Shown here piece by piece: positions 1 to 64,000 of a stretch of 64,000 bases of DNA. The translations under genes and the position numbers were made by a program. The stretch covers positions 52,234,440-52,298,439 of the forward strand of contig OX485807.1 in NCBI GenBank assembly GCA_950295325.1, read 5' to 3'. A model generated the notes under the pieces. It worked only from the letters and a program-made list of their open reading frames with translations, ran no database searches and was not told where the DNA came from. Within the stretch, counting starts at the first letter, position 1. Each line of letters begins with the position of its first letter. Source of the stretch: Polytrichum commune (Eukaryota > Streptophyta > Polytrichopsida > Polytrichales > Polytrichaceae).

Positions 1-960
1 AGCATAAACCAATATCTGACTAGCACTGTTTGTAGTCATTTCGACTTAGTCGCTTCGGACAATCTGACTAGGGGTCATATCGGACATTTTTTGTTCCCAA
101 TGCTGCGTTCCCACAGTGTTTTGGGACCTCAAAACGGGACCTGCAGTGGGACTTGGGATCATATGACTCTATATAGTCATATCTCCTTGACGATTTGTAG
201 TCATCTATGTGCAAATAGCGAATGTTTGGTATGACTATGTTTAGTGAGGTATGAGTCAATACATGATTAATTCTATCACTACGCATAGTGATGGGATGGT
301 GACTGTGTGTAGTCATACATTGAGTTGGAGCATACGACTCTTTGGAGTCACATCTATTTGACACCCCATAGTCACAAATACTGAAATAGTTTCTGAATGA
401 TATGACGAATTGTAGTGAGGTATCAGTCAATAAATGATTGGTTTTATCACTACGAACAGTAGTAAGATGATGACTGAAATGCGTCATTCATTGAGTTGGG
501 ATAATAGGACTTTTTGAAGTCACATCTGTTGGACTACCCATAGTCACGAATGTTGAAATAGCTTCTGACTGCTGGGACTACTTGTGGTGAGATATTAGTC
601 TGCCATGCTGAAATCATGAGTGGGCATGACTAATTATAGTGAGTGTTTGGAGAATATAGCAATGTATACTCGTTTCTGTCACTACTGGAAGTCAAATTTT
701 AATATTAAATCGTAAGCAGATGACTTGGACTTGACTGTCCGTAGTGTAGTGCAAACGTATGCCATGCAGTCGAATCTGCCATTCTTACGGTGTGTAGTAA
801 TAGATTTCAGTTTCAGATTAGGGTGATAATGAGCTCTGTTGACTGTTACAAGTCAACATTGCGGTTGTAAGCACTGCGTCAGGTCATGCAAATGATTGCC
901 ACAACATTTCATTGAAAGAGAAAATTCCGTGCTGAAACATGATGCACTGAAACTGGAAGT
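1..960. repeat. Dense field of 14-bp SACT-N6-AGTS dyads
   Basis: Reading by eye gives more than a dozen hyphenated inverted repeats made of GACT or CACT, six variable bases, then AGTC or AGTG. Examples lie near 171, 300, 330, 360, 510, 535 and 640. The six-base centre varies freely while the arms and spacing are kept. The same motif recurs between the exons at 1.0-4.2 kb, so it belongs to the transposon there. Clustered short motifs of this sort are typical of subterminal protein-binding repeats in CACTA-type elements. I see no convincing gene here; open frames in this stretch are built from the repeats. Confidence 0.7.
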
Positions 961-980
961 CCATCACTCTAAACTGCTTT

Positions 981-1289
981 CTAGCAGGACAAATCAATGT
1001 CCATGAACTCTGTGGGCCACATTACAAAGTGCCCTACTGCTTGTCCTACCAAGGTCACGGGTGGATCGTCTAGATCTAGAGGTGCAAACAAACCGTAGTC
1101 GTCATCTAGGCTTTTCGACACTTCTACAGACACGGTTCCTGCAATTATGGTTCTCCCGTGTAGAGAAGCACCAGCTACATTCTGCACTTTCCCGAGTGCC
1201 ACAACTTTATCCTCCTCCCCTTCTAAAAGTCCCTTGAGTCTCACAGGATCACCCTTCTTGAACTCCAGGTCCTCACCTTCTTGTACAAC
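981..1289 (-). pseudogene. Transposon-protein exon with a DUF8039-like domain (terminal exon)
   Basis: On the minus strand an acceptor (TATAG at 1290-1294) precedes an open frame of about 100 residues ending at a stop at 981. It begins VVQEGEDLEFKKGDPVRLK and runs through a pattern V.LG.V (about residue 35) and G..V.V.V (about 55) to VGHFVMWP near the end. That layout recalls the DUF8039-type domain found beside Ptta/En/Spm transposases of plants. No nucleic-acid function is proven for it. The neighbouring short exon at 1596-1670 repeats its first about 20 codons, so this part of the gene has been internally duplicated. The family assignment is from memory of the pattern, not a search. Confidence 0.5.
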
Positions 1290-1595
1290 CTATAATCATA
1301 ATAAAACCACAAAACACGGATCAGTTGGGACTAAATTGTTGCTTTTATACAAGGATTTACTTTCTGAAGGCTCATGGCACTTATTCAAGTTCTATGACTG
1401 TGAGAAGACACATATGCTAATGTCATTACTAATATCAGTCACATGTTCTAACTTCATGAATGAATCCAATCAATAGTGGTCGCTCGTTACATATCATTAC
1501 TCTACAAACAGTCAATTTCTTGCCATAGAGAACTTGCAAAGAACTAAGGCACAACATTCCAGGAAGTGGCTCATGGCACTTACATGTTCACTTAC

Positions 1596-1670
1596 CGGTG
1601 TGTTCAAGTTTTGCTTGAGTCTAACAGGGTCACCCTTCTTTAAATTCATGTCCTCAGTTTCTTGTACAAC
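1596..1670 (-). pseudogene. Duplicated short exon of the same transposon gene
   Basis: A 75-bp exon flanked by a minus-strand acceptor (AAAG before 1670) and donor (GTAAG after 1596). It encodes VVQETEDMNLKKGDPVRLK, almost the same as the start of the exon at 981-1289, followed by QNLNTP. It is best read as a tandem exon duplication. The next exon upstream (1790-2199) also ends in N(M)NAP before an identical donor context. Confidence 0.5.
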
Positions 1671-1789
1671 CTTTAAAAATAAAAAACACACAAAACAAGG
1701 GTCAGTTGGGACTGAATCAGTGAATTGGTGCTTTCAGAACGAAAACTAGCGAAAATACATGGCTGCCGACACTTACATCTTCACTTACC

Positions 1790-2199
1790 GGTGCGTTCAT
1801 GTTTCTCTTCCTCTTCCCTTTCGCGTTCTGCTGACTGTCAATGTTGGCTTCCTTGTTCTTTTCAGGTTGAGCTTTGCACCCCCTGAGAGCTTTTTGCTTC
1901 TTCGTGTCGTCGTGGTCTTTCTTCAGCTTCTCAACCTCTGTCAAACGCATTTTCTTAGGGGCTTGAGTGTCCTCTTTTGCAAGCTTCGAAGCCCTCGAAT
2001 TCCGAGTTGAGTACACAACTGGGGCACGTCCGGCTGACTCTGCCCCGGTCACTATAACACAATCCGGAGTGCCTCCTTCAGGGTTTATCGATGTTCCCGA
2101 TGGACGTGAGTCCTTCACATCTCCTACTGCAGGAATGTCCGCTGCCTTCTCCGGATCTGCTGCCAGCGATTCGCCCTCCCCTACTTGGTGCAATCCCTG
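1790..2199 (-). pseudogene. Lysine-rich linker exon of the transposon gene
   Basis: An open minus-strand exon bounded by an acceptor (AATCAG at 2200-2205) and a donor (GTAAGTG below 1790). The product is hydrophilic and low in complexity. An acidic/glycine part comes first (residues about 1-55), then a strongly basic stretch with KKMRLTEVEKLKKDHDD and KGKRKRN near the end, which would suit nuclear localisation. I recognise no domain. It lies in the same order and strand as the other exons of this element and is treated as part of the same gene. Confidence 0.45.
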
Positions 2200-2583
2200 C
2201 TGATTACAGAGTATAAGTATCCTCTCAGTGATTGCTTTTAATCATGACCAATGTTTGTAAACTTGTTCAACAATGCCACATCTTCTTGGCCAGTCCAGTC
2301 ACTTATTCAACTTCTATGACCTCGGATAGTAATACATATTGAACTGATGACTGATATTAGTCACATATGCTAACTCCATTACTACTACCCATCACGAAAT
2401 CGAACTCCATGACTGCATCTAGTCAAGCCTGGTCACTCTTTCCATATCAATGACAACGAACAGTCACGAACTTGTTATAGTGAATTTTTCTAGAGCTAAT
2501 TAAGGCACAAGATTTTAAGAAGTGCCCAAGCATGAGCTGTAATATCAGGAGGTGGACAACACACATTCATATCATACTTGTAC

Positions 2584-2933
2584 CTGCAGTGGCTCGGTAC
2601 TTTCTTCGATCTGTTCTGGCTTTTGTGAAGTGTTGGTGCCGGTGGACTCTGAGCTTGAGCTGTTTTTGACACTTGCTGCCTTCATGGGGGTGACAACGGG
2701 AATCTGCAAGTGCTGCATTATGCGTTCAATGTTCTTCTCCATGGCTCTCCGCCAATCACTGTCGTGCGCTGCCTGTGCATCAGACACTCGACTACTCGGC
2801 GAGGTTTCACTTCTAGGAATGAGTCTTCGAGGGGCATTTTTGTCCCGTGCAAGCTCTCTTTCTATTTCAACCCTAGTTGGGCTTCTCTCCAGCTCAATGG
2901 CCTGCACAAAGATCTTAGACTCCCTAGTTAGGA
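2584..2933 (-). pseudogene. Internal exon of the Ptta/En/Spm-like protein
   Basis: Minus-strand exon with acceptor (CATGCAG at 2934-2940) and donor (GTACAAG below 2584). It encodes VLTRESKIFVQAIELERSPTR, then an acidic-basic region and a Ser-rich tail. A 'LTRESKIF'-like beginning is consistent with the region that follows the conserved domain in plant Ptta/En/Spm transposases. The frame is open through the exon. Confidence 0.45.
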
Positions 2934-3059
2934 CTGCATGATTAGTGAAAAACAGGGTAGGCTTCTCTATGACTAAAAAAAGTCACAAATTCGAACGTGT
3001 TGACTAAGAACAATCACATACTCTAATTTGATGGCTGCACCTAGTCACATCAAGACCTT

Positions 3060-4040
3060 TTAGACTTTTGGATCAGGGGGTGTATTGGACTTCCGACTTA
3101 CCAATTGAGCTCGAACATATTCTTCGTTGCGCCCGGCTGAAGACGGCCTCCTCACTTGCGCTCGGCTGTATCGCAGCTTCTCTGCTTCATGCTGTTTTTT
3201 CTCCTCCAAGATGAGTTTTGACAACTTTACCCAATGGTCCTGACGAATGTGCTTTGGCTTGTCCTTCCCTTCTTGCATTCTTTTCTTCAACTGATATCTC
3301 TTCACCTTCAATTGGCCCTTCAAAATGCTATGGAAAGCCTCCTCTGTCACCTTGCCAAGGCCCCCATGGTACTCAAAAGTGTTGTCCACTCATTCCTTGA
3401 CAGCGAGCAACATCGAAGTATTGAGATTCTTGTAGTTGTCTTCGCTGAAATCTATATCCTGCGCATGACCTCGAAGACATGTTAGCCACAGCGGTCGATT
3501 CGGTCCTTGTGGATGTCCTCTCAAATCGACCTCCACAAGGTGTTTTCGGGGCCCCCCTGCGTCTCGAAATGTGACCTCATGAGCCTGTTGTTGCTTCAAA
3601 GCAACACGTCGTCTAGATTTCTGGTCTCGGGAATATGAGGGTTGACCAAAGCTCTCGGTCATCTCCGATGCAGAATATGTGGAGGAGTTCACCCCAGGCT
3701 CCTGCATCTCAATCGCACGCCTCCATTGCAGTAGTTGGAGCTGTTTTTCTGCAATTTCAAGGTCCAAGGTACTAATGGCCCCATGCCGGGGAAGGGCTCG
3801 GCCACGAGCATGAGGTGTGATGCCTCCCTGAACACGAGGAACCTCGGGTACAACGTCGTTGCAGTAATCGAAGGGCTCCCCTGTTAGTGGATCCTCTGAC
3901 ATCTTGATTGGTTTGTTGTGTTGTGGTTGGTCCGTTTCCTGCGGTCGGAGGCTCATTGACCTGGGTTTAGGAATTCCACAACCTCCAAAACCTCGCTTGC
4001 GCACCTCCCACACAAATGGCTCGGTTGTGTGTGCTCTGGC
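3060..4040 (-). pseudogene. Ptta/En/Spm-type plant transposase domain, broken by a nonsense codon
   Basis: This exon starts after an acceptor (GTGCAG at 4041-4046) and holds about 320 codons in one frame, with a TGA at 3390-3392 in the middle. The second half reads VDNTFEYHGGLGKVTEEAF, then KHIRQDHWVKLSKLILEEK and ends with a basic RAQVRRPSSAGRNEEYVRAQL. This layout (aromatic 'NTFEYHG', a W-x-x-L/F block, a basic segment before 'EEYV.A.L') recalls the Ptta/En/Spm plant transposase domain (PF03004). The TGA falls where a Trp codon would fit (KE-stop-VDNTFE), so a TGG-to-TGA change is likely. The first half is an unrecognised low-complexity region. The family call rests on motif memory. Confidence 0.55.
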
Positions 4041-4180
4041 CTGCACAATACATACATAGCTAATCAAAGTCATAGTCAAGGTTTAGTCATTATCCCATTT
4101 CGGATGACTAGGACCGGTCACAAATCGGAAACATATGCGAGGGTTGATAGTCAACGTTTTAGTTCATGTGACTAGGACCA

Positions 4181-4912
4181 GTCACAAATCCTTAAACCCT
4201 TAAACCCTACATTGTCTATTGAAACAGGCTTAAACCATTAAACCCTACATTCTCTATTGAGAGGCTCTTTGAAACCAATTTGCAGCCCTCCAAAGCAGCA
4301 ACACTGGAAAAGACACACGTTTGATCAAGTATGATCGCATTGGGCACCTGTACTTCGAAACCGGCAACTCTAGACATGATCTTCCCTCAGGTCACTTTGT
4401 TCAACGTTGAAAGGGAGCAAGATAACATAAACGTAAAACAACGTCCTCAACACTTCAACACCTCAATTTCAGGCTTCAATACGTGACAAAAATTGTGATC
4501 GTCATAAGGTGTTCACTGTTGAGTTTGTGATAAAACAGGAGTCAGTGTCATTAACACATGATTTGGAGCTGCTAATTAAAATGTGCCTCAGAAGCACCAC
4601 TTTATATCTATATGCTTTCTTATCTTCAAAATACAAATCTCTGAGGAGTTTTGTTGGTTTCGAATAAGAGAAATCAGTCCCAAGGGGTCTAATTGGTGAC
4701 CCTGCTTCCGAATTTTTTTCACACAAACAAAGTCTATTTTTTATTTTTAAAAATCTGAAGTAGAACTAGAAACTGACTTTTGGACACTTAAGATGATTTT
4801 TGGCCAAAGCTCTTAGAGTGATACACATTTCTGAAGTGATCAAATCTTCACATGTGAATTGTAAAACTCAATCAAACTTACTCTTCAAATCTGAAACAAA
4901 AACAAACAGTGG
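4181..4912. other. No gene recognised
   Basis: AT-rich intergenic sequence. A short phrase ending in ...AACCCTACATT-TCTATTGA occurs twice near 4193 and 4238. I see no gene; the short minus-strand frame at 4502-4726 has no recognisable feature. Confidence 0.5.
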
Positions 4913-5881
4913 CCGAAACACCATGGGCACAAGGGGGACCCCGGAGTGACACCCGGGACTTGTGGCGCCGTTGGTGAGAGGGCCCAAGTGATCCTAGTGT
5001 GGGTGAGGGCCCCGGGCGTTGGGAACGCCTCCCACCCACAAAGACTAGGAGGCATGAGGGTGAGGCCATGAGCTATGCGTAGCTCATGGCGTGGTGATTC
5101 TAGAAAGCTCAAGATCACCTCAATCCGAGGTGTGAGCTAGGAGTTATGGCCATTTGAGTGGGGCGCTGTCCCGGGACAGCGCCCTGGTACAGCAGTGCCT
5201 GGGAGTGATTCCCGGGACTGCCAAGGTTCAAACAGGCATAACGTCCTCAATACTTGTCCGAATGGGGCAAGTGAGGAGTCCATCGGCATCTACGTGAAGC
5301 GTAGATGAAGATGAAGTGGTTGGTTGTTATGATCAGACATCATACAAGGAAGTTATGATGGTCTGAAGCTGCTAGGGGGTTCTAGGCCCAACAGCTAAAG
5401 GAAAATGTCCACTTGGCCCCAACTCTTGGTAGAGAGACAAGAGGTTGGTTGACGGTGGGGTAGGGGCCCCGCGTGAAGTCCTAGAGGCTTATATGGGTGA
5501 GGTGGTGTGGCCTCACCCACCCGAGGCCGAACGGCACGGCCTCCATTGGCATTGGCCTAATGTGAGGCCATAGTTGCCTAGTATGGTTCGGGTTGTTGTA
5601 GTGTTGCTCCGGCAACGCGATGATCAACATAAGATTGGACTTCCATGGATGGAAGTCCACATCTAAGGATTGGCTACTGATTAAAGGGGTTGGTTAGCGA
5701 TTGAAGGGGTGAGTCCCGAAAGCAAAGTAGGAGGGTTGGTTCCCCTCCTATGAACTATAAGGTCCGGGGTGAGAGGAGCTTACCATTAGCATGGCGGTAT
5801 GCGAATGGTTAGCGCTCGTAACCTTTGCTAGGAAATGAAAATTGGCAAGATGGTCAAGGAGGGCTAGCAAGGGTTGCGACA
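4913..5881 (+). mobile_element. Solo LTR copy 1 (5' truncated)
   Basis: Nearly identical to the LTRs at 21525 and 27646 from CCGAAACACCATGGG onward, but lacking the first about 30 bp (TGTCGCGCACC...), so no target duplication can be seen. It ends GGTTGCGACA. It holds the family's perfect 24-bp palindrome at 5161-5184 (GGGCGCTGTCCC and its complement) and a hairpin around 5067-5090. No internal retrotransposon domain lies beside it. Confidence 0.8.
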
Positions 5882-6624
5882 CGGACGACACGACGCACAC
5901 ACCGCTTTGTACTCCTTACACACACCTGCTCACACTTGCCTAAGATTACCAACGCTCATGCTACAGAAATGAACCGGAATCACCTTTTGCGTTTGGGAGC
6001 CTAAGCGCTGGTTTCCGCTTCCAGTGTACCTCCTTCCTCCCTAACGGTCCTTAGAGCACCGCTCTCACCATCGCTTATTGCTACCCAATGTCCCTCTTGG
6101 GCACCAAAGACGGAGTTCTAAATCAACATTGGTTCTCTTGAGTTTTCAACCAATCTTAATCCTTTGGTGACCGGTACTTGTAGGTTAACAAATTCCTCAA
6201 TGGGTGCATGGAAATCCAAAGACATGTGTCCATGACCCTCCACACTCTAGTAAACCGCTAGAATGTGGTCGGATGACGGCTTGTGCTTAACTACATGCAA
6301 ACACCTCCGACCCACTATTATATAGAATATAGTGGGCGAGCAACCTACATGGAAACTCACCCTTAGTAATTGTTGCCAATTTCGCCATGACATGGTGTAT
6401 TTTGGTTACTTACATGATAGATCCACAAGCCTACTGCCTTGCCACCTGGGGCCTATAACTTGCCCAAGAAATATAATGGTCTGCGTCTTTTACTTCAAAT
6501 CTCCTTAGGCTATTTGTAGGATGAATATAAAAGTATACTATGGAACATTATGGGCAGCAAATGAAAGGCAAGACCTGGGGCCTATAAGTTCCATGGTGCG
6601 CCAAGATCGCAATATTGCCTGCAA
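5882..6624. other. No gene recognised
   Basis: Mixed-composition sequence following the truncated LTR. No primer-binding site of the usual TGG type follows the LTR end, and I find no coding region, so I do not extend the LTR into a longer element. Confidence 0.4.
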
Positions 6625-7209
6625 CAATAATCTCCCGCTTAAGTATGCACTTTGAACCGGAGCCGTTGGTGCGCACTTTATTCATATCGCTAGTGTTCCA
6701 GATTGGGCTAGTCAAAAAAAGTAACCATTTAATACCCATCTAGCTTACCCCTAAAGAATACATGCTAGGGTGCTAACGAAGCCGTTGGTTTTGTTCAATC
6801 CCCTTCCCATTGAGGCTTGATGTTGATGGACAAGCTTCGACAACCTCAAAAGATGAACCACCTATCGATGACGAAATCCAGCCTATCGAGACAGTTCTTG
6901 AATCTAAAGTGCTACTGATTTCAAAGGCTTTGAAGCTCCTTGACATCGACGACCAATTGCTTTGCTCCAATGTTCAAACGAAAGCTGGACAAATGTACGA
7001 TGAACTGTGACGACCGTTTGAGACGTTTCGGCGAAACGTTAACAAACTGACATTGAATGTGAAGCGTAAAGAATTCACGCATTTGCGACAAAAGACTCTA
7101 CGTGACATGCTCAAACAATAAAATATGAACCTTGGATTTTGTCAAATAATTTGCGCACTTAACCATGATGCGTACTTAAACGGGTGCATACTTAAGCGGG
7201 AGATTACTG
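6625..7209 (+). mobile_element. Short pogo/Tc1-mariner-like TIR element
   Basis: Ends are 26-bp inverted repeats with one mismatch: 6625-6650 begins CAATAATCTCCCGC, and 7184-7209 is the complement of CAGTAATCTCCCGC. The right flank is TA and the left flank AA, suggesting a decayed TA target duplication. CAGT-type ends and a TA site fit the pogo/Tc1-mariner group. The inside holds the C-terminal end of a coding region (see 6810-7121), so it is a deletion derivative rather than a pure MITE. Confidence 0.65.
6810..7121 (+). pseudogene. C-terminal fragment of a pogo/Tigger-like transposase
   Basis: A frame with one internal TGA (7008-7010) runs to a TAA at 7119-7121. Before the TGA it is acidic (DDEIQPIETVLESK). 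After it comes RPFETFRRNVNKLTL and the end LRQKTLRDMLKQ. Tigger/CENP-B-type transposases commonly end with a basic Q-T-K/T-L..FF/L-K tail, which this resembles. Its place inside matching TIRs supports the reading. The DDE catalytic core is absent. Confidence 0.4.
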
Positions 7210-8010
7210 TACTATCATGCCCCATGATAATCTTGTGTGATACCATTCTCTAAAAATTGGCAATATAAGGGCCCCTTCACATATGGCCATCCAAGTCGAG
7301 AGGCCAAGGGATTGAGTGGCCAAACTTTGTTGAGAGTCCAAAGAAACGGGTTGAAAATAGCCAATACAATATAGAAATTGGAGTCTTCAGCCAGGCAAAG
7401 TGTGAAGCCTCCAAAGGCCAAGCCCAAAGTCCAAACCTTTGGCCGTGAACTCCCACGGCCTCTCAACTTGGACAACCATAGTGTGAAGCCTCCAAAGGCC
7501 AAGCTGAAAGTCTAAACCATACCATTTGTCCGGGTTCTATCCATTTATTTCCTCATCAAACCATCCAATTTATGAAATTTTCCTCTCACCTTCTCTAGTC
7601 ATGGATTCTAGAAGGGAACGCATTCTTGCTATATTTTCTATTTTCAAGGCCATAGAGTATGTCATTGTGGGTATTTTGGCATTGCAAAAACTTGCAATTT
7701 TTCAACAAAATAACCAAATGATGATGATGATAATGTTTATTGCACAAGGATGGAAGGTGAATTATAAGAGGAAATATTGGCAATTTTAAAGATATAAATA
7801 TTTTTTGGAATACATGCTTGTAGGATCATTTTCAAATGATGATCTTTGAAAGCGGATGAGGATGAATACATCTATATTTTAATATTTATATACTCTATTA
7901 GGATTTATTTAAAAAAAAGGAATACACATTTTAAAGAAAATATTAATGTGCAACGTAAGATTACAATTAGTCTTTCTCGATTAGCAAATGTTAATGGATT
8001 ACAAATGGTT
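7210..8010. other. No gene recognised; local repeat
   Basis: A phrase GTGTGAAGCCTCCAAAGGCC occurs twice (about 7399 and 7482) with neighbouring variants of AAAGGCCAAG. The rest is AT-rich. Frames at 7526-7789 and 7846-8196 are not supported by any domain, and the latter runs into the LTR. Confidence 0.4.
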
Positions 8011-8996
8011 TGTCATGCACCTCTCCATGAGGAGTGCTTGCAACACCATCGGCACAAAGGAGACCCCAGAGTGACATCTGGGATTTGTGGCGTCATAGGT
8101 GAAAGGGCCCAAGTGATCCTAATGTGGATGAAGGCCTTGGGCATTGAGAACACCTCCCATCCACGTAGACTAGGAGTCACAAGGATAAGGCCATAGGTTC
8201 TAGGTAGTTTATGGCCTCTGGATTGTAGAATGCTTAAAAACTCCCCAATTGGAGGTGTGAGCTAGGAGATATGACAATTTGAGTGGGGCGATACCTAAGG
8301 ACATCGCCCAATCCTCCAGGGGGTGTTGTGGAGGGAAAACAATGACTCCGAAGTGACGCCCAAGAGTGCCAAGGTTAGGATAACCAAAACTCTTTCAATA
8401 TTTGCCCGAATGGGGCAAGTGAAGAGTTTATTAGTAACTACACAAAGAGGAGATGTTGATGGATTGGTTATTCGATAGAATCGAAGATTGAACAACGAAG
8501 TTAAGGAGGTTTGAAGTTGTTGTAGGCTCCAACCTCAGTGGCTAAGGAAAAACATCCACCTCGTCCCAACTCTTAGGAGGGAGACAAAATGTTACTTGAC
8601 ATTGGGGTAGGGGCCTTACGCAAAATCCTAGGGGCTTATATGGAGAGGCGGCTTTGCTGACCGACCCTGCCCCGTGGAAGAACATCACGGCCTCCATAGG
8701 CGTTTGTCCAATGTGGGGCAAAGTTGTCAAGTATGCTTTGGGTTGTTGCATAGTTACTCCAACAATGCGATGATCAACTCAAGATTAAATGGACATGAAT
8801 GAAAGTCCACACCTAACCATTGGCTACCTATCAAAGGGAAAGTTTGAATGCAAGTGTAGGAGGGTTGAAGCTTGGAGGTTGATATGAGGAGCTAACTATG
8901 CGCATGTGCGGGATGTGTAGGGTTAGCACTCGTAGCACTTGCTAGAGTTGCGTAACGGCAAAGATATGATAAAGGAAGCTAGCAAGGGTCGCGACA
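8011..8996 (+). mobile_element. Solo LTR copy 2 (diverged)
   Basis: 986 bp, starts TGTCATGCACC and ends GGTCGCGACA. The 5-bp target duplication TGGTT is perfect (8006-8010 and 8997-9001). It is clearly related to the other copies along its length but much more diverged, so it is the oldest of the five. Frames inside it are not genes. Confidence 0.85.
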
Positions 8997-9001
8997 TGGT
9001 T

Positions 9002-10832
9002 GATGATTTATTCATGCTAGGATTTAGTATTGCTTGTGTCATTGTCAAAAAATATTGTGAAGCTATTAAGATTTAGTTGAGACCATTGGTTTCAAAAAAC
9101 CAATTTTTGGTAGGATAAAACAAATAACAAAGATTTTTCAAGTATTTCATGTCATTCTATTTATTTTAGGAGCAATAAACAGTAACCACATCTTTATTTT
9201 AGCATCATCTCATAATTCCATAACATATTATTGTGGAAATGGATATTATTTATGTTTGCTACAAAAGATCGTAGATACATATTGTAAATTTTGGGACTAC
9301 GATTTTGGATGGGCTGGATATATTTATAATCAAGCATTATTTCATAAATCTGAACTTAGTAAGAAGACTATGAAATGTACATTTTTGCTTTACAAATTCA
9401 TTGGTGATACTACATATTATATGAGGTATTGGTTCTACTCACCATTTAAGGATGGAAAACAAGATTATCTTGAAGAAAAACTCATTGGAATTTTAATCAA
9501 TCAAACACACATATGAATGTGGAATAAAACATTTAGGATTCTAGAAAAAAGATAATATATATTATTGAAAATAATTGACATGTCATTCCGAATTGTAACT
9601 ATCATTGTCCACGGGGAGGTCACTTCATTGTCAAGTTGACACCACGTGTGGACAAAGTTTGTTACCCCTATATTACATGCCATATATAATTTTAAAATTT
9701 ATGATATTTTTTCTACATATACATAACCATTAATAGTATATTTTTTATATTTTTAGTCATCTTTATATTTTTAGGAATTGTTTTAGTTCAATTCTGTGTC
9801 ATTCTAGTTAGAAATGGTATGTTTTATGAAAAAACAAATCATCAAATTTAGTTACCACTTTTGACAATGTCATAGGTACTGTGTATATCTACTCATGAAA
9901 AAAAATTGATAAAATTTTGACCCATTTTGGTGGTGCAACTTACCAAAAGAAGATTTTTGTTTGGTCGCACGTGGTGTTCAACTTGACAATGGAGTGATCT
10001 ACCCGTGTCATTGTCACTGCATGTTTATGTTTGCATAATATATTCATTCTAAAAAATGATGAATTCTATATGGACTGAACTAAAAAAATTGGAAAAGAAT
10101 TACAAGCCGAAACTTATGTGTCATAAGAAAAAATACGACAAGTAGATATATTTTACGTTGTAAAATGGCCATTAAAAAAATGAGGGAATTGCAAAAGGTA
10201 AATTTACAAGCCAAAGAAACAACATTTATAGAATTGGGAAAAAATAAGAAATAGATAATGAGGAAAATGGGGCCTTGGGGCCTTGGAGTAAAAGCGAAGG
10301 TAAAGACGAAGTCAAAAGCAAAAGCAAAGACAAAGGTAAAGGCAATGGCAAAGGCAAAGGCCCCAATTGGCCTCAATCCTCAAAATTCAGGCTCTATCTC
10401 ATCCTTAAGTATAATGAGTTGAAGCACCAATCAATTTGCAAGGCCTCTCGACTCTTCACACTAGAGGCCAAAGTCCAAAGACCGTTACAATATAAAATGC
10501 CTACATGGCAACATTTTTTGACCAAGTCGACAGACTCTCAAATGCATTTTGGGTCGGACAAAAATGAAAACCCAAAGTATGGTTGAAAGGCCATTGATTT
10601 TTTTAATAAAATTTTCAAAAGCTAACAAGATCTTGGCTGTTAGATTGGAGGGGTTGTTTTGGACAGGGAACAAAGTGGGATGCTCCTTCTTCCTCTCTCC
10701 CTCTAGCTCTCTCCATCTCGTGCGTCTTGGTAGGAACCGTTCTTGATTTTTATTTATTTTTATTTTATTTTATTTAGATCTTGGCTTTCTCATTCCTCTT
10801 AGCAGATATTTGCTCTCTCATTTGCTTTACAA
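9002..10832. other. Intergenic, AT-rich, with one fold-back
   Basis: No gene recognised. An imperfect inverted repeat pairs 9602-9656 with 9961-10013; both arms share a core TTGTCAAGTTGACACCACGT-like sequence. A lysine-coding purine-rich run of AAAGGCAAAG-type units lies at 10290-10360. A TTTTATTT-type simple run lies at 10747-10777. Confidence 0.5.
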
Positions 10833-10836
10833 GTAG
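10833..10836. other. Target site duplication GTAG, left copy (outer element)
   Basis: GTAG directly precedes the left TIR. The same four bases follow the outermost right TIR at 45147-45150. Confidence 0.75.
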
Positions 10837-10864
10837 AACACTATATTCGTTAATTGGAGACTTT

Positions 10865-11493
10865 GGAAAGTCTCAAAATAAATTGGACCCGTAGTTTCGG
10901 ATGCGAATATTGTGAACGTAGGGAACATGGGGAACAATGGCAACATAATGTTCGAAAGATCCATATGTGATGAATATATATGTTTCTAAATATAGTAATT
11001 ATTTGGGGAATAATCAAAACTACGCCAACACAATATTCCAATGACACAAATTCACAATTATTTTGTATTTTTGATTTTGTATTGAACAAAATTAACGAAT
11101 CTATAAATAGCCATATGATTTTATATCTAGGGACTCTTGGATGCGTATCCCAAACATAACATTTTAGCCAATTGTGGGTAAATTGAACGGCACATCCCAA
11201 ACGCAACAATATTAAAATAATTTGACAGTGTGTATAAGAAATTGCAAATTAGCATCTGCAATATAATTATATAGTTTGGACTCCACATCCGTAAACACAA
11301 ACATATAAAAAACATTTGATAGTGCATGTGAAGTTGGATTCCACATCCGTAAATCAATACGATCATGATATATAATTGTAATTTATAAAATTGCTATAAA
11401 ATGTGTCTAATATAGTATTCGACCCCAATGTCATATATTTCATGAAAAACCAAGACACATTTCAAATAATTGTGGTCCAACCCTACGTCAATA
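10865..11493. other. Outer element subterminal region
   Basis: Non-coding. Two half-sites of the outer palindrome (ACATCCGTAAA) occur at about 11287 and 11349, each after a TTGGA/TTGGACTCC-like phrase. A second GAGAC-type box sits about 15 bp inside the TIR, as at the other ends. Confidence 0.5.
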
Positions 11494-14425
11494 TCATTCT
11501 CCATCTTCATCTTCATCTTCATTTCCATTCTCGACATCGTTTTCTGCAGCAGCAATACGTGCCAAGTTGTCTTTGGCAAAATCTATATATTTTTGGAGGA
11601 TGGTCATTGTCTCTGATTTGGAACCTTTGCGTGGTTTCCAAGCACAAAGTATGGTATCTGTGTTTATCCATATTGGTTCGTATGCTGAGTCCATTGTCCA
11701 TTTGAAACCTTTTTTGATGTCCCACCTTAAATATGTGCAGAGCATATTTTGATCTTTGGTGCTGGGACGACAATATTCCACCTCAATTTGATGAAAATTT
11801 GGGCTAGTTGGAACAAAATTTGGTGACGACAATGCTTTTACCAACCAAATTGGTTTAGGGTGCTCCTCATCTCCAGGACGTACGAGGATCATATAACCTT
11901 CGTAGCAATCAACAGCAACACGAAATGATGGAGCCGGACGATTACAAGCTGGGCCAACATAATGGTCGTCCGCTGCGAACTCTTCACGGATGTCCCCATT
12001 GTCGAAGAACATGGCCTCAGATTCCACGATTGTCATTCGGCTTTGTGGCCAAAAACCTTGTGTCAAACATGAATGTGTTTCGACATCGGGTGCTAGCTAT
12101 GCTGAGCGAATGCGATCCCAGTACGTAATCAATGGTTCGTGGGTATCCCGAACACGCCTTGTGATGTCTTCCTCGCACAATTCTTTCCAATATTGGATGA
12201 ATCCGGATATACCTTTGATGATTTTTGGTCCATTCCTCATGGGGTTGGGTTTGCAGGGCTTCAGCTCCCCATCAGGTAGCATACATTTGCCCTCTTCGTT
12301 TTGGCGCCATACGAGTATCCCTTCCTCTGGACCCCAATCCGGGGAAGTGCACAAAACTTTGAATTGCATGGCCGGCAGACCATCATCACGCATATAGAAT
12401 CCTCCTCGTGCAACTTCATACTCCAACGTCCAAATGAAGCGTCAATGTCATCATGCGTGTAACCAACCATAAAAAAAGACATAAACATTTCTTTGAAAAT
12501 GCCCTTGGCTACGAGCAATGACCAAAAACAAAACACGTATTGACATTTGTTGTCTTTGGCACAATTGTCCAGTTGCACGTGTAGAGTTGGAGGCAAAGGT
12601 TTAGCAAGAACGGTTTGTTCAGGCGGTTCTTGCAGTGACGATAGACAAACTTCTTTCCCCTCTAGCACAACCTCATAAATCGGTGTTGTTCCACATCCAA
12701 CAAAAAGAGCACAAGAGGATGATGTTGGCAGACTCTCAAGATCTCGTAGAAGTTTTGCAAAAGACCCTACGGTATGATTGGCGTCGCCTGGATAGAAATC
12801 CAAGCCATAATGTGCATACTTGACGTCCACATGGTCATGTGCAATCATACCTGAATTAAGACATACAAATGAAAAATACATTCCAATATCATATATGATA
12901 AGGAAATTCAATTTTTTCGCAAGCAGGCCAAGAAAATGAACAAACACTTACGGACGTACATCCGTAACTCTTAACGATGAGTATGTGGGTGCATGTAAAA
13001 AAAATGTGAAAACCAACGAACATGTGACAGATATTGGGAGCTTGAAATATCCATCTGTAGCCTTTATTTTCCGTGCATAACAAGGGCACGCAGTCTTCGC
13101 ATGGTCCATTTTGTCATGAATGATTGTCAAAACTCATTTGGCCTCATTATCGATAATGCGCGATTCTTATAATAGTCTTGACGACGTGCCTCCTAGTTGT
13201 TGACATGCTCAATGTATTTCCGTTGATGTTTATTGTGCGACTTAGTCCCTATTGGATGTGCATCTCGAAGGCCCTTATATTTCTCACAAGCAGAACACCT
13301 AGCAAACTTAACCCCAGGCCTCTTCGTAATGTATTCTGCAAATTGTTGATTCTTGATCACACTCAATTTTGACAACGAAATCGGCCCACATCCAGATTTT
13401 TCGCCAACCTCATTAACATCCATAAGTATGTTCTTCCATTTTGTCCCTGTAGGCAAAACCATCTGGACAACCTTTTCCCCCGACGGCAGAGTCCGTGTCT
13501 TGTGTGGCATCGCATCCGCTAATGGCATAATGATGGTTGATAGTGTTGCAGCCGCTTGGAGTGTTGCCTCCCTGGGCTTCTTTGTGCCAGAGTTGCCATG
13601 GAACCGAGAACGCCGTCCTTGTAGCGAGTAGTTCCGAAACCTATAAAAATTTGCCTTTGAAACTGCATGTATAATGTACCATGCCGTGCAACATATCTCT
13701 ATATTTTCCAAGGTCAGAACCTTACGACCTTCGGCATCAAAGTGCATGTTGCGATGGACTTCAAGTTTCTTTGCAGATCGCATACGAAAGTTCGCAAGCC
13801 ACATCTCTTGTCTCGAAGATTTGATTTTGTCACGGGGAAATAGTTGGCAACACCTCTTTGCACAACAATCCTTTATTGCTACGGACCTAATAGATGTGTC
13901 TCCCAATGTTAGATCTCGACGACGTTGCGTGGGTTCACGGGGCACGCGAACGGAATCATATTTACACCGACCTTATCTAGGACGCATTGTGGCGAACAAA
14001 ACCTTTTGTATTTCCTCAAAACGACGGGCATAATTCCACAAGCTGACACCATCGTGAATAACACTTCGCAACGGCTATCGATGAAGAGAGAATCTCCAAC
14101 CAGGAGGTACTTCCAAAGGATTTAAGGAGTTCAAAATGCACACCCCAACATCTTCCTCCCCAAGGGGATTTGCATCAATACAGTCCGTAGGATTTGAGTT
14201 CCTACAAACACCATCGGCCACGGGGACGCCACATCCATTGACTAGGACAACATCAAGATCAATCCACTGTTCCCACGAATAACCCTCACATGGTGGTATG
14301 AAATCATCCTCTGCATTTGCGACATCAATTGTAGTTTCCTGTTCCATGACACCTTCAAATTTGCTACCATAGCTTGACGCTTCCGAAGAGAACTCAAATG
14401 CACTATCATCGACGTTGGAATCCAT
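11494..14425 (-). pseudogene. Outer-element transposase (DUF7869-like), decayed
   Basis: This is the counterpart of the inner transposase at 27345-31393. The start ATG is at 14425, just after an intron acceptor (TTGTAG). The homologous path runs through a Cys-rich CCAKRCCQLFPRDK, then HDKMDHAKT, an intron of about 150 bp holding one outer palindrome (12947-12968), then VQLDNCAKDNK and GYTHDDIDASFGRWS. These three acidic motifs are the candidate DDE/D residues. Lesions seen: TAG at 14075 (where the inner copy has Trp), TAA at 13973, TAG at 13193, a frameshift near 13150, a deletion of roughly 60 codons plus frameshift near 12430, and TAG at 12097. The inner element is inserted 74 bp upstream of the ATG, in the presumed 5' intron. 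It cannot make a full-length protein. Confidence 0.75.
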
Positions 14426-14494
14426 GGCCACTACAAGTGATCCAAATGAAGAGTATGTCAAAATATCCCATTCAATAAATGTCATAGATAGTCC

Positions 14495-14498
14495 TAAT
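14495..14498. other. Target site duplication TAAT, left copy (inner element)
   Basis: TAAT directly precedes the left TIR of the inner element; the same four bases follow its right TIR at 31925-31928. Confidence 0.8.
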
Positions 14499-14526
14499 AA
14501 CACTATATTCGTTAAATTGAGACTTT

Positions 14527-15045
14527 TTGGGCATTTTGAGACATTCACATAAATAAGGACAAGGATAAATGGAACACATATTGGAGAAAGTTGTAAGATG
14601 CGAACACTTTGAAGCGGGTGTTTAGACCAAGAACCCCATTAATATCTCATATTCGTGATTGTTTAGGGTGAGCAATCCAAACCTTAGGCCACGTTGAATG
14701 GGAAATCTTAAAACATTCATATTATCACACACAAAATATGAGAGCTTGTATGAATATGGTTTAGGCAGGGCAATCCAAACCATAGATCATATTGAAGGGG
14801 AGATATGTCAAGCAATATAATATAACATACAAAATATTCCAAACTCATATTTGTGATGGTTTAGGTAGGGCAATGCAAACCTTAGACCATATTGAAGGGG
14901 AAATCATGTGACAATTATATTATTGCAAAAAAAACATACAAAGTATGGCATGTAAAATGCATAGCATGCTAACACCACACATCCATTGGATAGTGCAACC
15001 CAAAATCATATTGCCTATGGCCCAAAACCCTACGCCTACTATGGC
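14527..15045. repeat. Inner element left subterminal repeats, about 100-bp period, three units
   Basis: A unit GGTTTAGG-AGGGCAATCCAAACC followed by TTAGACCATATTGAAGGGG-AAATC recurs at about 14662, 14758 and 14858 with increasing similarity. It lies between the TIR and the last cargo gene, the position where transposase-binding subterminal repeats are found in other TIR elements. The right end lacks it but has GAGTGCTCTACC twice (about 31714 and 31760). Confidence 0.55.
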
Positions 15046-15332
15046 CTATCTAGCCTCGGAGATTGCCTCTTTTTCTTTTGCCTCTTTTTCTTTTGCTGCG
15101 GCTTCTTTTGCTCGCATTGCTTCAACATTCCTGAAAATCTCCGCCCCGCGACTATAGCCATTCTTGGGGTGACCGCCATCAATAACTAATTTTGGATTCC
15201 GTCGGCCGCCCGAATTATACGACGAAGAATTCGAATACGATGAAGTGGATTGTCTTGCATTTCTGGTCATGGAGTAGAAACGCTCCAACTCGACGGACGT
15301 ACTAGCTCGCATAGGTTTACGGGTGGGACCAA
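15046..15332 (-). CDS. Small basic cargo protein, exon 2
   Basis: This minus-strand exon follows an acceptor (CGTTGCAG at 15333-15340). It begins VGPTRKPMRASTSVELERF and passes a Ser/Tyr/Asn-rich tract, then GYSRGAEIFRNVEAMRAKE. It ends in an Ala/Lys/Glu helix (AKEKEAKEKEAISEAR, stop at 15046). The outer copy at 44398-44730 keeps the segment GYSRGAEIFRAMDAIKAKE and the charged helix. That conservation across two diverged elements implies the protein mattered to the element. I recognise no domain; a short DNA- or RNA-binding or coiled-coil adaptor is possible. It is the gene nearest the TIR, about 520 bp away. Confidence 0.55.
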
Positions 15333-15399
15333 CCTGCAACGCGTGAATGCAAGAACACACGTGTTAGTTTAGGGAGGAAGACCCAAACGTGTGAAACGT

Positions 15400-15819
15400 T
15401 CATTTTTTAAGTGCGGGATGATTGTAATGCGCGGTTAACCAAGTTTTTTTTTTGGGGGGGGGGTTCACCTTGTCACCGGGGGCATTCCCGTCGGAGTTGG
15501 CGAGGAGGGGCAATGCGTCCCGCAAAGGAATAGGAAGGGTGCCACTCTTCGTAGGCCGAGCGTCCATCCGCAGCCGCCGTTGAGGTGTACTACTGCCGCC
15601 GGGCCGAGAGGGGGACGTCCGGACGCATTTGCGATTTATGCCCTTGAGCGGCGACGGGGACGGAGAATGCCGGAAGATTTGCTTGGGTGGGGGGCTATCG
15701 ACGACGCAGGCGTCAAGAGGCTCCTTGGAGTAGTCGATGGTGGACGCGGCATCGTAGACGGTCTCGTAGAAGAAGCTCCCTAAGTTTGATTCGCTAACGA
15801 TCTCAATCGAGGGCTCCAA
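15400..15819 (-). CDS. Small basic cargo protein, exon 1
   Basis: This exon comes after an acceptor (CCATCAG, about 15825). The open frame gives about 130 residues, with the exon closing at a donor (GTGAAC) near 15468 so that the true coding part is about 15469-15824. No ATG is visible at the exon start, so an upstream exon or non-ATG start must supply it. Conserved with the outer copy (43861-44250): YDAASTIDYSKE / VDAASAVDYSKD, VVDSPPPK / VVDSPPAK, and SPSPSPLK / YAPSPSPLR followed by a basic R-rich part. Two SPSP motifs suggest proline-directed phosphorylation sites. Function unknown. The adjacent 15450-15465 contains a run of about ten G. Confidence 0.5.
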   Translation of the reverse strand: MEPSIEIVSESNLGSFFYETVYDAASTIDYSKEPLDACVVDSPPPKQIFRHSPSPSPLKGINRKCVRTSPSRPGGSSTPQRRLRMDARPTKSGTLPIPLRDALPLLANSDGNAPGDKVNPPPKKKTWLTAHYNHPALKK

Positions 15820-15949
15820 ACGCTGATGGCAAAATTAAAACAAACAAAACCCAAGGGGAGGGGGGGGAGGGGGGGGAGGGGGGAGCATGTGAAAATCGAT
15901 ATACATTTGAGGCATAATATATCACACAAATGGCACACCATATACTATC

Positions 15950-16747
15950 TCAAATGAGTTTATTATATTTCGCGTGAGCGTACAACTCTCTGTACATATA
16001 GTCCTTCGGATCCATGTATCTTTCGCCTATCGGATTACAACTAAGGAACCGGGGCACGGGTAGTCCGCTCCCCACGAGCGTTTGAAGGTACTTAAGTAGG
16101 TCTAACAAAAAGCGGTCTCGGACCTTCTCGACCGTCCACGTAGGGCAAACTATGAAGTTGGAGGTCGGGTTCAAAATGTTTTTGGAAGCGCTGTCGTCCA
16201 CCATCAACGTGTTGTCACGGGTGGGGCGAACGTCGTAGGGATAGCCAACCATAGTTGGACGCTGGTCCCATACGACTGGCTTCAAGACCTTAAGAAATTG
16301 GTTTACGGCGGGGTTGTTGGGCTTCTTCACAACCCTGCCCTCGGGGGTGTATAATGTTTTACAAGAATCTTGTCCTAGGACCAAGCACGGGGGTTGGAGT
16401 CCCTTGAAGATGAACTCCACGATGGCCTGGGTGTTCTCGGACTTCATGGAGCTCCAAACAATCACCCACCATTTGGATAGGGCGACCTGTAGGAAGCGCC
16501 GAAGCCACGGGCGGAGGTACACTAGCTTGCTTTTGATGTACGCGGGGGGTCCATCGTAGTTCCCATCCTCGGGCTTGCAGAAAGGCACCGTGGGGACCCT
16601 GGGACAGTGCACGCACTGGACGAGGACCCCGTTGAGGTCTAGCACCAGGAACCGTGTCTTGGGCGGCGGAGACGGGGAGGGCAAAATCGAGGGGACCACC
16701 ACGCTGTCCTCCACACTCCTCGGGGAGGACCGGTGGGGAGCCACCAC
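15950..16747 (-). CDS. FCP1/NIF-like HAD-fold phosphatase-type cargo protein
   Basis: An intact single-exon frame of 265 codons, stop at 15950. A Pro/Ser-rich N-terminus precedes HAD motif I FLVLDLNGVLV (about residues 33-43), motif II VIVWSSM (about 94-100) and motif IV TLMVDDSASKNIL (about 178-190). These are the landmarks of the FCP1/NIF (TIM50/SCP-like) branch of HAD phosphatases. Motif I is DxN rather than DxD: the second Asp, normally the general acid/base, is Asn. The outer copy has the same DLNGVL, so this is a family trait and not decay; plant HAD relatives with DLNGLL exist. It may be a weak phosphatase or a phospho-binding protein. It lies between the ParB/methyltransferase-like gene and the small gene, all reading left. 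Confidence 0.75.
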   Translation of the reverse strand: MVAPHRSSPRSVEDSVVVPSILPSPSPPPKTRFLVLDLNGVLVQCVHCPRVPTVPFCKPEDGNYDGPPAYIKSKLVYLRPWLRRFLQVALSKWWVIVWSSMKSENTQAIVEFIFKGLQPPCLVLGQDSCKTLYTPEGRVVKKPNNPAVNQFLKVLKPVVWDQRPTMVGYPYDVRPTRDNTLMVDDSASKNILNPTSNFIVCPTWTVEKVRDRFLLDLLKYLQTLVGSGLPVPRFLSCNPIGERYMDPKDYMYRELYAHAKYNKLI

Positions 16748-17186
16748 GCTATGCTCCGATCCCTGCGGCGACGAGCGAGAGAAGGTGGCGATGACTATGT
16801 TATGCTATGTCCATCTCAAGCAGAACGGAAATTTTGTGCAAACACAAGAAGAATTGGACCATTGGTGGCAACAAAAACATACAAGGGGAACAACATACAT
16901 TGGGACATGGATGCAAACATATGGGCGCCAAAAATAATAATTTAATTGTTACAAATCTCTATGTACAATTTTATGGGGGGGGGGGGCGCAGTGAACGAGG
17001 GCATTCACACTATCCTAATTGTACATCTACAAAATTGGTTGCGCGCCGCCAAGGTTGAGCGTAGTCGAGTGAGGCGAGACGAAGGGGATCGCGGGGGGAG
17101 CACGTTGTTGGGTGCGGCGGGGGGGGGGTGTAGTTCCTCATAGCTAGGGGAGACACGACCACGCCAACAAGACAATGACCAAGGAA
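16748..17186. other. Intergenic gap between HAD gene and large cargo gene
   Basis: No gene recognised. A 12-bp G run occurs at about 16975-16987. Short plus-strand frames here are shadows of the minus-strand genes. Confidence 0.45.
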
Positions 17187-17599
17187 GTTTGGGTCGGTCG
17201 ACCCAAACTGGGAGGGCTCAGTGTGTTACCTCGCCCTGGTCATGTCTCGACGATGTGGATGCCTCCACCGTCCCCGGTGCCCCACCTCTCTCGCCACCGC
17301 CTTCTCCGCCTACGTCAGGGACCTTGTCCTGCAAAGGTTGAGCATCAGGCCCTTGTCCTAAACCAATCTCCGCATATGCATCATGCATGGGTTCATCGAT
17401 TTGGTTAGGAGTAGAGGTATCACCAGGCCCTTGGAGGCCTTCAACATCTAACATGGTTGTGTCTCTTTGAGACACAAGTTCGTCAAGGGAGGACTGAGCT
17501 GCTTTGGGGTTTGGGTCGCCCGACCCAAACTATCCTGCATCGGGGGAGGCGCCTTGGGGCACTACAGTCGAGGGTGGGTTTGGGTCGGTCGACCCAAAC
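17187..17599. repeat. Inner palindromes 1-3, at the 3' end of the large cargo gene
   Basis: Three copies of GTTTGGGTCG-NN-CGACCCAAAC at 17187-17208, 17509-17530 and 17578-17599. The third lies inside coding sequence and is read as FGSTDPNP. The second straddles the TAG stop and would be read as FGSGDPNP if translated. The outer element has its own palindrome in the equivalent coding place (42561-42582). Confidence 0.85.
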
Positions 17600-18782
17600 A
17601 TCCTGGGATCGTCCGCCTGGTGAGGGGGCGCCATCACTATGGGGGGCCGTAGTGGTGGAAGGCCCAACGGGGAGGAGGCTCCAGATACGCGCCAGATGTT
17701 GGGATCGTCCACTTGTTGGACCGGCGCGTACGGAACATGGGGCGGCCGCATCATGTATTGGAAGCTAAATGACCCTTGCGACACTGGGTGCTGAGGGATG
17801 CTCTGCGCTGGGAAACCGGGGGGCAAGTGCGGAAACGAGCTGGACGGAGCCACCACCAATCCTTGCGCCCACATCCCTTGTATGACTTGCGATATCAAGT
17901 CGGCGCTGGATGGAGGTTGGGCCATCGCCCTTAGTCTTTCTTGTTCCAAGAGGAGAGCCCTCAGCTCTGCGACCTCGTTCCGCATGGAGGGTTCTTCCGC
18001 GGCAGCCCTTTGCAGGCGGACACGCTGCTCCTCGTCTCTACGCATCTTCTCGTTGGCTTCCTCCACAGTGAGGACCTCGGGTTTCACCCTAACCATGCCT
18101 GCGAACGCTATCGGTGAGGGGGGATCCGATCTGAGCTGTTTGGCGAGCTCAATGTCGTCGTCGTCCTCGCTGCTAATGGCAATGGTCTCCTCCAATGCGT
18201 AATCGCCATAGAGCTTCTTTCCCTTTAACTTCCTCCTCTCCCAGAACGTGGCAGTCGCGTCCCTGGAGTACATGTCCCTCGCATCGTCCACCGTAAGGAC
18301 GGGCATCATCTTATTCTGCGGGGTTGCCACACGCATAGCCTTCTTCCTCTGAGGGGCTTCAAATTCTTGCATGAATCCCGTTGCCCCTTCCTCCACATCC
18401 CCCTCCTTTTCCTCCTTTCCGTGTTCTTCTTCCTCCTCCTCCTTTTCCAGCTCTCCACCTCCTGTACGGGACGGATTGCCCGGATGCAACCCGACTAGAG
18501 GTTCGGGTAATTGGGTTGTTGCCCTCATCGCAATTTCTTCCGGGTTGATCCGCCTCGCCCTATCAAGAGGGTTCTCACCCCCCTCAACAACCTCGTCCAC
18601 GTAGCTTCCCGGGATCCAATCGAGGATATCCATCTTCTTTGCCAGCGATTTCTGCGTCCTGTAAAATTGCAGATCGCCATCCTCTATGTACGAGTAGATG
18701 TTCAACCCCAACATCTACACAATCCAAGTTATATAGAAATTAGAATTTGCAAGACAAAAAACAAGACCAAAAACAATATCTA

Positions 18783-18908
18783 GTTTGGGTCGACCGACCC
18801 AAACCAAGAGGGGCCTAGTTTGGGTCGACCGACCCAAACCAAGAGGGGCCTAGTTTGGGTCGACCGACCCAAACCAAGAAAGAGCCTAGTTTGGTCGAAC
18901 GACCAAAG
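18783..18908. repeat. Inner palindromes in intron 2 of the large cargo gene (four copies)
   Basis: Perfect copies at 18783-18804, 18818-18839 and 18853-18874, and a shortened one (TTTGGTCGAACGACCAAA) at 18889-18908. Spacing is 35, 35 and 36 bp. They lie wholly inside the intron 18715-18937. The outer element has three copies of its own palindrome in the matching intron. Confidence 0.9.
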
Positions 18909-20358
18909 CTGCGCAAGAGCTAAAGAATGTAACTTACCATGGCAGCATAGACGGGTTTCGAGCCCCCGAACACATTGAAGATACAGTCCCCTCTCCTAGT
19001 CAGGGTCCTCAGCATCCGCATGTAGAATTCCATCCGCAGTTCATCTGCAGGATAGTTTGCGTATTTGGCCTCGTCGTATAGGCATTTGCTGGCACCTAAC
19101 CCATCTGGAACTTGGAAGAGCTTGTCCATCCGGGATATAGGGTGGTTCGGCACCTTCAACAACTCCGCTTTGTACACGAAGTACAAACACAGGACGTTGA
19201 CGACCTTGGTCTTCTTGTCCTTCAACGACGTGTAGGCCCCCTCCGCCGGTGCGGCGATGTAGTGAGACTTGGAGACTGCATACTCCGGCTGCAATTTCCG
19301 GACAAGGTCGTACACCTGCTCCGCCCTCCTATCCTCGACTATCCATAGCCAGACATCAACCTCCCTGAACTTAGGACTCGCATAATCGACGAACTTAGAT
19401 AGGAAGGGGTCGTAAAACAGTGTGCTCATCGTACCCTCAAATGAGCTTCCAGGAATGTTCCTGAAATCTATCATTCCGAATGGAAAACGCCCCCCTGCTT
19501 TCGTCCTTATGGCCATTCTGGCGTCCTGACCTGGCCAGCCCTGAATTTTCAAAGGCTCGAAGGTGACAAGGTTGAAGTAAGCGTCCCCTTCAAACTGGAC
19601 AATCTTCTTCTCCTTGATGAAGTTCGAGAACGCACGCGCTGTGTGATCCGGAAAAGCCCGGTTCTTCCCACCCTTCACCATCTTGGCCCGCAAGAAGTCG
19701 TCCCCCGCTTCCCTTATTAGAGCCGCCATGGAGGCACTGGTGAACTTATATTCAGCTTTGAATGCTCTCCAGTTAGCCTCATGAACCTCACCGTCCACGA
19801 CAATATTCCTCTCCGGCACCAATTTATGCAGCTCTTGCACTATAGTTGTCTTCTTTTTCCTATTCTCCGTCCATTCCTTCATGGTGTAGCATGAAGGGAC
19901 GAAGGATTTGGGCTTTAAGAAGACAATCTTCGGGTGCACCCAACACCTTTTCGCTGTGGGCGTGAAATGCAGGATGTGCGCCGCCGCCTTCTCCATCTCC
20001 GTCTCGGAAAGGCCTTGAAGAGTTCTAAAGAACTCTCTCACGAGAGGCTTCATTTGTTTGAAGCGCGTGGTTTGGTTGAAGAAAATTCCTGTGTCCGGGT
20101 CGATGAGCTCACCCGTCTCATGCTTCTCAAATACACTCTTCCACTTCATCCAAACGGAGTCGGATGCTGTGATTAAATAAATCTCCCCTCTAAGCTCGTT
20201 GTATTTCTTCTGTTTGTGACTAGCATTATCAATGGAGGAGAATTTATTTATCATTTGGTATTTGAAGTCCTGGATGTGATCAAAACAATCATTTGAATGC
20301 ATGTTAGATATGTACATGTGATTTCCAAAACATATCATGACCAGTATCTGCACCAAGA

Positions 20359-20472
20359 ATTTGGGTCGATTGACCCAAACTAAAAAAACATGACTGCAAC
20401 AAGACTTTGGGTCGAGCGACCCAAAGTACACAAATAAAGCTGCAAAAGGAGTTTGGGTCGATCGACCCAAAC
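20359..20472. repeat. Inner palindromes in intron 1 of the large cargo gene (three copies)
   Basis: Copies at 20359-20380, 20405-20426 and 20451-20472, exactly 46 bp apart, inside the intron 20270-20481. On the gene's strand each is followed within about 12 bases by a T-rich tract and GCAG, like a 3' splice acceptor. Confidence 0.9.
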
Positions 20473-21524
20473 AATACTCACCTCCCACTTGGGATTCTTG
20501 TCCTTCGCATTCTCCCTCTCCTTGGGAAGCCTACCATAGAACTCCCACACCTCCCGCGAGGCCATGATATTCCTTATCCAGGAAGCTTGGTAGGCACTTT
20601 TCTTATTGCCCATGTTAAAGTAACGGGAGATGTCGCTCAGTCGGGTCTCATCGTCAGACCACACCACCAGTGCCTTCCACACCATCAACTTCTCCTTCTG
20701 ATGGTTGGGATCGTCCCACTCAGTCATCAGTTGGATTTTCTTGGAAGCCTTAACGCTGTGTTGGCCGTCTATGAGCCAAAAATCGCCTTTCTGAATTGTC
20801 GCCCACATTTCAGGGGTAGACATTTTCTTCAGTCCCTGGGGCATCACTACAATGGTTTGCCTGTCGTCTTTGAATTGTTCGCTAACGATCTGCGCGATTA
20901 TCCAATCGATGTAGGCGTCTTCTTTTGCCCGGACACATTTTTCTGGTGGCACGAGATGATACTAACTGATGTTCACGTCGAATTTGAAATCCCTGCCCAT
21001 GAAAAAGCACTGGGAGCACTTGGTCGTGAAATTGTTCACGATTTTTTGGATCTCCCCTGCATCCACTTCCTGCCCTGGCTTCGGCATGCGCAATTCGGGA
21101 GAGATTGGCTCGTTAGTCATCACACATGACTCTCTCGCCGTCTTGGAGGGAGTTGTTTGGCGGCTGCCAGAAGGCGTAGGAATCTCGCTAACCGCCGGTG
21201 TCTCCGATGGAGTGGTTCGTCTTGAGCTAGCCGGGACTGGTTGCGGCATCCTCACCGATTGAGGCCTTGACGACCCTGCACCTTCCTCAGTGGGTACCTT
21301 CCGCCTGACGGGTTGCTGAGACTTCGTTTTGCTCTGCAGGGCTTTGTTGAGCACGCTGATTGCATGCTTTAGTTTCGTAAACCGGCTCGAGACCTTTGTG
21401 TTCGATGTACTGGCATCGATGAAAATTGTCTCGGGTTTGATTACGTCAGGTTCGACACATGACTCCCTTGCATATGTAGCGTCAAATGGTTCGACGAACT
21501 GGTGCAGAAACATATGAGCATTCT

Positions 21525-22507
21525 TGTCGCGCACCTCTCCATGAGGAGTGTCCGAAACACCATGGGCACAAGGGGGACCCCGGAGTGACACCCGGGACTT
21601 GTGGCGCCGTTGGTGAGAGGGCCCAAGTGATCCTAGTGTGGGTGAGGGCCCCGGGCGTTGGGAACGCCTCCCACCCACGAAGACTAGGAGGCACAAGGGT
21701 AAGGCCATGAGCTATGCGTAGCTCATGGCGTGGTGATTCTAGAAAGCTCAAGAACACCTCAATCGGAGGTGTGAGCTAGGAGTTATGGCCATTTGAGTGG
21801 GGCGCTGTCCTGGGACAGCGCCCTGGTACAGCAGTGCCTGGGAGTGATTCCCGGGACTGCCAAGGTTCAAACAGGCATAACTTCCTCAATACTTGCCCGA
21901 ATGGGGCAAGTGAGGAGTCCATCGGCATCTACGTGAAGCGTAGATGAGGATGGAGTGGTTGGTTGTTCTGATCAGACATCATACAAGGAAGTTATGATGG
22001 TCTGAAGCTGGGGGGGGGGGGGGGGGGTTATAGGCCCAGCAGCTAAGGGAAAATGTCCACTTCGCCCCAACTCTTGGTAGAGAGACAAGAGGTTGGTTGG
22101 CGGTGGGGTAGGGGCTCCGTGTAGAGTCCTAGAGGCTTATATGGGTGAGGTGGTGTGGCCTCACCCACCCGAGGCCGAACGGCAAGGCCTCCATGGGCAT
22201 TGGCCCATTGTGAGGCCATAGTTGCCTAGTATGGTTCGGGTTGTTGTAGTGTTGCTCCGGCAACGCGATGATCAACATAGGATTGGACTTCCATGGATGG
22301 AAGTCCACATTGGGGAAATGGGTTACCGATTAAGGGGTGAGTCCCGAAAGCAAAGTAGGAGGGTTGGTTCCCTCCTATGAACTATTGGTCCGGGGTTAGA
22401 GGAGCTAACCATTAGCATGGCGGTATGCGAAGGGTTAGGCACTCGTAACCTTTGCTAGAATTGAAAATTGGCAAGATGGTCAAGGGGGGCTAGCAAGGGT
22501 TGCGACA
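21525..22507 (+). mobile_element. Solo LTR copy 3, inside exon 1 of the large cargo gene
   Basis: 983 bp, TGTCGCGCACC to GGTTGCGACA, with perfect 5-bp duplication ATTCT (21520-21524 and 22508-22512). It contains a run of about 18 G at 22010-22027. Discounting the LTR and one duplication restores the reading frame of the host exon. Very similar to copies 1 and 4, so these are young. Confidence 0.9.
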
Positions 22508-22822
22508 ATTCTGCACAGCGTTGTTCTCAAGGATGACGTCTGCGTAGTCTCCAAAAGACTGGACCGACGCCACCTCCCATCCCGTAAGAGTCGCCCAGGT
22601 ATGTTTTTCCACGGTCCCTACTTTGACAACGAATATCATTTTGTAAAGGGAGGTTTTTACTACTTGAATTGACCAGGTGAGGACAAGCCCGTCCTTAGGG
22701 ACATATGAGTCATCCTGAGGTGTTTCGTGCTCCTGCCATAACACGTCTGGCGCAAGCATGAACCACCTTTCTCCTGTTCTTTTCTTTGGGGCCATCTGCA
22801 AAGAAAGAAGCAAGGATGTTAG

Positions 22823-22844
22823 TTTCGGTCGTTCGACCCAAACT
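22823..22844. repeat. Inner palindrome just upstream of the large cargo gene start
   Basis: GTTTCGGTCG-TT-CGACCCAAAC, one mismatch between arms, 28 bp upstream of the ATG at 22795 and within the presumed 5' intron. Confidence 0.8.
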
Positions 22845-23033
22845 TCTTCACAATAGATTAGATGTCACGTGATGGAAGGGAAATGTAATGCATCAACGCA
22901 TTTATTTTTGGATTGTGTCTTGCTATTTTAGAACTTCATTTATATGTTTATATGGTATTTCGTTATCTTGGGTGGATTTGCGTTTTATATTGTCATCAAG
23001 GATTTCTTGATAAGTTTATATTGTAGAGGTTGC

Positions 23034-23214
23034 GTTTGGGTCGACCGACCCAAACAGCAGGTTGTGGTTTGGGTCGAGCGACCCAAACTAGAGGCTGTGT
23101 TTGGGTCGATCGACCCAAACTATAGGCTTTGTTTGGGTCGATCGACCCAAACTATAGGCTGTGTTTGGATCGATCGACCCAAACTATAGGTTGTGTTTGG
23201 GTCGTCTCCCCAAA
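23034..23214. repeat. Six-copy phased array of the inner palindrome
   Basis: Copies start at 23034, 23067, 23099, 23131, 23163 and 23194, a period of 31-33 bp; the last is degenerate. The variable central two bases are CC, GC, TC, TC, TC. Linkers are similar (ACTATAGGCTGTG-like). The array lies upstream of the large cargo gene. A period close to three helical turns would put all copies on one face of the DNA. Confidence 0.9.
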
Positions 23215-24890
23215 CTGTTCTATTTTAATATAGTTTTTTGAACTTGGCATATAGCATATACAGTGCTTATGCGTTGTGTATGCTACAACAACATGAATTA
23301 GCAAACACATGTTTGATTTAATAACATAGAATACCTTTCAGGGTTGTTGTTGCAGCAGGGATGGAGTGAATCTGGTGTTCTTCTTCCAATAACACACAAA
23401 CTACAGAATGCAACTCACACACACTCTGAAATTTCTAAGCATCTACTAAATATTTCAAACGGTTCTTTAGTCTCTCAACACAGATCAAAAGCCTATGTCT
23501 TTCAACAAGCTTTTGAATCTCTCAAACAACAACTGAAACTCTCAAAACAAGAACTGAATCTCTCAAAAAACAAGTGACCCTTTCAAATGACTTTTCGATC
23601 TCTCAAACACCTCCTCATTATCTTTGAAGAACTCCTAAAGCTCACGAGCACTCCAGAAACATAATAACTCCAAAACCCGCAAAAAATTACACATGTGATA
23701 CAAATCTACAATCACATGCACTTCGAAACACAAACTAAAGCTCTCACAGAATGTTCTAAAACACTTCACGACTCCTCTACGAACTCCCTTCACCTTCACG
23801 CCCTGAAACCCTCCTCCGTAGGTTTCTGTTCTATTCTAAACTCCTCCTAACTTCTAAGATTGCAGAAGTTCTACTGTGAATAGAGCAAGAGAAAGCAGGG
23901 AAATAGACGAAGTAGAGAGAAAGAGAAAGCAGGGAAATAGCTAAAGAGAGCCTGAATCGCCTCGGCGCTTCGTGAAAGCGGCGCTTCAAGAGAGGCGGCG
24001 CTTCCAAACGAGGCGCGGAGCGAGTGCTTGGCGAGGAGAGAGAGAGAAAGAATGAAAAAAAGTGACGGTTGGGGTTTTGTTTGCCTCGGGAATTGGCGCC
24101 CAACCGCACGAATAGGGTGCCCACAAGATTAGGGCACCAACGGAAATAGGGTTACGCGGGACCCAAAATCCTAAAGCCTAACTCAAACCCCTTAGCGGGG
24201 ATTAATTTTTTAACGACACTTTGGAGTACCCTAAGGTTCCACATCAACTGCGGTAATCTACAAAACTAACCATTTATATAACTAATGGATTTTAACAACG
24301 CAACTTTATGCTAAAACTAAGACTCAACCCCTACTTACATGACACCATAACCTTAATTTTCCAAACAAGTTGAAATCATTGGTTTATCTTTTGTTTGAGC
24401 ACGTTAGGAAAATAATGCAATTGCGTGACATTGAACGATGTAATCATTGACATTTAGACTTTACCAATGATGCCAACAACTCACATAATATTCCATGAAT
24501 AAAAAAGATAACCCCCACCCCCCAACATGAAATTCCAAAATTTAGAAGACTTGAATGTGGAGCCTAAATGAATACCTTCCCAAAGTGCATTTTGTCAGGG
24601 TTTTGAATTGCATGATCCTTATTTCAACATGCTAACATGCTCAAGTTTTTAGTAAATCCCATAGATATTCACTATGATGCATGACATAGTCGCCAATAAA
24701 CCGTGGATCATGATATATTTACTTGGGATGTGATATAAAAGTAAATTGGAGAAGCACAACATCGTATGAAGCCATGAAATCAATCATGTTCTTATTCAAT
24801 GTTCCCTCCACGTATATTAGATAATGGCGCAAGATAAAGTAGATGTTGTTTGTATATGGAGGCAATACTGAACAACTAGGAGATTTGGTG

Positions 24891-24917
24891 TTTAGGGTTT
24901 AGGGTTTAGGGTTTAGG
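24891..24917 (+). repeat. Short interstitial telomere-type repeat (TTTAGGG)
   Basis: Nearly four uninterrupted TTTAGGG units. A similar run is at 26073-26100 and a complementary one at 34328-34346. This is the plant-type telomere unit and supports a green-plant origin. Confidence 0.8.
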
Positions 24918-26072
24918 AGTTAGGGTTATAACATATTAATCTATCCAATATTAACGTATAACATTGTCTTAATGGTGAGAAGAGTCTTATAGGAAGGTTA
25001 TAGTAAAGACAATCTTGATTACATTAATATGTTATTTGGGACGTTTAAACGTGATATACTGATTGGTCTTGTGTTTAGGAAAAAAAACATTTTATGTTGT
25101 GGATGTTATTAGGGTTAAGGGGCCGGACTTTGGATATTTGTCTCACTTTGATGAATCACATAGTCGCCAATATACATGGTATTTAATATTTGGAATGTAA
25201 TATAAGACTAAATCGGATAAATACAACATCAAATTCATGTTGTTATTCAATGTTCCCTCCGCATATATTAGATAATGGCGCAAGATGTAATAGATGTTGT
25301 TTGTATATGAAGAAGAGTCTAATAGGAAGGTTACAGTAACTGCAATGTTATTTGGGATGTTTAAACATGATATTATACTAAATATTGGTCTTGTGTTTAT
25401 TCAATACAGATTTCATGTTGTGGATGTCATAAGGGGTTAGGGTACAACTTTGGATGTTTTCCTCACACACATTAGTAAACTTGAAGTGAACTTGAGGATG
25501 ATTCAAATATCATTGAAAGATTGAACTAAAAAGCAACATTGGTGGTTTGTATCCCCTTAACGACGTCCGCATATGTTCGTCATTGCCACACTTGCATGCG
25601 AGAGATAGAGCAATGTTGTATGCAATCATTACAAATGACATAACATGTTCTTTAAAAGCTTTTGTCACTGGCATTGCTGCAAATTGAAATTTGGAACAAT
25701 AAATCAACTTTGTCATGACATCATTTGTTTTCAATATTAATAATTCCTCATGCGAGGATCTTAATAACTACACTTTAACTATTGTAGTTTTTGTGACTCT
25801 TACCATAAGGCGTTACACAATGTTTAGACTTCATTTGTCTACATATTGGTTAAAATATACCATAATGTTTGAGTTCAAATATAGAAATATAATGATTTAA
25901 TATGTATATGATGCATTAGAGTGATATTGTAGAAGTCTTTATTCTAAATCACTTATCACAAACATTTTCCCTCATGACACTTGAAAAACATTATGTGGCC
26001 GCCACCCTTTTCCCAATGGTGCATGTCATATCCGTCATTGCCACAATTGCATGCGAGAGAATAGAGCAATGT

Positions 26073-26100
26073 TTTAGGGTTTAGGGTTTAGGGTTTAGGG
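26073..26100 (+). repeat. Short interstitial telomere-type repeat (TTTAGGG)
   Basis: About four TTTAGGG units in the centre of the inner element, 1.2 kb from the other run at 24891. Confidence 0.8.
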
Positions 26101-26526
26101 GAGACAAATAAATAATTTTATTCATCATGACAATGGCCTCAAGCCTTCGAAACTCTCTCATAATTGCAGCCTCCAAATGGCCCTAACCCCACCTAAATAG
26201 GTTTACACATGAAAACATTGAATGGAGTTGTGTTTTGGTCTACATATTGGTTAAAGTATACCGTCATGACACTTGAAAAAATCAATGTGGCCGCCACTGT
26301 TCCTCCCAATGGCGTGTGTCATATCCACCCAAAACAAAATAAATAGATTAAATATCATAGACTAAGTCATATGACGGCTGGGGTATCAGAGGGGCATTGA
26401 TAGATGCGCATTTTCTACTATAAACAGAAAACGGGGAATTATATCAGGAGGTTTGAAATAACCTCTGCAGGAGAACAAGGCGGGAAAGGCATCCAATGAG
26501 GAAGTCGGAGAAACGGAGGTGGATAG

Positions 26527-26534
26527 TATAAAGG
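26527..26534 (+). promoter_or_regulatory. Candidate TATA box of the inner transposase
   Basis: TATAAAGG at 26527-26534 is followed about 30-45 bp later by a pyrimidine-rich CCTTTTTTGCTCTTCTCCC that would suit a start site. A leader and a 5' intron ending at GTGTGTAG (27332-27339) would then lead to the ATG at 27345. Inferred from position and composition only. Confidence 0.4.
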
Positions 26535-26798
26535 GACGCACCCTCCAAAAGTCTGTCCTTTTTTGCTCTTCTCCCACTCTTGAATTCGTTGAGAGAACTC
26601 TTAGTCGGAGCTATACTTCAAGGTTCGTGCATGCTGCCGTTCATTAGCACTTATCCACAGCATGCAAGTTCATGAGCACCTATCCACAGCATGGAAGCCC
26701 ACCGGGAACTTTGCAATGATCTCAAAATCATATGGGATTTCGGATTATCCACCGCATTATCCGCCGGATTTTGCGGGTTCTAGTGTGACTCTTATAAG

Positions 26799-27160
26799 GT
26801 TTGGGTCGGCCGACCCAAACCCCTCCGCTAGTGTGGGCGGGTTTCAGCGTGACCCTGATCAGGTTTGGGTCGGTCGACCCAAACCCCTGGACCAGTGTGG
26901 GCGGGCTTGACCAAAACCCCTCGACCCCTTGACATAGAATGTTTGGGTCGACCGACCCAAACCCCAACCCCAGCTTGGGCGGCTGGAGGTTGACCATGAG
27001 AAGGTTTGGGTCGGTCGACCCAAACCCCTGGACCAGTGTGGGCGGGCTTGAGCAAAACCCCTCGACCCCTTGACATAGAATGTTTGGGTCGACCGACCCA
27101 AACCCCAACCCCAGCTTGGGCGGCTGGAGGTTGACCATGAGAGGTCGACCCAAACCCCCT
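26799..27160. repeat. Inner palindromes upstream of the transposase, within a 141-bp tandem repeat
   Basis: Palindromes at 26799-26820, 26863-26884, 26941-26962, 27004-27025 and 27082-27103, and a half-site near 27143. From 26863 on, the whole 141-bp block (palindrome, GTGTGGGCGGGCTTGA, palindrome, CAGCTTGGGCGGCTGGAGG) is duplicated. It lies in the presumed 5' intron of the transposase gene. Minus-strand frames over this block repeat VWVGRPK-like peptides and are repeat artefacts. Confidence 0.85.
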
Positions 27161-27344
27161 CCCAAAATTGTTTTTGGAACTTGCGCAAAGTATTGGGAGT
27201 TCACATTGTAGTTGTGTTGCAAATGTCTTTATCCTCGGTGTCCCCATTTATCATGATGTCTTGCATTTTTCGATATTTGATTCTTTTGAACCTTTACATG
27301 GTGTGCATGTTTGTTGAGGTTTCATGTGCATGTGTGTAGGCGAA

Positions 27345-30300
27345 ATGGAGGGAGTTGATGGAAGAGGGGATGCCTTCTCTGAAGACATGGGCAACTTCCA
27401 TTCTTCTTCTGGGGATGACCTAGACATTGTCGGGGAGGATAATTTTGGTGACAGTGCAGATGAAGGTCATTTGGGGAGTCCTTCGCCATCTGCCCCTTCT
27501 TGCCCCACTGTGGAATGTGTTGGGCTTTCACGAGCTTCATGGGTGAATTTGGATGTGGTACTTGTTAATGACAATGAAGTTGCTGTGGCGGAGGGTATTT
27601 GTCGTAACACACATCCACAAGATTGCATTGATGAAAACCCCCTTGTGTCGCGCACCTCTCCATGAGGAGTGTCCGAAACACCATGGGCACAAGGGGGACC
27701 CCGGAGTGACACCCGGGACTTGTGGCGCCGTTGGTGAGAGGGCCCAAGTGATCCTAGTGTGGGTGAGGGCCCCGGGCGTTGGGAACGCCTCCCACCCACG
27801 AAGATTAGGAGGCACAAGGGTAAGGCCATGAGTTATGCGTAGCTCATGGCGTGGTGATTCTAGAAAGCTCAAGAACACCTCAATCGGAGGTGTGAGCTAG
27901 GAGTTATGGCCATTTGAGTGGGGCGCTGTCCCGGGACAGCGCCCTGGTACAGCAGTGCCTGGGAGTGATTCCCGGGACTGCCAAGCTTCAAACAGGCATA
28001 ACTTCCTCAAGACTTGCTCAAATGGAGCAAGTGAGGAGTCCATTGGCATCTACGTGAAGCGTAGATGAAGATGGAGTGGTTGGTTGTTATGATCAGACAT
28101 CATACAAGGAAGTTATGATGGTCTGAAGCTGCTGGGGGGGTTCTAGGCCCAGCAGCTAAAGGAAAATGTCCACTTGGCCCCAACTCTTGGTAGAGAGACA
28201 AGAGGTTGGTTGACGGTGGGGTAGGGGCCCCGCGTGAAGTCCTAGAGGCTTATATGGGTGAGGTGGTGTGGCCTCACCCACCCGAGGCCGAACGGCACGG
28301 CCTCCATGGGCTTTGGCCCATTGTGAGGCCATAGTTGCCTAGAATGGTTCGGGTTGTTGTAGTGTTGCTCCGGCAATGCGATGATCAACATAAGATGGGA
28401 CTTCCATGGATGGAAGTCCACATCGAAGAAATGGGTTACCGATTAAGGGGTGAGTCCCGAAAGCAAAGTAGGAGGGTTGGTTCCCCTCCTTTGAATTATA
28501 TGGTCCGGGGTAAGAGGAGCTAACCATTAGCATGGCGGTATGCGAAGGGTTAGCGCTCGTAACCTTTGCTAGAAAGGAAAATTGGCAAGATTGCTAAGGG
28601 GGCTAGCAAGGGTTGCGACACCTTGGCACCGACGACGTTGGAGTTGTTATATTGGAATCACTCGTACATTCCGAAGTGAATCCAACTCATAGGTTCTCGT
28701 TGCGAAGGTGGCCGTTGAGAAATGTGACAATTGATGGGGTTAATTTGCATGAGCATAAGCGACGACACATCCAAATCCAACAGGAGCTCCAAGCAAACAT
28801 TCGGCCACGCAAAGGCCTACGGAAGTACGATACATTGGCACGTCCTACTCCGTCTGCAAATGAGTGTAAACGTCAAAGGTTGCTCTGTGAGGAGTCTATT
28901 AGAGAAGTTGCCACAAAGGATTGTTGTGTACATCGTTGTTGCCAATTGTTCCCAAGGGATAAATTGAAGGCCATCCGCGAGGGAATGTGGCTTGGAGATT
29001 TCCGTCTAAGATCCACCAAAAAGCTTGATGTCCATAGGGCGATACATGTGAACGGAGTGGATCGCAAGGTCATCACCCTTGAGAGCATAGACGTGTGTTG
29101 TACGGCATGGTACACCATTCACGGTGTGTCGAAAGCGGAATTTTATAGACAAGCCGCGTATGCCAAGGAAGGACGCTGGTCCCGTCACCATGGGAATACG
29201 GGCTTAAAGAAACCAAGGGAAGCAACGAGACAAGCAACAACCACTCTGGCAACCATTATTGTCCCCCTTGCCAATGCAATGTCGCACAAAACACGCACAC
29301 TCTCAACCGGTGAAAAGGTTGTGGAGAAGGTTCTTCCTACAGGCACGAAATGGAAAGACATATTGTTGGACGTAAACGCAGTTGGCGAGAAGGCCGGGTT
29401 GGACCCAATTTCGTTGTCGAAACTAAGTGCTATCAAAAAATTGAACTTTAGCGAATACATTACAAAAAGACGAGGCGACAAATTTGCCCGTTGTTCCAAA
29501 TGCGAGAAGTTGAAACGCCTTCGAGATGCACACACGATGGGGACAGAGTCCTATGCCGCACATCAAATGAACTATTTCAAGCATGTGAACATGCAAGAGG
29601 CACACCGTAATGATTACTACACAAATAGAGCTTTGTCCATCTCCAGGCCTTTGGAGGTCCTTACAATTATCCATGACAAAATGGACCATGCCAAAACAGC
29701 CTCACCATGTTTTGCAAATCGAATCAAAGCCACGGACGGCCTTTTTAAGCTTCTTGTTTCGGTTACAGGTGATTTGGATAACAATTGCATTGCGTTACCT
29801 CAACACAAATTTGTGCTTTTAGGTTTGTATTTGGGGCCATAGATGTACACCATGTGAATTTTTTGGTGTTATAGTTGAATATTAAACCATTGGGTTGGCT
29901 TTGCAGGAATGATTGCACATGGACATGACGATGTCAAGTATGCTCATTATGCTCTTGATTTGTATCCGGCGGATTCAAACCACACGATAGGGTCATTTGC
30001 AAAGCTTTTACGTGATTTGGAGAAACCGCCGTCCTATTCATCAAGATTGTTATTTGAAAACTCGGGATCAACACCTCTATATGAAGCGGTCTTGGATGGA
30101 AGAGATGTATGCGTGCACTCCTTGCCGGAGCCACCAAGTGAAGATGTGATTGCCAAGAATTTGTCCCCAACTCTGCGTGTCCAATTGGACAATTGTGCGA
30201 AGGACAATAAAAGTAGATATGTTTTTGCATATTGGTCGTTGTTGGTTGCGAAAGGCATTTTCAAGGAGGTTTTTGTGTCCTTTCTATTGGTAGGCCACAC

Positions 30301-31393
30301 GCACGACGATATCGATGCATCTTTTGGGCGGTGGAGCATGAAGTTGCGCGAGGAGGATTTTCCAACAATCCCATTGTTGATGAAGTCGTACATGGATTTG
30401 GAGAACATTCCCGTCATCCCCCATATGATCGAGGAGGTTCCCGACTTCAAGGCATTTATAGAACCGTATATTCGAAGCGGAGCTCACCAATTGATCGGAC
30501 ATACGAAGGCACAACAATTTCGGTTCTACGTGCGTGACGATGGTGTCCCCGCCATGCAATACAAGTTGTTGTGCACGTCACAAGACTGGAGCCCGCCGGA
30601 GGGTCTCTTTGTATGGCGTGTTGATGGGGAGGGAAGGACGATGTTGCCTGACGGAGAGCCTAAGCCTTGCAAACCAATACCCATGAAGAATTTGGAGGAC
30701 ATTTGTAAAGGCATATCAGGCTTCATACAATATTGGGAGAGTTTGAGGGTAGTGGATGTTGGTGGATCGTGTTGGCTTCGTTACGGAAGTTGGATACAAT
30801 ATTGGACACGTGTTCGTGGCGCTTTGGCAAACCTTCATCAAGATACACCCCTTACTTTAAGGCATGGGTTTTGGCCACAAACACGTGTCAATGTACAAGC
30901 TTCGGAGGCTAGTCTTTTGGGAAATGGAGAGGTTCGAGAGGAGTTTGATGTGGACGACCATTACGTGGGGCCTGCTAGTAGTCGTCCGCCACCATCTTTC
31001 CGCATTGCAGTGGATTGTCATGAAGGTTATATGCTCATTTTGCGTCCTGGAGACGAGATATATGCAAAGCCAATGTGGGTGGCAAGAGCTTTGTCCAAAC
31101 CCAATTTTGTAACTTTCAGCCCTCATTTTCGACAAATACAAGTGGAGTACTACCGACCGACGGCAAGGAATGAAGATGTGATTCGGCATTATACAGGCTG
31201 GGATACAAACCCTAACTTTCGGTGGAAGGTGGATTCTGAGCACGGTCCATCTTGGGTAGATACAGATTCCATATTCATAGCATGGAAACCACGGAAAAAT
31301 CATAGTGGATCAGTGTCCATCCCTCAAAAGTACATAACTTTTGCAAAAGACAACCTTGCTCGGATCGCAGAAAAAACAACCCACGTTGAATGA
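27345..31393 (+). pseudogene. Inner-element transposase (DUF7869-like), cut by a solo LTR
   Basis: ATG at 27345 lies just after an acceptor. Exon 1 runs 27345-29768 with a solo LTR at 27646-28620; intron 29769-29906 (GT..AG) joins SVT|GMIAHGHDD in frame; exon 2 ends at a TGA at 31391. Without the LTR and one target duplication the frame is continuous, about 980 codons. Order: an acidic N-terminus; DLDVVLVND; Cys-rich CCVHRCCQLFPRDK; a CSKCEK zinc pair; IIHDKMDHAKT; VQLDNCAKDNKSRYVFAYW; LLVGHTHDDIDASFGRW; a long C-terminal region with WVARALSKPNF. The last three acidic motifs are typical of the DUF7869 family and are my candidates for a DDD/E catalytic triad. The gene's 3' end faces the right TIR 500 bp away. 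Apart from the LTR I see no lesion, so it was probably functional recently. Confidence 0.75.
27646..28620 (+). mobile_element. Solo LTR copy 4, inside the transposase gene
   Basis: 975 bp, TGTCGCGCACC to GGTTGCGACA, with perfect 5-bp duplication CCTTG (27641-27645 and 28621-28625). It falls between the codons for CIDENPL and the GTDDVGV segment, both of which are continuous in the outer copy. Confidence 0.9.
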
Positions 31394-31896
31394 GAAGTTG
31401 GTAGGATTGTGTTAGCATGATTATAGGAGCAACTGTAATTCGATGAATATATATTACTCATATGTGTGCTCCTCAAACTTGGGGCAAAGTTTGGGTAGAA
31501 CTTGCGAATGCTATATTGTTTGGGGTTGGTTGAATATCCATTTACTATATTTCAATACAATTGTGAAGTTCATTTTTTTATTAAGTTTGGGACTAAATTT
31601 TCCATTGAAGAAATATGCATTTATTACATGCACTTTGTATGTTGCAATGTCTATATTTTATTGACCATGCTAATAATAGAAATCATTTTATATGTTTTTT
31701 GGGTGAAACTAGTTTGGAGTGCTCTACCCAAAGTGTTTTTGTTGATGAAGTTGGTGTTGAGTGCTCTACCATATGTGCTTATGTCCACACATAATAGATT
31801 TGGGATATTAGAACATATAATATATTTGAGATTGTTCTCAATATAATTTCGGAACACGGAATGTTGTTTGATCCATATATTAATTTGAGACTAGAG
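31394..31896. other. Inner element right subterminal region
   Basis: AT-rich, non-coding. GAGTGCTCTACC occurs twice, at about 31714 and 31760. No private palindrome lies here. Confidence 0.5.
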
Positions 31897-31924
31897 AAAG
31901 TCTCAATTTAACGAATATAGTGTT

Positions 31925-31928
31925 TAAT
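31925..31928. other. Target site duplication TAAT, right copy (inner element)
   Basis: Matches 14495-14498 exactly. Confidence 0.8.
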
Positions 31929-32100
31929 GCTTGTTGCCAATAAAACATAATGTGAACAATAGTGGATTTCATGGCCTGGAAACAAAGACACATTCGTATA
32001 CCTCCATGTAACAACATTATTAGTGCAAGCACACGCGCATACAAATACCTTTATTTGTTCATAGTTGGCGGAAAGGTCCAGACAACAAAAAATATGACAT

Positions 32101-32614
32101 GTTTATGGACGCGCACCCGTAAATCTCTTCGTGCTTAAAGAGGTCAGTATCATGCGCAAATGTTTTCGCAAACTATACAACACAGGTATACGGACGCGCG
32201 TCCGCAAACATTCCAATGTCAAAAGTCAGTGGTGTCCAAGACACACAGAGGTTTGGGGAACTAAGATGTCCAGGTGCCACAGACATGTATACCCAGGCCT
32301 GACGACTATGAATTTGAAGAGGTTAACATACGCGCTTCCTACTGTGTTTTATCAATGTCAAAATATTATACTATGACACATAGGGTGATGTAAGTTTAGG
32401 GTTTAGGGATCTTATACCTCCATTGACCGTACAGTCTCAATGTAATATTCTACATGGCATATGGTCGAAATTATGGCACCAGAGGTTTGCAGGTTTACGG
32501 ACGCGCGTCCGTAAACCTCTCTGGACCTCATTACTAGCACGTCCATAAACGATCAAGGAAAGAAAGGATCAATGCGCCCGGAGATTTAAGGTTTATGGAC
32601 GCGCGTCCGTAAAT
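32101..32614. repeat. Outer palindromes, transposase-side group
   Basis: Copies at 32101-32122 (imperfect), 32187-32208, 32493-32516 (perfect, core TTACGGACGCGCGTCCGTAA) and 32591-32614. They lie upstream of the leftward outer transposase, now separated from it by the inner element. They correspond in position to the palindromes at 26799-27160 of the inner element. Confidence 0.85.
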
Positions 32615-32712
32615 TTTCAGGACAATACAGTCACGTTGGCAGACTCACATAGCAAGTGGTCATGATGTCAGTTCAGGTGCAATGCCGAACTATGGTTCCA
32701 GAAGGTACGTAG

Positions 32713-33124
32713 GTTTACGGACGCGCGTCCGTAAACCTCATTGTACATGAGTAATACCTCAAGTACAATTCTCAAAGTAATAGATATCCAATTAACCAAC
32801 AGGTTTAAGGTTTACGGACGCGCGTCCGTAAACCTCATTGTACATGAGTAATACCTCAAGTACAATTCTCAAAGTAATAGATATCCAATTAACCAACAGG
32901 TTTAAGGTTTACGGACGCGCGTCCGTAAACCTCATTGTACATGAGTAATACCTCAAGTACAATTCTCAAAGTAATAGATATCCAATTAACCAACAGGTTT
33001 AAGGTTTACGGACGCGCGTCCGTAAACCTCATTGTACATGAGTAATACCTCAAGTACAATTCTCAAAGCAATAGATATCCAATTAACCAACAGGTTTAAG
33101 GTTTACGGACGCGCGTCCGTAAAC
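32713..33124. repeat. 97-bp tandem repeat carrying the outer palindrome, five palindromes
   Basis: Palindromes start at 32713, 32810, 32907, 33004 and 33101, each exactly 97 bp apart. The 73-bp linker (CTCATTGTACATGAGTAATACC... to CCAACAGGTTTAAG) is virtually identical in all units, so the array expanded recently as a block. The linker itself contains a TGTACATGAG.CTCA-type small dyad. Confidence 0.9.
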
Positions 33125-35249
33125 CTCCGTGATTTGCGGCGCCATAATAGGACCCTTGCACCAGGAACGATACCTGCCATAAACAAAAATCAATCATACT
33201 AAGTGCAATCCACATTAAAATTGGCTCCACTAATGGGTTTAGGGTTTGGAATTTAGTGTTTGGGATATAAAAAGTCCATTGCAATAAGATCTGTACCTGC
33301 ACGAAATAAACATCCAGCACGCTACAATGGTCCAAGCAGCGCAATCCACATCTGAGATGCAAAAAGAGTCCCTTGGTTGGGGGATGTCACCTTAAGTACT
33401 CATCGTTTTCCCTTGGATCCGTTTTCCAACATAGGATACTAGCCACCAACTACGTCCTATAAATAAAAACCTAACATTTATACATTCCGTGTGCCAGCCT
33501 TATAATGGAATGTGTATTCATAGTAGACAACATGCATAGACCATGAGTCCACATAATGACAAAGCAAAAGGCATCTACATATTTATGGTGGACAACAAAG
33601 AAAATTGGCTAATAATATATGAGCATTGAACATTGTTGAGGGGGGTTTTAATATTGAAGTACCTAATATTGAAAGGTCATTGTAGAATTAGTAGACAGAA
33701 AATTATAGTATCGTGTAAAAAATTAACCACAACAACAACAATAGTACATGGAGAATAAAAATACATGTCATTCAAAATTAAACTAGCATCTATTTTATTG
33801 TTTTGCATACGATGTAATGATATTCACTCCAATATCATGTTATCTCCTCTCATCTCGCATTTAATATCGTAATTACATTGGCCACCACCCTACCATCCAA
33901 CCCGTTTAATTTACCCACCTTTACACACATATATATTATTGTATTAATACATACACAAACTTTGAGCACCTAGAGGCCATGAAAGTAGCACATCTATTGT
34001 CATAGATACTATGGGTTGCATTAAAATCAATATTGTCAATTACCTTTCTTAACCTTAGGGCCCCCTTCAATACATCAACATTTATTTCAAAAAAACTAAT
34101 ACTAGCCTTCTTCATGTACTATACGTGAGAAAAAAACCAATTTTTGTACCCCATGTACATTATCTACAGTAATGACTCAAACAATAGCAATTGTTGTTCC
34201 AAGTACCATTATGAGCCCAACAAAGCATAATGGAAAGAAGGGGAGGGTAGGGTATCCAAATATTATTAAGGCAAGCAATATTAAGTGGGTGACAGAAGAG
34301 GGATACTCTCATTAGTTCATACGTGGTACCCTAAACCCTAAACCCTATAATCGCCCAACCCTAAACAAACACGAGGACATAGTGCAAGCATGGTTAACTG
34401 AATAACTCCCAATACATGTCAAGGCTTAAGTGGAAGTAATTCAAAACTAATATATGACTACCTTTAAATTTTGTAAAATAAAACCATAAACATTTCAAAA
34501 GTGAAGCAAATTTATGGGTAACCTTACCTTTCATTTTTTTAAATCTTTCTTTGGCTGGGTAAAATCTACCCCTTAGAGGCAAGTACAAGATTTGGCTGAT
34601 ACTTGTTATCCTTTTATGTGAGCTTAACATAGCATTATTCAAATCCATAACAATGTTTTGTGGGATTGATAGTATTTTATAAAATATTCCTTTATATTCC
34701 CATATTAAGAGTGAATGTGGGAATATCAAGGAATGTTTTGTGGGATACTATGAATCCCAGAAAACAATCATGTTATGGACCTGAATAATGTTATGAATGG
34801 AAAAATCCACCTACATTGTTAATATGATGTCGTTGTTAAATTGTCCAAACATTACATCACATAGATGGATTTATGTTGTAAGCCATATTTTACCATTTGC
34901 TTTAAACCTTTACTTTTGATTAAAGGTTTTCAAGATCATATATTGGTATTCTATAATCGAGTACTTAACACAACTTACCACTGAAACAAAAACTCCAGTA
35001 TAAATAAGTTTGCTACTACTTATAAGCGATAATACAAGCTCAGGTCGCGGTGTGGAAAGATTGGATGAATCCCGAAGGTTGTGTAATGTGCAAGAGGGAT
35101 GTAAATTCAACACATACCCATTCGTTTTGTTTTAATACAAGCTTAGACCTATGTGTGGAGGGACAGAATTAATCCGTAATGTTGTTTAAGATATTATAAA
35201 CATATGAATTCAACCCATATCTCGATGTTTTGGTTTTGTTAATTGCGTT
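33125..35249. other. Outer element centre, no gene recognised
   Basis: AT-rich. It holds a complementary telomere-type run (CCCTAAA units, 34328-34346). No frame shows a domain. Confidence 0.5.
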
Positions 35250-35495
35250 TCAACTATGCTTAAATTTAAATATCATGCATAATGATACTCGCATCAAAGC
35301 ATCCAAAGTGTCCAACTTCAATGAAGTTTGCAAGTGGCTCTTGATAGTATAATTTAGGTTTGAAAATCCCCTTTCACAACTTATTGCGATAATTGAAGGA
35401 TTCACAAGTATGACATGGCAAAGTTTCATGAGAATTTGTGGCCAATTGGTATATTGTCCCAATTGCATTTGAATCCCACCTTTGAGAAGAAACAA
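35250..35495 (-). pseudogene. hAT transposase C-terminal dimerisation fragment
   Basis: An 81-codon minus-strand frame contains ISCERGFSNLNYTIKS followed by SLKLDTLDALMRVSL. The pattern ERGFS.(x)n.R/K..L..DTLDALMRV is characteristic of the C-terminal hAT dimerisation region in ZNF862/KIAA1586-like transposases. No catalytic part is present. It is a remnant lodged in the outer element's centre. Confidence 0.6.
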
Positions 35496-36289
35496 ATCTT
35501 ATACTGAAGTTAATCAACAAGAAATATATAGTCCCCTCCATACATGCTACACTACAAATGGTATTTAGTTTCTCTCATTGTTTGGAGTTACAAAATGCTT
35601 TCTTTTATTATTATTTAAGGGTTTTAATTGTTGACAATGACATAATATACAATGAATAGTTATAGCATTCCAAATAATTAAATATTAAGCGATACTACTT
35701 ACAATATTTACTGTACTAGTAATTTAAAGCCCGCTTACGCTTATTTCAATACTTTTACGTTTCCTAAAATAATGAATACTTTATGGAGCTCGTATGATTA
35801 TTTCACTCATTATCAAAAGTGAAGATTCTCATGTTCATGAAATGGTCATATAGGTCCCTGCAATTATGTTGACTATTGAACCTAGATGGTTATCATACTT
35901 TGAGCATTGAAATTCAATATTTTTTGGTTTGCAAGTGTTTTTGGTATCCGTTCTTGGAGTCAAACCACAGACCACTCAAACGAATAATGTTGGTCCTATT
36001 TGCCAAAGCTACAAATGAGATGTCTCATTTTATATTTAGAGATGGATTTAGTGTGACTTTAACTTGCCTTAGCATAAACATAAGATGTTATTATGACATA
36101 TGATAATAACATCAACGAACTAAGTATAAATCACACAAATAGACTGGTTTATTGAGAAAGATGAGTCTATACCACTTGTTGTACCAGTAGGGTTATGCCA
36201 CGTAAGGGTTTAAGGTGGCATTTGGACGCGGGGTTGATGCGACGTTTGGGGTCGGGACACTTGGAGACCCTCTTTTGTTTTAGGGTTTC

Positions 36290-36620
36290 AAAGTGCACCA
36301 GCTCCTCTTGGCCCTCCTCTTCGCGTTTTTGTTTCGTGCTCTTGTTGCTCTTCGGCCTCTTGTTGCTCTTCGTGCTCTTGTTGCTTTTTTTTTGCTACTA
36401 TCTTGCTTCTCTTCACACATTGCTCTTCGTGCTCTTGCTGCTCTTCTCTTAGTTCTCTTACCTCCTACTTCTCTTACTGCTCTTCATGCTCTTGCTGCTC
36501 TTCTCTTCCTTCTCTTCCTTCTCTTACTTCTCTTCCTTTTCTTGCTGCTCTTCCTTCCCATTATTGTTGCTCCCATTCTTGCTGCTCTTCTCATTCTTGT
36601 TGCAAAACCCATTCTTGCTG
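36290..36620 (+). repeat. TCTTGCTGCTC / TTCTCTT low-complexity tract
   Basis: Pyrimidine-rich imperfect repeats of GCTCTTGTTGCTCTTCG and TTCTCTTACTTCTC. Overlapping frames give Leu- or Ser-rich artefacts. It could be leader DNA for the rightward cargo gene, mirroring the purine-rich tract near 23.9 kb in the inner element. Confidence 0.6.
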
Positions 36621-37414
36621 GTCAATTGCGGAGGCTCCTCAGAGCGTGAGTAAGTTTCTTGCGTGCTGGTGCCCATTAGGATGCTCTAGGAATACTTTCA
36701 GTTGTTGCAAGGTTTTAGGGTTGGAGTAGTTTTTTCCCCCTTTCATCTTGAAGCATGTGTTTTTGACAATTCAAAATGAGTAGCTTCAATCTGTAGTTCA
36801 TTGTTTTTTTGCATACAAATCAATAGTTCCCTTTCACTTGTGGTGCATGGTCGGTGTTAGTGTTTCAATCTGATTTATGAGCAACTTGTTGTAGATTGTA
36901 TTGGAGTAGTTCTAAATGTTGTTCTTCCATAGATGATTTCCTTAGAGAGCATTGAAAGAGTATGCAACAACAGTTTCATTGAATCATGCATGTGTACATT
37001 GAATTACTAGAGGTTTCTACCCTGAATTATATTGTAAATTTGCAGTTGGTCCTAGCTGCAGGACCAGGACGAGGAAGAGTTGTGGTTTAGGAGCAAACAT
37101 TCTACAAAGGTAAGAATTTCTATAACATTGCAATTGCATTTTGTATGATTGCACTTTTTGGTTGTTGTGGTTTAGGGCTTAAGGTTAGCTTGAAAACATA
37201 TGAGCTGCAACAACACTGAGAGCAAGTGAGATTCCAATTTCAATACTTTCTGAATTCGTTTGGTACTTTTGATTGCAGAGTCTGGTATTGCAATGCAGAG
37301 CCATATTGCATTCGGATTTGCTGATCAAAACCATATTGGAAGACAAGGCAAGCTTCCGAAAAATACAGAACAACCCCAAATATTTAAATTTAGAATAATA
37401 ATAAATTCCCTAAA

Positions 37415-38191
37415 GTTTACGGACGCGCGTCCATAAATTTTAGGGACATTTGTGCGAGTGAGAAACAAGACACTCACACAATGTGTGCAGAGGTTACGGA
37501 CGCGCGTTTGTAACTTCCAGAGATTTAAGTAGGATGAACTTCTCCAGCATAAAATATTTGCAAAGTTTACGGACGCGCGTCCGTAAACTAGGCAAAACAA
37601 AGTGAAAATCCATTATATAATATATGTGCAGAGGTTACGGACGCGCGTCCGTAATTTCTAGAGATGAAAATTCACCTTCTTAATATATTAAAAAGTTTAC
37701 AAACGCGCGTCCGTAAACTAGGGGAAGCAAATATAAGAAAGAAAATCCTTTTCTAAGAAAGCATATCCTTTTCTAAGAAATCAGATCTTTTTTCTAAGAA
37801 AGCAGATCCTTTTCTAAGAAAGCACATCCCATTTTAAGAAAGCACATCCCTTTCTAAGAAAGCACATCCCTTCTATCATACCAAATCCCTTTCTATCATA
37901 TATGTGCAGAGCTTACGGACGCGCGTCCGTAACTTCTAGAGATATTATATACAAATATGAAATATTTACAAAGTTTACGGACGCTCGTCCGTAACCTATG
38001 CATATATAAGTAAGCAAATCATTTTCTATCTTATATGTGCAGGAGTTACAGACGCGCGTCCATAACCTCTTCAGATATTTGAGTATATAGTATACGCGCT
38101 ATGCGTATTCACTACAACTGGATGTTTTCATTTGGATATACAATATCTAAATGACAGAATACACAATCTTTACAAACGCGCGTTCGTATAT
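37415..38191. repeat. Outer palindromes, cargo-side group (about nine copies)
   Basis: Copies at about 37415, 37492, 37565, 37633, 37695, 37911, 37973, 38045 and 38170. Two contexts alternate: AAAGTTTACGG...GTAAACTAGG, and TATGTGCAGAGGTTACGG...GTAACTTCTAGAGAT. The latter places a GCAG acceptor-like sequence before each palindrome. The group lies just upstream of the outer large cargo gene, as the 23034-23214 array does in the inner element. Confidence 0.85.
37738..37880 (+). repeat. 20-bp tandem repeat (TTTCTAAGAAAGCACATCCC)
   Basis: About seven imperfect units of roughly 20 bp between two palindromes. No coding content. Confidence 0.8.
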
Positions 38192-39557
38192 TAGGATCTG
38201 TATCCATTGACCACAATACTAACTTGTTGTCTATCTTATTTTTGCAGAGGGCATCTAAAAAAAGATCCGCAAATGAGATGTTCGCAGATGCTCTCATTCT
38301 TCCGCTGCCAGAAGATATAAAAGACATCAGCCCCAACGACCACTACAAGCCACAAGATGACATTGTAGATAATGGGACAATACTAGTAGAGAAGGACGAA
38401 AAAAAGATATTTGTGCTTAGATTTGCCTACCAAATTAAGATGGACATAGATGATGCGGAGAAGTGGCTAAAACTTAAATCGTGGACAGTAGAGTGTGCAG
38501 TGGCCCAAGGGGATTATGTAGTAGTTGACCTTGAGAAGAAAGAAGATCGAGTCACATTCATTTTGCAAGAATCTTACCATCCCTTTAACAAAAATGAGTG
38601 TGAAAATGGTAGTCCCGATGCGGCTTGCTTCAATCTCCAGACGGAGTTCCAAGACTATGCATGCAATGCACCTTGGACGGGTAAGCGGCTTGGACGACTC
38701 TTGAACAATGTTACAAAAATGAATGGGGCCTTGCTAGAGGCCAGAAAGGGGAAGGAGAAGAAGAAACAAATCGTTCCTGAACGGCCCAAGCGTGTCCCTA
38801 AACTTGTGCCGGAATCCTCGAGGCCCTCGCAGAGTGGTGCATCAAGAGGGAGCAGACATGCGAGTAAACGTTCTCACTCGCAGATGGAGTCATCAAGGCT
38901 AACAGAGGGCCCGGATGTCAGTTCAACACTCACTGTCGCTCCTCTCCTTAAAAAAGGTCAACGTCCTAACGCCGAACTCTCCACAAAGATATTCCAAGAG
39001 TTCGATGAGAAGACAAAGGGTTGCTGGCCGCTTGGCAGGTATTTCACTTTCGACGTAGACGTCTACAAATGCCACAAGGGCACCGAAAGTATGAATACCA
39101 GAGCAAAAGAAGAGAGCGGAGTATAGTGGCAAATAAACAACATCATGAACAACCCCAAATTTGACAGGCAGACGATTTGCGTCACACCAAAGGATCCTAT
39201 CGTTGAAGTGAACGAAAAAAATTGGCCCATTCTCAAGAATGGAGAGTTCTACATAGTCGACGGCCAACATAGTGTGATGGCTGCAAAAGCTCTCCTTAAA
39301 GACGACGAGTGAAAAAACCCATTGAAAGAAACGATCCGATATTGGAAGGCATTCGTCCTGCATTCCAAGGACTCGAACCAACTCATAGCAATTTCTGCTT
39401 TCATGAACCAAGGGAATAAAGTGAGGCAGTTCGAGGCTTCATGGGCAGCCAACATCGTGGCTGGGAGGACCTTGTGGGTGGAGCACAAATGTCCCCCAAA
39501 AGAAAAAGACAATGCAGTCATGAAGAACCCTAAATGGCAGGTATGTCCTTCAAATAG

Positions 39558-39581
39558 ATTTACGGACGCACGTCTGTAAAT
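39558..39581. repeat. Outer palindrome in intron 1 of the large cargo gene
   Basis: ATTTACGGACG-CACGTCTGTAAAT with one mismatch between arms, inside intron 39541-39672. Confidence 0.8.
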
Positions 39582-41036
39582 CTGGCCCTTCTCGTCCCAT
39601 TGCTTCAAATATTTTAATTTAATCTGTCTTGATTTCAATGTTATGATTTCTTGCAATTCGTGCCTCTTGCAGACATTCAGCAATGTCATATGGACAAAGT
39701 TCTCGAGTATAGACATGAAGACAAGCGGCATGAAAACAATGCATGAATTGAAAGGCGAACTCAAGCTCATCACTGCAACAGAAAAGACGTGGTCAATATG
39801 GTTGCGACTCTTCGATGTCCACAACAACGGCGACCTTGTCAATCCAGATGCAGAGAACACCTACAAGAGCGACTCAAAGGTTAAGGTACCACCAATCCTG
39901 CGAGAGTTCTTTTGTCCCCTCCAAAGATTGATGGACTCGGAGCTGTACAGGGCAGCACAACATATTCTTCTAGAAACTCCTAGAAGGACTCTGCCCTATC
40001 CCAAAATCTTTCTGAAGTGGCCGAAGCATATGAAGCCATCCACATACCACATTAAGGAATGGTGCGATTACAGAAAGAAGAAGACCATGGCTGTAAGGGA
40101 GATTAGCAAATTGCTACCCACCCACAACCTCATTAATAGTAATGGTGAGATCGTGTGGGAGAATTGGAGGAAGCTGAAGGGTAAATACCACATCAATGGC
40201 CTCTCCATGCGAGCTTTGATAAGGGGGCATCATCCTTCCTTGCCCAACGATCCAGAAGGAACGAAAAGAAGGGATCCATCGACAAGAGGGAGGCAGGGTT
40301 GTACGTGAACTTTCTCGATAGGAAAAAAAAAGCGAAATTCGGAGGGTTTGCAAGATTTTGCACGGTCACAAAGGGCATGAAGTTCGGCACATGGGACACC
40401 CATGCTTCAAGAGCCTCTGTGAGAGATGACCCCCGGGGTTGCCCTTTCGCCATTTTTTATTTTCGTGCAATTCCCGGAACTTGGAAACAAGACGTTGCAG
40501 GATCACCCTTCTACGACCCCTTCTTTAAAGCCTTCAAGAGCTATTGCTCGCCTGCCGTCTTTAAGCCTCATGTGTGGTTATGGATTGTAGAGCACAAGAG
40601 GTCTACATCCATTGTCCATCTATACACATCAACGATGGACCTCAAATACGATCTGTACCACAACACCTACATCTCGGCGAAGACAGAAAGGATCACTGTT
40701 ATTCAAGAGGCAAGAGGGGTGAAGCAAGTGGGAGCTGTACAACTTTATTTCTTGACACGCAAATCCTCACCAACTGGGCAATTGCCTATTAAACCACACG
40801 AGGTGTTCAAGAAAGTCTACTCGTTGCCCCCACCACACCCCAAGGAGCTTGTGGAGGAGACAATGCAGGCCGTCTACCCGGCGTTCGAGCTCCGGATGGA
40901 CTTTTATATTGGAGTCTTGAAGGCTTTGACTGTCATGAGTGAGACAGTTTACAACGTCTTTGGAGGCACGAAGTTTGTTTATGCAGCATTGGTGAGTATT
41001 TGTTTGTCTTTCAACCCACGTATCTTTTGCATAGTT

Positions 41037-41159
41037 ATTTTACGGACGCGCGTCCATAAAATAACCCAGTATTAGGTGCACGGGAATTTTACGACCGTGC
41101 GTCCGTAAAATTGTCCCCCATCTTTTGAATGTTGATTTTACGAACGCGCGTCCGTAGAA
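41037..41159. repeat. Outer palindromes in intron 2 of the large cargo gene (three copies)
   Basis: At about 41037-41062, 41086-41110 and 41136-41159, each starting ATTTTACG and about 50 bp apart, inside intron 40992-41232. The arms differ from the upstream copies (ATTTTA instead of GTTTA), yet remain palindromic, so the pairing itself is kept. Confidence 0.85.
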
Positions 41160-42560
41160 TGTCTTGACATCTAGCCTCATGTATATGTCATCACCACAAT
41201 TGTTCCTATCTAATTTTCTTGTTATGGTGCAGATGCTTGGGTTGCAGGTGAATTCTTTTGTGGAGGATACCGACTACGATGACATCCATACTCACAAGGT
41301 TATTGCCTCCAAAATGGATATCCAGGACATCATGGACGTCCTTACACCCCATCCTGTGGTGTCTCTTGCTTCTAGAGAAGAGGCAATGCCCGGAATGGAG
41401 ACAGACCCTGAAGAGGACCAAGATCCCAGTTCCCCAAGAGCGCAGCCCTCCACACAGGAGCCTTTACACGGCCTTGTCCGCGACCCAATTAATCCAAGTG
41501 TTTTCCTGCTGGGCACAGATGACACGGATGCACAGGAGACACACGTGAACTTCACTCCAATTAGGGTCCATCATAACCCTGTTCTCTTACCTTTTGGGAC
41601 TTCCACCTCTCGAGTTGGGTTTCCTTCAACTGCGGGTCCATCTTGTGCTGTAGGTGTTATTGCGGAGAAGGATGTGGACCTTGCGGCAGAAGGCGGATGC
41701 ACCGCTTCATCTCGAGGGGGGTCTCAACATTCAGATCTACCCCCTATGGAGGGGAGGGATGTGCTGGAGTTGATATTGAGGCCTGATATCTCTCTATATC
41801 ATGAGAGTCGACGAAAGAGGAACAAGACGCCATACAATGAATACCCTGAAGGCGCGGTCTTGGAGCTCTCCGATGAAGACGAGGATGAGATTAGGATTCA
41901 CAATGCCATCTCTGCCTTGCCTACCGAACCTGGCAAGGTGAAGAAAGAGCCGATGTCAGTGTCCGAATTGGACGAGAAGATGGAGAAGCGAATGAAGGAA
42001 GAGCTTGACCAACGGCTTCGAGAAGCTAACAAGGAGCACGCCAAAAAGATGGCCGCCATCCAAGCTGAGATGGAGCAAGCTAGGTTGGAGTCTACTCGAA
42101 GGCACGCTGATCTCATGGCTCAAAATCAGCAGTTCTTGGCCCAGAGCCAACAATTCATGAGCTTGATGCAGAGCTTGCAAGCAAGGCCCCAAGTTGTATA
42201 TGCAGCTCCCGAGGCCGGCATGTCGATGCCCACCACTCTCATGCGGCCTCCATCTAGTAGTCATGCAGTTTATATACCCGAGCATGCTTATCTAGCTCCC
42301 ACGTTGATTGTCCTGCCCTCTCCCATTGTTGTCGCCACTCCAGAGCCCTCCTCTCTTCCAACAGGAGTGGAGGAGATACCGGCACGTGACACGGCGGGTG
42401 CCGCCGAGAGAGATGTCAATGAAGGCAACGCCCCCATCGGCGATGAAGATGTACATATGCGGGGCAGCCAAGACTCCACAGATGAGGATCAGCCTTACAT
42501 GGATACTCAAGGGTCGCAAGCGGCTGGAGACACTTTGTTGGTGGTCGAAGATTTGGACAA

Positions 42561-42695
42561 TTTTGCGGACGCGCGTCCGGATCCTGTGCCCATGACGGGG
42601 CCAGGTGAGGGAGGCACTGCTGGCGCGGACCTCGCCCCTGAAGAGGTAATCAACCTTTGAGCATGCCTCCCACGTTACGGACGCGCATCCGTATC
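42561..42695. repeat. Outer palindromes at the 3' end of the large cargo gene
   Basis: TTTTGCGGACGCGCGTCCGGAT-like copy at 42561-42582 inside the last coding exon, and GTTACGGACGCGCATCCGTATC at 42674-42695 just after the stop. These match the placing of the inner copies at 17578 and 17187. Confidence 0.8.
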
Positions 42696-43044
42696 TTCCT
42701 TGTCTGCCTCCTTCGTGGCATGTGTATATTATCAAGTTCAATCCTCGACTTCGCCCGGCGGGTGGATACAATTTTGTTAGCATAGATTCCATTAACTTCA
42801 ACACAGATTTTTTTTGTGACAATGTATATTATTCACCAAATGTGTATCACCAATTACATTAATACCAATTTTTTGAGCTGGATGGTTCGGTACCTATGAA
42901 TAGTTTGGTAGGATATTTCGTTGTTGAGTTTATCCATGCTTGTCAATTGGTTTACTTGAGTAGTACCATTTACCTAGATAGAATGTTCCATCACAGGGTC
43001 CATCGGAGATATGTTGCAACCCCGCGGGAAGACCAAGTGCGCCC

Positions 43045-43768
43045 ATGAGGAAACCATTCATAATATTTGACCTTAATGGGGTGCTTTGTCATTCCAATCA
43101 TATCTCGCATAGTGCATCCAAGGGGCCCTTCCGTACGTAGTCCACAAGACATGGATTACGGCGGACAGTTCGATACTCTCATAAATAAGAAGGTTGTACG
43201 TGCCCGCCCCGGCTTGAGGAGCTTCCTTCGTGAGGTCCTTGGCTTCGCACATGTCATCATCTGGAGCTCTATGCTCATGGACAACACGAAGGCCATCGTC
43301 GGTTTCCTTTTCCGAGAACTCGCAATGCCATGCTTGCTTCTCGGTCAAGAACACTGCGATGACCTCTATGACCGTAGTGGCAAGATTGTACCCAAGGTTG
43401 GAGGAGGTCGTGGACCTCAATTCTTAAAGGTCTTGAGGAAGAACCTCTGGGTGGGCGTCCCTATGTTAGAGGGGGTTTCCCACGGTTGTTGGCCCACCCC
43501 GGATAACACACTCCTCATTGACGACAGCCCGGCAAAGAGTATTCTCAATCCCCCGGGCAATTGCATATTCCCGGATCCTTGGGAAAGCGATAGGAATGAC
43601 AACTTTCTAGGGAGTGAACTAGGGCCCTACATTAGGAGGCTTGCCTATCACCCCGGAAGTGTCCCGGAGTTTGTGCTCTCGAACCCTATTGGCAATAGGC
43701 CTCTAGGCCCACGAGATGAGGAATTTAGGAGGTTGTACGGCTACGCTAGATTCAATAAATTAATATGA
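43045..43768 (+). pseudogene. Outer FCP1/NIF-like HAD protein, frameshifted
   Basis: ATG at 43045 gives MRKPFIIFDLNGVLCHSNH in one frame, which stops at 43138. The homologous continuation (RPGLRSFLREVLGFAHVIIWSSM, then NTLLIDDSPAKSIL and the C-terminal YARFNKLI) is in the next frame from about 43120 on. So there is one frameshift near 43100-43150. Motif I is DxN here as in the inner copy. The C-terminal phrase (Y.Y/HAK/RFNKLI) is shared with the inner protein. Confidence 0.75.
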
Positions 43769-43860
43769 AAACTTTGACAATTTTGGGTTTGTACTTTGAC
43801 TCTCCATGTAAATATCTAACATTTCTCCCCTTATTTTTGTAATATATTCTTGTGTCTTAG

Positions 43861-44759
43861 TTGCCTCACCAAGCACCCCAAAGTGTCGTCAATGGCATGT
43901 GTGCATCACGGTCAGGCCACACATCCCCTTCCCTTGGTATGAGCGACGTTGCAATGCCTTCACTATTCCAATTTTCGGCCGTCGATGCTGCCTCTGCTGT
44001 TGATTACTCCAAAGACTCCAGGTTTGAAGACGGAGTCGTGGATAGCCCTCCTGCAAAGGTTGCAAAACTCAATTACGCTCCATCTCCATCTCCCCTCCGC
44101 AGTGAGAAGCATGTCCGAAACCCACGGTCGACCAGACGCCTTTGCATGGATGAACCCCAAATTGATGTACCGGCGTTTGCAAACGTCCCTCTCGGGCTTG
44201 TATCTATACCCCTCGATGTCCCAGAAGCTCTAACCAGCGCCCCGAAGGCGAAGGTGCCCAACTATTGGCATTCTCAAGTTTTTCCTTGATGATTTCCATG
44301 TATTAGTGCATTTCAGCTTCTTGGGTTTTTCGGACTTCCATCCGTAACTTGTAACCACTTATACTAACCCACTTCATTATATATATTTATGGTCATTGTT
44401 CAGACCCCAATGTACACGAATGTGGGCCGGGCATCCTCGACTTCGTCATTGGATAGACGAACACTGAAGACAACTTCTTGCGAGTCTGATCGTTGTTTGG
44501 CCCTACGGAAGAGTGCAAGACATTCGGTTTCCCAAACGCATTCTTATTCCACTCACAATACCACAACCCACAAATCGGTAGCGGTTCAGCAAATATGGGA
44601 AATGGCACATATTCGGGATCAGTCAATAAACAAGGTTACAGCCGCGGAGCCGAGATCTTTAGAGCAATGGATGCCATTAAAGCAAAAGAAAAAAAAACGG
44701 CCGCAAAGGCTAAGGCAAAAATACAAGTAGTGAGTCGTATTCACAATCCAAACGTATAG
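43861..44759 (+). pseudogene. Outer copy of the small basic cargo gene
   Basis: Exon 1 follows an acceptor (GTCTTAG at 43854-43860) and runs to a donor (GTGCCC) near 44249, with the shared YSKD, VVDSPPAK and YAPSPSPLR phrases. Exon 2 starts after GTTCAG at about 44402; its conserved GYSRGAEIFRAMDAIKAKE is in a different frame from its start, indicating a frameshift near 44500. It is probably non-functional. Confidence 0.6.
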
Positions 44760-45040
44760 GCTATTATTAACATACATTTAGTAGTGGGATTGTATTTCTA
44801 GGACTTTGGCTTAATATTGGATATTCCACATGTATTTTGTACTTCAACCCTACTCAATAAATATGATATCGATTTTGTATATGCAAATATTTTCATATAT
44901 CTCGTTTTCTTATTTACATCTGTGTAGTGCCATGCATTTGAGTCTCATATCTGAATCCTAAATTGGGAACATAGCATCTTTGTATTGTTTTCCTTCCTAC
45001 AATTGTGAAAGCCACGTCCTTAAATAATCTCAAAATCAAC
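44760..45040. other. Outer element right subterminal region
   Basis: AT-rich non-coding stretch between the last cargo gene and the duplicated right end. No palindrome seen. Confidence 0.5.
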
Positions 45041-45146
45041 AAAAAGTCTCCAATTAACGAATATAGTGTTTAGTCCAATTTTGAAAAGTGCATCCTTCAA
45101 TAGTCTCATAATCAACAAAAAGTCTCCAATTACCGAATATAGTGTT
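45041..45146. repeat. Duplicated right terminus of the outer element
   Basis: Two TIR copies, ending at 45070 and 45146, sit 76 bp apart, each preceded by ATCAACAAAAAGTCTCC. Only the outermost is followed by GTAG, which matches the left target duplication, so the inner copy is a tandem duplication of the end. Confidence 0.75.
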
Positions 45147-45150
45147 GTAG
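45147..45150. other. Target site duplication GTAG, right copy (outer element)
   Basis: Matches 10833-10836. Confidence 0.75.
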
Positions 45151-48100
45151 GGAAGATGGACAATTTCTCTCGAAACCCTTAGTATCATAGCCAAACAAAT
45201 GTAATGGGGATGGAAATTTATTGGGCTCCAAATTCTTATGGAGTATTTCAACCCTATTCAACTCAAATTTTAGAGAAAATACTAGAAGAGAGGGATGTTC
45301 AAAGGGTTGAAGAAAACTCGGGGGGGGGGGGGGGGGGTCACTCCCTCTTGTGTTATGTAATCACGTGCATACAAAGGGTATTTTTAAGGGGTTTATTTAC
45401 CTTCTCATTTGGATTTTAGGGAACCCTTTAAGTAGAAAAAAAAACTTCATTAAATTTTCAGCACCCTATAAGTAATTATAAAAGAAAAACTAGAATATTT
45501 CAAATGATGCTAAATTACTTGGATTTACTCGTTCTACTAAAATGATGCTAAAATTTGGATTTACTCGTTCTGTACGAAGGCAAACTTAAGACTCCAATAT
45601 GACATGGCATATATCCACGTTGTTATATATTGGTGAAAGAAGAGTGTACACATCATAACCCAGTCGTTTAATTTTCAACCATTGTGCATGTATTATATGT
45701 TGGGCCGTAGCCATTTTGAGGTGAGACTGTTAGAGGGAGGGGGTGAGACCGAAATTAAACGGTCAAGGTGAAGATGTGTTCATTTTAGGATCCAGACAAG
45801 GCAAGTCGGGGCTAGACCGTTATCCTCCCGGATTTCAAGCCAAGGGGAAAGGACCCAGAGGGAGAGGGCTCTCGGGAAGGCGGTAGAAGTGTGAGGAGCG
45901 AGAGCTGCTGGGCGGCAACGTCTCTTCTTCGAGAGGCAGGGTTTGCTGGATGGGATTCCGGAGGTATGTGCAGAGGGTGCTAAAAAAAATGAGAATGGCG
46001 GCGGCAGCTCGGAGGTAACGGAGCTCAATAGACAAGGTCTCGAGTGGTTGCAGAGATGCAGCTGAGGGAGAGATCTCGGGAAGCAAGGGGAGGAAGAATA
46101 AGGGAGATGTGTAAGGGGGCGTAGCCAAGGAACTGTCCACTGCAGCAGTACAGGCGAGGGAAGTTAGTACAATTCCGCCACATGGCAACCAAATCTGGGT
46201 GCTTCGCAAGTCTGAGTGAAAAACTCAGTTGGGGGCAAGCAATTTGGATGGCTGCTGCAGGTGGAAGGAGGATCCAGGTCCTTCCGCACAATGTTGATCG
46301 CTTCAAGCATGAGGGACTGGAAGGCCTGTGAATGCAGCAGCTCGAATGAGAGAATGAGTGAGGCTGGCAATGGAAGGCCAGGCTCTGGGGACAAGAAGCT
46401 TCAGTTGAATTAGCAGGTAAGGTGTCCGCCCAGAGAGTTGGGAATTAAAAGGGCCATTCGAAGATTGTGAAGAACCCAAGAGTTATTTATTAGGTTGCAG
46501 AGGCTCATGCATTGGCTGGGAATGAGACAAAGTTGTGAGGAGGGGGCTGGTAAGTGCGGTGTTCCGGGAGTCGAAGCATCAAAGGGGACTGCCGCGAGCC
46601 ATACTGTCAAGCAGAGCGGGGGACTTGTGCGCTGGTAGCGCTATGCCAAGTGGCTGCCCCGAAGTGCATCCATCACAGATTTCATTGCCCAGGCCGAATG
46701 ATATAGAAACGAGGGGGGGAGAACTGAGCATCCTCACTGGTGACCAGGGTGTGCGGTGAAGGCAGCGCTGTTGGCTGCTGGGCTGCAAGCCGGGAGCTGG
46801 GTTGTCACAACTTCAAAAACAACGGAGATCTCGGGATTCGGGAAGTGGATGAAGGGTACCAGGGGCGGGTGGGATGGTGGTTGGTGAACCGAGGGGAGAC
46901 TAAGTGGGTTTAATGTTGTGGTAGGGATGGGTAGATTAGTGATGTATTAGAGCAGGCCAGTGGTAGAAATAATGATGTGAGAATAGGCAATCTAGCCATA
47001 CAATCTGGCGCGGTTCCATACCCTTGCGGATGGTTTTAGGACAATTAAGTAGCTTAGTTTTGTGGATTGGGATTTGAGAATGGGTGTTGATGTGTTGGTG
47101 GTTGGATTTGGTAATGACCATGTGTGAACCCAGAATCCCCCTCACCCTTATGTGCGTCTATGTCCGGGTGAGGGATCCTCTGTCACATTTCCAACCATCC
47201 CCGCAAGGGTGTGTAATTTCAACTCACTTCAACAACGGTTCGGTGCACTTGTCACCTTCCTTTTATTAACACATGATTATTTCAATGAGCCTTAAGCACT
47301 AACAAATGCTAAGGATCCTTACACACATTGAGGGATAAACCCCCCTTTCACTAATCCTAATTGGCTAAGATTAACCCAAACTAAGCTACCCTAGGTGGAT
47401 GTCGGATGTATTGAGTGACTGCCACCTCTACTACCCAGCTTCTGCTGCCTTCCAACCACAGTCTGCCCCCGAACCCCTTTGGGAATAGCCCCTGGTCTTG
47501 CCAGCCTGTTGACCGGCCTACCCCGTCACCTCCTTACCGGCTAGTCCGGTGGACCTCCCCTTTGCCCAACCAACCCAGCTCGAGGCAGCAGCTGCAGGGA
47601 GTCCTCACTGCCGAGGCCCCTGGTTGTATACAAGGTGATTAAGCTGGCCCTTGCCGACTTCCCCTGCCTCAACCTTGTTTGACCCAGAGAAATTAGTCCA
47701 GCTGCGGCTGGACTCGGGAACAGCTCCCACCCTGCTCGCATCCACTTCACCCTATTCAGTTCGTGATTTCTCCTCCCTTCGTCCTGCCTTTTTCTCTGAA
47801 TCTTGACACCCCCATCCTCAAGCTTCCAGAGCTACCAATGCTGCAGTAGCGCCATCCGTGACTGAAGTTTGGGTGCTCAATGCAGGTCCCCAATCCGATA
47901 CCCCCTTCCCCTTCACTCCATCCATCATCTCTTCACCCCTTCTCCCCTAAATTTTACTCTTGCCTTAACAATCCCCTCACCCCCACATCCTGGTCTGGGA
48001 TGCCCAATGCATCGACTGTAGCCGCTGAAATTCCCTTACCCTTTAATGATTCGTCTCCTTTAGTGTCCCAACATCACATTTTGAGCCCAGCTGCGAAATC

Positions 48101-50500
48101 GCTACCCTTCAGCACCCGCTGCCACTTCCAGCCTATCCTCCGCACCTCATTTCCCCACAGGGTATCGAGGGAGCTCCCTCTCCCAGTAGCTGGCTCACCC
48201 ATCCGTATATCAGTGTGTATCCCCCTTGGTTACAGCAGATCTCTCAGTTGGTAAGTAAGATTTGGTCGTTGGCAGATGGCCCTCGCAGCTTCGCTCCGCT
48301 GCCCTCCTCCCATTCCAGCAGCACTGAGAGGCCAGCAGCCTCCAACCGCTAACCAGCCGATCCAGGCTCCCGGAATTTTCTAGGGGTGTAGTGCAACCCC
48401 CCCCCCCTTAAATGAACACCCATCACTCCTAACCCACTAAAGTAAAACCCAGCTCTTTAACCTTAAGGCCTACATCCCCCAACCATTTTGACTAATCTCT
48501 AATTAATTCCTCACCCTTATCTAGCTATATAGAACTAATCATCCTAGCCTAAAACTTAAATCACCATTCAACTCAAAGCTCCACTCTTTTTATGTTTTGA
48601 ATTTAACCAATGCAAGATCCAATACAAAGTTTTAACACTCCAAGGCTTTAAGGGCACCTGTAAGTACCAATTTGGGCTCACACCATGAGGAAGAGAGTAT
48701 TTTTAAATACTTGTAGTCTGGGATCCTTTGAATAAAAGTTGTATGCCTTTTATTTTGGTGAATGGAACATCGGGAGCTTGATCCCAAATGCTAGAAGACG
48801 TTGTTCAAAGTGCATGTGAGTCATATGCTCTCACCCAGACTAGGACGTGTAAGGGTGGGGGTTTATGGCGACATCTTGCAAAAAAAGAGCCGTTATTAAG
48901 CAAAAGGTTGCTCCAAAAAAAGAGCTGTTATTAAGCCGTTGTTGTAGTTAAGTACTATGTGCATTCATACTGTTCGAGGAAGTGAGGTGACATGATTCAT
49001 AACTTTATTTGCTTTTCTTAAAATTCTCTATTGCATATAGAAAATGCACCTCATTTTTGTCACAAGTTTATAAAGGGTGACATGGAATAATTATTGCATA
49101 CAATCATACATCTCTATCATGAAATATGCATGGATGGATGAGAGGAGTTTGTTGCACACAAATCCTATTAATACACCATGGAAAGGTGGAACAAAGGCAT
49201 GCATTGTATTCTCCAGCCTTTGGAGATTGAGGTTTGAGTGCCATGCATGTCAACATGGCTTTCATTGAGGTGGGTTCTTAGATTTGATGCCATTTAATTG
49301 AAATTTGAATGCAAATCAACAAAAAATACACTCCTAGAAAATTGGAGCAATCGACAAGAAAACCTATAGGAGGTATGTGTTTGCCCCCCACTCCTCCACT
49401 TGTCCCCCTTGGGTAATTAAGGTGTTGGGAAATGGAATTCCTTCCCACCCACAAAGCTCAAGTATTGCCCATTGCCTCTATTACCCACCGATTATTGAGA
49501 GGGAGAAAGAGGCAAAGTTTTCCCTTAATAGAGGAGGGGGGGATAAATCCATTATTTGGAAAAACATCCCAAATTTGCCACTTCCCACACTTGTACTAGT
49601 GACCTCCAAATAGTAAAGTCATGAAACTCCATATCCTTCTATTTAAGGGGTACAAGTGGTGACTTGGAGAGGTGCTTATTACAATGTATTAAGTTATAAG
49701 ACATGTTACTACATAGGTTTCACCACACCAAATATTATATAATTCATAGAATTATCTTATTGTCATGACAAATTATCCACCACCGCCATCAACAAAAAAT
49801 CCAATTAATACAACCCCCTTATCGAAATACTTAGAAACAAAGGTCCAATCAATCACCTTATCACCGTCACCACTGGAGAAGGAAGAGCCATCCACAAACC
49901 TTCAATACAAGCACTAAAGAATCTCAAAATACCCCCAAGCAAGGTCAAAAAACTATTGAAGCACATAGAACACAATATAGCCATAAAACACTTGACAAAA
50001 ATAATCCTAAACAAATGAAAACTTTATAACAAACAAACACCTATGGACCCACCATAGGAAGAACGACCCCTCCTATAGATCAAACACGTTACCCAAAGGA
50101 GCCCACATTTTGAAAGAAATAAAAAAACCTTGTCATATAGCATGATGAGCTATGAACAAGGTAAAGAAGAATGAGCTTCCATTTCACATCAGTGTGCAAA
50201 TCACATAGAGGTTACTTTTTTGTTTTCATTTTTAAATTTGTTTTCATTACTATGAGACTACTTATAATATGTCACTTTCAATCACTTGCAAATCCTGATA
50301 GTTTTGCGTAGGTGTTGATAAATGGCATATAGATATTCTAAAACACATGTGTTCTTCACTTTTCTTTCTCTCACTTGCTTCCTATACTAGTGTACTATAA
50401 GAAAAACATTTCTATATCCTTAAAAGAATCACACTTGTATTTAATAGTAGTCGATGTAACTTGCTATATAACACCTTCAAATTTACATTGACCGGAGCAT
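45151..50500. other. Unassigned DNA with a GC-richer island
   Basis: No gene I can support. A run of about 18 G lies at 45319-45337. From about 45.7 to 48.4 kb the sequence is visibly richer in GC than its AT-rich surroundings and is full of short Pro/Ser/Leu-rich frames on both strands without domains. It may be an unrecognised insertion such as a non-coding LTR element. AAAAAAAGAGC-GTTATTAAG occurs twice near 48880-48935. 48.9-50.5 kb is AT-rich. Confidence 0.4.
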
Positions 50501-51266
50501 TTTCTTGGTCCACTTTACCATGCTTGCACCCATATGTATGAAACATGTGGAAGCCAAAAACTCAAAAAATCGTCCATCGAAGACCTTCTGGTTACACTTA
50601 AAATGGAAGAATATTCGTCTGAAATCCTCCGATTCTCCCATTCCCCAAGTTTCCTTGACGGTTAACTCTAGCATACAATCATTTTCAGACCTGGTAAGTT
50701 TAGTCAAGATTCGGATCAAAGCCTGGCAACTGGGTCACAATTTACTGATCAGGACAAGTGTCAATACACTTCATCTCGCTGGCAGTGCCCGAGTTCATGA
50801 CACGAGATCTTTGCATTTTTCTAGACGAATTGGAGCCCTGTATACCTATACGAGTTGCAGTATAAGAGCATGAATGCATCCCCCACATCTTCACTGCTTC
50901 GGTGACCACCAACATCATGGTCCAGTATCAACTAGTGAGCTAGGCTGCCTCTCGTGCATCATTCATCATCACTTGAAGCTCACAACTACAACAATTTTGG
51001 ATCACTTTGTTAGATTCACATCCTTGCACAAGTTTAGTTTCACTCGGGGGCCATTCCATCCTCCATCAACACATCCATCCAGCCACCCCAACACTTGAGG
51101 CATCGACACTTGAGGCTCACAAGCACGTCAGATTGCGATTAGTATAGTGGAATTAACCTTTCCTTACACAAGTTTAGGTTTCACTCGAGGGCCGGGCCAG
51201 ACTTGCATTAACCCAGACAGCCAGCCACAACAATCAACGTCGACGGTGGTGAAGTCGAAACGTGTG
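50501..51266 (+). other. Upstream region of the decarboxylase gene
   Basis: Probably promoter and leader. A phrase TTGCACAAGTTTAGTTTCACTCGGGGGCC near 51033 recurs in modified form near 51160. A minus-strand frame at 50483-50719 (FRRIFFHFKCNQKVFDGRFFEF) looks faintly protein-like, but I recognise nothing and do not call it. Confidence 0.35.
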
Positions 51267-54200
51267 ATGTGTGACCAAAATGTGACCATGTGCAATGGTG
51301 GGCACAACCTGGATGAGGTCGATGCGCAGGCTGGAGGTCAAAATGTACTCAATGGTGATTCAGCTAGTCCAAAGTCCATCACCACTCCGGCTGGGCGCAA
51401 GACAACACTGACGGAAAAGCACGAGACGGACCTGAAGGAATATTACAGCAAGAAGTTGGAAGTGCCGCCCAGCAACTCTGTGGGCGACCCGGCAAATGTG
51501 TACCCACAGACCCCGGGATTCAAGACCGTCGAGAGCGGAGTGGATGTGTACAAGGCCTTCCGCCTGCAACAGCCCGATGGGACAGCCATCACGCCCGCGG
51601 AGCGCGAGAAGGCGCTGGAGTTGACGAAAAAATATTTCACCAAAACCAAAGCGACCTTCATGGGGTATCAATCCAATCAGGACCAGGATTTCGCGGACAG
51701 CCTAGGTGAATATCTCAACATGCATGTAAGATTTCATCTTCGCGCAGTCCACTCCACAATCCGTAATACTCTTCCTGTTGTTGTTGGTTTTCCTTAAAAT
51801 TTCATCAAACAATGTATGCAACCTAGTTCGAGATAATATAATGATTCTGGCTGCATCATTAATTAGTTCGAGATATCACCAAAGAATACTAATGGCTTAG
51901 GTGAGTGACAGAATTTAGTAGAACCCTGCTTAGCGAACATGATGTATGAATCCATCACAAACTGGGCCCTGAACTGCAGCATCACCGGTTCTGTCTAGTA
52001 TTTAAAATGGAGGTAGATGGTACCACTGGTGAAAGTAGTACATCTACTACTCTCCTAGATAATGGGATAGAGGTGACGAACCCTCTGATGTATCACTACT
52101 GCCACATTGTGTGCAATTGGGTTTGAGTCTTGGTATAATACTCTTAATAGCCTCTTTACGGTGATCATTCCCGAATCATTCTACATGTAAAAGACAAGAG
52201 CGCTTTATATAACCAGAATGGCTACATCATCTTGAGACCGGAGAAACATTACTTGACACTAGTCTCAGCAGTTCTAGTAAAGCTTCAGAGAGTTCGTTGT
52301 TTGGCAGCTCAGTATGAATGGAAATGAGGAATTACCCACAATTGTAATCTTCGAAATGAACTCTGCCATCGCCGTGTATGCGGATCATGAATAACGTGGG
52401 TGACCCTATCAGTGAAGGAGCATTTACATATTAGACAGTACCAGTAAGGCTTCATCTTGACACTGAAGAAACATAGGGGTATAGATCTAATACATTGCTT
52501 GATTTTGGTCTCAACAGTTCTGATGTTGCTTCAGAGAGTCAAGTAATCATGAACAGCTCGATATGACATGTAAATGAGGAATCACACATAATTGCAAACT
52601 TCCAAATGAACTCTGCTATCTTCGTATATCATGCAGATTCTCAACACCGTCGGTGGCCCTGTCAGTGAAAGAAGCCTCTTTTTGTGGTATAAGATGTTAG
52701 ACAATGTGATCAGTAAGACTTCTCTCATCTTGAAACTGAAGAAACATAGGGTTAATAGATCTAGCTAATACATCAGTTAACACCAGTCTCAGAGGTTTCG
52801 ATATTGCTTCAGCTGGTCAATTAAAGTGAGCAGCTGAATATAAAATGGAAATTCGAAGGAACTTCATAATTGTATGATACTTCAAATCAATCAACGTTGC
52901 CATCATCGTCGTCGTCGTGTTATATATATGCATATATGTATGTCTGCAGATCAACAACTTGGGTGACCCTTTCAGTGAGGGAACGAACAGAAGCCACAGC
53001 AAGTTCATGGAGCGGGCAGTGCTGGACTACTTTGCATCACTGTGGCGAGCGAGATGGTCCCATGACCAGGGTAAACCAAACAACCAAGACAAGCTGCCGG
53101 ACCGAAAGTCCTACTGGGGTTACTGCCTCTCCATGGGAGGGACCGAAGGAAACATGTACGGCATGTGGAATGGGCGTGACTACCTGGCAGGCAAGGTTAT
53201 GTTATCTGACAAGATCAAATCCGAGCATGTGGAACCAAGCGTGGAGCCCAGCAATATCTACGAGCTTGATGAAGCCGGAGCTGCGTTGAGAGCCAAGCGA
53301 AGCTTCATCCCGATCTGCTTCTACTCCAAAGACACCCACTACTCCCTCAATAAATGCATGACCATTCTCAACATCCGCACATTTTATGAGGAAGGCAGTC
53401 TGCAGTACCCCTATCTCTGCCCGACGCTCCCGAACCGAACCAAGAAGACGTGGCCACACACAGTGCCCTCGAACGAGGATGGGTCGGTGGATATAGACTC
53501 GTTGGCCATCTTGGTGGAGTTTTTTGTGAAATTAGGGTACCCCATTCTGGTGAACTTCAACTACGGCACCACTTTCAAAGGTGCGTATGATGACGTGGAG
53601 GCCGCTGGGGAGAGGTTAATCCCCATTTTGGAGAAATACGGGATGTATGAGCGCATCATCCGATTCAAACACCGAGGTCAGAGGACGACAGTCTCCCGCA
53701 ACGGGTTTTGGTTTCATGTGGATGGGGCGTTGGGAGCAGCGTACATGCCATTCATCGAGGCTGCCCATGGGTCCAAACTCCTGGATGAGACTGGCACCCC
53801 GATCATGCCGAAGCGAGGCCCAAATTTCGATTTTTGCCTGCCATTTGTGCACTCGATCTCGATGAGTGGTCACAAATGGATCGGAGCACCGGTGCCCTGC
53901 AGGATTTACATGAGCAAAACCGTGTACCAGCTTATGCCCCCAGAGATTCCCATGTACATTGGTACCCCTGACACCACTTTTGCAGGATCTCGGAGTGGCC
54001 TGGCTGCCATGTTCCTGTGGGACTTCATCGCGCGGAACCCCTTGCCCAAGCTCGTGCAACGCGCCATTCAGTCCGAGGAGAAGGCCGCCTACTTCGAGGC
54101 CAAGCTCAAGGGCGTGGAGAAGGCGTTGCACGCTGACTTGTATGTGTTTCGGACGACCTTGTCCCTCGCGGTTGTGTTCAAGCGCCCAGCGCAAATTGTG

Positions 54201-54461
54201 GTGGACAAGTATTCTCTGTCCACCGAGACACGAAGTGAGGAAGACGACTCCAAGGTCGGGGCTAAAAACCCTAAATACTTTGCCCACGCATTTGCCATGA
54301 ATCATGTGAGCCTCGAGCTCGTCAACGAGTTTGAAGACGACCTCCTCCGCCATGGCTATCCACAAGAGTTGGATGCTCTTAGCAAATCCCACCGAGGAGT
54401 ACAAGAAGATCATGAAATTGACTTAAATAACACTGGCTCATCATCCCGCACGAGTTCATGA
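51267..54461 (+). CDS. PLP-dependent group II decarboxylase (histidine/aromatic amino-acid decarboxylase-like)
   Basis: Two exons: 51267-51725 and 52950-54461, intron 51726-52949 (GT..AG); the join reads LNMH|INNLGDPF in frame, giving about 656 residues. I take ATG 51267 as start because the frame upstream has only a GTG. Landmarks of fold-type I group II decarboxylases: YWGYCLSMGGTEGN (phosphate-binding, about residue 210); KDTHYSLNK with the ring-stacking His (about 283); FHVDGALGAAYMPF with the cofactor-binding Asp (about 411); SISMSGHKWIGAP with the Schiff-base Lys (about 462, codon 53874-53876). HVDGALG and GHKW are closer to bacterial/fungal histidine-decarboxylase-like enzymes than to plant tyrosine/tryptophan decarboxylases. 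Substrate cannot be set from sequence. No signal peptide is evident, so probably cytosolic. The frame is intact and GC-richer than its surroundings, consistent with a working gene. Confidence 0.85.
52200..52985 (+). repeat. Three tandem units in the intron, each carrying a copy of the start of exon 2
   Basis: A unit CATCTTGA-AC-GA-GAAACAT ... TCTCAG-AGTTC ... GCTTCAG ... AATGAACTCTGCCATC recurs at about 52230, 52455 and 52730. The first two end in decayed versions of exon 2's beginning: about 52386 reads MNNVGDPISEGA, about 52639 reads LNTVGGPVSERS, against the real INNLGDPFSEGT at 52950. So the last part of the intron plus the exon start has been triplicated. Confidence 0.75.
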
Positions 54462-55380
54462 CATCTTCAGATGCTTATGATGTTGAAAGGGATTGTTCTG
54501 TAAGAATCGGTTGAGTAATTCATTGATGAGTTGTTTATCTCTTTGGCCTTTAGTTAGTTGGCAATGTGCCCTGGTTTACGCGATATATGTGTAAAGAATT
54601 AATGACATCGTCGTATGCTTGTGATGTTGAAAGGAATTATTCCGTTAGGTTCGGTTGAGTATTCCTAGATAAGTTGTTTATCTCTCGAGCTTCTAATTGG
54701 CTCGCATCAGGCCGTGGTTTACGTGATATATGTATATAGAACAGGGCTCATTTGATTTTTGGCATGATTTGTAATACAATGGACATGCTATGAGTTACAT
54801 GTCACACGATGCAAATTATGAAGATTTAGGTACTTCTTCTTAATTTTTTTGATCTGCAGATACTTTTGAAGTCTGTGTGGGTGTTGTATGAGGCTAATTT
54901 ATTGAGGAAACGGTTTTATCTTTCTTGAAAGTAGTTTGAATCAATGGAGATGAGGAGCTACTTGATTGAGATGTAATTTGGTCTATGCTTCTTCATACAT
55001 TTTTTGGCCTCGTTTATGCACAGAAACTTTTAGCTAGGGTCACATAATGATGCAGTTTAGTATCGTCTGCTGAGTCTTGTAGTTCCCCACTTCCAGTAAT
55101 TCTCTTAAATTTGATCTGCACTCCTTGAGCAATTATTATCCTCAACTTGGTGTATAGAGCAATTTGGCCTAATATTGAGTGGTCAACTGATGCAGATCTA
55201 TCCACCTATCAATGTGCTCTCATCTCTATCTCGATCGATGAAGGTGTGTTTCACCAAGAATTTGCACGCTCTTCCTTGAGCTTGAGGAGAAGCTCCTCCT
55301 TGTTGAGGCTTATGGTAACAAAGTCCAGCAAGTATGTCTTGTTGTAGTTGGTTTAAGATCTCCTTTGTAGAATCTCCTTT
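54462..55380 (+). repeat. Decarboxylase 3' region with a tandem duplication
   Basis: A unit of about 130 bp (TGACATC-TC-GATGCTTATGATG...GTTGAGTA-TTC...GTTTATCTCT...GGTTTACG-GATATATGT) occurs at about 54458 and 54600. This is presumably in the 3' untranslated region. No gene follows before the LTR at 55386. Confidence 0.65.
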
Positions 55381-55385
55381 GTAGT

Positions 55386-56322
55386 TGTCGCGCACCTCTC
55401 CATGAGGAGTGCCCGCAACACCATGGGCACAAGGGGGACCCCGGAGTGACACCCAGGACTTGTGGCGCCATTGGTGAGAGGGCCCAAGTACTCTTAGTAT
55501 GGGTGAGGGCCCCGGGCGTTGAGAACGCCTCTCACCCACGAGGACTAAGAGTCATGAGGGTAAGGCCATAAGTTACAAGTAGCTTATGGCGGTGGAATTC
55601 TAGAATGCTAAGGAACACCTCAATCGGAGGTGCTAGCTAGGAGATATGGCCATTTGAGTGGGGCGCTGTCCCGGGACAGCACCCTGGGACAGCAGTGACC
55701 TGGGAGTGGTGCCCGGGACTGCCAAGGTTTGAGGAGCCATAACTTCCTCAATACTTGCCCGAATGGGGCAGGTGAGGAGTCCATCGGCATCTACGCAAAG
55801 AGTAGATGACGATAGAGTGGTCGCTTGAGAGCATCAGACATCATATGTAGAAGTTATGGTGGTCTGAAGCTGCTGGGAGGTTCTAGCCCCAGCGGCTAAG
55901 GGAAAATGTCCACTTGGCCCCAACCCTTGTAGAGAGACAAAAGGATACTTGATGGTGGGGTAGGGGCCCCGCCCAAAGTCCTAGAGGCTTATATGGGTGA
56001 GGCGGCTTAGCCGACCGACCCCCCCGGAGCATACTTGGCAATGTGCTCCGGGTAGTTGTAGTGTTGTTTTGGCAACACGATGATCAACTCAAGAGTGGAC
56101 TTCCATGGATGGAAGTCCACCTTAGCCATTGGCTACCTACGAAGGGGAGAGTCCCGAATGCATGTGTAGGAGGGTTTGGTGACCTAGCCATGAGCTTGAA
56201 GGTCCGCGGTTTTGGGAGCTAACCATGCATGTGCGTGGGATGTGCAGGTTAGCGCTCATGGCACTTGCTAGGTTGGAAAGGCGGTCAAGCTAAGTGAAGG
56301 AAAACTAGCAAGGGTTGCGACA
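55386..56322 (+). mobile_element. Solo LTR copy 5
   Basis: 937 bp, TGTCGCGCACC to GGTTGCGACA, with perfect 5-bp duplication GTAGT (55381-55385 and 56323-56327). More diverged than copies 1, 3 and 4, with a deletion near the middle (around 56020). Confidence 0.9.
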
Positions 56323-56327
56323 GTAGT

Positions 56328-57090
56328 TGCTTTAGGATCAGGGGAGGCCGTGAAATTCCATATAGGGTTTCGATTTTCTTAGGTGAAGGTCTTATAATTG
56401 TTTTGGAGGCGGTTTAGGGTTTAGAGTTTCTGTGCACGGCTTGTGATTGATTGTTCCGCTTTTGTTGGGGGGCCGTGCTGGTGTTTACGGAGGCAACTCA
56501 AGTGAAGATGTGGACTATGGAAGGTGATTCTATTGTGTTGCAATATTACAACAAGTTGAAGGTTTTTGAAGAGGAAATGTACACCTCACTCAAGGTTCGT
56601 TGGAGGGGTTATTGAATTTTAGGACAATGAAGATGAATGTAGGATTCGGAAGAAGATGGAGGGTTTGAACGATATAGAGAGTGATGAGTATGTCTTGCCG
56701 CAATGGAATGAGGTGGAGAGAGCCCATAAATGGCATCGTCTAGACGATTGAAGTCATGTAGCAAATCCAAATCACCAACAAGCGGTCGAGGAGTTCTCAT
56801 AGAAGAAACGCTGACCCCTGGTGGGATCAGCATGATTGAAATGCCCGTTCGACCCACCCTTGATATTATGTCCACTGGACATAATATCAGTGGTGCATCA
56901 CTACTAACCCCTCTCGGGGTGGGCACTATAGAAACTGGGGTGACCAGGTTGGTTGGCCATGTGTTGGTGTGGTTGTAATGCTTGTAGGGGCAAAGGTTAT
57001 AACTTTGTGGGGTGGGTGTTGAGTCATGGGCCTTCCATTAGTTTATTGTGATATCTTTTATTTATTGGTTGGCTAGTGTTTTGGGAGTTC
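56328..57090. other. Probable 3' region of the LINE, with a 27-bp inverted repeat
   Basis: No gene recognised. 56862-56888 is a perfect inverted repeat (GATATTATGTCCA, one C, TGGACATAATATC), which could fold in the LINE RNA's 3' part. Flanking GACCCACC and GGGGTGGG could extend it. Confidence 0.4.
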
Positions 57091-58586
57091 TTATGCTAGT
57101 TGTGTGTCAAGTGGTATTGGCTCGTTATTTTCTATCCTTCTTTTGTGCAGAATTATGGACATAGCATATTGTATAGCGATGACATTAATTGCCTCAAATG
57201 TGTTCTTGATGCTCTGCTTAGGGGTTTTAAATGTTGTTTCAATGCTATCCATAGAGGGGATATGTGTGTCAGCCCTAGCGCCTGCAGTGATGACAATTAG
57301 TGGGTCTATTTTCCAACCTTTGTTGGCAATATTGTCCATTAATGGTTTATATTTTTCTATTTTACAGTTTATAGTTTCATCCGGTATTCTATCATTACAG
57401 TATGTAAATTCAATGAATTGTATTGTTAGGTTGTCATTAGGTTCTATTGGGGGTGAGGACTGATATGGTAGTCCTTTCACACATAGAAGATCTGGTTTAA
57501 ATCTGGCATTGCAATGGCATCTTTGTTGGCCACATACACACGGTAATATCCATGAAGGGACCGTGTTTTCTGGGGGGTCATTATTGAATGTTCCATGAGA
57601 ATATAACATCTTGACTTTTTTGATGACACTATAAGTTTTCTTAATTCCCATACTGCTTTATTGTGTCTTTTGGTACGGAGGGCATGAATGTGGTGGTGTT
57701 TGCATTTTAGAAGTACATGCAGCCATGTATATGGGTCTATTGAGTCACATATGGGGCATGTAATTGATGAAAAAGCTTCTCTTCCGAAGAACAGTTGTTT
57801 CCTGGCATTTCCTATGTATTGACCATGTCTTAGTTTTAAAAAACATGTTTTTTGGGAGTCAGTTATATTTTTGTTTGTCCAAAATTTATTTGACAACTCA
57901 TTATCTATTTTATCATTGGCTATCCATTTATCTATGTTGGGGTATAATATAGGGATCAATTCTAAATTTATATTCATATTGTACTTCACTAGATGTTTTT
58001 CTAGGAATCTAATGGGTCCTTTGTCTAGGGTTGTTCCCATTGATGGCCATGTGTCTCTTTGGTAGTAGTACGGCGTTGAGTGGGCAAATTCATGTGGTTG
58101 GGAGGCATTGTAGTGTTCTTTTGATGTCCCTTTTTTAGCAAGTGTATCAGCTTCTTCGTTACCTTTGATGTTTGCATGTGCTCTTACTTTGTATAGTGTT
58201 GTGGGTTGGGTTCTCTGTGTAAGAAAGTTCATTATTTCTTCTAAGATAGTTTTATCATGGTGGTTATTGTGTAGTGTGGGGTGTTTTATTTGGTTTTTGA
58301 TTACATATAGGCCGTTAAGGCGGTCTGTGAAAATATGTGTTGGTTCATTTGGGAAGTCATTTTTTATTATTTTAAGGGTGTGGTGAATGGCCATTAGTTC
58401 TGCTCGAAATATGTTTTGTAGGCCTGGTAGTCTTTGTGCAAGTTTGATATTTTTTTCTTGGTTATATATATTGTATCCAGTTTCTTCTCTCCGCCAACTA
58501 TCTCCTAAATTTTTTGGGGGGGTTAAAGGATCCGTATGTGTAGAAGCAGTATTTGGAGGGGAATTTGAGTGGTGTTTCGTTTTCAT
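57091..58586 (-). pseudogene. LINE RNase H domain and C-terminal zinc motif
   Basis: Continues the LINE coding path. RNase H motifs: FRAELMAIHHTL (Glu), HIFTDRLNGLYVI (Asp) and VRAHANIKGNEEADTLAKKG (final Asp). The first Asp position upstream reads FYTYGSF where FYTDGSF would be expected. A Cys/His motif CPICDSIDPYTWLHVLLKCKHHH follows, like the C-terminal zinc knuckle of many LINEs. A second frame (57091-57651) carries CVCGQQRCHCNARF and a further C-terminal segment. The change of frame near 57500-57650 indicates a frameshift. Confidence 0.7.
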
Positions 58587-60113
58587 AGTTGGGGATTTGT
58601 GGGATTGTATTATGTAGGTGTGTGCTTGTAGTTGGGTAGGTGAGGGTATTCCATGTTTTACATTTGTTGACTTCTAGATTTTGTGGGGTAGGGGGGGCAA
58701 TTTGGGTGATTGTGCGGGATATGTTCAAGTTGTTGCATATGTTTCTTATTGTGTTCATTTGTTCTATATTACCGATACTATTGTTTTGGTGATGGACGCA
58801 TAGGATTCTTATGGTGAGTGGTTCTATGCGAGGCTCGTTGGATTCTTGTGGTCTTGTAGGTTCTTCATATTTGGTGGTGTCTGTTGGTATTTGAATGATT
58901 ACATGTGTGTCTGGGAAGGGGCCTAAGTGTGGTGTAAAGTTTTGGTACCAATTTGGGTTTGGGATGATAAGTATGGTGATGGTGTTGGATCTTGCTTCGC
59001 TGCTAGTCTGGCCCAATGGATTGCTTTTTGGGCTTCAATTTCATTGTGTGGGTGGGTGTATCCTATTCCTTGCCACTTGTGTGAGAATGCGTTACCGATG
59101 GACCCGAAGATTTTATCTCTAGGAAATGGTGAAAAAAAATTTGTTAGATGGGTTGAGCATGTGACTGGGGATGAGAAATAAGAGTGTGTGATTTCAAAGG
59201 ATGTTATGATGAAGTCTAATAGTGTTTTGGGCAGGGAATGGTAGGCGTTTTTTAGTGGATCATTTTTCGGTATTCCATGTTTGTATCTTTGATATAACCA
59301 GTTTATTTCGATTCCAAACGGTTGAGTAGGGGGTATTAGGTCATGTGGTTGATGTAATGTACGATTGTATTGGTTCCATAGCCATACAAGTCTGTTGTGT
59401 GGAATGGTGATAATGTGTTTACCTGTTTCATCGTAGATATGGGCAGAATCATTTTGTATTTGGATTTTGTTTGTATTAGTGTTGATGTATTTTTCATGTT
59501 TACATTCATGTGTTGAGATTTTCACAAGTGGGATGTTTAGGGGAGGAGAGATGTGTTTAGGGTCTTTGTTTTGGGTGAACATGTCATTTCCGTTCATGAT
59601 GGTTTCGTATATTTTATGTTGTGTTTTGGTGTAGTATGTGAGTATTAAGTTTGTGTTGTGTTGTATGACTCTTGGGAGATTGTAAGGGAATAATTCTCTT
59701 TGTGGAAAATTTTTGGTATATATTGTTCCATTGGGTAGTACCCATTGGCATAGGTATGTATGTTGGTTTTTTATAATTTTGTATTTATATGTAGTTGGTT
59801 TTATGCAGTGGTCTATTATTGAGTGTATAGGGTATTTTATTGGGTTGTTTTTTATGTGTACGGGAGTGGTCAGTTGTGTTGGATGTGGTGGGGTTGGTGG
59901 GTGTGTGCGGATTTCGCTATTTAGTGGTGTTATATTATGTTCTCTTATGGCGTATGTTCGTTTTAGTGTACGTGGTGGGTAATGGTCTTGGCATGTTTCT
60001 AGGCATTCTTCGTTGCAACATGGGTAGCAAAATAGTTGTTCTATTGTTTTTAATGCTTGTTTTATCATGTGTGTGGGTTTTTTATAGTATTTTGAGTATT
60101 CGATGCATGACAT
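58498..60113 (-). pseudogene. LINE segment between reverse transcriptase and RNase H
   Basis: Two overlapping frames (58923-60113 and 58498-59016) form one path with a frameshift near 58985. The start has Cys-rich FCYPCCNEECLETCQDHYPPRT. The end passes IHWARLAAKQD into ITILIIPNPNWYQN and reaches the first RNase H strand. I do not know the domain. The composition (many Ile, Asn, Thr, His; few Gly, Val) matches the rest of the LINE. Confidence 0.55.
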
Positions 60114-60209
60114 TAAGTGCGTGCCATTTGGTAGGGTGAGTTGTTTTATGTCATATATGTTTTCAAGGAGTAATTTATGTATATATTTTAAGTCTCGAGT
60201 AGCCAGTTT

Positions 60210-62103
60210 TTACAGGGGGGGGGGTGTTGTGGATAACTTATGCCATTCTCTTTCAAGTGGTGTGGCTTCTAAGGGGAGTTTTTCTATCTTACTTCTAAGG
60301 TGGGCTCCACCTGCTACTTTGATAAGGTATATTGTTCTGGTAATGGGGGATCTATTGCAATCGTGGTGTCTGATCCTGGGTATGTTTTCTGCACCCCCGT
60401 ATTTGGCTAGTATGTAGTGTGTAAGGCCTCTGTATATTGTTCCAAGTTTACCTTTGTCATTTAATGCATTTCTAAGTTGTTCTCCTATGCATCTGAGGTA
60501 GGCATTCTTTAGTGAGAAGGTTTCTATTCCGAACAACTCGTGGGGTAGTTGAGTGACCATGTTTGGTGTACATTTGGGGAGTCCACATATTTTATTTGGA
60601 TGGCTATTATTTTTTAATCTAATTTTATGATTCCAGGTAGTGAGAACGGTACTGCATAGAAGTTGTATGCAATTCCTGCTCTGATTATTGTGTCTACTAT
60701 GCTGATTTTTTGTTTCATTGTAGCAGGACAATTTGCTAGTTGACTACATTGGTTGATAACTTTAGTGGTGGTAATGTGTATTTGTATTTTCCATTTGAAG
60801 GATGGGACGAGTTGAATACCTAAGTATACGTATGGTTCATTTTGGTGTAGTGTTGGGATGGTTTGGTTTCTATATGTGATTTTGGCGGTTTCTATATATG
60901 TTTTGAATGTTTCTTGATTTATTTTGGATTTATTTGGGCACCTCGTGAGTGCACATTTTGATATTCCAAGGTCCATTCCTACCCATTCACAATATCTATC
61001 TAATTTGTTTAGTTGTGTCTGTAATGATGTGAGCTTGTTGATAATTGCTGCTAAGTCGTCTGCATATGCTACCGAGCTAATTGTGGTTTGGATGTTCTAA
61101 AGGTATATCCATAATTACCTTGTTTTAGCCATCTTAGTAGAGGTTCTAAGAATATGATGAAGAGGTATAGGCTAAGGGTGTCTCCTTGTATAGTAGCTCT
61201 TTGTATTGGGATTTCTTTTGTTTTGCCAAAGTATTCTCCAGAAAAAGTGGTGTTGGAATGTGAGTATATGTTACCTATTATTTGGACTGCGTCTTCTGGG
61301 TATCCTAAGTCTTTCATCATGGCTAATAGTCTTGCATGGTCTATTGATCCAAATGCATTTTTGAAATCAATATAGAATAGATATATATCTTGGTTGATGA
61401 ATTGGGCATCTTCTAGTGCTGCTATTAACATTTGTATTTGTCTTGATGTGCACCGTTCTGCTCTAAATCCCTCCTAGCTATTTTGTAATATTTGATGTTT
61501 CTCACCATATGCTGAAAGTATGAACGCTAGGGTGCTTGTAAAGAATTTGTATATAGTATTAGCGAGTGCTATTGATCTATGATTAGATAATAGGGAGGGA
61601 TCTTTTTTTTTGTATAATAATATTGTTAGGTTAGTTTTCCAAGAGGTCGGGATTTGTTTATGTTTGTAACAATGTGTGAAGAACATAAATAATATGTGCT
61701 AGAATTTTTTAGGCATGTTTTTTAGTATGGAGTTGGGAATTTTGTCTGGTCCTGGGGTTTTATTGTTTGCTAGATTTTTGAGGCAGAGGTTGTAAATTTC
61801 TAGATCAAGGTATATATATAGGGGTGTTTGTGGGTCACCTCGTTTTTCTAGAACCAGTCCTTCTAGGTCGTGGCATGGGTACTGCCTAACTGCGCATGTG
61901 TACTTAGGAGGGTGGATTGATAAGTAGTAACATGTGGGTACGGCGGGTTTATTACTAAGGGTTTGTTGTATGTGTATTTTATTTGCTATGTCCTCTGAAT
62001 TTGTGAGTATATGGTTGTTGCGATCCGTGATGCAGTCTAGTGGTGGGGTCTCAAGGTTTTTACATATTTTTCTATTTATTCTTTTTGGGTTGGTTTCATA
62101 CAA
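60210..62103 (-). pseudogene. LINE reverse transcriptase, multiply frameshifted
   Basis: Motifs in order along the minus strand: NNKTPGPDKIPNSILK (near 61740); SWKTNLTILLYKKKDP and NHRSIALANTIYK (61474-61686); a TAG at 61474 followed by EGFRAERCTSRQIQ; LFYIDFKNAFGSIDHARLL (about 61350); IQRATIQGDTLSLYLF (about 61170); then AYADD at 61055-61066 in the next frame, the catalytic box; DLGISKCALT downstream. It is clearly a LINE-type reverse transcriptase with nonsense and frameshift lesions. Confidence 0.8.
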
Positions 62104-62263
62104 TTTTCTGTATTTGGATATGGTTTTCTTAATGCATTATTTAGTGTATTTAGTGGTAGTTTTTCTGGCTTGTAAATTTGTTGTTTTGGCTATCATTGCT
62201 ATTTCTTTAATCCATGTGTTAATTAGGGAATCGTCTTCAGGTGGGGGAGGGATGTGTATTCGG

Positions 62264-63988
62264 CTATATTGTCTTAGTGTGTCCATTATTGGGTGTATGC
62301 GTCAGTTTGTTAATTTTTTTTGCAATGTATATAGTTTTCCTGATTAGGTGGTAGGTTGTTATGTGTTGTTTCCAAATTTTTTGGATTTTTTTGGGCAAGT
62401 AGCCACCTTGTTGAGTGGCTCTGCTGGTTAAGGTGGGTATAGGTGTGGCACTACACGTTTCTTCAATGTTTTTAGAGATTGTTTGGGTGATATTGTTCAT
62501 TTGTGTACATGTTTGTTGCCATTGGTCTGGTGTTAGGTGGTCTTTAGATAGTAGGATGGTTATTTCATTAAGTTGGATTGCGTTTTCTTTGAAAAACTTG
62601 GTATTAAAACTATCTAGTTTATCTTGTGGAATGGGGTTTAGAATTCTGGTTGATGGAGGTATTGAGAGTTGTGTTACTCGGACTAATAGGGTGTTGGGTG
62701 GTATTTCTAGGATAATTGGTAGGTGGTCTGAGTTTAGGTTTTGTTCTTGTAGTGTACTTGATGTATATGTTGTTGCATATTGTGTATTTGTGTAGAAACC
62801 GTCAATAAGGCTAGTGTGCGTGTAATTATATCCTCCTTGTCTAGAGTATGTGGTGTTTGTGGGAATATAGGCGAGGGCTAGACTATCTATGTAGGTTCTC
62901 CATTTAATGTCCTCTTCATGTGGGGGAGTGGTACCGTGTTCATTTTGTTTACCTATTAGTGCGATGTCTCTATTAAAGTCCCCACATAGTGTGTGTGTAT
63001 GGTTTGGGTGTGCATTTATCTGGGTATTTATAGTATGCATTATATCCGGAATTAATCTGATGTCTTCTTCGTACGAGGGCATGTACATATGAAGTAGTAA
63101 CCATGGTTTTAGTGGGTCGTTTTTTATATGGATAATTTGTAGATATGGCGATATGTTGGTAGGGGATGGTATTTTGGAAATGTTTCCTTGGAACGCATAT
63201 TTTTTGTGTATGAGTGTGAAGAGGCCCCCTCTAGTTGGAGTATACGGTATCCTTTGTTTGATGCATCTCGTTAGTGTATGTGTGTTGTTAAAGATTAGTT
63301 TATATTCTGGAAATAGGTTTTGTATGTATTTAGTTGATTTAGTTTTTTTTAATTTTGTTTCTTGTATGGTGATTATGGCTGGTTTGTCTTGTGAGTGGTA
63401 TATAATGTTTTGTATGTTAGGTAATGTTGTATTTAGTGATGAGGCATTCCATGTTATGATTTGGGTGTAGTGATTAGTATTTTGGCTATGGTGTGGCAGT
63501 GGGGGTTGGGGCAATGATGATGTAGGTAGAGGGTGTATGTATTCAGTTAGGGGTTCGAATATTTTCAGTGTTTCTTTAAGAAAGTTTATAGGTAGGTAGG
63601 GAAATTGATTACTTAGTGCTTCGAGGCTTGGTGGGTCTTGGTTTTGATGTATGTATTTGTAAATTTTGTCGTGTATGGTAGTTGGTGGATTGATTATATT
63701 TTGGTTATCTTGTAATATTTGGGTATGCGGGTGTATAGTACTAATGTGGTTTTCAGGGGGATTTCTTAGGGCGTTTAGTTTGGTTAGCAATAAAGAGGTC
63801 CAATCCGGGTTTGAATTTTGGATGAGGTATTCACATGTATCTATGTTTGGGCCTATGGTTGTGATTAGTGCAAATAAAATGTTTGGTGTTGGATAATGCC
63901 TATTTTGGTTAATATATGATGAAAGGTTAGGGAATGTTCTAGAGACATTGTTATGGTTAGAGTGGTTTGTGTTTAGTAGCGGTGACAA
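62264..63988 (-). pseudogene. LINE apurinic-type endonuclease domain
   Basis: An open frame of about 570 codons, probably cut by the window edge. EEP-family endonuclease landmarks: QIITWNASSLNTTLPNIQN (Asn), AIITIQETKLKK (catalytic Glu), LLLHMYMPSYEED, HTLCGDFNRDIALIG (GDFN), TSLIDGFYTN (S/T-x-IDxF-like) and LNSDHLPIILEI (SDH). So this domain looks intact, while the downstream reverse transcriptase is broken. The N-terminal part has no recognised motif. Confidence 0.8.
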
Positions 63989-64000
63989 GGTTTGTGTGAT

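Follow-up and report, generated by a model that had tools for sequence, protein, structure and literature searches.

Closest Described Systems

Sola elements duplicate 4 bp of target DNA, CACTA/EnSpm elements duplicate 3 bp, and the VANDAL transposons with their VANC proteins belong to the Mutator-like elements. The giant element Sola1-1_Ec32 of the brown alga Ectocarpus spans 21.5 kb and has its ParB-methyltransferase and transposase genes on opposite strands (PMC12477816). Its methyltransferase is predicted to be a 4mC or 6mA writer, and the authors suggest that proteins of this kind bind to the transposon that encodes them and modify it. The available parts of that paper name no target site for Sola1-1_Ec32, and no report of target sites for algal ParB-methyltransferase proteins was found; the available parts of PMC6431247 and PMC12695648 do not mention ParB. 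VANC is an element-encoded protein with DUF1985/DUF287 domains, associated with short family-specific motifs that are tandemly repeated within introns and ahead of the transposase, and the VANDAL motif changes rapidly between related elements, according to the accessible portions of PMC5735166 and PMC10398659.

Two Nested Elements of One Family

The window analyzed here is a 64,000-nucleotide stretch of the Polytrichum commune genome (contig OX485807.1, positions 52,234,440 to 52,298,439). An earlier note on this DNA had read five copies of one terminal sequence as the ends of two nested elements in opposite orientation, one flanked by TAAT and the other by GTAG, and the flanks and ends bear out the nesting, the boundaries, the orientation, and the 4-bp duplications. 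Five exact matches to AACACTATATTCG are present, two facing right (10837 and 14499) and three facing left (ending at 31924, 45070, and 45146); allowing up to two mismatches, the window holds 10 matches versus 1.6 expected. The inner element (14499..31924; 17,426 bp) has these terminal inverted repeats (TIRs) between TAAT copies at 14495..14498 and 31925..31928, and its gene order matches that of 10 full elements elsewhere in the genome. The outer element (10837..45146) has AACACTATATTCG at both ends between GTAG copies at 10833..10836 and 45147..45150, and is 16,880 bp long when the inner element and one TAAT are discounted. An extra copy of its right terminus (45058..45070, minus strand) lies 76 bp inside the real end; it is ruled out as the outer terminus because it gives no 4-bp match, and a duplication of 4 bp pairs the left end only with the one at 45146. 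The inner element inserted ∼70 bp upstream of the likely start of the outer transposase. The two are related giant TIR transposons of a single high-copy family. CpG observed/expected is 0.75–0.88 in the window's elements versus 0.52–0.59 in the flanks; this difference is not used as evidence here, since it fits lower methylation but also youth or coding content.

The 17-bp end AACACTATATTCGTTAA has 594 exact matches in forward and 589 in reverse orientation in the 408-Mb genome, versus 0 and 0 for its backwards-read control. Ten full elements, selected by opposed ends 14–18 kb apart, are all flanked immediately next to AACACTATATTCG by an exact duplication of 4 bp, as are seven of eight additional end pairs; the ends of the one exception are 37 kb apart and may not belong to a single element. 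The boundary and duplication length proposed earlier are thus shared by 17 of 18 further pairs, or by 19 of 20 when the two window elements are included.

The earlier note was cautious about a CACTA label, and rightly so, given AACACTA at the ends, 4-bp duplications, and DUF7869 as the sole Pfam match in the transposase. CACTA inside the terminus, the TIRs, and the large size resemble CACTA/EnSpm, but the moss termini begin AACACTA, and membership is rejected on the 4-bp duplication (19/20 pairs) together with the apparently different transposase. No domain besides DUF7869 is found in the transposase by Pfam at E ≤ 1, although it may be distantly related to CACTA transposases. The 4-bp duplication is also that of the Sola superfamily, a candidate placement by description.

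Genes Carried by the Elements

In each element a DUF7869 transposase is encoded on one strand and a ParB-like/methyltransferase-fold gene on the other, and a NIF/FCP1-like gene is present as well. The nature of these accessory genes was not in the earlier note, nor were two ∼1-kb insertions that break inner-element genes.

The transposase of both elements is probably of the DDE type. The inner gene (27345..31393, plus strand; DUF7869 E 1.8e-39) begins with an N-terminal piece at 27345–27645, is broken by an inserted repeat (∼27646–28608, ∼1 kb), and then codes to 29822 and, after an intron at 29823–29906, from 29907 to 31393. The outer gene (11497..14425, minus strand) is broken into several frames; it was recognized from open reading frame pieces homologous to the inner gene, with its start codon assigned by eye, and inverted repeats I1 and I2 link the two genes. 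Foldseek with the transposase model returns no match at E ≤ 0.001, and the VIA list for the C-terminal part includes MazF-like and chromo-barrel folds. A viral contig collection yields 16 pattern matches for relatives, none of them confirmed for the transposase, and a search of the accessible literature found no paper naming DUF7869.

The NIF/FCP1 phosphatase-like genes are assigned by PF03031. The inner gene lies at 15953..16804 on the minus strand (E 5.6e-14), with tail exons at about 15403–15834 and 15049–15363, and the outer at 43064..43768 on the plus strand (E 1.5e-10), with its tail at about 43861–44286 and 44490–44756.

The inner ParB-like/methyltransferase-fold (par) gene occupies 17218..22795 on the minus strand. 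Comparison with an open copy places its introns at 20270–20481 and 18715–18937, and exon 1 is broken by an inserted repeat (∼21525–22506, ∼1 kb) and one stop. The outer gene (38278..42660, plus strand), drawn from open reading frames and homologues, has two in-frame stops in exon 1. The predicted fold of the protein is ParB/Noc-like, with both a ParB/Srx N-domain and a helical DNA-binding fold, and the region after it matches beta-class DNA methyltransferases more weakly. The three par exons have no Pfam match at E ≤ 10, the DUF1985 of VANC included, and PDB sequence searches return nothing from the par exons, both alignments, or the pieces of a second element type.

GERR is the type of CTP-binding motif found in the ParB family. 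It is absent from the moss protein, and from a set of 60 homologues, all 46 that are aligned across the position have GQH instead. Counted in the same way by aligned position, the methyltransferase-like domain has DFR (18) or DFC (1) in place of the (D/N/S)PP(Y/F/W) catalytic motif in 19 of 19 covering homologues of the 60, and one further homologue has DFW there. Since DPPY is absent in the family, we think that this domain is a binding module rather than a writer of marks.

Palindrome Arrays

Each element has a 22-bp palindrome of its own that is present ∼20 times, GTTTGGGTCGNNCGACCCAAAC in the inner and TTTACGGACGNNCGTCCGTAAA in the outer; a third class is represented by TTTACGAACGNNCGTTCGTAAA. 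The palindromes, which the earlier note did not report, consist of a 10-bp half-site around a variable 2-bp center. Most are found in the upstream regions of the transposase and ParB-like genes and within the introns of the latter. In the inner element, they are found in the par-nif gap (17187) and par exon 3 (17509 and 17578; 17187..17599 in all), in par intron 2 (18783, 18818, 18853, and 18888, the last degenerate; 18783..18909), in par intron 1 (20405 and 20451; 20405..20472), just upstream of par (22822, 23034, 23067, 23099, 23131, and 23163; 22822..23184), and ahead of the transposase gene (26799, 26863, 26941, 27004, and 27082; 26799..27103). In the outer element, eight lie ∼0.3–1.3 kb upstream of the transposase when the inner element is discounted (32187..33123), nine upstream of par (37416..38190), one in par intron 1 (39559..39580), and three in par intron 2 (41039..41158).

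Chance is ruled out by 21 palindromes in the inner element versus 0.25 sites per mononucleotide shuffle, although one of the 21 (17735) looks unrelated to the family, and an origin in the host genome at large is ruled out since no palindrome was found in the rest of the window. In the host genome, the inner palindrome is present 9,231 times (control, 0), and a search of the prokaryotic genome collection did not find it; the outer has no match in the viral contig collection. Par exon 3 holds ∼2 palindromes per element (21 in 11 elements), and the 10 counted in exon 2 are probably there because the drawn par boundary overlaps intron 1.

The nearest named relatives are mosses; in the Ceratodon proteins no palindrome is visible, as these sequences are spliced. 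Among metagenomic relatives the palindrome differs by ParB-like clade, and those whose protein is 69–78% identical carry palindromes in the same par introns. The patterns used recognize a palindrome in 36 of the 60 homologues. Part of this link between palindrome and protein is common descent. A second, different transposon type, with a SWIM-like and perhaps MULE-like transposase, has its own ParB-like gene and the same palindrome.

Proposed Function and Alternatives

The reading that we favor, with some reservation, is that the ParB-like protein and its palindromes form a self-recognition system, probably for anti-silencing, that is convergent on VANDAL/VANC. The protein likely binds the palindromes that belong to its element family, probably as a dimer. 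By analogy, predicted binding to the arrays that precede both genes and to those within the ParB-like gene's introns may keep this noncoding DNA free of host silencing, and may do so in trans for all copies that share the palindrome, much as VANC does on VANDAL transposons. Both systems have their motif arrays in noncoding DNA, within introns and ahead of the transposase, as the accessible part of PMC5735166 describes for VANDAL, whereas the moss protein is ParB-like, its sites are palindromic, and its anti-silencing role is proposed by analogy. The giant size and the ParB-methyltransferase gene opposite the transposase recall what is available on Sola1-1_Ec32, but the moss elements lack DPPY and add a NIF/FCP1-like gene. 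The predicted central domain fold and the palindromic sites resemble those of ParB-parS, Noc-NBS, and KorB-operator pairs; unlike these bacterial systems, the moss protein is encoded by a eukaryotic transposon, has GQH rather than GERR, is fused to a methyltransferase-like domain, and would be paired with a 22-bp site with a variable 2-bp center.

Autoregulation is an unlikely alternative, in which the protein would act like KorB and limit copy number by repressing both the transposase and its own gene, with the intron sites as extra operators. Some 20 sites with intron arrays are more than a repressor needs, and VANC systems have the same site layout in the accessible part of PMC5735166. Autoregulation and anti-silencing are nonetheless compatible. 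A role in synapsis or partition, with the protein on parS-like palindromes bridging or compacting the 17-kb element to join its ends or keep an excised circle, draws on the ParB/Noc fold and the giant size of the elements. We consider it improbable given that none of 247 perfect palindromes lies within 2 kb of an element end, the clusters being at promoters and introns, that a Pfam scan of ten window open reading frames shows no ParA, and that there are derivatives, flanked by 4-bp duplications, of just 3.6 and 4.8 kb, although these may have shrunk after insertion. Least probable of all is that the palindromes have nothing to do with the protein and are either neutral expansions of tandem repeats or RNA/DNA hairpins, for although local tandem repeats contain many of the sites (a 97-bp unit recurs from 32614 to 33195, for instance), the arms are kept while the 2-bp center varies, the same introns carry palindromes in the relatives with 69–78% identical protein, and the second transposon type combines its own ParB-like gene with the same palindrome.

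Significance for a Proposed Transposon Self-recognition System

The presence in one genome of DUF7869 elements and the second type, each with its own ParB/methyltransferase-like gene and the same palindrome, leads us to suggest, tentatively and with more doubt than conviction, a ParB-parS-like code for self-recognition and anti-silencing that came from bacteria, passed between transposon superfamilies by sharing or capture, and was rewritten by clade. ParB-methyltransferase proteins were already known from algal transposons; their role there is a guess, and our literature search found no target for them. The moss elements offer a readable candidate target, a family-specific palindrome in thousands of copies that has VANC-like placement and changes with the protein, which makes the guessed role testable by one binding assay. 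If the proposal is true, these elements would represent an independent origin of sequence-specific transposon self-protection and would provide reprogrammable DNA-binding modules as a by-product.

Termini, target duplications and element structure

The earlier note read five termini in the window, paired them into an inner element (14499-31924, flanked by TAAT) nested in an outer one (10837-45146, flanked by GTAG), and assigned both 4-bp duplications; all agree with our re-reading. Further copies exist across the 407.8-Mb, 64-contig genome, in which the window occupies G000:C5:52234440-52298439 and the 17-mer AACACTATATTCGTTAA of the element end has 594 forward and 589 reverse exact matches (control, 0 and 0). 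Ten of ten full elements retrieved, selected by opposed ends 14-18 kb apart, carry an exact 4-bp duplication (ATAA, TATA, ATCT, CTAT, ATGT, TCAT, TAGT, AATG, GTAA, TCAT), as do seven of eight additional end pairs; pairs with the duplication include two short ones (~3.6 and ~4.8 kb), and the eighth additional pair has ends 37 kb apart. Including the window's two elements, 19 of 20 end pairs have the duplication.

Subfamilies seem to exchange modules, judging from the sequences of mosaic elements E03 (L013/L014) and E10 (L027/L028); in E03 the transposase is 93-96% identical to that of the inner element, and NIF and most pieces of the ParB-like gene (par) are 59-87% identical. Three par matches with identical scores (G000:C3:10601873, 10685648 and 10769490), ~84 kb apart in one orientation, have an arrangement that resembles a tandem segmental duplication. 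A ~1-kb repeat with TGTCGC...GCGACA ends occurs at ~4914-5881, 8012-8996, 21525-22506 and 27646-28608, once more in locus L045 and once in element E06. The copies at ~21525-22506 and 27646-28608, 94-99% alike over the stretches compared and flanked, by eye, by 5-bp duplications (ATTCT, CCTTG), break the inner element's par exon 1 and transposase. At window positions 57000-64000 base composition is strongly skewed between the strands, with GC skew reaching 0.5 and AT skew reaching -0.37, and long ORFs lie on the minus strand.

Palindromes and their placement

Scanning the window for 10-bp arms ending in CG around a 2-bp center, with ≤2 mismatches, yields 42 palindromes: 21 in the inner element, 21 in the outer element and none outside both. 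Twenty inner sites are of the GGGTCG kind or close to it and one is seemingly unrelated; the outer sites are of the CGGACG kind or close. Mononucleotide shuffling gives a chance level of 0.25 in the inner element. Genome-wide, GTTTGGGTCGNNCGACCCAAAC has 9,231 exact matches (control, 0), and in the prokaryotic genome collection it has none. The central dinucleotide varies among element subgroups. At 20405-20426 the outermost pair is altered on both sides (CTTTGGGTCG..CGACCCAAAG), a change that looks compensatory.

Among 247 perfect sites in 11 inner-type elements, 102 lie upstream of the transposase, 62 in par introns, 32 upstream of par, 11 in the par-nif gap (present in each element), 31 in stretches scored as par exons 2 and 3, and 9 elsewhere. 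None of the 247 falls in coding sequence of the transposase, nif or par exon 1, or <2 kb from an element end. All 21 outer-element sites are noncoding: 8 upstream of the outer transposase (discounting the inner element), 9 upstream of par and 4 in par introns.

Palindrome class and protein clade

Many metagenomic homologues are exon ORFs running into an intron, so the palindrome appears translated; with the patterns used, it is recognizable in 36 of 60. Read by eye, the inner clade has classes GGGTCG, CGGTCG and CGGGCG, the outer clade has CGGACG plus one CGNCCG, and a third clade has CGAACG. Labels cover 40 of 52 rows of the exon-1 tree (30 metagenomic, 8 other P. commune copies and 2 from the window; 12 rows unread), on which the six classes require 6 changes (minimum possible, 5) and CGAACG forms a single clade with 99% support. 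Scoring unread rows as their own class gives 14 changes versus a shuffled mean of 29.8, with 0 of 200 shuffles as low. Part of this pattern would be expected from co-descent alone. Two exon-2 pieces not in this tree are P0124, which shows a mixed intron, and P0126, which shows a GGGCCC kind. Metagenomic proteins P0156 (93% to outer exon 1), P0130 and P0142 lie near P. commune copies, indicating that environmental samples contain the host or something closely related to it.

A second transposon type

For the first 100 palindromes listed genome-wide, 77 are inside elements bearing the 17-mer end or next to them: 36 and 25 are flanked by opposed ends, and 16 lie ≤16 kb from one end whose partner is not among the matches listed. 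The other 23 form four clusters, each of which was retrieved. One is a 12.3-kb stretch (C1:2151952-2164281; L047, L046, L048), a second transposon type carrying the same palindrome, with 61-bp terminal inverted repeats (53/61 identical) and no clear target duplication at its ends. Palindromes sit between two coding pieces of its transposase-like gene, which has a SWIM-like motif (Pfam SWIM 0.076, under Pfam's cut-off), and upstream of an opposite-strand gene in which two motifs were read by eye, one a ParB/Srx-like DGNHR and the other a methyltransferase-like motif I. This ParB-like gene is assigned by motif only, because it has no BLAST similarity to that of the first type. The remaining three clusters match genes of this stretch at 95%, 83% (106 residues) and 39% (135 residues).

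Proposed roles

The ParB-like protein and the palindromes are best taken as belonging together because of their common placement, abundance and clade-wise change, and because a second transposon type has a like pairing. The ParB/Noc fold and the dyad symmetry of the sites suggest that the protein binds them. The system is not categorically new, since the protein class is already known: one study describes a ParB-like plus methyltransferase gene in Sola1-1_Ec32 of Ectocarpus and cites similar proteins from green and red algae (PMC12477816). In the part of the literature searched, which included few subscription papers, we found no prior report of candidate target sites or their change with the protein, of DPPY motif loss or a NIF partner, or of sharing between two transposon types.

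The palindromes share their layout with VANC targets of VANDAL21: accessory-gene introns, upstream of the transposase, and tandem repeats (PMC5735166). VANC protein leads to methylation loss, and RdDM targets the same noncoding regions, according to a further study (PMC10398659). Autoregulation by the palindrome system is our second choice of role. By analogy with the layout of VANC targets and the methylation loss, our first choice is that the palindrome system may serve in anti-silencing.

Follow-up and report, generated by a model that had tools for sequence, protein, structure and literature searches.

The window, a stretch of 64,000 nucleotides of the Polytrichum commune genome (contig OX485807.1, positions 52,234,440 to 52,298,439 of the forward strand), holds two DNA transposons, one inside the other, whose ends are nearly identical. 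The outer element covers 10837-45146 and has the target duplication GTAG, which precedes its left terminal inverted repeat (10837..10862, plus strand) and follows its right one (45121..45146, minus strand), this latter end being duplicated at 45045-45070. The inner element was inserted in the outer one at 14499..31924, with identical 26-bp ends and a TAAT target duplication, and a sister copy of the outer element on C1 presents the empty site, uninterrupted by any such insertion; the nesting proposed in the initial annotation is thus borne out by ends, duplication and empty site together.

Both elements carry corresponding genes. The DUF7869 gene, a probable transposase gene, lies in pieces on the minus strand of the outer element (11494..13972), where one piece is recognized by Pfam (DUF7869, 5.8e-29) and the rest by alignment to the inner gene, which is found at 28621..31393 on the plus strand (Pfam DUF7869, 8e-41). 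The large gene that we call the reader gene is located at 38244..42660 (plus strand) in the outer element, with exons at about 38244-39543, 39673-41006 and 41233-42660 whose borders were set by comparison with an open copy, and it is damaged by one stop (39124-39126) in exon 1 and one frame change in exon 2. Its inner counterpart (17530..22795, minus strand) has exons at 22795-20482, 20269-18938 and 18714-17530, a structure supported by an open copy, with exon 1 interrupted by a repeat (21525-22507) and by a TAG near 20960; in the copy open through all three exons, the reader introns have GT...AG borders. A NIF/FCP1-like phosphatase gene completes each set, in the outer element at 43033..43768 on the plus strand (Pfam NIF, 1.5e-10) and in the inner one at 15950..16804 on the minus strand (Pfam NIF, 7.2e-14); at the place of the DxDx motif of this family, the inner protein reads DLNGVL. 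In the inner and outer elements, as well as in those of a third type, C, all of them large, the reader gene is divergent from the DUF7869 gene.

Within the window, each element has a 20-bp palindrome of its own, namely palindrome A, TTTGGGTCG-NN-CGACCCAAA, in the inner element only, and palindrome B, TTACGGACG-CG-CGTCCGTAA, in the outer element only. With up to 3 mismatches, 20 A sites were detected (17 exact), all within 17188-27102, where shuffled sequences gave a mean of 0.01; the B sites amount to 24 (9 exact), at 12948 and within 32103-42694, with 0 in shuffles. A looser scan of the whole window (4 mismatches, free centre) gave 24 A, 25 B and 1 C, the additional ones being weak. The initial counts of about 20 copies confined to the inner element, and of about 25 in the outer element with none in the inner one or the flanks, therefore hold, the B sites lying in both outer parts. 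The two palindromes are indeed different, as had been said, but 6 of the 9 positions are shared between the half-sites TTTGGGTCG and TTACGGACG, so that to call the sequence wholly replaced is too strong.

The sites take corresponding positions in the two elements, as the initial annotation had observed. Upstream of the DUF7869 gene lie B array 1 in the outer element (32103..33122, 9 sites, partly in 97-bp units) and A array 1 in the inner one (26800..27102, 5 sites), the inner gene being continuous with this array in copies without the insert at 27646-28620. Upstream of the reader gene lie B array 2 (37417..38065, 8 sites) and A array 2 (22823..23183, 6 sites, partly in 32-bp units). Intron 1 of the reader gene has one B site (39560..39579) or three A sites (20360..20471), and intron 2 has three B sites (41040..41157) or three A sites (18784..18873). 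Finally, two B sites (42563..42694) mark the end of the last coding exon and the region after the stop of the outer reader, and two A sites 69 bp apart (17510..17598) the end of the last coding exon of the inner one, one of them being immediately beyond the premature stop of this copy but within the exon as it stands in the open copy; a further A site follows the inner reader stop (17188..17207). A single B-type site with 3 mismatches is located in the outer DUF7869 gene (12948..12967).

When the reader introns are aligned among copies (10 of 15 rows for C, 11 of 17 for A and 5 of 5 for B), the palindrome columns are 0.73-0.98 identical versus 0.27-0.54 elsewhere, a contrast inflated by the choice of columns by motif similarity. 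In outer array 2, there are 21.2 CpG per 100 bp inside the palindromes and 0.19 outside, counted over sites from related, non-independent copies.

The third type, C, was found among 36 further loci; each of its half-sites is one base away from that of B. Types A, B and C fall into three separate groups of a tree built from 37 readers, which agrees with the expectation that the palindrome type tracks the reader protein: the type changes 2 times, which is the minimum, while shuffled labels need 15.7 changes on average and were as low in 0 of 200 trials, a result which near-copies favour. Two strong types never occur together (0 of 38 sequences). One locus, L008, with a short protein match and no site in its 3.8 kb, was omitted from the tree; C sites are found just outside it at 2270109-2276149, where two copies of a 980-bp repeat pushed things apart. 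Another, L028, is labelled C by weak sites only (4 C and 1 B, with 3-4 mismatches). In exon 1, the readers are 43% identical between B and C, 32% between A and B, and 35% between A and C, and thus the two palindromes that are one base apart per half-site belong to the most alike readers. Moreover, B and C share 81-84% identity in their DUF7869 proteins but 43% (exon 1) and 45-57% (exon 2) in their readers, which means that the reader evolves fast. Linkage alone, however, could make any gene of a first-family element track the palindrome, and only a second element family breaks this linkage.

This second family bears palindromes of types D, E and F together with a gene that we call X. Its role as a transposase gene is our inference; a label as a Mutator-like transposase was dropped, there being no Pfam match. 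Gene X is nearly constant, its identity to the query being 90-94% next to D clusters and 85-93% next to F clusters (among the best 150 of 1506 matches), whereas the similarity of the reader beside F sites to the D reader is only about 40%. Among the best 150 reader matches, with three partial duplicate rows excluded, a D-like reader (at least 46%) lies within 13 kb of 10 of the 11 D clusters and of 0 of the 11 F clusters; no gene match is nearby in 1 and 2 of them, respectively. Furthermore, two loci picked in advance for a reader match of 40-42% beside an X match had 7 and 4 F sites, as predicted. In this family, the palindrome type follows the reader rather than the conserved gene X, as judged on 147 residues of X. 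A profile comparison of the motif-I regions gave no similarity between the readers of the two families.

Genome-wide, exact sites number 9731 for A, 1026 for B and 3737 for C, with 0 for each reversed-pattern control. Site coordinates were matched by hand from lists to protein matches, which were scored for the best 90 of 1237, 146 of 960, 150 of 1339 and 150 of 1506 candidates. For B, the palindrome is as private as had been claimed, since 49 of the 50 sites listed on C1 are at most 10 kb from an outer-like reader match (best 146 of 960 scored); A and C are not wholly so. Among the first 100 A sites on C1, 81 belong to three clusters accompanied by a reader-motif match, 16 are next to second-family matches of X or Y and 3 next to D sites only, and in fact the D elements carry A arrays as well. 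Of the first 100 C sites, 67 have a reader-motif match at 13 kb or less and 33 have none; 31 of these 33 form one cluster (C1:640865-646098), and the adjoining 4.5 kb on its right encode no relative of the reader. The occurrence of the same palindromes outside such elements, which the initial annotation had named as evidence against its reading, is thus partly observed, for the 19 A sites in the second family as well as for the 33 C sites. The A arrays of D elements and the reader-less C cluster imply that sites are not always in the element encoding their presumed reader.

The label ParB/methyltransferase-like, given at first to the reader gene, holds only in part. Two second-family readers are similar to Pfam N6_N4_Mtase (E 3.2e-5 and 1.1e-5, just under the cut-off), but the first-family readers, inner and outer, have no significant match in sequence searches of Pfam, PHROGs, NCBIfam and PDB, the best non-significant ones being TIGR03187 DGQHR (E 0.24) and GmrSD_N (E 0.029), and a DGQHS motif seen by eye is reminiscent of the ParB/DGQHR fold. 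The methylase motif [DNS]PP[YFWH] is absent from all 37 first-family reader proteins and from the full A protein, which suggests that the palindromes are probably read, not methylated, by the first-family reader; in one second-family reader, the corresponding stretch, by eye, is QFPDG. AlphaFold models from three-sequence alignments (pLDDT 30 for the DUF7869 ORF and 38 for reader exon 2) were discarded as unusable, and no relatives of either protein were found in viral contigs.

Taken together, we consider it probable, at roughly 0.6, that the reader of each family binds the palindrome of that family as a dimer and keeps the family active, most likely by anti-silencing, as judged from sequence and from analogy with known systems. 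The palindromes would be bound by the protein that the large reader gene of the element itself encodes, and a dimer of this protein would recognize the two half-sites of 9-10 bp. Bound near both divergent gene starts and within its own gene, the reader would keep the element family active, most likely because host silencing is removed or excluded, as by VANC for VANDAL, and perhaps by direct activation too. As mainly cognate sites would be served, related families might drift apart, with the reader changing quickly and the turnover of tandem arrays rewriting the sites, while the transposase would change little. Specificity switching with a co-evolving reader encoded by the element, as initially proposed, is well supported by the two changes on the tree and by the second family, which follows the reader and not X; of the centromere-site or self-recognition system suggested along with it, self-recognition fits, and nothing found supports a centromere-like role.

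The closest known system is VANC/VANDAL in Arabidopsis, where a protein encoded by the element, which causes DNA methylation to be lost at its cognate elements, has short motifs specific to the family in introns and upstream regions, the tandem repeats diverge fast and the transposase is more conserved than the reader (PMC5735166); the targets reported for VANC21 in the same source show this layout of introns, upstream regions and tandem units. Likewise, the motifs here are family-specific and stand in tandem repeats in introns and upstream regions, and between B and C the reader has diverged further than the DUF7869 protein. In contrast, the sites are 20-bp palindromes here versus the 9-base YAGTATTAY given for VANC (PMC5735166). 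The role of transposase would fall here to DUF7869 and X, anti-silencing is assigned by analogy, and the VANC domains DUF1985 and DUF287 are absent from Pfam scans of A reader residues 1-923, 14 exon-2 proteins, and B and C pieces. Palindromic sites in many copies are also described for ParB-parS and Noc-NBS, where two bases in each half-site separate parS from NBS and the specificity depends on four residues (PMC7383237). That system, however, is bacterial, and the ParB likeness of the reader here is the DGQHS motif seen by eye. More speculatively, and with rather low probability, ParB-fold clamps might load at private parS-like palindromes, spread over the element and exclude silencing; the class would then switch by one base per half-site, and foreign palindromes, such as the A arrays in D elements, would exploit the reader of a rival.

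Binding by the reader has to be weighed against other roles of the palindromes. They could be sites for the transposase or an accessory protein of transposition, in the style of En/Spm, which has subterminal repeats; the tandem arrays and the separate set in each element type are in favour of this, yet the sites are internal, in upstream regions, introns and the last exon away from the ends, the inner and outer ends are nearly the same whereas the palindromes differ, and in the second family the palindrome is uncoupled from gene X, so that we hold it unlikely. That the reader methylates its own palindromes and marks the element DNA, as the N6_N4_Mtase similarity of second-family readers (under the cut-off) and a suggestion published for the Ectocarpus Sola1 protein (PMC12477816) might indicate, is quite unlikely considering the lack of the catalytic motif and of a significant library match in first-family readers and the QFPDG stretch in one second-family reader.

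Two further roles seem very improbable. As RNA hairpins in transcripts, acting in splicing, stability or as sources of small RNA, the palindromes could fold back, and several lie in introns and the last exon; nevertheless arrays also stand upstream of the genes, and the exact sequence is kept rather than the pairing alone. Mirrored changes that keep the arms paired show no excess over chance (2 of 46 two-mismatch sites from related, non-independent copies; A 0 of 13, B 1 of 14, C 1 of 19), and they were accordingly rejected as proof of dyad selection. Equally improbable is a centromere-like, parS-like partition or clustering that keeps the copies associated within the nucleus, for which the many palindromic copies and the DGQHS motif might speak; no ParA-like gene was noticed, the ParB assignment lacks library backing and nothing links the sites to segregation. 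Least probable of all is a functionless turnover of minisatellites, in which slippage spreads the arrays and the palindrome is incidental. The arrays do differ in unit number and spacing and some sites have decayed, but the intron sites keep the motif while their flanks diverge, against decay at a neutral rate, the type tracks the reader, and the prediction of F sites proved right at two loci.

To our knowledge, the one case of sequence-specific self-recognition by transposons that has been described in detail is that of VANC in Arabidopsis. In the two element families of this one genome, a different kind of protein appears to recognize its own kind through long, exact palindromes; every family thus seems to have such a protein of its own, probably to escape host silencing. 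We found no published report of such palindromic sites. Since at least six site types occur, and nature supplies loci where the reader has changed while the neighbouring gene X has not, hundreds of natural copies are available for testing how a DNA-binding protein and its sites evolve together, and new sequence-specific tools for changing DNA methylation could result. A role is also suggested for the ParB/methyltransferase-like genes carried by transposons of algae, which have already been published (PMC12477816).

Like Sola1-1_Ec32, the elements here are giant DNA transposons with an accessory gene on the strand opposite the probable transposase gene; in Sola1-1_Ec32 this gene codes for a ParB-like and methyltransferase-like protein, a likeness that is only partial here. 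The first-family readers differ from the Sola1-1_Ec32 protein in missing the methylase motif, the likeness being judged by description, and the main text of the paper on this kind of transposon has no word beginning with "palindrom". Target duplications of 4 bp occur in Sola as well as in other superfamilies. The TAAT and GTAG duplications of the two elements are both of this length, which is also the length reported for Sola2 elements (PMC3627910).

The palindromes of the two nested DNA transposons are real, and the phenomenon is wider than the initial annotation stated, since it comprises several types of palindrome in two element families, and in the second family the reader (the large gene presumed to recognise the palindromes of its element) is naturally uncoupled from its neighbour gene X. 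Allowing up to three mismatches, we counted 20 sites of palindrome A in the window, every one in 17188-27102, and 24 of palindrome B, one at 12948 and the others in 32103-42694; dinucleotide-preserving shuffles gave means of 0.01 and 0. In the 408-Mb assembly of 64 contigs, where the window is C5:52234440-52298439, there are 9731 exact sites of A, 1026 of B and 3737 of a third type, C, with 0 for each backward-read control pattern.

The element borders were set by comparison with copies elsewhere in the genome. The inner element occupies 14499-31924; its 26-bp ends are identical and it is flanked by a 4-bp TAAT duplication. On contig C1 the outer element has a sister copy in which the site is free of the insert. 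The outer element spans 10837-45146 with a GTAG duplication, and its left end has its first 17 bases in common with both inner ends. The outer right end is itself duplicated, as a 76-bp tandem pair with a terminal repeat in each (45045-45146). Inner and outer alike hold a DUF7869 gene (the probable transposase), the divergent reader gene and a NIF-like phosphatase gene. From an inner-type copy at C5:8093269-8105969 a reader of 1347 residues can be assembled, its three coding exons separated by introns with GT...AG borders. The positions that the initial annotation gave for the sites are correct. The two NIF/FCP1-like phosphatase genes, at 15950-16804 and 43033-43768, read DLNGVL at the position where DxDx is to be expected.

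For further members, searches of the genome with reader exon 2 were scored for 90 of 1237 and 146 of 960 candidates, and a degenerate reader motif gave 619 matches (290 + 329; control 1 + 0). We sampled 36 loci, 32 of them from the C1 motif list, chosen to span its range of spellings, and 4 on the basis of identity, and ran on them a palindrome finder without prior motif, followed by a motif scan. The finder returned A, B or type C (TTACGAACG-NN-CGTTCGTAA), and together with inner and outer the 38 sequences comprise 17 A, 5 B, 14 C, one decayed C-like locus (L028) and one, L008, siteless within the stretch read; L007 has 8 C sites plus one weak A match. The same gene parts hold sites in all three types, with varying spacings. 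One long stretch of a C element, which stops short of the element's left end, is laid out alike and has 29 C sites; its right end is the same too.

Palindrome type was found to track the protein sequence of the reader. In the tree of 37 reader proteins, each of A, B and C lies on one side of a branch, with 2 changes in total, which is the minimum, against 15.7 on average for shuffled type labels; as near-copies ease clustering, the weight of this result lies in its having no exceptions. The B and C readers are the closest (exon 1 identity 43%, versus 32% for A-B and 35% for A-C), and B and C are likewise closest in their palindromes. The half-sites, TTTGGGTCG in A, TTACGGACG in B and TTACGAACG in C, agree at 6 of 9 positions between A and B and at 8 of 9 between B and C, within a common frame of 20 bp with TT outside and CG beside the central pair; the sequence is therefore not wholly replaced between elements, contrary to what had been proposed. 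In some B elements (L033, L034 and L035, intron 2) a half-site sub-variant TTACGGCCG occurs, perhaps a specificity change in progress.

Arrays of A outside first-family elements (L045, L046) led to the second element type, which has gene X, without a Pfam match, and a reader Y; a Y match lies within 15 kb for 97 of the 150 X matches listed. This family has three palindromes of its own, D (CCTGTGCGTT/AACGCACAGG), E (GTAGGGCGTT/AACGCCCTAC) and F (TTTGTGCGCT/AGCGCACAAA), and here the palindrome follows the reader, not gene X. The X matches adjoining D clusters on C1 are 90-94% like the X query (7 loci) and those adjoining F clusters 85-93% (9 loci), while among the matches listed a reader match of at least 46% within 13 kb is found for 0 of 11 F clusters versus 10 of 11 C1 D clusters, the latter drawn from the first 50 of 490 D sites. 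The exact F pattern has 36 sites in all, in these 11 clusters, 9 of which have an X match within 13 kb. At C6:42081000, which has F sites, X is 92.5% alike and the reader only 39%; two loci then selected in advance for a reader match of 40-42% beside an X match proved to have 7 and 4 F sites. Both E readers contain stops. A ~139-bp tandem repeat with palindrome GGTGTCTCGGTACCGAGACACC adjoins a second-family element at C1:469300-472200.

The palindromes had been described as private to their elements, which holds well for B, with an outer-like reader match within 10 kb for 49 of the 50 sites listed, and less strictly for A and C, which are also found at a distance from their own readers. On C1, 81 of the first 100 A sites fall into three clusters that have a reader-motif match, a further 16 adjoin X or Y matches and 3 only D sites. 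D loci have A arrays too (15 D and 7 A at C7:12033100; 8 D and 8 A at C4:46960700), locus Y has 14 A, 1 D and weak B, and locus X, that of the query, has 7 A and no D site within the 9 kb read; thus A serves two families. A arrays are absent from those E and F loci for which long stretches were read (C3, C7:9388000, C6). These A arrays in the second family may reflect a foreign reader used in trans. For C, a reader-motif match lies within 13 kb for 67 of the first 100 sites listed, and 31 exact sites form one cluster, C1:640865-646098, as two arrays ~3 kb apart, and no relative of the reader is encoded in the 4.5 kb on the right of this cluster.

In introns 1 and 2, identity is 0.73-0.98 in palindrome columns and 0.27-0.54 in other columns, gaps counting as differences, a contrast inflated by the picking of palindrome columns by motif. 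The noncoding stretches are CpG-poor (observed/expected 0.08-0.65) and the palindromes have 8-23 CpG per 100 bp, a pattern that fits selection on the sites in presumably methylated DNA. The DUF7869 proteins are 81-84% identical for B-C, 54-72% for A-B and 64% for A-C, and reader exon 2, by quarter, 45-57%, 35-41% and 33-42%; judged from these identities, the reader evolves faster.

The first-family reader has no significant match in Pfam, NCBIfam, PHROGs or PDB. The label ParB/methyltransferase-like is upheld only in part. By eye, a DGQHS motif is reminiscent of the ParB/DGQHR fold, and the C-terminal region of N4/N6 methylases. Pfam N6_N4_Mtase scores the second-family readers at 24.4 and 26.0 bits, just below the cut-off of 26.7. 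The methylase catalytic motif is present in 0 of 37 first-family reader proteins, and so we read the reader as a putative DNA binder rather than an active methylase. A profile comparison of first- and second-family readers did not yield evidence of homology between them.

The closest worked-out system is VANC, whose motifs lie upstream of genes and within introns, in tandem repeats that turn over fast; its transposase is more conserved, and methylation is lost at cognate copies (PMC5735166). The closest protein is the Ectocarpus Sola1-1 accessory protein, of a type that may, according to the authors of that study, bind and modify its own element (PMC12477816), and ParB and Noc show that four residues suffice for a specificity switch of a palindrome-binding protein (PMC7383237). 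By analogy, the reader would bind its own palindromes and counteract silencing. No published report of palindromes with such genes was found in a search whose scope ended before the primary algal reports (Bostrychia; the 2011 Iyer review).

A ~980-bp repeat with termini GTCGC...GCGAC has five copies in the window (4886-5882, 8011-8996, 21525-22507, 27646-28620 and 55386-56322), two of them inside inner-element genes, and others in L008 (two), in L029 and at C1:478611-479567 and C1:483694-484668; it looks like a short transposon frequent in these elements. The remains of a LINE-like retrotransposon, with an RNase H-like ORF recognised by eye, lie on the minus strand at 57477-60209, where the GC skew is strong.
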